Source of the DNA: Pseudobutyrivibrio sp.
GTDB taxonomy: Bacteria > Bacillota > Clostridia > Lachnospirales > Lachnospiraceae
DNA length: 40,319 nt
Assembly: GCA_017934625.1 (NCBI GenBank)
Contig: JAGBJE010000152.1
Span: forward strand, 1-40,319
Direction of reading: 5' to 3'
Part shown: one piece after another, positions 1 through 40,319 of the stretch
Layout of the letters: each line of letters begins with the position of its first letter
Position numbering within the stretch: the stretch's first letter is position 1
The notes under the pieces: model-generated
Told to the model about the DNA's origin: nothing
Database searches by the model: none
The model's input: the letters and a program-made list of their open reading frames with translations, nothing else
Position numbers and translations under genes: made by a program

Positions 1-839
1 CCCTGCCCCTTGAACACCACATTCTTATTAAGAGTGAAGTTAATCAAGCACGAGCAAGCTCTGGCAATATATGTTGCTGCCATAATTGGAGCACCGCATG
101 CCCCTGCTATGATGAACACGATATAATCAATCAGCGCTGAAAACAGTGATGAGAATGAATACTTAAGAATAATACTGTAAATTCTGATTGAATCTCTCAC
201 TGGATTAAAATGAGATGACTCATTATTATTCTCGTAAACTGTCTGGATTGTAACCTCCTGAATACCTACCTTGTTAGATTTAATATCAAGAAGCATATTT
301 GTTTCATATTCGTATTTTTCGCCATCACATCTGGCAGCAGTCTCTAAGAATGAATATGGCAATCCTCTAAGACCTGTCTGTGTATCAGAAACATCTATTC
401 CACAAGCCCACTTGTATACCTTTCTTGAAATGCCATTACCCATACGGCTCTTCCATGGCACATTATTCACATCAAATGCACGACATCCTAATACTACATC
501 ATCAGGGTGCTCTTCCATGCATTCTGCCACACGAACGATGTCTGCTGGCCTATGCTGACCATCAGCATCTACAGTGATAACGCCGGCCCTGGCTATCTCT
601 GGATTAAGCAAGCAATAGTTAATAGCACTCTTTAAGGCTCTACCCTTACCCTGATTAATAGCATGAGTAACCACAATAGCTCCCATATCCTTAAGCGCAT
701 TAAAGATGTGAGCATATTCTTCTCTACCGCCATCATCTACTACTAATACGTTTTCAAAGTGTTCGAATATTTCTTTTGTCAATGGCACCAAGCTCTCGAG
801 AGGCTGGTACGCTGGAATTATAATAAGTTGTTTTTTCAT
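1..839 (-). CDS. Bifunctional GT2 glycosyltransferase/GtrA family protein, C-terminus cut by window edge
   Basis: Translating the minus strand from the ATG at 837-839 gives an open frame that runs off the left edge. The N-terminus (MKKQLIIIPAYQP) and the motifs VLVVDDGG and ITVDADGQH are those of GT2 (GT-A fold) transferases, with the DAD metal/nucleotide-binding motif near residue 90. From about residue 225 the chain becomes hydrophobic, with the pattern ending LNKNVVFKGQ that is typical of a GtrA-like four-helix membrane domain. GT2-GtrA fusions are known in Firmicutes and probably make or handle polyprenyl-linked sugars at the membrane. The gene lies 10 nt after the 850-2550 gene on the same strand, so the two are probably co-transcribed. 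Substrate unknown. Confidence 0.88.
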   Translation of the reverse strand, partial: MKKQLIIIPAYQPLESLVPLTKEIFEHFENVLVVDDGGREEYAHIFNALKDMGAIVVTHAINQGKGRALKSAINYCLLNPEIARAGVITVDADGQHRPADIVRVAECMEEHPDDVVLGCRAFDVNNVPWKSRMGNGISRKVYKWACGIDVSDTQTGLRGLPYSFLETAARCDGEKYEYETNMLLDIKSNKVGIQEVTIQTVYENNNESSHFNPVRDSIRIYSIILKYSFSSLFSALIDYIVFIIAGACGAPIMAATYIARACSCLINFTLNKNVVFKGQ

Positions 840-849
840 AATACTATAT

Positions 850-2550
850 CTACCTTGCTAATAATATAAAGTTGCCTTCTTTTGCTACTGTAGTTTTGTA
901 ATTTTCAAATATATATTTTGCTGTATCACTATTCTCAAATTCAGAATAATACTCATTTTTTCTGTTTATAATTACATAATCAGGTACATCTTCTGAGTTT
1001 ATAGTCCAATACTGCAATACTCGATTTTGTCCTACTCCTGCTCTAGCATAAGGTCCTGGTCCTTGATGTGCATTACTATTTAAATATACAGTATAGCAAT
1101 ACCCATGTAAAACAAAAACTCTGTCTTCATCTCTTAAATAAGTATCCGCAAGTTTACAGCAATCTTCATTCATTTCATAATCAGCTTCATCCAATGCTAT
1201 TCCTCTAAATGCACCGTGTTCTACATATATTCTTTTTTCAAATATATGATTATAACCGCCGTTCCCTTCAGCTATCCAAATGTTACCAAAAAATAATAAA
1301 CATACTACAATCGCAAGTCTTAATAGCTTTAATCCCTCTACGCAATCTTCGCTCAGTATCAATAATGCAATCACCACATAAAAGCACATATGACCAGGTA
1401 TTGCGATTTCTTGATTGGTCGATACCGCCCATATCAATTGAATAATCGCAGAAAACCAAAAAACAAACTTTAATGCTTCATTAACGCTAAGCTCTGATTG
1501 TTTATAATATCCTATTTGAACATACTCAGTGTTTTTTTGTGGATGAATCAAATATGGGTACCAAAAGAATATTAATAAGAAGCCATAAATAAGCCTCGTT
1601 GTACTAACACTTTGTATTCGAAGACCTATTATTACAGCCATAAATATAATCCAATATAATGATAAAACAGTATTATAAGTTTTCCATTCTAATTGTTTCC
1701 AACGACTAGCAATATTCATAACTAATATAGGTAAATACGCTATTACAAAAAAAGCAAAGTATCTAACTATCATCATACCAAATCTAATATAACCTGGCTC
1801 ACCATAAGCCTGATCTTCTATGTATAATAACTGTGGTAATATATTTTGAATTCCAGCTGTAATTTGCAAATACAAAAGTACTAATCCACCAATAAAAAAA
1901 CATGTAATAGAATATATAATAATTGGCTTAATAACACTATTGCCTTTAAACATAGCAATAATCATGTATATAACAAAAATAAAAGGGAAAATTATCATTG
2001 TAGGATATGCCAAAATCGATATACATGTAGCTAATCCCATTAATATAAAATAAGCATTATTCTTGGTTATAATATACCTAATTCCCCAACACAAAAATAA
2101 CATAATGCCAAAATCACACATTGATTTATATGAAAAATTTTTAAATGAAACAAAAAATAAATAGTATGCTAACGCTGCCCAAAACGCTCCTGATTTATAA
2201 TCTGTTTTCCTTATAGTTAGATATAAATATATCGATATCAAAAGCCTTACTATCTGATAGCATATTCTTGTATATAGCACAAATCCAATTCCAAGTGAAT
2301 ATAATATTGGCTCTAATAAATTATAGTATAAAGCAAATAAGGGGTATGTAAGAATACCCCCTAGTTGCAGTTCTCCCCATATATCTATAAATAATCTTTC
2401 GCCTTGGTATACAGGCTTATATGTCGAAAGCAATCCTGCTTCATCCATATAAAACCCTTCCCTTATGACTAAAAAAGAAAACACTATAGTCACTATAGCT
2501 ATTATAGCCTTTATATATTTTCTGTTATTGCTTTCTATAGCTTCAAACAT
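850..2550 (-). CDS. Multipass membrane protein, GT-C-like glycosyltransferase (PMT/ArnT type)
   Basis: 566-aa protein that is strongly hydrophobic for its first ~430 residues, with about a dozen membrane segments, then a ~130-residue mostly hydrophilic tail. The first extracytoplasmic loop contains GFYMDEAGLL, an acidic pair placed like the catalytic Asp of GT-C transferases (PMT, ArnT, GT39/GT83-like). Such enzymes move a sugar from a polyprenyl phosphate to an acceptor outside the membrane, and the GtrA-fused GT2 just downstream is a plausible supplier. The ATG at 2548-2550 has GGGAG 6 nt upstream. The gene is visibly AT-rich. It diverges from the murJ-like gene. The family assignment rests on topology and the loop motif only, so donor and acceptor are not known. 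Confidence 0.72.
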   Translation of the reverse strand: MFEAIESNNRKYIKAIIAIVTIVFSFLVIREGFYMDEAGLLSTYKPVYQGERLFIDIWGELQLGGILTYPLFALYYNLLEPILYSLGIGFVLYTRICYQIVRLLISIYLYLTIRKTDYKSGAFWAALAYYLFFVSFKNFSYKSMCDFGIMLFLCWGIRYIITKNNAYFILMGLATCISILAYPTMIIFPFIFVIYMIIAMFKGNSVIKPIIIYSITCFFIGGLVLLYLQITAGIQNILPQLLYIEDQAYGEPGYIRFGMMIVRYFAFFVIAYLPILVMNIASRWKQLEWKTYNTVLSLYWIIFMAVIIGLRIQSVSTTRLIYGFLLIFFWYPYLIHPQKNTEYVQIGYYKQSELSVNEALKFVFWFSAIIQLIWAVSTNQEIAIPGHMCFYVVIALLILSEDCVEGLKLLRLAIVVCLLFFGNIWIAEGNGGYNHIFEKRIYVEHGAFRGIALDEADYEMNEDCCKLADTYLRDEDRVFVLHGYCYTVYLNSNAHQGPGPYARAGVGQNRVLQYWTINSEDVPDYVIINRKNEYYSEFENSDTAKYIFENYKTTVAKEGNFILLAR

Positions 2551-2608
2551 TCTATTACTCCCAATTTACCAATAATTCTGAGTTTCTTGCTAATTATAAA
2601 CCATTTCC

Positions 2609-2638
2609 TTTACGTATGCTAGTATTTAGATGTATAAT
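2609..2638 (+). promoter_or_regulatory. Sigma-A-type promoter for the MurJ-like gene
   Basis: TTTACG (2609-2614) and a perfect TATAAT (2633-2638) are separated by 18 nt. They are followed by GGAGG at 2649-2653 and the ATG at 2663. This is the only plus-strand gene in the window, so a private promoter is expected. A TATAAT also occurs on the minus strand (complement of 2593-2598) and could serve the divergent 850-2550 gene, but I see no good -35 box for it. Confidence 0.6.
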
Positions 2639-2662
2639 CTCATTATTTGGAGGTCTTTATAG

Positions 2663-4189
2663 ATGAGTAAAAAAAATAGAGGAATACTTGCCACGACAGC
2701 TGTAGTTGCTGCTATGACCCTGGGCTTCAAGCTATTAGGGTTTGTGAAACAAGCTGTAGTTGCATATTATTTTGGTACTACCTTTGAAACTGATATATAC
2801 AATTTAGCATATACATTCGTTGGAACTCTCACATCAGCATTTGTAAGAGCTATCTCAATATCGATGGTAAGCATATATACTCATACCCTTGTTCAAAAGG
2901 GAAAGGAGGCAGCGTCAAAGCTCATTTGTGCATGTGTTGAATTTATGCTACCTATTGCACCTGTGATATTGTTATTTACATACATGTTCACACCTTTAAT
3001 TGCAAAGATGCTAGCTCCATCATATACTCCTGATGAATCAATGCTGCTTCAACATTATCTTCGTATTTGCTATCCTTTCTTTGTTTTTTCCATCATCACC
3101 ATGGTGGGAACATCCTTAATGGATTCAAACAAGGATTTTATTATAAGTCGTACGGAATCATTTTTCACCAGTACTCTTACTATTCTCTGCTGCGTGCTTC
3201 TTTACAGCACACAAGCGGTTACTTCACTGGTTATAGCACAATATCTTAGCTATATTTTATTCAGTGCTTTACTTATTATCAGAGGAAGAAGATATGTAAA
3301 TTACTCTTTTGTTCGGTTTAAAGATGTTCCTGAACTACCAACAATCCTGACTGCTGCACTTCCCGTGTTTATCGGAAACTCGGTAGCGCAGATTAACAAA
3401 ATTGTTGATGGCTCTATTTCATCAGGCCTTGGAGCTGGTAATGCTTCAGCTCTTTCCTATGCAGTTGTTTTAGAGGATCTAGTTGTAAACGTAATCGTTA
3501 ATAATGTTGTAGATATTTTATATGTCAACTTTTCTAATTTTGCGGCCGAAGGTAATATTGAACAGTTATCAAAAACAATGAAATCGGCTGTAAGGGCCAT
3601 GATTTGCATCATGACACCTATTACTGTAATCACTTGCTTCTGTGCAAAGGAGATTGTTTCAATTGTCTTTCTTAGAGGTGAATTTAATCAGAATTCGCTT
3701 ATGATGACCAGCGCTGCTTTAATAGGATATGCCATTGGTTTTATCAGCTCTGGTGTTAGAGATATTGCTTCAAGAGGCTTGTACGCTTTTAAGGATACTA
3801 AGAGACCAATGATAACAGGCTTCTTTGCTGTCGCAACCAACGTGTTATTTAGTGTTATCCTTTCGAGATACATGGGAATTATGGGTGTAGCATTTGCTAG
3901 CTCTATTTCACTTACAATCAACTTTATCATTAACTCTTTGATGCTAAGAAAATATATACCTGATTATTCATTATTAGAACTAGTGCCTATTTTATTAAAA
4001 CAAATTCCAGGATGCTTAGTATTAGTTCTTTTGATATTTGGAATTAAATCTTTGTTAAGCAATAGCATATTGATATTTGGATTTTCTGCATTACTTGGAC
4101 TTATTCTATACAGCTTGATTTTATCATTGATGAGAATTGAAGAAATTAATTTAATAAAAGAAAAGCTTATTGCAAAAATACGTCACTAA
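2663..4189 (+). CDS. murJ: MurJ/MviN-family lipid-linked oligosaccharide flippase
   Basis: 508-aa polytopic protein of the MOP superfamily. The N-terminus (GFKLLGFVKQAVVAYYFGTT) matches the first helix and the LGFxRE/K-type motif of MurJ. The protein continues through about 14 hydrophobic segments, the usual MurJ length and layout. MurJ flips lipid II; paralogues in polysaccharide loci flip other polyprenyl-linked oligosaccharides and can stand in for Wzx. It is the only gene on the plus strand, has its own promoter and ends at a strong hairpin, so it is expressed apart from the flanking minus-strand genes. Whether it is the housekeeping MurJ or a dedicated exopolysaccharide flippase cannot be decided here; I favour the latter from context. 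The ATG is supported by GGAGG 9 nt upstream. Confidence 0.85.
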   Translation: MSKKNRGILATTAVVAAMTLGFKLLGFVKQAVVAYYFGTTFETDIYNLAYTFVGTLTSAFVRAISISMVSIYTHTLVQKGKEAASKLICACVEFMLPIAPVILLFTYMFTPLIAKMLAPSYTPDESMLLQHYLRICYPFFVFSIITMVGTSLMDSNKDFIISRTESFFTSTLTILCCVLLYSTQAVTSLVIAQYLSYILFSALLIIRGRRYVNYSFVRFKDVPELPTILTAALPVFIGNSVAQINKIVDGSISSGLGAGNASALSYAVVLEDLVVNVIVNNVVDILYVNFSNFAAEGNIEQLSKTMKSAVRAMICIMTPITVITCFCAKEIVSIVFLRGEFNQNSLMMTSAALIGYAIGFISSGVRDIASRGLYAFKDTKRPMITGFFAVATNVLFSVILSRYMGIMGVAFASSISLTINFIINSLMLRKYIPDYSLLELVPILLKQIPGCLVLVLLIFGIKSLLSNSILIFGFSALLGLILYSLILSLMRIEEINLIKEKLIAKIRH

Positions 4190-4194
4190 TTACA

Positions 4195-4226
4195 AAAGCC
4201 ACCAGAGCAAATCTCTGGTGGCTTAA
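4195..4226. terminator. Bidirectional intrinsic terminator between convergent genes
   Basis: A perfect 10-bp stem, GCCACCAGAG (4198-4207) with CTCTGGTGGC (4213-4222), encloses a 5-nt loop. A T-rich tail follows on the plus strand (TTAATTTAT) and a TTTTG run on the minus strand. It lies 8 nt after the stop of the MurJ-like gene and 14 nt after the stop of the convergent secreted-protein gene, so it can end both transcripts. Confidence 0.88.
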
Positions 4227-4236
4227 TTTATATCTC

Positions 4237-4788
4237 TTACTGAGCTTTCCAGCCTGGTGTACTTTCGATACCAGGATAGTAAGTTCCGTTCTGTACAGGA
4301 ACTGCTCCTGCCTTAGGACCAGCCTGACCCTTTACGAAATCATATACGCTATAGATTGTACAGTTATTTCTGAATGCATCCAATACTGTAGGTAATGGTC
4401 TAAAGCCTTCATTCTTAACATGTGTAGCATAATATGTATAATATGCTATTATGTCATCACCAAAAGCAATCTGTAAATCAGAATTACGAGATGCATATAC
4501 ATCTACATTAAATGCAACTGAAGGCTGCCTCTGCTCCCAAATACCAAATGTAATGAAATGAGAGAATAATGTAGCCTCATCTGAGCCTAATTCCTTTACA
4601 ACATCTGGATACATGTTTGCATACTGGTCAGCATGGAACATTGAATAAATCAACTGAATCTCCTCTGTTGTAAGCTGTCTTACATGTGACTGTGCAACAG
4701 ATGACATTGCATTGCTATCTATTGTGAAAACAGATATTGCAAATAATGCTGCCATTGCAAGTGATAAAAACTTTGTAAATTTTTTCAT
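4237..4788 (-). CDS. Small secreted protein with two degenerate 'Y-x-x-x-Y-P-D-V'-type repeats
   Basis: 183 aa. I choose the ATG at 4786-4788 because AGAGAGGTG sits just upstream; the GTG at 4795-4797 lies inside that ribosome site. A signal peptide is clear (MKKFTKFLSLAMAALFAISV, with likely cleavage after SNA). The mature part carries two related units of about 40 residues: FHADQYANMYPDVVKELGSD followed by FSHFITFGIWEQ, then FNVDVYASRNSDLQIAFGDD followed by YTYYATHVKNEG. Such units recur in secreted proteins of Clostridia, usually attached to other domains; here they are almost the whole protein. Function unknown. It has its own promoter and a shared terminator, so it is a single-gene unit beside the glycan locus. 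Confidence 0.8.
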   Translation of the reverse strand: MKKFTKFLSLAMAALFAISVFTIDSNAMSSVAQSHVRQLTTEEIQLIYSMFHADQYANMYPDVVKELGSDEATLFSHFITFGIWEQRQPSVAFNVDVYASRNSDLQIAFGDDIIAYYTYYATHVKNEGFRPLPTVLDAFRNNCTIYSVYDFVKGQAGPKAGAVPVQNGTYYPGIESTPGWKAQ

Positions 4789-4848
4789 ACCCTTCACCTC
4801 TCTATTATAATTAAAATAAATAGTCAGAAATTTTCTGAGACTACTTTA

Positions 4849-4877
4849 AATATAGACTATACACATTCCCTTTTCAA
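4849..4877 (-). promoter_or_regulatory. Sigma-A-type promoter for the secreted repeat protein
   Basis: On the minus strand TTGAAA (complement of 4872-4877) and TATATT (complement of 4849-4854) are 17 nt apart. The leader between promoter and start is about 60 nt and contains a near-palindrome around 4821-4843 (TAGTCAGAAA paired with TTTCTGAGACTA). That could be an mRNA-stabilising hairpin or simply AT-rich chance. The 4798-4922 interval contains no other feature I can support. Confidence 0.55.
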
Positions 4878-4922
4878 GCAAATACACTTAAATAAAACAA
4901 ATAATTCATGAATTTGTCACGA

Positions 4923-6059
4923 TTAACTGATTTTAGCTATTACTTCAAGTATCTTTCTGGTTCTTTCCTTTATTGTAAGTGTCTGCCCCATGTTATAAGA
5001 AGCTGCTTCCATACTCTTCCTCAACTCAGCACTATTCTTAACTCTTATAATAGCTTCCTTTAATTCTTCTTCGCTATAAGGATCAATCAATACGGCACAA
5101 TCATCATTTAATATTTCTTTATTAAAATCCTTTTTAGAGGATATGATTGGCAGGCCACAGCCTAGTGCTTCTACAATTACGTTAGCGCATCCCTCATGCT
5201 TAGTTGGTAAAACAAATACATCTGATGCGCATAGATATTCTGGAATAAAATCATGGTCAAGACTGCCCTTGAAAAGTATATTATCACAATCTGGATTAAT
5301 TGGCCCACCGCCAATAAATACCGAATATACATCATCCATATTTTTTATTACGTTATTAATCTCGCCTATTCCTTTGCGCTCTATAAAGCTTCCAACAAAG
5401 GAAATAATAAATGCATCTTTAGGAAATCCAAGCTTTTCACGCATCTCATTTCTATCGTATTTTTTAAATACATCAGGATCGAAGCCGTTTGGAATAAGAA
5501 AATGTGGTGCCTTCTCAAGTAGATTGAAGCTATTGCACTCATTCACTTTTTCCGATGAAACACAAACTATAGCCTTTAGATTATTAAACTGATAATCTGA
5601 TATTTGCTCACCATCCTGCAGTACAGATTCGCTTGATTCAACTATTAAATTGGTCTTTATATTTAACTCAGATAACGCTTCATCAAACTGCTTTCCCATA
5701 TGCCAAAACATAGAGTAGCAATAGTCATCCTCAGTAATATTGGCCTTTTTAATACATTTTTTTAGAGCCTTCATATGGCTTCTCTTTTGTAGTTTGTTAA
5801 TCAGCCCATTTTTAATTCCTGAAAAAGTAACATATGGGTATGCATACACCGTAACACAATTTCCGTTATCTAATCGCTTCGTATATACGGATTTAGTTAT
5901 TTTCTTACGGCGCATTATTTTCCTGGTAATACTCTGTGGACTGATAACAATTGTTTCAACATTATGGTGATATGCCATCGCCTCAGCTATCTGCTGAGAA
6001 AAAACAAATATTGGATCTCCCTCAACTGGATAATGCTGAGATACCATAACAAAACGCAT
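4923..6059 (-). CDS. GT4-family (GT-B fold) glycosyltransferase
   Basis: 378 aa from the ATG at 6057-6059, which has AGAGGAG 8 nt upstream; the frame stays open further upstream but without a ribosome site. The N-terminal half begins MRFVMVSQHYPVEGDPIFVF, a typical GT4 acceptor-domain start. The C-terminal half has IISFVGSFIERKGIGE and FVLPTKHEGCANVIVEALGC, the nucleotide-sugar-binding motif with the E-x7-E pattern of retaining GT4 enzymes. It would add a sugar from a nucleotide donor to the polyprenyl-linked chain in the cytoplasm. It is the last gene of the long minus-strand run, followed by a 134-nt gap before the promoter-bearing secreted-protein gene. Donor unknown. Confidence 0.88.
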   Translation of the reverse strand: MRFVMVSQHYPVEGDPIFVFSQQIAEAMAYHHNVETIVISPQSITRKIMRRKKITKSVYTKRLDNGNCVTVYAYPYVTFSGIKNGLINKLQKRSHMKALKKCIKKANITEDDYCYSMFWHMGKQFDEALSELNIKTNLIVESSESVLQDGEQISDYQFNNLKAIVCVSSEKVNECNSFNLLEKAPHFLIPNGFDPDVFKKYDRNEMREKLGFPKDAFIISFVGSFIERKGIGEINNVIKNMDDVYSVFIGGGPINPDCDNILFKGSLDHDFIPEYLCASDVFVLPTKHEGCANVIVEALGCGLPIISSKKDFNKEILNDDCAVLIDPYSEEELKEAIIRVKNSAELRKSMEAASYNMGQTLTIKERTRKILEVIAKIS

Positions 6060-6082
6060 AATTATTCTCCTCTTTGTGCTTA

Positions 6083-7612
6083 TTAATTTGCAATGCCTAC
6101 ATAGTAGTAGCCAAACTGTGCAATCGCCATATCCTTTTCCGCTAGCCAATTTACAGCCTCTTCATTTGAAACATTGCAAATGTAAACGTCTCCAGAAATC
6201 GGTTCTTTAGAAACATACTCTGTGAAATCATATCCGTCCCAACTAATAGGACTTAAAAATTTAGCATTTTCATCCTCATATACAACAGATTCCACATATT
6301 TATCTGTAGGATATTTACTATAGCACAATACAATTGGATGCCTAATATCCTGCACATGAATGGTTCCATCATAATTATTCGCAAATACGATAGCTTCCTC
6401 TGCACCATCAGGCCATACTCTTTCCATCATTGCATTGAAATCTGTAAAATAATATTTGGCAAAAAGGATAGCGCTAAATCCATACAGAATTCCAATTGCA
6501 ACAGGTCCTACGGCCTTAGTCTTCTTGAATAAATCAATTACAAATACTATACCTGTACCAATGAAGTAGATAAGTGGTAAAAACAGCATATTAATACGCT
6601 CGAAATTAGCCTGTACCATTATTCCAAGTACCATCGCGCATAAGAACCATAGCCACATGATGACAGCCTTTTTGTTGCGCTTGACAATGTCTTTTACTAA
6701 ACCTATTACTAAGAAAATATTTGAAAACAGATAATAGGTACCATAAGGCAATACTGCATCATAGGATATGTAATCATACTGAGTCCAGAAATATACTATC
6801 AATTGCTTCAGATTGGCTAAAGACGGCTTCGCATCTCCACTTCTGAAAAAGCTCAATTTAGGAATAGATATAATATTAGTTTTAATCTCAGGGATAAATC
6901 CCATATTTACCAAGATAAAAAGGAATAAAGGAAATGCAACTATTCCCAATATAATTGTGTAGATTATAATCGATTTGATGGTAATTTCTTTTCTAATGTA
7001 TAGATAAATAATTACGCCATACACCAAAAATGGCATCACTATCCAAGGGGATGCATAGCTATATAGAGTTATTCCCATAAATACAGCAGCCAGTATTGTT
7101 TTCCAAACTACATTTCTGGCTGTAATTAATAAATAAAGCGAAATTGTTACAAAGCCTATGAAGTAGTTACAATCCAAGCCCCATCTGCTCATAATAATAT
7201 GCCATGGCGCAATGGTCAGGATAACCGTGGACCAAAATGCTACTCGCTCCTCTGCTATTTCCTTAATAAGCAAGTAAAAGAACAGTAGTGTAATACATCC
7301 AAGCAGGGCCTGTGGAAGTCTGATTGCAAGTGGACAAAATCCAAGCAACCTAACAAAGATAGTCTGGAAATAGCACTGCACAGCACTCATTCCACTGCCC
7401 CAGGTCTCAAGATATACTGGGTTATGATAGCCATGGGAATCAATCCCATAATTCACCATAGAATAAGCCTCATAGGCTGAGAAAGCTTCATCCTGAAAAT
7501 AATTGTAATTACCAGGGACTTTTCCAATATATAGTATACGTAAAAATGAACCTATCAGAAGCAATATAATTATCCTATATTTTTTTATCAATATACTTAT
7601 ACTATCAAGCAT
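6083..7612 (-). CDS. GT-C membrane glycosyltransferase, PMT/ArnT-like
   Basis: 509 aa from the ATG at 7610-7612, which overlaps the TGA of the upstream gene (ATGCTTGA) and has GGGGGA 8 nt before it. Earlier starts at 7627 and 7636 lie within the upstream coding end and are less likely. Early loop: NYFQDEAFSAYEAYS, the Asp-Glu pair of the PMT_2/ArnT family, then about ten further membrane helices and a C-terminal soluble domain from ~residue 410. Known relatives move mannose, aminoarabinose or similar sugars from polyprenyl phosphate to lipids or proteins outside the membrane. Translationally coupled to the gene before it, and probably served by the GT2 enzyme at 9294-10256. Confidence 0.8.
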   Translation of the reverse strand: MLDSISILIKKYRIIILLLIGSFLRILYIGKVPGNYNYFQDEAFSAYEAYSMVNYGIDSHGYHNPVYLETWGSGMSAVQCYFQTIFVRLLGFCPLAIRLPQALLGCITLLFFYLLIKEIAEERVAFWSTVILTIAPWHIIMSRWGLDCNYFIGFVTISLYLLITARNVVWKTILAAVFMGITLYSYASPWIVMPFLVYGVIIYLYIRKEITIKSIIIYTIILGIVAFPLFLFILVNMGFIPEIKTNIISIPKLSFFRSGDAKPSLANLKQLIVYFWTQYDYISYDAVLPYGTYYLFSNIFLVIGLVKDIVKRNKKAVIMWLWFLCAMVLGIMVQANFERINMLFLPLIYFIGTGIVFVIDLFKKTKAVGPVAIGILYGFSAILFAKYYFTDFNAMMERVWPDGAEEAIVFANNYDGTIHVQDIRHPIVLCYSKYPTDKYVESVVYEDENAKFLSPISWDGYDFTEYVSKEPISGDVYICNVSNEEAVNWLAEKDMAIAQFGYYYVGIAN

Positions 7613-9290
7613 TACATTTTCCCCCATAAGCCTCAACTAAGGTAAATAATAAAGTCAAATAGCTGACAAAAAGCATAGGATAAAGATAATATGGCCTACC
7701 CTCGGGCATAAAAGCAAACAATGCGATTAATTCAAGTATTATTATGCTAGAAAACCATAATGTCCATGAACTATATTTTTTATCTTTTATTAATTCTAGT
7801 AACCCATTTATAAACAAACTAAATATCCCAAGTAATGATAATAAGTTCAAAAACATATTCATGCTTATACTATTCTGATAATATTTTAGACATTCTGAGA
7901 TAACCCCACTAATTCTAACTCTTAAGCTATTGTCATTCCATTTATTTGTTAATAATGTTTGCTGTAATTCAATTTTTCCTACGTCTCTCTGTTCATATTC
8001 AAATGAATTTAATTTAGTATATGTTGTTCCTGCATATACATTAGTATATGGACTAATATTTAGATTAAGTGCATTACACATAGAACTTAACTGGTGATTA
8101 AAATAATCTTTGAAATTATAATAAACCAATCTTCTATAAGCTTTCATATATAACTTATATTGTGTATCAGTTGTTAGTGTCTGATTTGCATCCTCGTTAC
8201 CAACTGTATAATTATAATCTCTATATCCACCAATTCCTGATTCTTTAAGTACTTGTAAAGGTACTACCTCATTCATAATAGTTAAATCATCCTCTGCTCC
8301 TTTATACGAAAGATTAGCATTGGGATCATTTAGTATATTATATATTACACCTGTAGTATTTATTAACATATAATCATTACCGTAATACTTTTTGGAACCA
8401 ATACCTTGTATTCCATTAATTAATATCAGACTACATGCAAAAACCAAAAATGTAGATATTACATTTTTTTTCTCTGTCTTTAAACAGTATAATGTAAAAA
8501 ATAAAAAGCCACCTATACCAATGATAAGGCCCTCACTTCTCCAAACCATTAAAAATGCAGTTAATAAAATAAACGAAATAATATTTTTTAAATCGTATTT
8601 TTCCTTTTTGTAATATGTAAAAAAGAGAAATGAAAAATAATATAAACATAATATGGTATATATATTATTCCTGTAGGGATTAAATACAATTTCATATATT
8701 CCAGGTGTAAAAAACATTAATATACATCCTATTTTCACCCACTCAACATTTGTAATCTTCCCTATTTCTTCATAAATATATCCCACTACAACCACAAGCA
8801 ATGACCATTGAAATAAAAAAATAGATATAGGATGTGGAAAAACCATTAAACACCCTGCATATAGAGCTCCAGTATAAATTGAATGCCAATATGTAGGTAA
8901 AAATCGAATTGCTAATGCATAGTTGGCATAATTATCTATTTCAATTCCAAATGAATCTGGATACAATAAAATCCCTATAATCAATCCGATTAAATAAATA
9001 CCAATAAATATTTTTACTATTTTTTTGTCGATTCTATGACTTATTAATATGAAAATCAAATTCCATAGCAATACAATAATTATTATTGCAAATAGCTTTG
9101 ATAATCCATAAGTCAATAGCATTTCAGCCTTATCCCCTATGCAATAATTTTTCGGACGTGTAGTTCTAAAACTAATATTATCCCATGAAAAAATAAATAA
9201 CATTCTCTCAAATAAAAATGTTAACAGAATATGAATACCAATAAATACTATTTTTATATTTCTCTTCAAACTATTAATCAATTGGCCCAT
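7605..9290 (-). CDS. Multipass membrane protein, probable GT-C-type glycosyltransferase
   Basis: 561 aa, about 10-12 hydrophobic segments with a large soluble loop at roughly residues 310-450. The sequence SFGIEIDNYANYALAIRFLP near residue 125 may correspond to the acidic loop of GT-C enzymes, although the classical DE pair is missing, so the catalytic assignment is uncertain. The gene starts 3 nt after the stop of the 9294 GT2 gene and overlaps the 6083 gene by 8 nt, so the three form one translation-coupled unit. It is markedly AT-rich, more so than the GT2 gene beside it. An uncharacterised exopolysaccharide polymerase or O-unit ligase is an alternative. Confidence 0.62.
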   Translation of the reverse strand: MGQLINSLKRNIKIVFIGIHILLTFLFERMLFIFSWDNISFRTTRPKNYCIGDKAEMLLTYGLSKLFAIIIIVLLWNLIFILISHRIDKKIVKIFIGIYLIGLIIGILLYPDSFGIEIDNYANYALAIRFLPTYWHSIYTGALYAGCLMVFPHPISIFLFQWSLLVVVVGYIYEEIGKITNVEWVKIGCILMFFTPGIYEIVFNPYRNNIYTILCLYYFSFLFFTYYKKEKYDLKNIISFILLTAFLMVWRSEGLIIGIGGFLFFTLYCLKTEKKNVISTFLVFACSLILINGIQGIGSKKYYGNDYMLINTTGVIYNILNDPNANLSYKGAEDDLTIMNEVVPLQVLKESGIGGYRDYNYTVGNEDANQTLTTDTQYKLYMKAYRRLVYYNFKDYFNHQLSSMCNALNLNISPYTNVYAGTTYTKLNSFEYEQRDVGKIELQQTLLTNKWNDNSLRVRISGVISECLKYYQNSISMNMFLNLLSLLGIFSLFINGLLELIKDKKYSSWTLWFSSIIILELIALFAFMPEGRPYYLYPMLFVSYLTLLFTLVEAYGGKCNA

Positions 9291-9293
9291 AAA

Positions 9294-10256
9294 TTATTTC
9301 TTATGCTTCTCCATATAAGTTTTTTCGCTAATTATATACCTTGGACGCTGCTTTGTCTCCATGTATGTTTTACCAACATATTCTCCGATTACACCAAGAG
9401 ATATAAGCTGAATTCCACCTAGGAAGCATACAGCTATCATTGTACTTGTCCAACCGCTTAATGTATTTCCTAAGAAATGCTGAATGATTGAATAAATGAT
9501 TAATACTAAGCTTATAAAAGCCACAAAAAGACCAAAGCCTGTGATAATCCTAATAGGCTTAATACTAAGGCTGGTAATTCCATCAAATGCGAGAGCGAGC
9601 ATCTTTGATAAAGGATAGTGGCTCTCGCCTGCTATACGCTCATTACGCTCATAGTACACACTAGTGCTCTTAAAACCTACTAGAGGGAACATACCTCTCA
9701 GGAATATATTAACCTCTTTATAATTAGCAAATTCATTAAGCACACGGCTCGATACCAATCTATAATCGGCATGGTTAAAAACCACCTCTGCACCCATGCT
9801 ATTTAAAAGCTTGTAAAAGCTTTCTGCTGTGAATCTCTTGAAGAATGTATCTGTATCACGCTTGCTGCGAACACCATATACTATCTCGCAACCATCTGCG
9901 TATGCATCCACCATCTCATTCATGGCATTGATATCATCCTGTCCATCACAATCGATTGATATAGTGATATCACAAAGTTCCTTTGCTTCCATAAGGCCGG
10001 CAAGCACTGCATTCTGATGGCCACGGTTGCGGCTTTGGGTGATTCCAATGTAGTGGGCATCCTGAGTCGCAAGTTCTTTAATGATTTCCCAGGTGCGGTC
10101 TTTAGAGCCGTCATTGACGAACATGACGCGGGACTTATCGTCTATTTTATCAAGCTTTACTAACTCATTTATCTTATCTAAGAAAAGAGGTGCTGTAATT
10201 GGAAGGACCTCTTCTTCGTTGTAGCATGGGATAACTATGTATAGTACTGGTTTCAT
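9294..10256 (-). CDS. GT2 polyprenyl-phosphate glycosyltransferase (GtrB/DPM1-like)
   Basis: 320 aa from the ATG at 10254-10256, with AAAGGAG 8 nt upstream; upstream codons of the open frame lie in the palindromic intergenic element and are not coding. The GT-A domain (VIPCYNEEEVLPITAPLFLD, SIDCDGQDD, a Q-S-R-N-R-G-H pattern) is followed by two C-terminal membrane helices (~240-262 and ~275-297) and GVIGEYVGKTYMETKQRPRY. This is the hallmark architecture of GtrB/ArnC-like enzymes, which put glucose or a related sugar on undecaprenyl phosphate at the inner membrane face. The two downstream GT-C proteins are the likely users of the product. Confidence 0.9.
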   Translation of the reverse strand: MKPVLYIVIPCYNEEEVLPITAPLFLDKINELVKLDKIDDKSRVMFVNDGSKDRTWEIIKELATQDAHYIGITQSRNRGHQNAVLAGLMEAKELCDITISIDCDGQDDINAMNEMVDAYADGCEIVYGVRSKRDTDTFFKRFTAESFYKLLNSMGAEVVFNHADYRLVSSRVLNEFANYKEVNIFLRGMFPLVGFKSTSVYYERNERIAGESHYPLSKMLALAFDGITSLSIKPIRIITGFGLFVAFISLVLIIYSIIQHFLGNTLSGWTSTMIAVCFLGGIQLISLGVIGEYVGKTYMETKQRPRYIISEKTYMEKHKK

Positions 10257-10274
10257 TTTATTCTCCTTTACCCC

Positions 10275-10359
10275 GCCAGTTACAGTCTCAAGCCTAAGAT
10301 ATTTCCTCTGTCGACTACACGTCTCCGACGGAAACACTTAGAGCTTGATACTTACTGGC
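10275..10359. repeat. Palindromic intergenic element, family P1, copy A
   Basis: 85-nt imperfect inverted repeat between two glycan genes. The ends are GCCAGT and ACTGGC; further in, TCAAGC pairs with GCTTGA, TTTCC with GGAAA and GTCG with CGAC around a small loop. Aligned with the element at 20528-20608 it shares GTTAC, CAAGC and ATATTTC on the left arm and GAAACA, AGCTTG and TAC on the right. Positions that differ between copies differ on both arms, so the stem is kept. No long T run follows on the minus strand, so it is not an ordinary terminator. Confidence 0.72.
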
Positions 10360-10370
10360 TCATTAAATAA

Positions 10371-11204
10371 TTAACTATTCCAATTAGACAGTACGGTATC
10401 GATACGAGTGTTGTCGCCCCAGACGGCTTTGCTGTCATATGGACGGTCTGGGAATGTGCCGTATGCAAGGCTTATCGTAAAGCCATTATCTTCAATGAAT
10501 TTCTCAACACGGTCTGCAAGCTTCATAGGCTTACCAGTGCAGCATTCGATGATTCCTAACACCTCATCCTGCATAGATGCCTTTGCAACCTGCTCACAGA
10601 ACAAATCATAATCAGTAAAATCAAACTGATTCTGACCTGTGGTGAATGGGAATGTGGTATCACCGGCCTCAGCAGCTGCTGTAAGCTTAGAGAAAATACT
10701 GCAGCCCTTATGAGCATTACCTACAATATAATAACCACGTAACCACTGAAGCTTAACATTATTCTCCTTGCAAAGAAGTATAGTAGCCTGGCGCAGTGCG
10801 TTCTTGGCAATTCCATATAAAGATTGTGGCGCACATGGAGTATCTGCCTTAATACAGCCTTCCATAAAGCCAACCTCATGCATTGTACCCATTACGCAAA
10901 GCTTTCTGATTCCAGCCTTACACATTTTCTCAAGGAACTCATAATGATGTGGTAAATCCTTCATGTGATTTTCTGATGCATGTCTAAAGCCATCTCGCCA
11001 TGCAAGGTGAATTACTACATCTGGCTTTTCAAAATAACCATATGGATCATCTAAAGTAAAAATATCTGCATCTATTCTTTTTGCTCTAGCATCAACATCA
11101 TCTGTATGAAAATCTGTTGCAATGACTTCTGCTCCAAGATCAAGCATTGTCTTTACTACACCTTGGCCAATATATCCGTTGGCGCCTGTTACTAAGTATT
11201 TCAT
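10371..11204 (-). CDS. NAD-dependent epimerase/dehydratase (extended SDR family)
   Basis: 277 aa. TGANGYIGQG at residues 6-15 is the Gly-x-x-Gly-x-x-Gly nucleotide-binding motif, VIHLAWRDG follows beta-4, and SLYGIAKNA contains the catalytic Tyr-x3-Lys. It is a nucleotide-sugar epimerase, dehydratase or 4-reductase. The substrate cannot be read from the motifs, and the chain is shorter than the GalE class (~330 aa), so a reductase-like member is possible. The ATG at 11202-11204 has AAGGAG upstream. It is isolated from both neighbours by repeat-filled gaps (10257-10370 and 11205-11316), so it looks like a separate cassette inside the run. Confidence 0.85.
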   Translation of the reverse strand: MKYLVTGANGYIGQGVVKTMLDLGAEVIATDFHTDDVDARAKRIDADIFTLDDPYGYFEKPDVVIHLAWRDGFRHASENHMKDLPHHYEFLEKMCKAGIRKLCVMGTMHEVGFMEGCIKADTPCAPQSLYGIAKNALRQATILLCKENNVKLQWLRGYYIVGNAHKGCSIFSKLTAAAEAGDTTFPFTTGQNQFDFTDYDLFCEQVAKASMQDEVLGIIECCTGKPMKLADRVEKFIEDNGFTISLAYGTFPDRPYDSKAVWGDNTRIDTVLSNWNS

Positions 11205-11261
11205 ATAATACTCCTTCTACTGGGAACGGCTATCGCCTGCCAGCTTATATAAATATCTTAA

Positions 11262-11316
11262 TTCATACCCTCATCAGTCAGCTTCGCTGACAGCTTCCCC
11301 CTAAATAGGGGGAAGC
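11262..11316. repeat. Double-hairpin intergenic repeat, family P2, copy 1
   Basis: The stretch 11262-11297 is identical over 36 nt to 22543-22578. It forms two hairpins: GTCAGC-TTC-GCTGAC (11277-11291) and GCTTCCCCCTA (11293-11303) with TAGGGGGAAGC (11306-11316). The second stem begins directly after the TAG of the 11317-12390 gene, so on the minus strand it could halt transcription or protect the mRNA 3' end. There is no T tract. Confidence 0.85.
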
Positions 11317-12390
11317 CTATTTGAAAAGGTTATCTATCCATGCGTGGATACTGTATTTCTTGCGTACAGCCTCATCTTCTTCGTATGGCTTATCGAGCCA
11401 ATCGGCATCTGGTAATTTGAAGGCCGAATAATCGCCAGTAGCTTCAGCTGCATCAGCCTTAGCTGCTAAGTCTTCCATTACCAGTGCATTACTATCATTA
11501 TAAAACTCATAGTCCTTTAAATATATGTTGTTTGTAACCAACTTTCTCTTGATTCCAAGAGTTTCCATTGTACGCATTGTCAAGCCCTGCTGATTTTCCT
11601 GTGCCAAATCAAGCACAGCCTTTGAGTGTAAGCACATATCTCTAATTGCATCTGCTGCAAATGGTGTAAAGCTTACAATATCCATATCCAAGTCCTTAAC
11701 CAGCTTTGGATCACGGAGCTTTTTGCCTCTATATACACTTGGCGCCAGATAAATTTTCAAGGCAAGCTTTTTATCAGGATTAGCCTTCTTGAATGCCTTA
11801 AAATATCTATATCTAAATGGGAAAAATGCTGAAACACTAACATAATCGTATTTGTATTCTGCAGGTGCTTCAAGCTTATTTCCATCAAAATCATCCGAAT
11901 AAAAAAGTGGTAGCAGCTCATAATCAGTATTATTCTTAGCATCCACCGAATCAAAGGTTGCACGTCTATCAAAGATTCTACCAAGCTCTCCATGATGGCG
12001 CATATTCGCAAACGAATCCCAAGAATAATAGATTGTTTTAGCATCAGGCTTTAGAGCTTGAGCTTTAATATCATTAATAATATCTGGTGTAAGGACATTT
12101 CCCCTAATTACAAGAAAATAATCATAACCTCCAGCTGGCATTTCAGCAATAATCTTATCTCTAAGCTGTTCATTGAACTTTTTAAAGATATTATCCCTCT
12201 TGAAAATCTTTTCAAGATTCTTTAGTATGAGAAACTTTGTCTTTTCTGGTTCCTCATCATAAAATGCCACATTAGCCCCTCTTGCAATCAAATCCTCATG
12301 AATCTTGGACTGATATGCATAGAATTTAGGCATAATGATTAATATATTTTTGTATTTTAAGTCTACTTCATAATCAAAATTAGGTTGCAT
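11317..12390 (-). CDS. Glycosyltransferase-like protein of polysaccharide loci (CgeB/GT-B type)
   Basis: 357 aa. Early sequence KNILIIMPKFYAYQSKIHED suggests a Rossmann-like GT-B N-domain. The C-terminal half contains AVLDLAQENQQGLTMRTMET followed by KRKLVTNN, the layout of CgeB/DUF3880-type and related capsule glycosyltransferases, where the Gly/Arg/Glu cluster binds the nucleotide sugar. Classical GT4 motifs are absent, so the exact family is uncertain. The ATG at 12388-12390 overlaps the stop of the upstream GT4 gene (TAATG), so the two are translationally coupled. The gene ends exactly at repeat P2. Probable role: one transfer step in repeat-unit assembly. Confidence 0.65.
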   Translation of the reverse strand: MQPNFDYEVDLKYKNILIIMPKFYAYQSKIHEDLIARGANVAFYDEEPEKTKFLILKNLEKIFKRDNIFKKFNEQLRDKIIAEMPAGGYDYFLVIRGNVLTPDIINDIKAQALKPDAKTIYYSWDSFANMRHHGELGRIFDRRATFDSVDAKNNTDYELLPLFYSDDFDGNKLEAPAEYKYDYVSVSAFFPFRYRYFKAFKKANPDKKLALKIYLAPSVYRGKKLRDPKLVKDLDMDIVSFTPFAADAIRDMCLHSKAVLDLAQENQQGLTMRTMETLGIKRKLVTNNIYLKDYEFYNDSNALVMEDLAAKADAAEATGDYSAFKLPDADWLDKPYEEDEAVRKKYSIHAWIDNLFK

Positions 12391-13544
12391 TAGTTGTAAA
12401 TCCTTCTTGCTATAGTTTCATAATCAAACTGCAATTTTGCAAATGCAAATGATTTTGCCTTTGTCTGCTCTAATATCATTGGATTATTGCATACATCTGC
12501 AAACACCTTTTCCATATCCTCCACTGTCTCTACGAAGAAATAATTTTCTCCATTACAGTCCGAATATGAGGAATCAGTGTATGCTTCCCATGGATATGTC
12601 ATGTTGGCGCATCCACAGCACATGGCTGTTTCAAATGTGGTAGCCATAGCTCCGGGCTGGCAATATATATCAGTTCCAGCCAAGAACTCTTCTATCTCTT
12701 TATCCACTTTCCATCCCATAAAACGAATACGATTATCGGATTCTAGCTTAGGACGGATAACTCCTTCCATCTCTTTTGGTATGTATCCAAAAATAAAAAG
12801 AGCTAATCGATTATCATTAACCCTCTTAAATGCTTCAAGCAAATCTAAGGTTCTTTTTTCTTCCGTCAAACGTCCAGAATGGGCAAGGATTATTGCATCC
12901 TGAGGCAAGGCATATCTATTAATAATGTTTTGTCTTGCCTGCTTTTGTTCTTCCAGGTTATAGATTCTACCACCCAGAGGTAAAAACTCTAATTTTTCAT
13001 CTGAAATACCATATATGGTCTTAACCCATGTCTTCACTTCAGAAGCAATATAAAATACTTTTTCTACATATGGGATAGCTTTTCTTACATATCTTCCATG
13101 AATGATTTGATAAAAAAGCTTACTATTAAATGTTTTTGCAGAAGTATTAAAATCTGCATGAACATCCATATAAAACTTACAGTCTCTATTTCTTTTTACG
13201 TAATCAGCCACATCCATCATCTCGTAGCCATTTACACCATGGTACAGTATCACCTCAGGCTGCAGCTCTTCCAAATAACCCTTTAGCTTACGACTTTTTT
13301 GAATCTTAGATGTAATAAAATCGTTAATTATATAATCGTAGTCTAATCTAATAAGTCGAATTCCATTTTCAAGTGCTCTATCTTCTTCAACACCTTTTAC
13401 AAGTGTATCACCTTCAAAATGCCAGGTATCAGTTATGATTGTCACGTCATGCCCATCTTTTTTATTTATGTCTAGCAGTACATTTTCCTGATATAACATT
13501 CCTTCGGTAAAATGTGACGCAAGGGCAATATGCAAGATTCGCAT
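12390..13544 (-). CDS. GT4-family glycosyltransferase
   Basis: 384 aa, GT-B fold. N-domain: MRILHIALASHFTEGMLYQE. C-domain: IILAHSGRLTEEKRTLDLLE, the conserved Gly-x-Leu-x-x-Glu-K segment of GT4, then DIYCQPGAMATTFETAMCCG. In this last segment the usual 'E-G-F-G' is replaced by ATTFET, a mild deviation. It would transfer a nucleotide-activated sugar to the lipid-linked intermediate in the cytoplasm. The start at 13542-13544 has AAAAGGAG upstream and lies 3 nt after the preceding stop. It is coupled to the downstream 11317 gene by a TAATG overlap. Confidence 0.88.
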   Translation of the reverse strand: MRILHIALASHFTEGMLYQENVLLDINKKDGHDVTIITDTWHFEGDTLVKGVEEDRALENGIRLIRLDYDYIINDFITSKIQKSRKLKGYLEELQPEVILYHGVNGYEMMDVADYVKRNRDCKFYMDVHADFNTSAKTFNSKLFYQIIHGRYVRKAIPYVEKVFYIASEVKTWVKTIYGISDEKLEFLPLGGRIYNLEEQKQARQNIINRYALPQDAIILAHSGRLTEEKRTLDLLEAFKRVNDNRLALFIFGYIPKEMEGVIRPKLESDNRIRFMGWKVDKEIEEFLAGTDIYCQPGAMATTFETAMCCGCANMTYPWEAYTDSSYSDCNGENYFFVETVEDMEKVFADVCNNPMILEQTKAKSFAFAKLQFDYETIARRIYN

Positions 13545-13547
13545 TAC

Positions 13548-14909
13548 TTATTCTCCTTTTTTGGTCATTTGAAGTATTTCTTCCGCAGAAATGACCTTGT
13601 CAAAGCCTTCTGTACTCTCTTTCTTGAATACAATTCTTATAGTCATCAAAATAAGCTTTACATCAAGTAAGAAGCTATAGTTTTCTATGTACATAAGGTC
13701 AAGCTTGATTTTGTCATAAGCTGATGTGTTGTACTTGCCATATATCTGCGCATAACCTGTCAGTCCGCCCTTGACCTTATTTCTAAATTCAAATTCAGGT
13801 ATTGCCTCTGTGTATTTTTCAACATGCTCTGTTCGCTCAGGACGAGGACCTACAATAGACATGTCACCCTTAATGATATTAAAAATCTGAGGCAATTCAT
13901 CTATTCTGGTTGCTCTTATTACGTGGCCAACCTTTGTAATTCTATCATCATCATCTGTGGCTGGACGCTGCTCTGCATCCTCAACCATACTTCTAAACTT
14001 TAGGATGTCAAAAACCTTACCATCCTTAGTAACACGAGCCTGCTTGTAAAAAACAGCACCGTGATCATCTAGCTTAATTGCAATAGCAACGATAAGCATC
14101 AGCGGTGAAAGAATAACTGCTGCGATAACACAAAGTACAATATCAAAAAATCTCTTAACAAATTCCTGCTCTGGTGTAAGTCCTGTTGTATTGATTGAAA
14201 CAAGTGGTGTATCAAACTGATGAATACCTTCGCCACCACCTATAATCACATCCGAAATCTTTGGAGTGATGTATGTTTCAATACCATTCATATAACAATA
14301 TTTCAAAATATCATTTCTCTGCTCAGCGCTTACATCAGAAATAACTATTCCATCGAATCTTTTCAGCTCTTCGAAAATCTTATCTAAGCCTTCTTCAATA
14401 CTGATAATCTCTTTGATGTTATAGCTATCTGCTCTAGTGTCCATCTTAAGCTTGAGTCCAACAGATTCCTTAACGCCATAAACCATAAGAAGCCTACTTG
14501 CTTTAGCATGGCTATAATATATCCTGAAAAATATAAATACAAAAATACCAGAAATAACATAATCTATTAAAGTTAGCCATACTATAGGCTTTATAGAAAT
14601 CATTCTATTTGCCATAAGTGACAACTGCAGGTATGTAATAACATTAGCGATACCAATGGCTATCCACTGTGAAAACAGTACATCTGCCATTCTAAGTATT
14701 CCATATTTGAAACCATCACATAAATGTATTATTACGAGGTTTAGTATAAAATAAACACCCATGAATACATACTTTCCACGGCCCCACATAGGGTGAAAAT
14801 CATCCCAGTTAAAAATATGATTCCAATAAATATAGAGATAAACCAGTGTAAGAATTACTAACTCTATTAAGCTTTCTATTTTTCTGATTGTATTTTTGTT
14901 TTTCACCAT
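13548..14909 (-). CDS. Undecaprenyl-phosphate sugar-1-phosphate transferase (WbaP/CpsE-like), second copy
   Basis: 453 aa. Five N-terminal membrane segments (to ~130), a CoA-binding-like middle domain (~135-245), then the bacterial sugar transferase domain from KRFFDIVLCVIAAVILSPLM. That domain carries FYKQARVTKDGKVFDILKFRSM, TRIDELPQIFNIIKGDMSIV and GPRPER. These enzymes start glycan assembly by moving hexose-1-phosphate (often Glc or Gal) from a UDP-sugar to undecaprenyl phosphate. A paralogue with the same architecture lies at 35834-37222, so the locus has two initiating enzymes. The ATG overlaps the stop of neither neighbour, but its 3' end is 3 nt from the GT4 start, and its 5' end overlaps the upstream gene's TAA (TAATG). 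Confidence 0.93.
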   Translation of the reverse strand: MVKNKNTIRKIESLIELVILTLVYLYIYWNHIFNWDDFHPMWGRGKYVFMGVYFILNLVIIHLCDGFKYGILRMADVLFSQWIAIGIANVITYLQLSLMANRMISIKPIVWLTLIDYVISGIFVFIFFRIYYSHAKASRLLMVYGVKESVGLKLKMDTRADSYNIKEIISIEEGLDKIFEELKRFDGIVISDVSAEQRNDILKYCYMNGIETYITPKISDVIIGGGEGIHQFDTPLVSINTTGLTPEQEFVKRFFDIVLCVIAAVILSPLMLIVAIAIKLDDHGAVFYKQARVTKDGKVFDILKFRSMVEDAEQRPATDDDDRITKVGHVIRATRIDELPQIFNIIKGDMSIVGPRPERTEHVEKYTEAIPEFEFRNKVKGGLTGYAQIYGKYNTSAYDKIKLDLMYIENYSFLLDVKLILMTIRIVFKKESTEGFDKVISAEEILQMTKKGE

Positions 14910-15841
14910 TATTGCTCCTTAGTATACTTGTCCCTAATAATGTACTGAGGTGAATTATTACCGTTGATAAATATTCTACCAACATATTCACCTAACATTC
15001 CAAGCATAAGCATCTGCAAACCACCCACTATCATTATTGCTGACATGATAGATGTCCAGCCTTCAACATCACCATTCATAAGTGTTCTTATTACTATAAT
15101 TAATAATAATATAAAGCCTATAAAGGTAGCTACTACACCAAGAACTGATGTAACTCTAAGTGGCTTTACAGAAAATGAAATAAATCCATCAAACCATAAG
15201 CCAACTAATTTGCTCAGAGTATATGTACTCTTTCCAACTTCTCTTGACTTATGCTCTACATACACATTGGCCAAATTATCTGTAGATCTAAGGATTAGTC
15301 CCCAAATATAAGGGTATGCTCCCTGATACTTAATCATTTCATCTCTAACAAAGCTTGTGATTACAAAATAACTGTTAAGCTCAATATCCTTTGGCTTTCC
15401 AATTAAAGATGTAACCATCTTATCATTTAGGTCATGGCCAAATTTCTTAAAAGCTGTATCTTTCTTCTGATGGTATTTTGCAAATACTGCATCATAGCCC
15501 TTTTCTATCTCATCTAAAAGCTTATGCGCTTCTGCTGGTGGATTCTGACCATCATCATCAAGCACCACCATGTAGTCACCTGTAGCATTTGTAAGGCCGC
15601 ACATTGTTGCTCCATCCTGGCCGAAGTTCTTAGCCAGGTTGATTGCAACTACTCGCTCATCCTCGTCTGCCAGCGATTTAAGCACACTAAAGGTGTTGTC
15701 TTTTGAACCATCATTTACAAGAACTATCTCAATATTGTAGCTCTCTCTAGGAAATTCTTTACAGATATCCTTCACAACATCTGATACAGTGTCCTGTGAA
15801 TAATAGCATGGTATTACAAAGGATATTTTTTTATTAAACAT
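14909..15841 (-). CDS. GT2 polyprenyl-phosphate glycosyltransferase (DPM1/GtrB-like)
   Basis: 310 aa. The GT-A domain (SFVIPCYYSQDTVSDVVKDI, LVNDGSKDNT, VVLDDDGQNPP) is followed by two membrane helices at roughly 230-252 and 262-284 and LGMLGEYVGRIFINGNNSPQ. It probably makes a polyprenyl-phosphate sugar donor for extracytoplasmic transfer. It shares architecture with 9294-10256 but the sequences differ clearly, so they probably handle different sugars. AGAGGAG sits 8-9 nt before the ATG. It lies between the Wzy-like gene and the initiating transferase. Confidence 0.9.
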   Translation of the reverse strand: MFNKKISFVIPCYYSQDTVSDVVKDICKEFPRESYNIEIVLVNDGSKDNTFSVLKSLADEDERVVAINLAKNFGQDGATMCGLTNATGDYMVVLDDDGQNPPAEAHKLLDEIEKGYDAVFAKYHQKKDTAFKKFGHDLNDKMVTSLIGKPKDIELNSYFVITSFVRDEMIKYQGAYPYIWGLILRSTDNLANVYVEHKSREVGKSTYTLSKLVGLWFDGFISFSVKPLRVTSVLGVVATFIGFILLLIIVIRTLMNGDVEGWTSIMSAIMIVGGLQMLMLGMLGEYVGRIFINGNNSPQYIIRDKYTKEQ

Positions 15842-15845
15842 ATTT

Positions 15846-17090
15846 CTAGTACTCCTCTTGTAGTAATGTAAACATCAATAAGTATGTATAATAAGGTGTC
15901 ATGTACTTATAGTACATATCTAATCCCATATCAATAAACACAAAAGATATGATGAATGATAAGCAAAGAATCTTTGCTTCTTTCTTATGTGTCTTAATTG
16001 TATCGATAATTAGTTTTACTGGGAACCAATAGTATGCTATAAATCCGAAAATTCCAAAGCTAAAAAGCAACTCCATGTAATTCATGTGAGTCTGAATATT
16101 TCTATACGCAATCTCTGTACCAATTCTATATTCTTCCAGCTTTGAATATGGCATTTGGATAAATGAATAAAATCCATGTCCAAATAAAGGAGCCTCCCAA
16201 AAGTGCTTTTTAAAAGCATCCATTACTGCCAAACGCTGCCCTGTGCTTGTATGCAAATCAAATTCTGTGGTATCAGAAAATGCTGTAAATACCTCTACAA
16301 TTCTATAACCAATAACATCGTACAACATAGGAATAGCAAAAACTGCAACAGCTATCACTGCTATAAAAGCTACTAAAAACAACAAATACTTTCTTAGTTC
16401 TTTTTTGTCCTTGGCATTTGAAAGAAGTATTATTCCTATTACTATTATAAGAGGAAGTGCTGAAGACTTTGAGCCTGTCAAAATAATCGCTACTATTCCA
16501 AATATAATGAATGGCAAGTACTTTTTATATTCCTTATGTACTACAACAGAATATATCATTGGAATAAGCATTAACAAATGCAGATTTCCCGCATCAATAA
16601 CAGTGCCTCCTGGTGTCTTACCAACTCTTACAAAATCTCCTGCAAAAAATTCACGCCAATAATCATCAAAGACTAATCCTGTAAAAAATGTTGCAATTAC
16701 CATAAACGCACCCACAGGTGCTAATATTTCTACTATCTGATCTCTGTTATGCCATAATATCTCATAGCAAAGTAGTGCTGGTCCAATAGTAAGGATAGTA
16801 TACCGCATGCTATACATATCATTATCTATAAACAGCTTAAAATGTCCGTAAACAAAAACTATTAGCTGAAAAATCACTAGCCAAAGTATAGCTACATTAA
16901 AAATACTAGCTTTTGTCTTTTGAAAATCCTGCTTTGTCAAAATACAGCAGAAAACAAATCCAATAAAATCTGCAAACAGATTCATGATAACAGCGTAATT
17001 CTTTGTTACACCAAAATCACATCTGACATAAATCATTAATGCAATTAGAACTATGGATATTAATTTTTTGTTCTTATTGATAAAAGCCAT
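15846..17090 (-). CDS. O-antigen ligase/polymerase family membrane protein (Wzy-like)
   Basis: 414 aa with 10-12 predicted membrane segments. The large extracytoplasmic loop near residues 265-320 contains STGQRLAVMDAFKKHFWEAP, then LFGHGFYSF. The Arg before and the G-H-G-F motif after are typical of Wzy_C/WaaL proteins. It would polymerise flipped repeat units or ligate them to an acceptor on the outer face of the membrane. It is the only clear polymerase in the window, which makes it the partner of one of the two flippases. GGAG lies upstream of the ATG at 17088-17090. Confidence 0.82.
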   Translation of the reverse strand: MAFINKNKKLISIVLIALMIYVRCDFGVTKNYAVIMNLFADFIGFVFCCILTKQDFQKTKASIFNVAILWLVIFQLIVFVYGHFKLFIDNDMYSMRYTILTIGPALLCYEILWHNRDQIVEILAPVGAFMVIATFFTGLVFDDYWREFFAGDFVRVGKTPGGTVIDAGNLHLLMLIPMIYSVVVHKEYKKYLPFIIFGIVAIILTGSKSSALPLIIVIGIILLSNAKDKKELRKYLLFLVAFIAVIAVAVFAIPMLYDVIGYRIVEVFTAFSDTTEFDLHTSTGQRLAVMDAFKKHFWEAPLFGHGFYSFIQMPYSKLEEYRIGTEIAYRNIQTHMNYMELLFSFGIFGFIAYYWFPVKLIIDTIKTHKKEAKILCLSFIISFVFIDMGLDMYYKYMTPYYTYLLMFTLLQEEY

Positions 17091-17104
17091 TATTATTCTC
17101 CAAT

Positions 17105-18658
17105 TTATAAACCAAATACATTTGGTGCAGATTTATACCATACAATCCTTGTTCCTAACTGCTGCAAGTACGCAGCAAGTGCTCCTGCAGTATAGTTTGG
17201 ACTTGTCATGATTTTATCTGGTGTATCAAATATTGCTACCTCAGGACTAACTGTCTCGTAAAAGCCTGTGTCCTCAGGCATACTATTATTTCCATGATGG
17301 CCACACTGTAATATGTCGCTATCAAGTCTTTTGCCATAAGTATTTACAAGATAATCTGCCATGTATCTACTATGGGCATCAGCACATACCAACATGCTTC
17401 TATAGTCAGTTTCCATCTTAAATACTAATGAATCATTGTTAGGAATATCCTCTGCTCCATCCTCTACGATTTCATCATATGCATTAAAAAATGTGATATC
17501 CAAATTATCAAATGAAAGTGCTGTATCACGCTCTACATAGTTAATATTTTCTGCATCCTCAGTTATTTCCATAAATGTATCAAAAGAATCTACATCATCC
17601 CACTCCTGAGCTACATCATAGAATACGTCTTCATCTAAAGGTGTTGCATATACTTGCTTTATGTCAATGCCCTGTGGATTGGCATAAATGGCATTAAAGG
17701 AATCCACATGATCCTGATGGTAATGTGTGATAATCCAAGCATCAACAATGCCACCACGCTCATTTATCGCATCCCTAACTATCTGCTCATTCCTGGCATC
17801 TCCGCCATCTATAACTATAAGGGTTCCATCGTCAACATTCTGTATCATGTAGCACATTCCCTGGTCTCCGGATGTCATTGCATATTCGGTCACAATCCAC
17901 TGAGGCTGATATGGTATAAGCACTGCATAATGTGCTGTTCTACCATACAATTGAAATCCATAATTAAGATAGGTATTGAGAATGTTCTCAACAGCTGATA
18001 CCACTACAAAGCTTACATTATTTTCTTTTGCATATTTCGCCACCTCTAAAGGCTCTGGCTTTTCATTTGTAAGCTCGTATGCCTCATCTGGCAATGACCT
18101 GGAATATGGCATTGAAAATCTGCTATCCATCTGTCTTAGATATACAGCAATATCCTGAGGTGCCATTATTCTGATAACATCACCCTCATAATCTGCGAAA
18201 ATGTCACATATCGTAACCACATCCTGCGGAACCTTGTTTCGATTCTCAGCCTTTGTAAACCAATCCTCTGTATAAATGCAATTACCTAAGATGGCTATTA
18301 TTAAGCAAGCTGCAATTACACCAGCAAGCTTTTTTACACCAGTGAGCTTAGTAGCTAACAATGTAAACATGTAAGCAATAACAACCATTACTGGAACCAG
18401 GCTAAAAAACCTGAGATAATACTGATCAAAAGTGGTAGGTTCCAAAAACTTCCTACTTAAAAACAAGGTAATAGGATTATATATGAAAACTAATACAACC
18501 AGTGAATACCACAAAAAGGCGTATCGTTTTATTTTTTCTTTTTCTAATATCAATATAACAATAATGGCTACTGCAAAAAGCAAAGCGAATCCAAAGCTCC
18601 CCCAGTAATCCTTAGTCATACTAAAAAAATATTTTAATGAAACCATTTTAGTACCCAT
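17105..18658 (-). CDS. Membrane stub fused to a ComEC-like metallo-beta-lactamase domain
   Basis: 517 aa. About four membrane helices (22-40, 48-66, 88-104, 110-127) look like the end of a larger multipass protein. They are followed by a soluble linker (~130-255) and a metallo-beta-lactamase domain. Metal ligands are visible in THYHQDHVDS (His312, His314, Asp316, His317), CADAHS (Asp427) and CGHHGNNS (His454/455). The NNDSLVFKMET and GHHG segments resemble the hydrolase domain of ComEC/Rec2 rather than an antibiotic-hydrolysing enzyme. It may cleave a phosphodiester on a lipid-linked glycan or nucleic acid; the substrate is unknown. It overlaps the upstream membrane gene by 25 nt and has no clear ribosome site, so it is either coupled or the second half of a frameshifted gene. 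Confidence 0.75.
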   Translation of the reverse strand: MGTKMVSLKYFFSMTKDYWGSFGFALLFAVAIIVILILEKEKIKRYAFLWYSLVVLVFIYNPITLFLSRKFLEPTTFDQYYLRFFSLVPVMVVIAYMFTLLATKLTGVKKLAGVIAACLIIAILGNCIYTEDWFTKAENRNKVPQDVVTICDIFADYEGDVIRIMAPQDIAVYLRQMDSRFSMPYSRSLPDEAYELTNEKPEPLEVAKYAKENNVSFVVVSAVENILNTYLNYGFQLYGRTAHYAVLIPYQPQWIVTEYAMTSGDQGMCYMIQNVDDGTLIVIDGGDARNEQIVRDAINERGGIVDAWIITHYHQDHVDSFNAIYANPQGIDIKQVYATPLDEDVFYDVAQEWDDVDSFDTFMEITEDAENINYVERDTALSFDNLDITFFNAYDEIVEDGAEDIPNNDSLVFKMETDYRSMLVCADAHSRYMADYLVNTYGKRLDSDILQCGHHGNNSMPEDTGFYETVSPEVAIFDTPDKIMTSPNYTAGALAAYLQQLGTRIVWYKSAPNVFGL

Positions 18659-19806
18659 TGTTTTTCGATTCTTGATTCAAAAAACTTATTTTCTGAAGTT
18701 TTCATATCTTGCTGAAGCATCCATATCAGAATGTAAAATATTCCCACATATAAAGGCCCTAATAAGCTTGCAATCAAATATCTTATTCCAAAAATCTTTC
18801 TATGATAAACACACATCATAATCCATACAAGCACTGCAACTATTGGTATAAACAGTACCGATAATGATGTTAGTGAGCTTGCTCCTATTGATACAGCTGC
18901 AATAGGAAGCATATATGCAGTCTTTACCTCTCTTTTGTAAGCCTTTATCAGATAAAGCATAAAGAATGGAATTGCTATTACACATAATATGGCTTTACCC
19001 TGCCACAATGCTCCCAGCAATCTAAAGGTAATAGAATAATGTGAATATAATCCAAATATATGGGCAACTGACAATATAATTAAAAATATAAACCTGTCAG
19101 CATAGCTATGGAACAAAAAGCCAGCTATGTAATAGAACACAGCGTATGCTAAGAGAAGTAAAAACAATGGCAATATCGTATGATAAACTGTTGTCACTTC
19201 AAAGCCTGTCGTAGCAGAAAGCATTGCCACATATGTGCCCCATGATGCAACTGCGCGCTTTTCCTGAACATTTGGCATCGTACCATCAATATAATTCACA
19301 TATGAGATAGTATCACTTTCGATTGTATCTTTACTGGTTACTACATAATCATAATCATCATATGACCATTCATTAATCTCATAGGCAAATGCACCATATA
19401 ACTGAATCAGAAGTAAAATTGCAAAGGTTATCGCATATACGATAACAAACTTATCCTTTTTCACTTTTAATTTTGTATCTGCCAGCTTAAAACGTATCTT
19501 TGTGTAGACCCTTTTATATTTACGAATATCAAACACAAGCCACACGCAACCAAGTATTGCCATCACTATGCCATACACCCACAGCAATAACGAAAATGCC
19601 CCATGCACAGGCTCCTGAACAGTACACCAATTCTGCAACCACTCTACTATGGTAAACAAAGTGTAAAAGATTGCCAGATTACTGAAGAAGCCTACCAGAT
19701 AATCGGCAATCCAATTTGTCCTTGCCCTATATGTAATTAGTCTGCCTACTGCTATTGGCACTAATGTAAAGTGCAATAAAAAGGCTAATCCTCTAATTAA
19801 TATCAT
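18634..19806 (-). CDS. Multipass membrane protein, possible N-terminal half of a split GT-C-like gene
   Basis: 390 aa with about 8-9 hydrophobic segments. It starts at an ATG overlapping the neuA stop (TAATG at 19804-19808). A soluble loop near residues 145-190 contains YEINEWSYDDYDYVVTSKDT, an acidic patch of the kind found in GT-C-like proteins; the overall look recalls DUF6077 proteins of Lachnospiraceae, a tentative call from memory. The chain ends in RIEKQWVLKWFH soon after its last helix. The overlapping next frame continues with MVSLKYFFSM and four more helices, so the two halves may once have been, or may be, one ~900-residue protein. Function unknown; probably a surface-glycan transferase. 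Confidence 0.62.
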   Translation of the reverse strand: MILIRGLAFLLHFTLVPIAVGRLITYRARTNWIADYLVGFFSNLAIFYTLFTIVEWLQNWCTVQEPVHGAFSLLLWVYGIVMAILGCVWLVFDIRKYKRVYTKIRFKLADTKLKVKKDKFVIVYAITFAILLLIQLYGAFAYEINEWSYDDYDYVVTSKDTIESDTISYVNYIDGTMPNVQEKRAVASWGTYVAMLSATTGFEVTTVYHTILPLFLLLLAYAVFYYIAGFLFHSYADRFIFLIILSVAHIFGLYSHYSITFRLLGALWQGKAILCVIAIPFFMLYLIKAYKREVKTAYMLPIAAVSIGASSLTSLSVLFIPIVAVLVWIMMCVYHRKIFGIRYLIASLLGPLYVGIFYILIWMLQQDMKTSENKFFESRIEKQWVLKWFH

Positions 19807-20507
19807 TAGTTATTTCCTAATTTCTTTTTCATCATAAATTCTGCAATTTCAAAATCGATTGGATAATCAATATCGATTGAATCAGCTCTGCTCATAATAT
19901 AAGCATAAGTGTTGTCACAATAGTAAGTACGGCTTTCTTTTAGGAGCTGATAATCCAAAATATAAATTGCACCATTTGGGATATAGTAAGTAGCGTTTGT
20001 CTGGCGATTAGCTACATTTGAGCCTTTAGCGCCAAACCCGGCATTCTTAATACGTCCCTTTTCATCCATGGTATGATACCATCCCACTGGACACTCAGCC
20101 TCTGTAAATGAGATAAGTGTAGTGGCATCATCCCTTTCAAACTGCTCTATAGCTTCGTTAATGTTTTTCTCATCACGAAGTGGAGCTGTTGGTAGAAGCA
20201 CCATAAACTTATCTACCTTTTCTCCAGTCTCATTCATTACAAACTCTGCTGCATGAAGGTATACATCTACAGCTGATGCTGTATCACTGGCAAGCTCTGC
20301 AGGTCGCATAAATGGAACCTCAGCGCCAGCCTCACGTGCAACACGAGCTATGTCCTCATCATCTGTAGTAACGATTACTCTATCTATTTTATCTGCTTTA
20401 AGTGCAGCCTCTATTGTGTGAGCAATCAGAGGCTTGCCACAAATTTCTTTTATGTTTTTGCCTGGGACGCCTTTGGAGCCACCCCTAGCTGGTATAAATG
20501 CTATCAT
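19806..20507 (-). CDS. neuA: CMP-nonulosonate cytidylyltransferase (NeuA/LegF family)
   Basis: 233 aa. IPARGGSKGVPGKNI at residues 5-19 is the CTP-binding P-loop-like motif of CMP-sialate and CMP-legionaminate synthetases. VPFMRPAELASDTASAVDVY and LLPTAPLRDEKNI are further family blocks. It activates a nine-carbon 2-keto sugar with CTP, the last step before transfer. The neighbouring NeuB-like synthase supports this. The dehydratase/aminotransferase pair upstream suggests that the substrate is a legionaminic-acid-like sugar, not Neu5Ac. GAGG lies before the ATG at 20505-20507, and the stop overlaps the next gene by TAATG. Confidence 0.9.
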   Translation of the reverse strand: MIAFIPARGGSKGVPGKNIKEICGKPLIAHTIEAALKADKIDRVIVTTDDEDIARVAREAGAEVPFMRPAELASDTASAVDVYLHAAEFVMNETGEKVDKFMVLLPTAPLRDEKNINEAIEQFERDDATTLISFTEAECPVGWYHTMDEKGRIKNAGFGAKGSNVANRQTNATYYIPNGAIYILDYQLLKESRTYYCDNTYAYIMSRADSIDIDYPIDFEIAEFMMKKKLGNN

Positions 20508-20527
20508 TTTCCTCTATCCTTTAGTCC

Positions 20528-20608
20528 GGCTGTTACGATAACAAGCATTATATTTCTCCGCTCATAGATTATTCGCTTGAGAAACATAATAGCTTGTTAT
20601 CTACAGCC
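20528..20608. repeat. Palindromic intergenic element, family P1, copy B
   Basis: 81-nt inverted repeat between neuB and neuA. The main arms are 20538-20558 and 20579-20600, which match over 21 of 22 positions with one bulged base and one mismatch. The loop is 20 nt. Outer ends GGCTGT and ACAGCC also pair. Same family as 10275-10359 and probably 26663-26721. It splits two genes of one pathway by 150 nt in a region where most genes overlap. Confidence 0.82.
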
Positions 20609-20657
20609 TCATCTGAAAGCTTGTTACACTATCAAGCACATTATAAATCATTATATA

Positions 20658-21710
20658 CTACGATAGGTCACCCCACTGGAAGATATCGTCGTATTTAACG
20701 TCATGCTTCAATGTACGGCCAAGGACCATCTCGTAATACTTAGGTGAGATGCCGGTGCCTGGGCGCTTGTAATCAAGGTCGTCCATTGTAAGTACGTGGC
20801 CTGCTGGCATATCGTGCTTTGCGACGATTGAACGCTTGAATTCCTCACGACGCTTCTCGTCCTCAACTACAACCTTGCGATAGCTTCCAAGCATGTTATA
20901 TCCACTTCTAGCTGCATCACAAATAGCCTTAAGCTCTGCAGGATCTGCACTAACCTTGTGATCCCAGCCTTCCATGTTCTTATCCATTGTAAAATGCTTC
21001 TCGATAATGCAAGCATTCTTTGCAATACTCATGATAGGTGCAACTGTACCGATTGTGTGGTCAGAATATCCAACTGGATAATCAAATACCATGTTGTACA
21101 TATCCATATTGTTAAGGTTAACAATCTCGTCTGTTGGTGGGTACATTGATACACAATGAAGGATTGCTATTTCGTGACATCCACCTTCCTCAAGTGCCTG
21201 GATAGCTGCACATACATCATCCATACCTGTAAGACCAGTTGAAATAACAACAGGTACACCCTTGCTTCCTACATGCTTAAGGAATGGGATGTTCTCAACG
21301 TCAAGTGAAGCAATCTTAAGGAATGGAACGTGAAGCTCATCAACAAGCATATCTGCTCCAGCCATTGAAAATGGTGTTGAACAAAAATCAATATCTAACT
21401 CATCACAGTACTTCTTAAGCTCAATGTGCTGCTCCTTAGATACTGCATACTTTTCCATAATAGACTTAAGTGTGTAGTCTGTACGATTGCGATAATCATC
21501 ACCAAGGAAATAGTTATCCTCATATTTCTTCTTAGAGAAAAGATCATCTACTGTCCAAGACTGAAGCTTAACAGCATCAGCGCCACACTCCTTCGCTGTC
21601 TTTATAAGTGTTTTAGCTAAATCCATATCACCATTGTGGTTAGCTCCAAGCTCTGCAATGACGTATGGTCTTTGATTTCCTGCAACTAAATCTGCGTAAT
21701 TAAATCTCAT
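20658..21710 (-). CDS. neuB: Nonulosonic acid synthase (NeuB/LegI/PseI family)
   Basis: 350 aa from the ATG at 21708-21710, with GGAGGA 5 nt upstream; a longer frame to 21734 would start inside the upstream gene. The N-terminal TIM barrel carries YVIAELGANHNGDMDLAK and DAVKLQSW. The C-terminal antifreeze-like SAF domain (~285-345) carries SIVAKHDMPAGHVLTMDDLD and RPGTGISP. The enzyme condenses phosphoenolpyruvate with a six-carbon amino sugar to give a nine-carbon 2-keto acid. Members for sialic, legionaminic and pseudaminic acid look alike; the LegB/LegC-type genes nearby favour a legionaminic-type substrate. It overlaps the upstream GT2 gene by 11 nt. Confidence 0.92.
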   Translation of the reverse strand: MRFNYADLVAGNQRPYVIAELGANHNGDMDLAKTLIKTAKECGADAVKLQSWTVDDLFSKKKYEDNYFLGDDYRNRTDYTLKSIMEKYAVSKEQHIELKKYCDELDIDFCSTPFSMAGADMLVDELHVPFLKIASLDVENIPFLKHVGSKGVPVVISTGLTGMDDVCAAIQALEEGGCHEIAILHCVSMYPPTDEIVNLNNMDMYNMVFDYPVGYSDHTIGTVAPIMSIAKNACIIEKHFTMDKNMEGWDHKVSADPAELKAICDAARSGYNMLGSYRKVVVEDEKRREEFKRSIVAKHDMPAGHVLTMDDLDYKRPGTGISPKYYEMVLGRTLKHDVKYDDIFQWGDLS

Positions 21711-22542
21711 ATGAATCCTCCATTTGAATATCACTCCACCAGTATCCCTGATGGTTATTTGAAAGCGTAAGTGATGCTTTGTTCAGCTCACTTAGCTTAG
21801 TTGACAAATGTTTAAAATAATCGTAACGCTTACCAAGATTCTCATAGTGAGTACGTTTAACATCATATTCCTTGCTTAAGTCTCTGGTAGTGCCAGCAGT
21901 ATTATCATCATAGATTCTATAGATGGTTGCGGCGTTATCTACGTATGAACCGCCTCCTATGTCCATGATTATCCTACTAAATAGATACCAATCAAATACC
22001 GCCGCTGCGCCTTCATTAAGACTATCTAGAAATTCATTATTTATTCTTGATAACCTAATGCCGGTATTAGACAATCCCAGGAAATTAGCCTGAGCTATTG
22101 TCCTAATATCCTCTACTGTATCAGGTAATGATTTAAACACATCCTCACCTTTTTCAGTAACGAAATTATTATAAAAGAATACTCTGTCTTTGTCTAATTC
22201 AAAAGCCTTTATATAGCCAGCCATTCTGTTAGGTGCTAACATATCGTCTGCGTCAACTAAAACCAACTGGTCATAACCCATTTCCTTGGCAATTCTTAGC
22301 ATCTCTATTCGAGTGCCGGCAATGCTAAGCTTTTTATCACTTATATCTTCCACATGAATGTGGATATTTTTTACAGTTTTATTAATCTCTATACTTACTT
22401 CTTCAAGCTCTTCTTTTGTGTAATTATCGTTAATTATCAACAAGTCGAATTCCTTACAGGTTTGTTTATCCACAGAATTCAGTAAGTCTTGTAGATAAGG
22501 ATGGGCTTGTTTGTAGATTACGGTTGATAATGCTGTTTTCAT
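21700..22542 (-). CDS. GT2-family glycosyltransferase
   Basis: 280 aa. Starts MKTALSTVIYKQAHPYLQDL, with LVLVDADDMLAPNRMAGYIK giving the DxD metal-binding motif near residue 98. There is no membrane segment, so it is a soluble inverting GT-A enzyme that probably extends the repeat unit. Its leader is unusual: the 36-nt block of repeat P2 ends directly against the ATG (22540-22542), and the GAGGG inside that block is the only ribosome site in reach. It overlaps the start of neuB, so expression of the synthase is tied to this leader. Confidence 0.85.
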   Translation of the reverse strand: MKTALSTVIYKQAHPYLQDLLNSVDKQTCKEFDLLIINDNYTKEELEEVSIEINKTVKNIHIHVEDISDKKLSIAGTRIEMLRIAKEMGYDQLVLVDADDMLAPNRMAGYIKAFELDKDRVFFYNNFVTEKGEDVFKSLPDTVEDIRTIAQANFLGLSNTGIRLSRINNEFLDSLNEGAAAVFDWYLFSRIIMDIGGGSYVDNAATIYRIYDDNTAGTTRDLSKEYDVKRTHYENLGKRYDYFKHLSTKLSELNKASLTLSNNHQGYWWSDIQMEDSYEI

Positions 22543-22598
22543 TTCATACCCTCATCAGTCAGCTTCGCTGACAGCTTCTCCCTACTTAGTGAGAAGCC
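22543..22598. repeat. Double-hairpin intergenic repeat, family P2, copy 2
   Basis: 22543-22578 is identical to 11262-11297 (36 nt). Hairpins: GTCAGC-TTC-GCTGAC (22558-22572), then GCTTCTC (22574-22580) with GAGAAGC (22591-22597). The second hairpin reaches into the end of the 22586-23788 gene and supplies its last codons (Leu-Ala-Ser-His) and its stop. The other end abuts the start codon of 21700-22542, so the repeat bridges two genes completely. Confidence 0.87.
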
Positions 22599-23788
22599 AA
22601 GTAGGTGTCCATGTAGTCCATTAGTTTCTTTTTGGAAAAGTGCTCCTGGTTGTAGGCTAAGGCGTTTTCACCCATTTGTAGGCGAAGTGGCTTAGGAAGG
22701 TTTCGCATGGCGATGATGTTCATAGCCAATGCTCTTGCATCTCCGATATCAGAACACATTCCACATTTTGCTTCTGCAATTACTCTTGCTGTTTCGCCCT
22801 TAGCTGAAGCAATAATAGGCATTGCACAGGCCATATAGGACTGAAGCTTTGCTGGAATTGTCTTTGCAAAAAGCTCATCATCAGCGAAAGAAATAAATGC
22901 CGCGTCTCCCTTTGCTAAAAGTCCAGGAACCTCGGTAGGCTTTACTCTACCTGCAAATTCAAATAAGTCCCACACTCCCGCTTCAGTTATGCTTTCCTTA
23001 AAGCTTTCTCTAGCTCTACCATCACCAACGATAGTAAACCTAATATCTTTTACACCCTCGTTTCTAATGATAGCAGCTGCCTGTGGTAATATCTCTAACC
23101 CTTGAGCCTGTCCAATATTACCTGTAAATATTACATTGAAGCCTCTGTGCTCTACAGCTGGCTTTGGCTCATAGAATTCTTCTGCATACTGAGGCATAAA
23201 ACTAACCTTATCCTGCTCATCCTCATCTACGTATTTACGAATTGACTCTACAAAGCTAGGACTTGTTCCCCAAATATGTGTGCAACCCTTATATATCTTT
23301 CTCACCATTCGCTCTATAGGCTTAACCAGTAATGGCGAATGAATTCCTGTAATCATTTCTACATTTTCAGGCCACAAATCCTGCACATATAAGTAACAAG
23401 GTATATGGTGTTTCTTAGCATAAGCAACACCCACCTTGCACTGATTCATAGGGGATGTTTCAAACATGTATACTTCATCGGCCTTTATACGTGTAAACAT
23501 GTTCCAGAAAAATCCGAAGAATGGAAAGCTAAAATAATTAAGTACTAATCCAAGCTTACCATTTCCCCTTGGTATAAGAGGAATACGATAAACCTCCACC
23601 CCATTAATTACTTCATGTCTCTTTTTGAAAAGGCCGTAGCCATCAAATATTTTTCCCTCTGGATAATTAGGAAGTCCAGTCACCGCTGTAACCTTGTAAC
23701 CTCTTTTTACCCACTCAAATGCCATATCATTTATTCTGAATTGCTCAGGATAAAAGTATTGGCAAATAATCAATATATGTTTTTCCAT
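22586..23788 (-). CDS. GT4-family glycosyltransferase (WbuB/WcaI-like)
   Basis: 400 aa. MEKHILIICQYFYPEQFRIN and GLPNYPEGKIFDGYG are characteristic of WbuB/WcaI-type GT4 enzymes, which often add N-acetyl-fucosamine, fucose or similar sugars. QDLWPENVEMITGIHSPLL and VIFTGNIGQAQGLEILPQAA follow, the latter the nucleotide-binding start of the C-domain. The exact sugar cannot be inferred. GAGAG lies upstream of the ATG at 23786-23788. The last codons come from a dispersed repeat, so the C-terminal tail may differ from relatives. A 10-bp hairpin lies just upstream, between it and the DUF2142 gene. Confidence 0.88.
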   Translation of the reverse strand: MEKHILIICQYFYPEQFRINDMAFEWVKRGYKVTAVTGLPNYPEGKIFDGYGLFKKRHEVINGVEVYRIPLIPRGNGKLGLVLNYFSFPFFGFFWNMFTRIKADEVYMFETSPMNQCKVGVAYAKKHHIPCYLYVQDLWPENVEMITGIHSPLLVKPIERMVRKIYKGCTHIWGTSPSFVESIRKYVDEDEQDKVSFMPQYAEEFYEPKPAVEHRGFNVIFTGNIGQAQGLEILPQAAAIIRNEGVKDIRFTIVGDGRARESFKESITEAGVWDLFEFAGRVKPTEVPGLLAKGDAAFISFADDELFAKTIPAKLQSYMACAMPIIASAKGETARVIAEAKCGMCSDIGDARALAMNIIAMRNLPKPLRLQMGENALAYNQEHFSKKKLMDYMDTYLASH

Positions 23789-23825
23789 TTATTCTCTCAA
23801 ATCTATCTATATTTTAAACGCACAA

Positions 23826-23851
23826 ATATCGCCCGTAGCTTCGGGCGATAT
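23826..23851. terminator. Hairpin between the DUF2142 and GT4 genes; weak terminator or processing site
   Basis: Perfect 10-bp stem ATATCGCCCG (23826-23835) with CGGGCGATAT (23842-23851) and a 6-nt loop. On the minus strand it is followed by TTTGTGCGTTTAAAA, a broken T tract. It comes 5 nt after the TAG of the DUF2142 gene. It could cause partial termination, lowering expression of the genes to the left, or act as an mRNA stability element. Confidence 0.6.
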
Positions 23852-23856
23852 AAGTC

Positions 23857-25521
23857 CTAGAATTCAAAAGGCGCTGGAAGCCCATCCCTTAAATGGAATA
23901 GGAAATTCAACAAGCCGCACATTGAAGAAATAAGTGCTATATTTTGGATATATATAAGTGCCAGTGCAAGCTTATTCTCCTTAGCATCCGTTCCTAAACC
24001 AATGCACATACACATGTATACTGGAATCAGATATCTAAATGAAATCTGAATTCGTTGACTTCCTTCCTGTGGTGTAAATCTTGTCATGCAGCCAATGAAA
24101 ATGGCAATCACACACATGATCAAGCCAATGCCGATTACAACCATCTGCCATTTTTTAATTCGCTTACCCTTGATAAAAATCATTCCAATAATCAAGCATG
24201 CAAGCATAATGATTACACATGCCATAGGAACCTGAGCGTTAAGGAATACATGTCCTAGCTCACGTCCAACAATATGATTAATGTTATACCAGAAATCTAC
24301 TTGAATTCCTTCCCATGCAAATTTTAGTGTCTCTAATTTGTGAGCCTGGAAATATTCTAAAGTAAGTGCGTTTCTAGTTTCATCTGTCTCGATTCCACCA
24401 GAACGCTTCCATACTGTCACTTGCATTATCTTATAATAATACTTTGTAATAATCTTGGAGCCTACCACTACAACTCCAGCACCCATTACAGCTAGGATTC
24501 CGTATTCATACCACTTCTTACTGAGCGCTACATCTGTCCACCACTTTTTAATTGGAATTGCAAAAATCCATACAGCAAACAATGCATAAACTGTCTTATT
24601 TGGAATAAGTATAATTACACAGCCGGCAAGAATAATTAAATCCCATGCATGTAGCTTCACATGAGGCTGGCTGTAATAAAGGCAAAGGGTAAACAATGCC
24701 AACGAGAACAGGATACTCATATTATCGTAAGAATAGGAACTGCATAAATGAAGTACTCCTGGGAATAAAGCAAATGTAAAGAACTGATGCTTTCCTACCG
24801 GAAGAAGCTTTAGTGCAATATAACCTGCTATAATCAGGGATATTGAATTAAAAAATCTTCCCATGAATATTACGCCTGCAAATCCAAAACCAAGCAGTCT
24901 TGCAAGTGTAATTCCAGCGCCAGATACTAAATACCTAGATGCCTTAGATGGTGCTATATATACTTCCACCTCATCCTGCAATTCTTCTGAATGCTTGAAG
25001 AAATTACCCTGAGCCAATATTGAATACTGATATGGGAATGTAACATCCAAATATGGCATCATATAATAATCTTCACCGCGCATATAGAAGAAAGATTCAT
25101 CCTGAACCCAACTACCTAGCTTACTTGTATCCATGCTAAGATTATGGTCTTTCTTTCCAAGCATAATGTTGGAGCAATGATATGCACTATAGTAATGCTG
25201 CACCTCATCTGGGCCAGAAATAGGCGGCATTACAAGCTGCATACAAAACGTCCAACCAATTGCCATGATTACAAACAGTCTAGGATATGACCAGTTTTTG
25301 TTTAAAACCAATATTCTTGCCAAATAAACTGTGAGTGCAATCATAACAATAAATATAATTGCAAAATATAAATTATATCTCTTGGTAGCAGTTAAATTGA
25401 CACAATTTGTAAAGAAAAACACAAGCGCTGCAATAATTGATACTGCTGCAACAGCTACTGTACCAATCTGCATCCCCTTTTCCCTATTCATATCCGAAAA
25501 ATAAGATTTTATTTTTTCCAC
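23857..25521 (-). CDS. DUF2142-family multipass membrane protein (GT-C-like)
   Basis: 554 aa with a GTG start at 25519-25521, preceded by AAAGGGA at a good distance. About 12-13 hydrophobic segments. VMPPISGPDEVQHYYSAYHC near residue 120 is the signature of DUF2142 proteins, with the Pro-Asp-Glu-x-x-His in the first big outer loop where GT-C enzymes have their catalytic acid. Known members occur in surface-polysaccharide loci and are thought to be polyprenyl-P-sugar-dependent transferases; direct biochemical evidence is scarce. It lies 17 nt after the nucleotidyltransferase gene. Confidence 0.82.
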   Translation of the reverse strand: MEKIKSYFSDMNREKGMQIGTVAVAAVSIIAALVFFFTNCVNLTATKRYNLYFAIIFIVMIALTVYLARILVLNKNWSYPRLFVIMAIGWTFCMQLVMPPISGPDEVQHYYSAYHCSNIMLGKKDHNLSMDTSKLGSWVQDESFFYMRGEDYYMMPYLDVTFPYQYSILAQGNFFKHSEELQDEVEVYIAPSKASRYLVSGAGITLARLLGFGFAGVIFMGRFFNSISLIIAGYIALKLLPVGKHQFFTFALFPGVLHLCSSYSYDNMSILFSLALFTLCLYYSQPHVKLHAWDLIILAGCVIILIPNKTVYALFAVWIFAIPIKKWWTDVALSKKWYEYGILAVMGAGVVVVGSKIITKYYYKIMQVTVWKRSGGIETDETRNALTLEYFQAHKLETLKFAWEGIQVDFWYNINHIVGRELGHVFLNAQVPMACVIIMLACLIIGMIFIKGKRIKKWQMVVIGIGLIMCVIAIFIGCMTRFTPQEGSQRIQISFRYLIPVYMCMCIGLGTDAKENKLALALIYIQNIALISSMCGLLNFLFHLRDGLPAPFEF

Positions 25522-25538
25522 TATTAATCCCTTTCAAA

Positions 25539-26585
25539 CTAGCCAAGCTTTCCAGTTAATCTGCGTTCCATCTTGCTAAGCTCATCCAGCTGCCCCATAT
25601 CCATCCATGTATTTTCGTTAATAGGATATACGCCAACCTTTTTGCCATCGTCCTTTAGCCTATTAATAATATCAGGGAAACCTACAAACTCACCATCCTT
25701 GATATAATCAATAACCTCCGGCTCCACTATATATATTCCAGTGTTTGTAAAGAAACTAAACTCTGGCTTTTCCTTCATATCTAAAATATTGCCATGCTCA
25801 CCAAACTCTACCACGCCATAAGCAACCTGAAAGTTTCTAAGAGAGCATACCATTGTTATCAAATTACCTTCCTTTTTGTGATGCTCATAAATCTTTGAAT
25901 AGTCCTCTTCGATTAAGATATCACAATTTGTAAGGATAAATGTTTCATCAATCTTGCCTCTTAAAAGAGCAAGTCCACCGCCTGTTCCAAGAGGAGTATC
26001 CTCATCTACAAAATCAATGTGATAAGGTCTTTCAGCCTCTCCAAAATAAGACTTAATCATATTTTTCTTATGATTAACAATCATAATCATTCTATTAATT
26101 CCATATTCTGCAAAGCTATCCATAATAAGCTCTGCAATTGGCTTCTCACCAACAGGAATAAGTGGCTTTGGAAGGATTCGTGTATATGGATAAAGGCGCG
26201 TCCCCTTCCCCCCTGCCATCATAACTACAGGGGTGCTAAGCTCCGAATGCTTCTTATAATGATTCTCACTCCAAAAGACTGTATCGATTACATGCCCTTC
26301 GTCATCAACTATAGGGAGGCCTTCAATATTATGACGATAAAGGAAATTACGAGCATCTTCCTTCTCTTCTTCCTTGAGACTCCTTGGCTTATAGTTTGCA
26401 ATCAACTTAACAGGCTCATTTAAATCACCGCCTGATAAAATATATCTACGCACATCACCCTCTGAAAGTGCTGCAAGCAGCTTATTGTCATCATCCACAA
26501 CAAAAACTGTGCGGCGGCTGCTTGCATCAAATGTACGCATGGCATGTAAAATTGTGTCATCTTCTTTAATGAATACATTTTCCAT
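25539..26585 (-). CDS. CBS-domain nucleotidyltransferase (PtmE-like sugar-1-phosphate nucleotidyltransferase)
   Basis: 348 aa. Residues 1-115 form a CBS pair (DDTILHAMRTFDASSRRTVF, then IEGLPIVDDEGHVI). The catalytic domain begins VVMMAGGKGTRLYPYTRILP with PKPLIPVGEKPIAE, the signature of glucose-1-phosphate thymidylyl/guanylyltransferases, and has ILTNCDILI as the metal-binding Asp segment. The same CBS-plus-transferase layout is found in Campylobacter PtmE, which makes GDP-glucosamine for legionaminic acid. With LegB- and LegC-like genes directly upstream, that role is likely here. The CBS pair suggests control by an adenosine nucleotide. GGAG is upstream of the ATG. Confidence 0.88.
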   Translation of the reverse strand: MENVFIKEDDTILHAMRTFDASSRRTVFVVDDDNKLLAALSEGDVRRYILSGGDLNEPVKLIANYKPRSLKEEEKEDARNFLYRHNIEGLPIVDDEGHVIDTVFWSENHYKKHSELSTPVVMMAGGKGTRLYPYTRILPKPLIPVGEKPIAELIMDSFAEYGINRMIMIVNHKKNMIKSYFGEAERPYHIDFVDEDTPLGTGGGLALLRGKIDETFILTNCDILIEEDYSKIYEHHKKEGNLITMVCSLRNFQVAYGVVEFGEHGNILDMKEKPEFSFFTNTGIYIVEPEVIDYIKDGEFVGFPDIINRLKDDGKKVGVYPINENTWMDMGQLDELSKMERRLTGKLG

Positions 26586-26662
26586 AAGTTATCCACTCCG
26601 CAATCCGGAATTGTCACTCCCAGATTGGTCATCTAAATTTTTTACTCCATAAAATTCTACGC

Positions 26663-26721
26663 TAACAATAAAATATTTCTTTCAATCACTAGATGTTCAT
26701 TCCAGAAATATTTTATTGTTA
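26663..26721. repeat. Perfect 18-bp inverted repeat, family P1, probable copy C
   Basis: Arms 26663-26680 (begins TAACAATAAA, ends ATTTCT) and 26704-26721 are perfect reverse complements around a 23-nt loop. The stem is almost all A/T. ATTTCT at the inner left end, AGAAA at the inner right and GTTATCT at the outer right match copy B, so I place it in the same family. It lies 9 nt after the stop of the LegC-like gene. No T run follows on the minus strand. Confidence 0.78.
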
Positions 26722-26729
26722 TCTGAATT

Positions 26730-27896
26730 TTATTCACTGAAATTTTTAATTACATCTATTACACGACGTACGCCGGACTCGTCTAGGTTGGTTGAGCATG
26801 GGACGTTGACTACGCGGTGCCAGTACCATGGAGCGCAGATTAGGTCGTAAGTGCGAGCGCCTTCGTATGGAAGCTGATCAGAGATAAGTCCCCAAATAGG
26901 GCGAGACTGAATGTGTGCTTCCTTAAGGGCTTCGATAAGCTTGTCGCGGCCTTCTTCGTCGTTTTCAAACACTACTGAGTAGAACCAATAGTTACTGCGG
27001 ATACCTGGACGGAAATCCTGAACGTGAAGTCCTGGCATCTTATCAATAGCTTCTTTATAAAGCTTGTAATTGTTTGTCTTAACCTTGATGAAATCCTCAA
27101 GCTGCTCCATCTGAGCAAGTCCAAGCGCAGCTTGGAGATTTGTAAGTCTATAGTTATAACCAATTTCGTCATGAATGAAATTAGCCTGATCAGCCTTAGC
27201 TTGAGTAGTCAGATGCTTAGCATGAGCAAGAAGCGCTTCATCATTTGAAACAATCATACCACCACCGCCTGTAGTGATAATCTTATTTCCATTGAATGAA
27301 TAGCATCCTAAATCACCGATGGTGCCAGCGAACTTACCAGCATATTCACCTACAGTATAATATGTTCCAAGAGCTTCGGTAGCATCCTCTACAACCTTGA
27401 TATTATACTTTTTAGCTATTGGCATGATAGCTTCCATGTCTGCCATGTTACCAAACACATGCACAACTACCATTGCCTTGATATGGCGACCTGTCTGCCT
27501 ATCTATAAGCTTACCATCTATGAAATCACACTCTTCTTCACAGAATCTCTTGAGCTTTACTGGATCCATACAAAGGCTATCATCACAATCCATGAATACT
27601 GGCTCTGCTCCTGCATACTTTGTAGGGTTAACTGCTGCAATAAATGTAAGAGTTGGAACGATTACAGCATCACCTGGCTTTACACCGCAAAGCATAAGAC
27701 TAATATGAAGAGCTGATGTTCCATTCTGCGTACTGACAGCTGCTGGAGTATGAACATACTCAGCTACCTTCTTCTCAAAATCTGAAACATAAGGACCTGC
27801 TGTGGATACCCACTCAGTCTCTACTGCATCAGTAACATACTTCAATTCATTCCCCTTTAAATTAGGAACTGATAATGCTAAAAATTCATCAGACAT
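26730..27896 (-). CDS. legC: LegC-family PLP-dependent aminotransferase (DegT/DnrJ/EryC1)
   Basis: 388 aa from the ATG at 27894-27896; AGAGGTG lies 6 nt upstream, so the GTG within it is not the start. LSVPNLKGNELKYVTDAVET and VSTAGPYVSDFEKKVAEY open the chain. Lys205 in CYSFNGNKIITTGGGG is the PLP lysine. VVVHVFGNMADMEAIMPIAK is typical of the LegC/PseC-like group. It transaminates the 4-keto sugar made by the LegB-like dehydratase upstream, giving the 4-amino sugar precursor of legionaminic-type nonulosonic acids. It is separated from LegB by a 256-nt hairpin-rich gap. Confidence 0.9.
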   Translation of the reverse strand: MSDEFLALSVPNLKGNELKYVTDAVETEWVSTAGPYVSDFEKKVAEYVHTPAAVSTQNGTSALHISLMLCGVKPGDAVIVPTLTFIAAVNPTKYAGAEPVFMDCDDSLCMDPVKLKRFCEEECDFIDGKLIDRQTGRHIKAMVVVHVFGNMADMEAIMPIAKKYNIKVVEDATEALGTYYTVGEYAGKFAGTIGDLGCYSFNGNKIITTGGGGMIVSNDEALLAHAKHLTTQAKADQANFIHDEIGYNYRLTNLQAALGLAQMEQLEDFIKVKTNNYKLYKEAIDKMPGLHVQDFRPGIRSNYWFYSVVFENDEEGRDKLIEALKEAHIQSRPIWGLISDQLPYEGARTYDLICAPWYWHRVVNVPCSTNLDESGVRRVIDVIKNFSE

Positions 27897-27955
27897 ATAA
27901 AACACCTCTAATCCGCACTACAATAGCTAACACAAGCATACAATGACACGCAAAT

Positions 27956-28079
27956 GTAAGCTTCGCTTACTAGACCCCAAAGTTGATTGCTACGCAATCA
28001 TGCCTTTGGGGAATCATTTTTCGCTCTTATTGTCCTCGTTGCCCTACATAAGATGCTGCTTTGCACCATCTAAGTAGGG
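27956..28079. repeat. Hairpin-rich intergenic region between legC and legB
   Basis: Three stem-loops in a row in the longest gene-free stretch of the window (27897-28152, 256 nt): GTAAGC-TTC-GCTTAC (27956-27970); CCCCAAAG (27975-27982) with CTTTGGGG (28004-28011), containing an inner TGATTGC-TAC-GCAATCA (27984-28000); and CCCTAC (28042-28047) with GTAGGG (28074-28079), plus inner AGATG/CATCT. The order 'x-AGCTTCGCT-x then a C-rich/G-rich stem' recalls repeat P2. I see no convincing promoter and no ORF here. Confidence 0.72.
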
Positions 28080-28152
28080 ACGGGCCAATCAAGGTCATTT
28101 GTATTGCTTATGTTATCTATTTCGTGCTCATTTAAAACCAATAAATTATTTA

Positions 28153-29130
28153 TTAAATGTTATAAATATCTACTTTATACTTATCCAGGTTCTCACGGAG
28201 GAAGGCGATGGTTTCAGCAAGGCCTTGTTCGAAGGTGTACTGTGGCTTCCAGTCTGTGAGCTGAAGAATCTTCTGGTTAGAGCCAAGGAGGCGGTTTACC
28301 TCACTCTTCTCTGGGCGAAGACGGTCTTCGTCGCAGATAATACGAGCATTTGGATTAATCTGGCGGATAAGCTCTTCAGCAAGCTGACCGATTGATATTT
28401 CCTTCTGTGTTGCAATATTAATTTCCTGGCCGATTGTCTTGTCGCTTTCATACATAGCGATAAAGCCATGGGCTGTGTCCTTAACATAGTTGAAGTCACG
28501 TGTTGGTGTTAATGAACCAAGCTTAATCTCTTCCTTACCTGCAAGAAGCTGTGTGATGATTGTAGGAATTACCGCACGAGCTGACTGACGTGGACCAAAT
28601 GTATTAAATGGACGCACGATTGTAACAGGCAAATCGAATGAACGATAGAATGACTCTGCTAATCTATCCGCACCTATCTTTGTAGCTGAATATGGTGACT
28701 GTCCCTGATATGGGTGCTTCTCATCGATTGGAACGTAGCAAGCTGTACCATAAACCTCTGATGTAGATGTTACAAGCACACGTGTGCCAAGGTCTCTAGC
28801 TGCCTGAAGCACGTTTAATGTACCCTTGATATTAGTATCAACATAAGCATCTGGGCTATGATAACTAAATGGGATTGCAATAAGGGCTGCAAGGTGGAAT
28901 ACTGCATCCACACCCTTCATAGACTCTCTAACACCATTAGGATCGCGAACATCTCCAGCGAAAACCTCAACGTGATCCATAATATTCTTTGGAAGAGTGT
29001 CGAGCCATCCCCAGTTATTGAAGGAGTTGTAATAAACGAATGCTCTTACCTCATATCCCTTTTTAACTAATTCCTCAACTAAGTGGGAACCTATAAATCC
29101 ATCTGAACCTGTAACTAATACTTTACTCAT
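28153..29130 (-). CDS. legB: LegB-like NDP-sugar 4,6-dehydratase (extended SDR)
   Basis: 325 aa. TGSDGFIGSHLVEELVKKGY is the NAD-binding motif. VYYNSFNNWGWLDTLP is a hallmark of LegB-type dehydratases, TSTSEVYGTA carries the active-site Thr region, and SPYSATKIGADRLAESF gives the catalytic Tyr-x3-Lys. The enzyme removes water from an NDP-N-acetylglucosamine to give the 4-keto-6-deoxy intermediate, the first committed step to legionaminic acid. The ATG overlaps the stop of the KpsC/S-like gene by 8 nt (ATGAGTAA) and AAGGAG lies upstream. Confidence 0.92.
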   Translation of the reverse strand: MSKVLVTGSDGFIGSHLVEELVKKGYEVRAFVYYNSFNNWGWLDTLPKNIMDHVEVFAGDVRDPNGVRESMKGVDAVFHLAALIAIPFSYHSPDAYVDTNIKGTLNVLQAARDLGTRVLVTSTSEVYGTACYVPIDEKHPYQGQSPYSATKIGADRLAESFYRSFDLPVTIVRPFNTFGPRQSARAVIPTIITQLLAGKEEIKLGSLTPTRDFNYVKDTAHGFIAMYESDKTIGQEINIATQKEISIGQLAEELIRQINPNARIICDEDRLRPEKSEVNRLLGSNQKILQLTDWKPQYTFEQGLAETIAFLRENLDKYKVDIYNI

Positions 29131-30556
29131 GTTTCATCTCCTTAAAATACGAATACATTGACTCGGCTACGTTGGCGAGGTTTTCGTCAGAAAGACGTTC
29201 TTCGCTGAGCACGTAGGTGTTACCAAGCCTAGCGTGGCTCATGTAGACAGCCATGTACTGAATTACCTCATCTCTGGTTGGACGCTTGTATTCACTCATC
29301 ATCTTTTCGTAGTTACCAAAGACTTCCTCTAGGTACATAACACCTGGAGCGCCCTTATAAATAATGTCTCCACTCATAAATACTGGATGACGAAGCATCA
29401 TTGCTTCCTGACCTGCAGTACCTGTAAGAGTGGCCACACATTCGCTCTTCTCAATAAGCTTGATTGAATCCTCCCATGGATCAATAAGAACCACATTAGG
29501 ATAAACCTGAAGCTGCTCATAAAAACTGTTATCTCTAATTCCTAAGAATGAGTAATGCTCCTTAACATAAAGCATTGTATCCGCTGGCAAAGACTTTACT
29601 AAACTGTCAATAAAATACAGCTGCTTCTCATACTTTTGGGCACAAACTATTGTAGTTGCCTCTGGCTGCATATGAAGTGGGAAGTAAACAAACTTCTTGC
29701 TGTAATCAGCTTTCTTAAAATACTTCTTTCCCTTAGAATATCTAAGGTAAAATACCAACTGATCCATAGTGTGCTCGTAGCACTTGTAATAAATATATGA
29801 ACCCTTATCCCTTGTAAGAGGATTGAAAAATCTCTGCTTCAAATAGAAGAATGGCAGCACAAAAAATATTGGTTTCCACTTTGGCTTCTTTCCTGAGAAT
29901 TTCATAAATGCTGGCTTAGAATGCTGCTCTTCAAACTTAGTAAGATACGCCTCAGCAGCTGCGCGCTGCTCTTCTGTAACAGGAATGCTTGCGTAATCCT
30001 CAGGCATATCATACATCTTCTCAAATGGATCATTTAAGATGTAATGATGTGTTAAATCCATTCCGCAGGCTCTCATAAACATCAGTGAATAATAGCCTGT
30101 ATTTGTCTTCTTACCTACTAAATATGCTGCGTATGTAAGAAGTGTAGCGATAACCTCATCATAGAAGAAATCCACATGATATGTGTTAAACACATACTCC
30201 CAAAACGCAAAAAGACCTGCAGCTGTGTGCACGCAGTAATCATAATCTCTATATATCAAATATCTGTCTGTGTAGATGTATTTCCAAATAGGATTTGCAT
30301 CATATTTAGCTTCCATTTCCGCAAGCTTTTCAACTGTGAATTCATCCCAGTGCTTGTTCATAAATTCGGAAATCTCACAAACTACAATATCCTTTTTTTC
30401 CTCTTCGTTGAACTTTGCCCATATGTATGCACTTTCCTGCTTATCACAAGTGATAAACACAGCCTTTACATCATCATGAGCTGCTTTTAATTTCTTGTAT
30501 ACGGCTGGCGAGAAATCCTCAAATGGACGTCTTGCCATGAAACATATAGTGTACAA
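29123..30556 (-). CDS. Capsule polysaccharide transferase-like protein (KpsC/KpsS-type domain)
   Basis: 477 aa, soluble. The TTG at 30554-30556 is preferred because AGGAGAG lies 5 nt upstream; the next ATG (30536-30538) has no ribosome site. In the C-terminal half, KFVYFPLHMQPEATT followed by ADTMLYVKEHYSFLG and ECVATLTGTAGQEAMMLRHP are the core motifs of the KpsC/KpsS/LpsZ capsule family, known as Kdo transferases in Gram-negative bacteria. Kdo, like legionaminic acid, is a CMP-activated 2-keto sugar, so in this Gram-positive-type locus the protein is a good candidate for the CMP-nonulosonate transferase. That is inference from context; a transfer step with another sugar is possible. Confidence 0.8.
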   Translation of the reverse strand: MYTICFMARRPFEDFSPAVYKKLKAAHDDVKAVFITCDKQESAYIWAKFNEEEKKDIVVCEISEFMNKHWDEFTVEKLAEMEAKYDANPIWKYIYTDRYLIYRDYDYCVHTAAGLFAFWEYVFNTYHVDFFYDEVIATLLTYAAYLVGKKTNTGYYSLMFMRACGMDLTHHYILNDPFEKMYDMPEDYASIPVTEEQRAAAEAYLTKFEEQHSKPAFMKFSGKKPKWKPIFFVLPFFYLKQRFFNPLTRDKGSYIYYKCYEHTMDQLVFYLRYSKGKKYFKKADYSKKFVYFPLHMQPEATTIVCAQKYEKQLYFIDSLVKSLPADTMLYVKEHYSFLGIRDNSFYEQLQVYPNVVLIDPWEDSIKLIEKSECVATLTGTAGQEAMMLRHPVFMSGDIIYKGAPGVMYLEEVFGNYEKMMSEYKRPTRDEVIQYMAVYMSHARLGNTYVLSEERLSDENLANVAESMYSYFKEMKHE

Positions 30557-30566
30557 TTCTACTCTC

Positions 30567-31235
30567 CTAAAAACTATCCACGCGACTTCTGATTAAGTAA
30601 AAAGCCTCGCTATATTTATAATGAGCTGTTGCCCCGCGATATGCTGCCAAGCCTTTGATTGCATCCTCGTTACGAGGAAATGGGCTGGCATCTATTTCGC
30701 TTGCGTAAGTCTTCATAATATCTATTTTCTTATCCAGGTAGTCTGTAATATCCACAAATACATTTGGTATGAATCCGTGAGAACGTTCTGCCTGGTCTGT
30801 CTCTGATAATATCTCCATGCAAAGCACAGTCTTTAGATAAGGTGCTCTGAATGATTTGGTACAAGAATATACCGCATCAAAAATCACTCTATGATCAGAA
30901 TGAACATCATACTGATATGGCATGAATAATACATCTGGCTTAACCTCTTCAAATACAGCTTTGAACTTTGGAACAAGCTCTCCTAAATCGTAACCATCCA
31001 CGCCTGCTGGCTTAAGCTCCAGATTAAAAAATCCATCTACCTGATAAGCTTTTGCAACAGTCTCTATTTCAGCATTACGCTCAGCTACACGCTCTGCAGT
31101 ATAGCCATATTCTGGCTTCATATTAGTAACGTTTAACCAATAGATTTCATGTCCTTCGTTTTTAAGCTTAAGTAGTGTTCCGCCTGCACCTAGAGTCTCA
31201 TCATCTGGATGTGGCGAAATAACAAGTACTTTCAT
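30567..31235 (-). CDS. PIG-L/LmbE-family metal-dependent N-deacetylase
   Basis: 222 aa. VISPHPDDETLGAGG gives the His-Pro-Asp-Asp-Glu motif (His9, Asp11, Asp12), and YDVHSDHRVIFDA gives His112, Asp114 and His115; together these are the zinc ligands and catalytic Asp of the family, so the enzyme looks intact. Members remove N-acetyl from GlcNAc-type groups on lipids, glycans or small thiols. The ATG overlaps the stop of the formyltransferase-like gene (TAATG), and the next gene starts 10 nt after it. Deacetylation followed by another acylation of an amino sugar is the likely theme. Confidence 0.9.
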   Translation of the reverse strand: MKVLVISPHPDDETLGAGGTLLKLKNEGHEIYWLNVTNMKPEYGYTAERVAERNAEIETVAKAYQVDGFFNLELKPAGVDGYDLGELVPKFKAVFEEVKPDVLFMPYQYDVHSDHRVIFDAVYSCTKSFRAPYLKTVLCMEILSETDQAERSHGFIPNVFVDITDYLDKKIDIMKTYASEIDASPFPRNEDAIKGLAAYRGATAHYKYSEAFYLIRSRVDSF

Positions 31236-32122
31236 TAAAGATACTCTCCTTCTGTTAAATCCACTGGGTCTGAATCTATTACATGAACCAGACCGTCATA
31301 TGCCTTTATTACAAAATCTGTTTGCGAATTAACCTTTATAATCTTTCCAGGCTCGATGTTTGCATAATCGTTAGTATCAATTACCTGGCACTTCCAAACC
31401 TTAACCTCGGCTTCGCCCTTCATAAAATGAGCACCGACGTAAGGATGGGTAAGTCCTCTTACCAGATTGTAAATAGCCCTTGCTGACATACGCCAATCAA
31501 TCTGACCATCAGCACGTCCTCGCTTTCTCCAGGCATTGCCTGCTGTAGGATCCTGCTTCTTTGGCTCCACTCTCTCTTCTGCAAAAGCCTTGGTAAACTC
31601 AATCACCTGTTTCTTAGCGACTTCAAGTACATGCGCATATAAATCTGCTGCATCATCTGTATCTGAAATAGCAACTGGCATCTGGCTGATAATATCACCT
31701 GTATCAGCCCCCTCATCCATTATGAAAAATGTGGATGCTGTTTCCTTAAGTCCAAGAACTAACGCCCAAATAAGTGGATGACGGCCCTTATTACATGGCA
31801 ATGCGGCTGGATGAAATCCAACCACACCATACTTTGGAAGTGCTAGTATCTCACTTCCTATTAATCTTGACCAACCAAAACAATATATAACCTCAGGGGC
31901 GATATTCTTGATAAAGCCCACTGTCTCATCATCATTAACATTCTTTGTGCAGATGTATGGCACATTGTATTTTTCCGCCAAAGGAACAAGGGATTTAAAA
32001 TCCGCATTGATTGCAGACTGTTCCATAGTAACTATTCCAGCAACTGGATAACCAGCCTCAAACATGGCTTCCAGTAACACATATGAACTTTCCACACATC
32101 CTATAAATAAAGTCTTTTTCAA
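31235..32122 (-). CDS. Formyltransferase-fold protein (sugar N-formyltransferase-like)
   Basis: 295 aa starting with TTG at 32120-32122, GAGG 7 nt upstream. The N-terminal domain is that of Fmt/ArnA-type 10-formyl-tetrahydrofolate enzymes: VVGFHPAALPCNKGRHPLIW with His104, and FFIMDEGADTGDIIS with Asp140. The usual catalytic Asn two residues before the His (Asn in ArnA and Fmt) is Gly102. The C-terminal domain from ~205 (IYNLVRGLTHPYVGAHFMKG) is the Fmt-C type. It would formylate an amino group on a nucleotide sugar, and the PIG-L deacetylase coupled to it could expose that group. The missing Asn makes activity uncertain. It is not the housekeeping Fmt, given length and neighbours. Confidence 0.82.
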   Translation of the reverse strand: MKKTLFIGCVESSYVLLEAMFEAGYPVAGIVTMEQSAINADFKSLVPLAEKYNVPYICTKNVNDDETVGFIKNIAPEVIYCFGWSRLIGSEILALPKYGVVGFHPAALPCNKGRHPLIWALVLGLKETASTFFIMDEGADTGDIISQMPVAISDTDDAADLYAHVLEVAKKQVIEFTKAFAEERVEPKKQDPTAGNAWRKRGRADGQIDWRMSARAIYNLVRGLTHPYVGAHFMKGEAEVKVWKCQVIDTNDYANIEPGKIIKVNSQTDFVIKAYDGLVHVIDSDPVDLTEGEYL

Positions 32123-32151
32123 AATAGAACCTCGTATCCCATATTAAAGCA

Positions 32152-32172
32152 TTCTATTAATTTTAAATAGAA
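32152..32172. other. Small AT-rich stem-loop between the flippase and formyltransferase-like genes
   Basis: TTCTATT (32152-32158) pairs with AATAGAA (32166-32172) around 7 nt in the 74-nt gap. Too weak for a terminator; it may be chance in AT-rich DNA. Confidence 0.3.
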
Positions 32173-32196
32173 GTCTCTATAATGTCAAATCTAGCA

Positions 32197-33561
32197 CTAA
32201 AACACTAAGCGATAAATCAATAGTCCAGGGATTATAATTCCCACCGCTGGGCCCCAGCTGTTAACTAGCAGCTTTGTAAATGAGAATTTGAATCTCTTTG
32301 AAAGCTTAATTACCAATAAAAGCGAATAAAGTGCATAGGACAAGCCTGTTCCTATTGCCACCATATTGATACTTGGCTCTACAAATAAAACCAATCCGCT
32401 TGAAAAGATTGCATTGAAAATGCAAAGGGCCACAGAGTTTGCAATCAATGATTTATTCAATTTCAGTACAGAAAAGATATTTCCATACAGCATTGTTGTA
32501 GCATAGATTGCAACACCTATAACAAGTATCTGTGTGGCAGCTGTTCCCTCTGTGTACATAGGCATAAAGAAATGCACAAAGATTGGCATTACAAAGTATA
32601 CAAACAAGCAGGCACCACCAGAAATAAATGATGTCACCCTACTAAAATAAGCCGCCTTATCAAGGAGCTCTGTCTCGTCATGATTAGCTCCATACAAATG
32701 ACTTATTTTTATATAAAATACCTGGGAAATCGTCTGTGGCACTAACACCATAGTTGTAAATCCCATTAATGGTACTGAATATACTCCTAAATCATCAGTG
32801 GATAAAAAGCCTAATATTACGAATTTATCCACAGATTGGACGATGGTCCATATCAGGCTGTTGATAAGAAGAGGCAATCCCCCAATTATCATTACCTTCA
32901 TAAATGACCAGTCAAAGGTCAACCTGGCCCCTTTAAAGGCTTCCCTTCTAAACATAATTATACCAAGGGCAGCGGATGCAAAGGTCATTGCATAAAGTCC
33001 ATAATAGCCTGCAACATTAATAGCTATTACACCAATAATCAGCGCAAGAATGGTTCTTATAAAACCTATGATAGCTGATTTATTGTAATGCCCATTCATT
33101 CTAACTGTTGAATTGGACATATCATCAAAGCTCTTAAGCAAAATCATAATCGGGCAAAGCATATATCCAAAGGCATACTGTGCACTATCTACATCAGTAC
33201 CTATCTTGCCACCATAATATATAGCCACCCAAAGCTCAAATACCACAAAAACTACACCATACACCAAAAGCATAAATGTCATAGCAGTGTTCTTTAAGCG
33301 ATTGGCCTCGTCGTAGTCCTTCCTGCCAAGGGCTTGAGGATAATCCCTATTATATGCATTAAGCACGCCAAACTGAGCGTAATTCATGTATGTCTGAGCC
33401 AGCAAACAGGTGCTATATATTCCCAATGGATGTGTTGCCACAATCCTTTTATTGTACACGCTAAATATAAATGACATTGCAGAACAAGCCACTGTAGATA
33501 ACGTTACCAATATAAAATCTGCACTTTTAATTTTGTCTAGCAGTTTTGTAAGTATCTTCAT
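32197..33561 (-). CDS. Oligosaccharide flippase (Wzx/MATE-like polysaccharide transporter)
   Basis: 454 aa, 12-14 hydrophobic segments, MOP superfamily. FVILGFLSTDDLGVYSVPLM in the middle and FILVTLSTVACSAMSFIFSV at the N-terminus follow the Polysacc_synt pattern. It would flip undecaprenyl-pyrophosphate-linked repeat units to the outer face. The window has a second flippase candidate at 2663-4189. The start lies 35 nt inside the end of the upstream GT4 gene with only a weak AAGG before it, so translation probably depends on coupling; an internal start about 29 codons later is possible but would remove the first helix. Confidence 0.88.
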   Translation of the reverse strand: MKILTKLLDKIKSADFILVTLSTVACSAMSFIFSVYNKRIVATHPLGIYSTCLLAQTYMNYAQFGVLNAYNRDYPQALGRKDYDEANRLKNTAMTFMLLVYGVVFVVFELWVAIYYGGKIGTDVDSAQYAFGYMLCPIMILLKSFDDMSNSTVRMNGHYNKSAIIGFIRTILALIIGVIAINVAGYYGLYAMTFASAALGIIMFRREAFKGARLTFDWSFMKVMIIGGLPLLINSLIWTIVQSVDKFVILGFLSTDDLGVYSVPLMGFTTMVLVPQTISQVFYIKISHLYGANHDETELLDKAAYFSRVTSFISGGACLFVYFVMPIFVHFFMPMYTEGTAATQILVIGVAIYATTMLYGNIFSVLKLNKSLIANSVALCIFNAIFSSGLVLFVEPSINMVAIGTGLSYALYSLLLVIKLSKRFKFSFTKLLVNSWGPAVGIIIPGLLIYRLVF

Positions 33562-34621
33562 AAACCTTAACTACTTCTTCCATATATGTGTCAAAGTTAT
33601 TTAAATCCTTTGCACGCTTTCTAGCCCCCTCTGATTTCATGCGATAAATTTCGCTATTATCTAACAGCTCTATTATATTGCTTACGAAAGCATCTCTATC
33701 CACAGGCTTCTTGTCTGTACCACAGATTTTTCCACAATCATCATCTACAGTTAAAACAAATCCACCAACCTTGCTGGCAAGCACTGGCTTACCAAAGGCC
33801 ATGGCCTCTGCTGCCGCCATACCAAAGCCTTCAAACTTTGATGGTGCAACAAGTATCTTTGTCTGATTCATATAAACGTATGGATTATGCTGCATACCAA
33901 CCATTTTAATATTATCTGTAAGCCCCAGATGGCCTATAAGCTCAAGGCACTCACTGCCTAAGTCACCGCCACCTACCATCACGGCCTTTATATCTGGATG
34001 GGTCTTCTTAACCTCGTTTACAATCCGCACAAATTCGTAAGGATTCTTATCATCTGTCAGATAACCAACAAATAAAATATCTGACTTAAAGCTCTCAAGC
34101 TTTTCTTTTGTCATCTCTGTGCCTGCTACATAACCCTTTTCAAATGTCTTAACAGCATTGAATGGGGTTCCAAGCACCACAGTCTTACCTGCCATCTTAT
34201 CCTTAAACCAGGCCTTATCCTCAACTCTCTTGTTAGGAATAATTATTCTGGCAAAGTTCTTGCAGGCACTTCCATAGATTACAGATTTTGGTCCAATCTT
34301 CTGCACCCACTTTGGAACCGAATACAGATGACTGATGATTGGAATCGTATCTGTAACCTTTGTACACATAAGGCTACACTCATATTCATAGGCATGGATG
34401 ATATCTGGCTTTACCTCATCAATGGTACGCCTAATTACATCCTCATCCACCTTCTCAACGCCGATATATTCTATGTCATGCTCCAACAGCTTTGTCTCCA
34501 CAGAGCCTGTAGCTGTAAGATATACGCAGTGTATATCCTCTGGCATTGATTTGATAATATTTATAGCGACATTTTCCATGCCACTATATGTATTAGACTT
34601 GGAAATGTGTAATACCTTCAT
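33527..34621 (-). CDS. GT4-family glycosyltransferase
   Basis: 364 aa, GT-B fold. MKVLHISKSNTYSGMENVAI has the early Gly-Gly-like acceptor loop (here SGME), and DIIHAYEYECSLMCTKV is the common 'DIIHxH' region. ILVAPSKFEGFGMAAAEAMA carries the complete E-x7-E nucleotide-sugar motif. Probably a retaining transferase extending the lipid-linked chain. It overlaps the GT4 gene before it by 29 nt and the flippase after it by 35 nt. AGGAGG lies 4 nt before the ATG, slightly close but strong. Confidence 0.9.
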   Translation of the reverse strand: MKVLHISKSNTYSGMENVAINIIKSMPEDIHCVYLTATGSVETKLLEHDIEYIGVEKVDEDVIRRTIDEVKPDIIHAYEYECSLMCTKVTDTIPIISHLYSVPKWVQKIGPKSVIYGSACKNFARIIIPNKRVEDKAWFKDKMAGKTVVLGTPFNAVKTFEKGYVAGTEMTKEKLESFKSDILFVGYLTDDKNPYEFVRIVNEVKKTHPDIKAVMVGGGDLGSECLELIGHLGLTDNIKMVGMQHNPYVYMNQTKILVAPSKFEGFGMAAAEAMAFGKPVLASKVGGFVLTVDDDCGKICGTDKKPVDRDAFVSNIIELLDNSEIYRMKSEGARKRAKDLNNFDTYMEEVVKVYEDTYKTARQN

Positions 34622-35810
34622 AAAGCCTCCTCATAACTTCGTTAACACGAGACTTGTCAAATGATTTCATAGTCTCGATATTATTAACTCCCATTGCAGC
34701 TCGCTCAGATGGAGCGGTAGCAAGCATTCTTTCCAAGGAATTCACTAATGATTTCGCATCCTTGGAGTCGAAAAGGAAACCTCCCTTTCCATCCTCAATC
34801 AAATCTGTGTTACCACGGATTCTGCTGCATACTATTGGCATTCCAACACTCATAGCCTCCATCAAAGCCACCGGAAGCCCTTCCTGATGTGATGGGAATA
34901 CATAGATATCACTGGCGGCAAATATATCTGCCACATCACTTCTAAATCCCAGCATCTGAACACAGGATTCCAAACCCAAAGCAGTTATCTGTTCTTCCAA
35001 CTCATTTTGAATCTTTCCTCGTCCTGCAATCAAATACTTGATTTTATACTTAGGTTGAACGCGTTCATCACTGCCCTCATGCATTAGAACGCCTCTGTCC
35101 TTCATGATTTTAAGAGCCCTTAACACTTCTGCATGATTCTTTCTGTGTATCAGCTCACCTACAGATAGCAACACCATAGTGTCATCATCTATTCCAAGCT
35201 CTCGCCTTACTTTAGCTCTAGCATCATCACTTGCAACGAATTTGTGAGTGTCCACACCAGCACCTGGTACATATTCTACCTGTTTTGATTTAAATTTCTG
35301 AGCAAGTGCAAAGTCCTCTTTGTTGATGGTTATCAATATGTCGGTAAAGCGCGCGCACCACTTTTCCACATTGTAATAAACTAACCAGTTTACAAGTGAA
35401 GCGCCCTTAAAGAAATGAAAACCATGGGCAGCATAAATCACCTTAGTTCCGTAGAGCTTTCTAGCCTTTCTACAGGCTAATCGGCACACCACACCACCTA
35501 TTGGGGATTGGGTGTGAACTATTTCATATTGATTTGTCTCAACCTCTGACTTAATTTGTTTATAAGCCTTTGTTAATTCTTTTATATTAAAGATTTTTCT
35601 AAGGCTAGCTGTTTCAATTACTCTACAGCCTAAATCATCTAGCATCTTCCTACGCTTGCTTAAAGCCTCTGGACTAAGGGCACTGTCCCCATCCTGCCAG
35701 CAACATGCTACGTCAACTGTATAACCCAGGTCCTGCAAAATCTTTATGTTATCTATATTAAATTGTGTCACCATATACGCAGTATGCGCATGCATAAGTG
35801 CTTTTTTCAT
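34593..35810 (-). CDS. GT4-family glycosyltransferase
   Basis: 405 aa. IVHTQSPIGGVVCRLACRKA and VIYAAHGFHFFKGASLVNWL are typical of the EpsF/EpsD and CapM-like GT4 subgroup of Firmicutes and Bacteroides. DIYVFPSHQEGLPVALMEAM is the intact E-x7-E motif. Sitting directly after the initiating sugar-phosphate transferase, it is the natural candidate for adding the second sugar of the repeat unit. The ATG at 35808-35810 has GGGAG at a rather long distance (about 13 nt). Confidence 0.9.
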   Translation of the reverse strand: MKKALMHAHTAYMVTQFNIDNIKILQDLGYTVDVACCWQDGDSALSPEALSKRRKMLDDLGCRVIETASLRKIFNIKELTKAYKQIKSEVETNQYEIVHTQSPIGGVVCRLACRKARKLYGTKVIYAAHGFHFFKGASLVNWLVYYNVEKWCARFTDILITINKEDFALAQKFKSKQVEYVPGAGVDTHKFVASDDARAKVRRELGIDDDTMVLLSVGELIHRKNHAEVLRALKIMKDRGVLMHEGSDERVQPKYKIKYLIAGRGKIQNELEEQITALGLESCVQMLGFRSDVADIFAASDIYVFPSHQEGLPVALMEAMSVGMPIVCSRIRGNTDLIEDGKGGFLFDSKDAKSLVNSLERMLATAPSERAAMGVNNIETMKSFDKSRVNEVMRRLYEGITHFQV

Positions 35811-35833
35811 ATTCGTAGTTATTCTCCCGCTTG

Positions 35834-37222
35834 CTACTTATGTACGTTTGCGTTAGTTTCCCCTTCAGCCACGCCTTCAGTGGCGTCCTTCGTAAAGATT
35901 ACACGAAGAGTCATTAGTATAAGCTGGATATCGAGAAGTACTGAACATTTCTCGCAATAAATCATATCTAGCTTAAGCTTGTCATAGCTTGTTGTATTGT
36001 ATTTTCCGTATACCTGAGCGTAGCCTGTAAGGCCAGCCTTAACATGAGTACGGAATGCAAACTCTGGTACTTCCTTAACATACTCCGCAATGATTTCTGG
36101 TCTCTCTGGACGAGGACCAACAAAGGACATTTCGCCCTTTAAAATATTGAAAAACTGTGGAAGCTCATCAATACGTGTTGCACGGATAAAGTGTCCGATT
36201 GGTGTAATTCTATCATCATTTACACTTGCGAGACGAGCCTTACCATCCTTCTCAGCATCAGTAATCATTGAACGGAACTTCATGATCTTGTATTCTTTTC
36301 CACCAATAGTACATCTAGTCTGTTTATAAAATACCGGACCACCATCATAACTGTGGATAAGTATAGCTGTAATAATCATAATAGGAGATGTAAGTATGAT
36401 TCCAATTGCGGAAATCACAATATCACCTACACGCTTAATCGTAGCTGAAATAGCATCCATACCTACATTCTTGCAAAGATATAATGGTGTATCAAATAGA
36501 TTCACCTCATCTGACCCCTTAATCAGAATATCTGAAATCTTTGGTGTGAAATAAACACGCTTATCTGTAGCAAAGCACGCCTTGATAATGTCGTTTCGAA
36601 TCTCTGATGGTACATCATTGATAAGTACTGCATCATAGTTTTCAAGCTCTTTCTTAATCTTATCAAGAGGCTCATTACAGCTCATCTCACCAGTAATGCG
36701 ATATTTGTCTGCTCTACGATTCATCTTGTAAACCAGATCATTTTCATATTCACCATAAATGTTAAGAATAGAAAATGGTGGAAAGATTGCTCTGTATATT
36801 TTTGTACTTCCATAGGTAACGATAAACAAAGCTACCGCCTGAACCGCTGTAAGCACAATAACATAAGCTAATGTCATCCACATCAAAGCTTTGATACGAG
36901 TCATCAAAAGCAAGATGATAAACTCTAAAACATTTACCAATCCCATGGCTATGGCCTGCGACATACACAGTATTGATATTCGCCCACTTCCTATACTGAA
37001 GCCTTTAAAAGTGTTAATCACAAGCACTATCAATACCACGTACAAGCCAATCATCAAATAGTTACCTACACTAAGGAATCGATATAGCATAAGCATTTGA
37101 AATCGCATATACCACATAACGCCAAAGAGCGTGGCAAGTACTGCTACTAATACCACGCTGCTTACAAAGCGAAATACTCTTTTTTGTGTTTCTATGTTTG
37201 TATTTGTATTTATATTATTCAT
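35834..37222 (-). CDS. Undecaprenyl-phosphate sugar-1-phosphate transferase (WbaP/CpsE-like), first copy
   Basis: 462 aa from the ATG at 37220-37222 (AAAAAGG upstream); the frame extends to a TTG at 37256-37258, which I consider less likely. Five membrane helices (to ~140), a CoA-binding-like domain, then the sugar transferase domain from RVGDIVISAIGIILTSPIMI, with FYKQTRCTIGGKEYKIMKFR, TRIDELPQFFNILKGEMSFV and GPRPER. It starts the glycan by loading a hexose-1-phosphate on undecaprenyl phosphate and heads the glycosyltransferase run. Its paralogue at 13548-14909 shares the tail pattern GLTGYAQ-[VI]-YGKYNT. It begins only 43 nt after the lysozyme gene, with no clear promoter between. Confidence 0.93.
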   Translation of the reverse strand: MNNINTNTNIETQKRVFRFVSSVVLVAVLATLFGVMWYMRFQMLMLYRFLSVGNYLMIGLYVVLIVLVINTFKGFSIGSGRISILCMSQAIAMGLVNVLEFIILLLMTRIKALMWMTLAYVIVLTAVQAVALFIVTYGSTKIYRAIFPPFSILNIYGEYENDLVYKMNRRADKYRITGEMSCNEPLDKIKKELENYDAVLINDVPSEIRNDIIKACFATDKRVYFTPKISDILIKGSDEVNLFDTPLYLCKNVGMDAISATIKRVGDIVISAIGIILTSPIMIITAILIHSYDGGPVFYKQTRCTIGGKEYKIMKFRSMITDAEKDGKARLASVNDDRITPIGHFIRATRIDELPQFFNILKGEMSFVGPRPERPEIIAEYVKEVPEFAFRTHVKAGLTGYAQVYGKYNTTSYDKLKLDMIYCEKCSVLLDIQLILMTLRVIFTKDATEGVAEGETNANVHK

Positions 37223-37265
37223 ATGCCTTTTTCCATATGTAACTAACATTTGGTTCAACCATCAG

Positions 37266-40040
37266 TTAGAAACTCTTATTCATATCTACATGTCCTTTGA
37301 TACCAGGAACAGAACCCTTGCTAGAGTACTGCCACATATTCTTTCTTCCAGAATATGTACATGATGTATTGTATTGTGCTATCCATATACTGCAAGAGCC
37401 AGGGATTGCTCCAGCATTCATTCTTGCTGTCATCCAGTTCTTACTGCAGTAAAGACCTGCTTTATGTCCAGATGCCTGAACTGTTGAACAGAAAGCATTT
37501 ACAATAGCCATTCTCTGCTCTGTAGAAAGCTTGCTTTGTCCTCTTACTGTGTCTTCCATATCAAGATAAACAGGATATGAACATCCACCAGCCTTACCAG
37601 CCATTGCAACTGCCATTGATGCCTCTTGAACAGCCTCAGCCTCATTTAAAGCTGTAGAGTAGATGTAAACTCCTACATTAACTCCGGCTGCTTTAGCACC
37701 TGACATGTTCTTATAGAAATATGGGTCCTCGTGCAACTGACCATCATACATTCCACGGTAGCCACATCTGATGATTGCAAAGTTTACTGCGGATTTTGCA
37801 GCCTTCCAATCAATGTTGCCCTGATACTTAGATACATCTATACCAGTTCCCTTAACAATGAGAACACCATCTGAACCAAAGTCATACTGAACTCCCTGGA
37901 TTACCTGTGTTCCTGTGACTCTGTTTCCATTCTTATCAAAGTAATATGTGTTACCATCAATATTCTGCCAACCGTAATATGTATATGTTGCAGACTTGTA
38001 ATAATATGTTTTACCTGCTGCATAATCAGCTGCAGTTGCAGGCTTTGTAAGGCCTTCATCCAAGAACAACAAGTTTCCAGCCTTGTCCTTAAGCTGCTCT
38101 GTTGTAGCTGTTCCAAATCCTGATACAGTAAATGTCGCCTTTAATAGTTCAGCATCTGTTGCAGGTACTTTATCACTCCATGATGGAGTTGCCACAAAAG
38201 CGTAATCTCCATCCTTTGTTGCCGCAAATGTAGCTGTCTTAGAATCCTTAATGGCAACCTCAGCACCATTTACTGTAAGCTTTGAAATAGCACCGGCTGT
38301 AGCATTTATAGTAAATACGCCTTCTTTATAAGTGATATCTACTGTAGCTGTTTCTTCCTTAACTCCTGTGGAAGCATTAGCAGCAATGATTCTTCTAATT
38401 CTTGCAGCAAGAAGCTTATCCTTTACACTGAATGAAACCGCTACTCCACCGCGAGCACGATATGCTCCTTCCTTTGTTTCTGGAGCTGGATCAACTGGCT
38501 TTGTTTCCTCAACTACAGGTTCCTCTGTCTTAGGTTCCTCTGTCTTCTCTGTAGTCTGTTCCTCCTGCTTTTGTTCGTCCTGCTTAGGTTCCTCAGTCTT
38601 TGTTTCATCCTTCTTTTCTTCAGAAGGCTTAGTTTCAGGTGTTGTTTCCTGCTTTGGCTCTTCCTTCTTCTCTTCCTTGTAGATAAAGGTATAAGACTTA
38701 GCAGCTGAAACACTCTCATATGTAGGAGATGTTACAAGCTTATATGTTACTCCACCTTCTGTGTGCTCTGGCTCGTTAGGCTTAAATGTAGGTGTAGCAC
38801 CCTTAGCCAGGGATTCTTCTTTTAGCAATTTAGCTTCTCCTACATTTTCCCCCTTAGCATTTTGAAGCTGTCTATAGTAAGTAATAACAAAGGTCTGAAC
38901 CTCTTCTTTTATAGTGTGCTTCTTTGTAAGCCCAGATTTATCTGTCTTGAGTGTTGCCTTACTTGCTTTAGCAGTTGTCTTAGGTGCAACCGCTTCAGTA
39001 GTGCTCTTAGCAACTCCTCCGTTTTCTTCCTTCCTAGAATCAACAAATTCAACAGTATCCTTAAGTGTCGCCTCTACAGGTACCTTTTCCTTCTTCTGAC
39101 CATCCTCGGAAGCTACATCCTTCTTGATCTGCTTTGTGATTTCCTTCTGAACCTTGAATTCTACCTTATCCTTTACCTCGGCTTCCGTAGAATAGTTTGT
39201 AGGCTCGTAGCTTACTTCTGAATCAACATCATTTAATAAACAAAGCACATATTGGCCTGGTTCCATATCCTTCTCAGATATTACACCATCCTCATCATCA
39301 TCTGTATATACAGTTCCCTCTGCCTCTTTAAGTGCCACTGCATAGGATTGTAAAGCAGTCTCCTTATCAAGGTATAACATATATAATGGATCGGAACTGA
39401 TATCTCCATGCTGTGTCTCAATTACATTGCCATCTTCATCTGTCACTGTAACATCAACATTTCTATCTTGAAGAATCTTTGTTATTTTCTCGGAAGTGCT
39501 TGGAAGCTGAGATACATCTATAGACTCATGCTCTCCTGACTCCTGGTCGTCAGCATTATCAGCAGTTTCCTTAGAATCCTCAGAAGCCTCCTCTGTACTT
39601 TCAGCATCCTCTGATTCTTCTGGCTTTGCCATCTCAAGCTCAGGGTAATCTGCCGTGTACTCAGCAATCTGATTATCCAAATCCTTAATAGCATCAACAT
39701 AGGTCTGTAAGCTTTCAGCTGTTTCTTTTGTAAGAAGCTTTACTGAAAAAGGTACACCTGCTACAGGATTATCATTCTCGTCTGATATATAAACAGTCAA
39801 ATCCTTTTCCAAGGACTCCGAACTGATAACAACGTTTTTAAATTCTGGGATATATACATCCTCTGCTTGATAATCGTCTACAACCTCGACTGCCTCTGCA
39901 GGAGTTTCTTCAGTCAAAAGATTGTAAATGCCATATCCACCAGCACCCACTGCAGATGCGCCAACTACGCCGGCCACTGCAATGCTTGCAACCTTATGAC
40001 TAACAAAGAAGAACTTGATTGTCTCCCATATTCCATTCAT
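37266..40040 (-). CDS. Membrane-anchored GH25 lysozyme with wall-binding repeats and a Pro/Glu/Lys-rich spacer
   Basis: 924 aa. An N-terminal hydrophobic segment (~15-40, KVASIAVAGVVGASAVGAGG) acts as anchor or uncleaved signal. Then come an acidic region (~130-170), a MucBP-like stretch (~385-460), and a low-complexity Glu/Lys/Pro/Thr spacer (~460-540) of the wall-spanning type. Further on are choline-binding-type repeat units around 690-730 (GWQNIDGNTYYFDKNGNRVT). The C-terminus (734-924) is a GH25 muramidase with Asp735 in IDVSKYQG and Asp827/Glu829 in VYLDMEDT, so the catalytic residues are present. It cleaves MurNAc-GlcNAc bonds; here it may open peptidoglycan for glycan export or attachment. 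GGGAGATG lies upstream of the ATG at 40038-40040. Confidence 0.9.
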   Translation of the reverse strand: MNGIWETIKFFFVSHKVASIAVAGVVGASAVGAGGYGIYNLLTEETPAEAVEVVDDYQAEDVYIPEFKNVVISSESLEKDLTVYISDENDNPVAGVPFSVKLLTKETAESLQTYVDAIKDLDNQIAEYTADYPELEMAKPEESEDAESTEEASEDSKETADNADDQESGEHESIDVSQLPSTSEKITKILQDRNVDVTVTDEDGNVIETQHGDISSDPLYMLYLDKETALQSYAVALKEAEGTVYTDDDEDGVISEKDMEPGQYVLCLLNDVDSEVSYEPTNYSTEAEVKDKVEFKVQKEITKQIKKDVASEDGQKKEKVPVEATLKDTVEFVDSRKEENGGVAKSTTEAVAPKTTAKASKATLKTDKSGLTKKHTIKEEVQTFVITYYRQLQNAKGENVGEAKLLKEESLAKGATPTFKPNEPEHTEGGVTYKLVTSPTYESVSAAKSYTFIYKEEKKEEPKQETTPETKPSEEKKDETKTEEPKQDEQKQEEQTTEKTEEPKTEEPVVEETKPVDPAPETKEGAYRARGGVAVSFSVKDKLLAARIRRIIAANASTGVKEETATVDITYKEGVFTINATAGAISKLTVNGAEVAIKDSKTATFAATKDGDYAFVATPSWSDKVPATDAELLKATFTVSGFGTATTEQLKDKAGNLLFLDEGLTKPATAADYAAGKTYYYKSATYTYYGWQNIDGNTYYFDKNGNRVTGTQVIQGVQYDFGSDGVLIVKGTGIDVSKYQGNIDWKAAKSAVNFAIIRCGYRGMYDGQLHEDPYFYKNMSGAKAAGVNVGVYIYSTALNEAEAVQEASMAVAMAGKAGGCSYPVYLDMEDTVRGQSKLSTEQRMAIVNAFCSTVQASGHKAGLYCSKNWMTARMNAGAIPGSCSIWIAQYNTSCTYSGRKNMWQYSSKGSVPGIKGHVDMNKSF

Positions 40041-40092
40041 TTCTAATACATCTCCCTTTTCAAGCTATAACTATACTGTCAATTTATGACTT

Positions 40093-40122
40093 TTGCTGAC
40101 CAAACAAGGAAATTGTCAGCAA
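40093..40122. terminator. Hairpin after rfbC, possible weak terminator
   Basis: TTGCTGAC (40093-40100) pairs with GTCAGCAA (40115-40122), 8 bp with a 14-nt loop, just after the rfbC stop on the minus strand. No good T tract follows (AAGTCATAAATTG). On the minus strand a TTGACA lies about 40 nt before the lysozyme start, but I find no -10 box at proper spacing, so a promoter for the lysozyme gene is not established. Confidence 0.45.
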
Positions 40123-40126
40123 GAAT

Positions 40127-40319
40127 CTATAGGTTATGCTCTTTACAATAATCCTTGAATGAAGCATTAACCTTATCCTTATCAGAAAGAATTAAATCAG
40201 CCTCTGTCATTCCCTCTGGTATAGGCCACTGTACATTGATATCTGGGTCGTTAAACATAAGGCCGCCCTCATCATTAGGATGATAAAAATCTGTTACCTT
40301 ATAGCAGAACTCTGCATAA
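40127..40319 (-). CDS. rfbC: dTDP-4-dehydrorhamnose 3,5-epimerase, C-terminal part only
   Basis: The minus strand from the right edge reads in one frame to the TAG at 40127-40129, about 64 residues. YAEFCYKVTDFYHPNDEGGL, then FNDPDINVQWPIPEG and LSDKDKVNASF, match the C-terminal end of RfbC/RmlC cupin epimerases (the conserved Y-K-x-T-D-x-Y-x-P, N-D-P and L-S-x-K-D). RmlC acts third in the dTDP-L-rhamnose pathway, so rhamnose is probably a component of the glycan; the other rml genes may lie to the right, outside the window. The N-terminal active-site part cannot be seen. Confidence 0.9.
   Translation of the reverse strand, partial: YAEFCYKVTDFYHPNDEGGLMFNDPDINVQWPIPEGMTEADLILSDKDKVNASFKDYCKEHNL

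Follow-up and report, generated by a model that had tools for sequence, protein, structure and literature searches.

A dispersed family of hairpin elements in intergenic regions of Pseudobutyrivibrio genomes

Introduction

Most of what is known of dispersed palindromes, REP, ERIC and BOX among them, comes from other groups of bacteria, and both their spread and their use to the cell are still debated. Repeats of the GTAG REP class, as described in the available portions of two reports, are 20-40 nt long and accompany a RAYT gene that is itself flanked by repeats (PMC3733652, PMC8266576). The available part of the first report has them between unidirectional and convergent genes, and places them in Proteobacteria, Cyanobacteria, Chloroflexi and PVC (PMC3733652). 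SPRITE, a pneumococcal repeat, is terminator-like and enriched at gene 3' ends in the portion available of its description (PMC3049150). ERIC sequences are co-transcribed with their neighbors, with an orientation that affects mRNA stability, while NEMIS RNA is tied to RNase III (both from the available part of PMC2229807).

The window analyzed here, a stretch of 40,319 nucleotides from Pseudobutyrivibrio, contains three palindromes, designated elements A, B and C (Table 1). They are members of one dispersed family of hairpins of about 75 bases found across Pseudobutyrivibrio genomes. Among the titles listed in searches of the open literature, which leave most subscription journals outside, none reports such repeats for Pseudobutyrivibrio, Butyrivibrio or Lachnospiraceae, and a search of the same scope for insertion into terminator loops found no match.

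Elements in the window

Table 1. Coordinates of the hairpin elements and their neighboring genes in the window.
Feature	Coordinates	Strand	Remarks
Glycosyltransferase family 2 gene	9294..10256	-	Downstream of A; start at 10256 picked by eye from ribosome-binding site
Element A	10275..10359	-	Intercistronic hairpin between family-2 glycosyltransferase and epimerase genes
NAD-dependent epimerase gene	10371..11204	-	Upstream of A
Cytidylyltransferase gene	19806..20507	-	Downstream of B
Element B	20528..20608	-	Gap between cytidylyltransferase (CTP_transf_3) and NeuB genes
Stub of second element adjoining B	20619..20637	-	GCTTG-TTAC-ACTAT-CAAGC
NeuB-family gene	20658..21734	-	Upstream of B
Nucleotidyltransferase (CBS + NTP_transferase) gene	25539..26585	-	Downstream of C
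Element C	26649..26733 (about)	-	A/T-rich subfamily; gap between nucleotidyltransferase and DegT-type aminotransferase genes
DegT/DnrJ/EryC1/StrS aminotransferase gene	26730..27905	-	Upstream of C; gene 3' end overlaps outer arm of C

All three palindromes lie where an earlier note on this DNA had placed them, and each folds well beyond shuffled sequence. On the sense strand, elements A (85 nt) and B (81 nt) both have a minimum free energy of -40.5 kcal/mol, with z scores of -5.7 and -8.3 against 200 dinucleotide shuffles, and element C (about 85 nt) has one of -19.9 kcal/mol (z -4.7); for none of the three did any of the 200 shuffles reach the native energy. The perfect 18-bp stem claimed for C is present, the sole perfect inverted repeat among nine listed with arms at most 120 bases apart. 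The span once given to C, 26663-26721, proved to be this inner stem alone, since an outer stem, ATAAAATTC/GAATTTTAT, widens the element to the limits in Table 1. Element A has the outer stem GCCAG/CTGGC, an internal loop TTAC/TA (plus-strand letters) and the sense-strand tag GTAA; element B has the outer stem GGCTG/CAGCC and the tag GTAG.

Family size and range

A profile model of 99 positions, flanks included, found 73 matches in the genome that contains the window and matches in all 19 of 19 genomes of the genus, ranging from 1 to 130 per genome, with none in 12 genomes from other families of the order. An exact-pattern search of GTDB contigs returned 28 stretches, every one titled Pseudobutyrivibrio. 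As BLAST queries against their own genome, A found eight other matches and B 29 (E <= 4.3e-4 for both; at least three of those for B are short pieces), and C found three (E <= 3.1e-5). Because A, B and C all belonged to the training set of the model, their own scores are no proof of membership, and C is assigned through relatives, L030 and L032, that carry the usual family ends GTTACG..CTAC. The earlier note had made its reading depend on further copies and on covariation; the 73 matches in the genome, and covariation above that of shuffles as described below, supply both.

A known Rfam family was rejected, since a search of the window gave no match at gathering score and searches of seven loci gave only matches far under gathering scores. 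Spread by phage, plasmid or virus was likewise rejected: element B has no BLAST match in phage and plasmid collections, and the exact family pattern is absent from the viral contigs searched.

Architecture and covariation

The core hairpin takes the form nnnACAAGC...GCTTGTnnn with compensating inner stems, is flanked by TTAC and TA, and sits within an outer stem. Its CAA/TTG bases are invariant or nearly so, the asymmetric TTAC/TA loop is conserved, and the dispersed copies share a common consensus. Outer arms pair within a copy but vary from copy to copy; being copy-specific, they do not provide MITE-type terminal inverted repeats common to all copies. Many operon copies have conserved letters beyond the outer stem, TAGTCCG / CTCATCTAA, which suggests that the outer stem of operon copies is part of the element and not of the host site.

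Where copies were identical in sequence or flanks, one was counted. For the 72 copies of the window's own genome, 91.2% of pair cells are paired, compared with 63.6% in shuffles, and 541 cells hold double changes, compared with 134, in agreement with the earlier observation that differences between copies preserve pairing. The sense-strand tag ahead of the hairpin is GTAG in 53 of these copies, GTAA in nine and some other sequence in ten. Four of six close pairs of elements are inverted.

Mismatches differ by strand. Over 26 outer and middle stem pairs in 139 copies, the model strand shows A.C 109 times and G.T five times, an excess that indicates tolerance of wobble on the opposite strand and thus a strand-specific fold; the five apical pairs have the opposite bias (G.T 23, A.C 9). 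Summed counts of A.C to G.T are 125 to 9 for copies in the usual orientation, 18 to 5 for the opposite orientation and 32 to 2 at convergent genes, so that the asymmetry belongs mostly to the element itself rather than to local transcription. In-place selection on mRNA, which had been read from the own-genome copies as its source, is weakened by the convergent and opposite-orientation sites, and the same sites disfavor a transcription-linked mutation bias.

Placement and orientation

Gene calls were made by a simple longest-ORF script. Among 125 distinct copies, 72 lie between co-directional genes with the model strand antisense and 15 with it sense, while 23 lie between convergent genes, two between divergent genes, and 13 are unclear. 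The small background sample of 52 element-free gaps comprises 39 co-directional, eight convergent and five divergent; in raw counts, divergent gaps account for 2 of 125 and 5 of 115 copies versus 5 of 52 element-free gaps. In two further genomes, G011 and G009 (122 matches, of which 117 were used after two short matches and three with too little flank were dropped), copies in line with the replication fork are oriented 77 to 7. The orientation of copies at convergent genes tracks the replication arm, 14 to 3.

Operon copies have an outer stem of about 5 bp; they lie immediately upstream of the following gene, and one orientation predominates. Copies at convergent genes have a terminator-like outer stem, median 12 bp, with the core filling its loop. 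An outer stem of at least 9 bp occurs in 19 of 23 convergent copies versus 1 of 71 operon copies, and in 0.7% of cases when arms from different copies are paired. Nine of the 23 convergent copies have a right-hand T run, four a left-hand A run and three both; a T run accompanies 1 of 71 operon copies. The earlier remark that none of the three palindromes has a T tract holds by eye for A and B but does not extend to the family, some members of which lie inside T-flanked terminators.

The 36 downstream and 60 other neighboring genes match many unrelated families, the commonest with four members, and this diversity led us to reject a regulon-specific leader or a cis-regulatory RNA of one gene class.

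Shared sites, bare sites and inversion

In five other genomes the same gap as that of B is likewise occupied by an element, whose core in two of the five is quite unlike that of B, and a full element in relative L161 stands where the stub adjoins B. An element is present at the site of C in G011, and the gap orthologous to that of A lacks one in relative L158. Distant species have sites in common: comparison gave 20 shared-site pairs between the window's genome and G011 (at 18 places), eight between the window's genome and G009, and nine between G011 and G009. Core identity exceeds the 95th percentile for randomly chosen copies in three of these 37 pairs; the other 34 are no closer than random. 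Some low-identity pairs stem from sites with two tandem elements.

At orthologous sites core identity is bimodal, and the outer stem shows 141 double Watson-Crick changes versus 13 single ones, so that much of the variation looks like replacement of whole hairpins and not stepwise compensation. Selection on the folded form, the simplest reading in the earlier note, is supported by covariation. Shared sites with unlike cores, taken here as a raw count, could instead go back to insertions of long ago, with drift having reached saturation within the limits set by the structure.

The core is present or absent as a unit. Genomes G007 and G038 have a bare terminator with the loop TTAC-AT-TA at a place, the IMP dehydrogenase terminator, where the window's genome, G018 and G032 have a core. 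In G014 a core is inverted in place, with 79 of 81 bases fitting the reverse complement of its relative and 38 fitting the direct strand. The candidate empty sites inspected, too diverged for the purpose, yielded no filled and empty pair with a clean target duplication, and bare or empty sites could be losses instead of uninserted sites. A short-loop search with operon-type flanks produced no empty or solo site recognizable by eye among its pattern matches in 870 kb.

Interpretation

We favor, with fair confidence, the explanation that the family is a genus-restricted, dispersed, non-autonomous REP-like hairpin whose core lies between TTAC and TA in a copy-specific outer-stem loop and is mobile or exchanged. 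Of the three readings in the earlier note, the REP- or MITE-like palindrome is the best supported, by many copies, one genus and unrelated neighbors, but its suggestion that the element had seeded this locus is too narrow for a genus-wide spread. Under our favored explanation, the core would move or be swapped in folded, single-stranded form, as DNA or RNA, by the action of an enzyme, with the loops of hairpins that end transcripts or separate cistrons as its targets. Loss and in-place inversion would also occur, and operon copies would then be kept, or merely tolerated, in whichever orientation gives the best-folded transcript. A mobile hairpin may perhaps have been co-opted as an RNA element; the biased orientation makes a role in RNA processing or stability in operons possible.

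The hairpins might instead be inherited site by site as mRNA elements, selected in place to process, stabilize or insulate polycistronic mRNA (acting as a target for RNase, a roadblock or an insulator of translation) and to strengthen gene-end terminators. We hold this as a tentative possibility. Orientation in operons (72 to 15, and 77 to 7 for fork-aligned copies), the wobble tolerated by the usual sense strand in outer and middle stems, the weaker ratio in the opposite orientation, the few copies in divergent gaps by raw count, and sites common to different species are all consistent with it. However, the asymmetry appears at convergent genes too, with the same lean on opposite transcripts, apical pairs lean the other way, neighbors are functionally unrelated, and elements that share a site often differ in their cores; nor does transcription alone require that orientation at convergent genes track the replication arm.

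It is conceivable, though unlikely, that the core is a new kind of mobile hairpin, a cassette of folded single strand with strand specificity. Such a cassette would home to the loops of terminators and intercistronic stems at a TTAC/TA boundary, where machinery with no relation to RAYT would repeatedly exchange it whole. Species would then keep sites and orientation in common even as one hairpin replaced another.

A classical GTAG-tagged REP family moved by a RAYT (Y1 transposase), strand-specifically on single-stranded DNA, seems very improbable to us, although GTAG precedes most own-genome hairpins, close pairs are often inverted, and unidirectional and convergent placement agrees with the available part of PMC3733652. 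Some copy-rich genomes do match PF01797 (Y1_Tnp), namely G003 (130 copies, three matches), G002 (109, one), G013 (104, four partial) and G015 (98, two), but 19 of 29 genomes of the genus have no match, among them the copy-rich G012 (101 copies), G018 (87), G007 (65) and G014 (60). The single match in the window's own genome adjoins a TnpB-like gene (a label from sequence reading), none of 10 examined loci of 18 Y1 matches has an element by nhmmer, and the elements exceed REPs in length by a factor of about two to four. A RAYT as mobilizer is thus unsupported, the REP-associated transposase that the earlier note suggested looking for does not fit, and the search found no transposase or other mobilizer for the family.

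Least credible are passive palindromes, terminators or quasi-palindromes kept perfect by template-switch correction and neither mobile nor functional, for while the in-place inversion and the scarcity of intermediates alongside double changes in orthologous outer stems would suit them, arm correction alone does not explain the TTAC/TA loop, the invariant or near-invariant CAA/TTG and the dispersed consensus, with a common core conserved across 19 genomes.

The family is large, structured, confined to one genus and mostly without the expected Y1 transposase. Unit-wise cores in terminator loops, a core inverted in place and shared sites whose content differs make gain, loss and exchange testable between close strains, and simple reporters could test the effect on operons.

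Comparison with known repeats

GTAG REPs and REPINs, so far as the available portions of their descriptions go, are likewise dispersed extragenic palindromes with GTAG at one foot in co-directional and convergent gaps, with some inverted pairs, strand-specific features and stem wobble (PMC3733652, PMC8266576). The Pseudobutyrivibrio family shares the foot tetranucleotide and the co-directional or convergent, rarely divergent, placement, and lacks both the 20-40 nt length given in those portions (PMC3733652, PMC8266576), A, B and C measuring 85, 81 and about 85 nt, and, as far as the 10 Y1 loci examined show, a RAYT flanked by repeats. The G of its tag lies inside a further copy-specific stem, two thirds of Pseudobutyrivibrio genomes are without Y1 transposase, and its host genus falls outside the Proteobacteria, Cyanobacteria, Chloroflexi and PVC named in the available part of PMC3733652.

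BOX, RUP and SPRITE, in the available part of PMC3049150, are also dispersed structured repeats nearly confined to one species group and with no clear link to gene function. Unlike them, the present family has no visible boxA/B/C modules or fixed T tract, and its core lies within variable-stem terminators; for sequence relation, a search of Rfam, which may or may not include these repeats, gave no match. ERIC and NEMIS/Correia are long hairpins as well, described in the available part of PMC2229807 with terminal inverted repeats and target duplications; in this family the outer arms vary between copies, and the diverged sites inspected gave no clean target duplication. Finally, convergent copies with a long outer stem, some with A and T runs, resemble intrinsic bidirectional terminators, from which the family differs in that operon copies are without a T tract in all but 1 of 71 cases and the loop is filled by a conserved hairpin, some 70-80 nt long.

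Structure and covariation of the hairpin

The three intercistronic palindromes A, B and C are present at the positions the earlier note gave them, and the genes beside them all lie on the minus strand of the 40,319-base window (see table). Folded as sense RNA, A and B each reach -40.5 kcal/mol (z -5.7 and -8.3, respectively, against 200 shuffles) and C reaches -19.9 kcal/mol (z -4.7); none of the 200 shuffles equalled the folding of A, B or C.

Coordinates of hairpin elements and related features in the window and in loci (L) from this and other Pseudobutyrivibrio genomes
Feature	DNA	Position	Description
A	window	10275-10359	gap between glycosyltransferase and epimerase genes
B	window	20528-20608	gap between cytidylyltransferase and NeuB genes
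C	window	about 26649-26733 (inner stem 26663-26721)	gap between nucleotidyltransferase and DegT-type aminotransferase genes
Stub of further element	window	20619-20637	GCTTG-TTAC-ACTAT-CAAGC; adjoins B
Element copy	L094	1212-1383	about 75 additional bases in apical loop, apparently hairpin-forming
IS200/IS605-type element, with sole Y1_Tnp match in own genome	L046	1495-3124	
Another hairpin family	L189	2311-2390	core TTTTCAATGAGTATAGGCTTGACCGATATTGAAAA
Another hairpin family	L202	2403-2480	core TTTTCAATGAGTATAGGCTTGACCGATATTGAAAA
Dispersed hairpin	L182	1071-1175	terminator-like, about 105 nt (GCAGGTTTTG...CAAAACCTGC)
Further unrelated hairpin	L205	2388-2464	in one species' IMP dehydrogenase terminator; single copy in DNA examined

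Read on the plus strand of the window, an element has an outer stem, roughly 5 bp or longer, whose sequence varies between copies, and an unpaired internal loop with a 5' TTAC and a 3' TA. The hairpin inside this loop, here called the core, begins with a stem of the form G-nnn-ACAAGC / GCTTGT-nnn-C, in which CAA/TTG is almost invariant, continues with a second stem (for example ATTATATTTCT/AGAAATATAAT) and ends in a small apical hairpin. Of 72 copies from this genome, 53 have GTAG as the foot on the usual mRNA strand and 49 have CGTAAC as the opposite foot.

Differences between copies preserve pairing, as the earlier note had proposed. In a plain MAFFT alignment of 32 copies, 86.9% of cells in a 31-pair structure are paired (shuffles, 69.0) and 168 are double changes (shuffles, 46.4). 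Alignment of the 72 copies, which are not independent, to the covariance model, a procedure that favours the structure, gives 91.2% of cells paired (shuffles, 63.6) and 541 double-change cells (134.0); both sides vary in 28 of the 31 pairs (24.6), and the covariation score is 0.640 (0.152). In these copies 98.1% of outer-stem cells are paired, and all five outer-stem pairs vary on both sides.

Family size and taxonomic range

Blast searches of the genome (3.16 Mb, 310 contigs) returned 8, 29 and 3 other matches for A, B and C, respectively (E of 4.3e-4 or better), some of those for B being pieces; C was joined to the family through blast relatives bearing the usual ends. The covariance-model search suggested earlier, with a model built from 32 copies including A, B and C, found further copies in this genome (at least 73 matches, E <= 0.01) and in relatives (19 of 19 genus genomes, from at least 1 to at least 130 each), these counts being lower bounds because only part of the candidates was scored. 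Twelve genomes of other taxonomic families gave no match, and among 150 genomes of the same family (one per genus), searched with stricter filters and few candidates scored per genome, this genome alone was positive. A search of 84,980 species genomes with a pattern of 23 fixed letters gave 28 stretches, every one titled Pseudobutyrivibrio; the element sequences tried had no match in viral, plasmid and phage collections. Six close element pairs occur in this genome, four inverted (C305, C244, C270, C91) and two tandem (C297, C301).

Genomic placement

Genes adjoining elements are unrelated to each other, and many are housekeeping genes. A simple ORF caller was used to place 125 distinct copies from this genome and others of the genus. 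Co-directional genes flank 72 copies whose model strand is antisense and 15 whose model strand is sense; convergent genes flank 23 and divergent genes 2, and the setting of the other 13 is unclear. Genomes G011 and G009 (117 of 122 matches examined) have 88 of 115 copies between co-directional, 20 between convergent and 5 between divergent genes, and their 84 fork-aligned co-directional copies favour the same sense, 77 to 7. A small sample of element-free gaps comprises 39 co-directional, 8 convergent and 5 divergent, so that enrichment in convergent gaps is not clear and scarcity between divergent genes is a tendency.

The outer stem has a median of 5 bp in operon-class copies (9 bp or more in 1 of 71) and 12 bp in convergent-class copies (9 bp or more in 19 of 23); pairing arms taken from different copies gives 9 bp in 0.7%. 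At convergent genes, therefore, a terminator-like stem carries the core in its loop. Such long outer stems also occur in 7 of 15 opposite-orientation co-directional copies. An RNA role for operon copies is plausible because of their biased orientation and their position directly upstream of the next gene; PMC2229807 reports an RNA role for ERIC and NEMIS.

Possible gain, loss and exchange of cores

The 3' end of an IMP dehydrogenase gene is readable in 27 of 30 loci. Of these, 12 carry an element; its orientation is opposite in two, and roughly six outer stems are represented. The terminator is bare in G007 and G038 (CCAACAGG-TTAC-AT-TA-CCTGTTGG), filled in this genome, G018 and G032 (CCAGTAGG-TTAC-core-TA-CCTACTGG), and bare with a different loop in G014. 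Between TTAC and TA, then, the core is either there or missing as a whole, whether through gain or through loss. At a second orthologous site, readable in 22 places, five have an element, seven have 15-37 bases alone between matched flanks, and in ten the gap is longer; judged by eye, several of these longer gaps contain other hairpins or plain terminators. G014, one of the five, has the core inverted in place: compared with a relative's core, 79 of 81 bases agree with the reverse complement and 38 with the direct strand. The stub beside B corresponds to a complete second element in a relative (L161), so its core was lost or never gained in this genome; in another relative (L158), the gap orthologous to that of A has no element.

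Other hairpins were also observed. The TTTTCAATGAGTATAGGCTTGACCGATATTGAAAA-core family lies in terminator loops at both orthologous sites; L223 looks similar by eye, with no blast match. Copies of the L182 hairpin in L137, L046, L012, L299 and L169 are 75-96% identical to it.

Matching sites, defined by both flanks, gave 154 element pairs, not independent of one another, among 268 distinct copies. Orientation agrees in 123; some of the 31 discordant pairs reflect sites bearing two elements in inverted arrangement. This genome has 20 pairs (18 places) in common with G011 and 8 with G009, and those two have 9 in common; orientation agrees in 30 of these 37, and core likeness exceeds the random-copy 95th percentile (81%; random mean, 69%) in only 3. 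At the B site, the cores in G011 (L300) and G009 (L333) are quite unlike that of B. Among 82 pairs of like orientation whose flanks are 80-98.5% identical, 47 have cores at least 95% identical, 29 have cores no more than 80% identical (low values partly from tandem sites) and 6 fall between. Slow compensation would account for this bimodal pattern less well than replacement or re-insertion of whole units. At same-orientation sites, outer-stem pairs are unchanged in 455 cases, double Watson-Crick changes in 141, single changes in 13 and other in 1; for inner stems the counts are 1,933, 366, 176 and 65.

Strand and replication-arm asymmetry

Across 26 outer and middle stem pairs of 139 distinct copies, the model strand has 109 A.C mismatches against 5 G.T, and the opposite strand therefore has wobble pairs. 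The five apical pairs show the reverse bias (G.T 23, A.C 9), which may be explicable only if the apical part is no true stem. Selection on mRNA as the source of the main bias is weakened because the bias persists between convergent genes (21 to 1) and also at sites whose transcript is the other strand (11 to 0); because it is kept at such sites, the asymmetry is mostly intrinsic to the element. In G011 and G009, A.C to G.T is 63 to 8 in the usual orientation, 11 to 1 at convergent genes and 7 to 5 in the opposite orientation; a local effect is hinted at as well. Orientation of convergent-gene copies tracks replication arm 14 to 3 (binomial p 0.013), with arms taken from sampled GC skew and three copies near the origin excluded. 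Head-on co-directional sites, too few to decide, give one following the arm and two following the gene.

Proposed mobilization and relation to known systems

Among the readings in the earlier note, a REP- or MITE-like palindrome is best supported, by genus-wide dispersed copies with unrelated neighbours. The REP-associated transposase that the note proposed looking for is not supported: the Y1 domain (PF01797) was not found in 19 of 29 genus genomes, and no element lay in the 10 loci examined out of those around the 18 Y1 matches. Genomes without a Y1 match despite copies include G012 (101), G018 (87), G007 (65) and G014 (60); other copy-rich genomes (G003, G002, G013, G015) have matches. The match in L046 belongs to an IS200/IS605-type element, an interrupted TnpA-like gene adjoining a gene read as TnpB-like. 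Membership in the GTAG REP/RAYT group is rejected by the tests made.

The simplest account of these facts would be a non-autonomous hairpin moving as a folded single strand, either into other hairpins or by exchange at them. No description of the family was found in the literature searched, which left most subscription journals outside. It is unusual in nesting within terminator loops. In its strand and arm biases it resembles IS200/IS605-type elements, and in its GTAG it resembles REPs.
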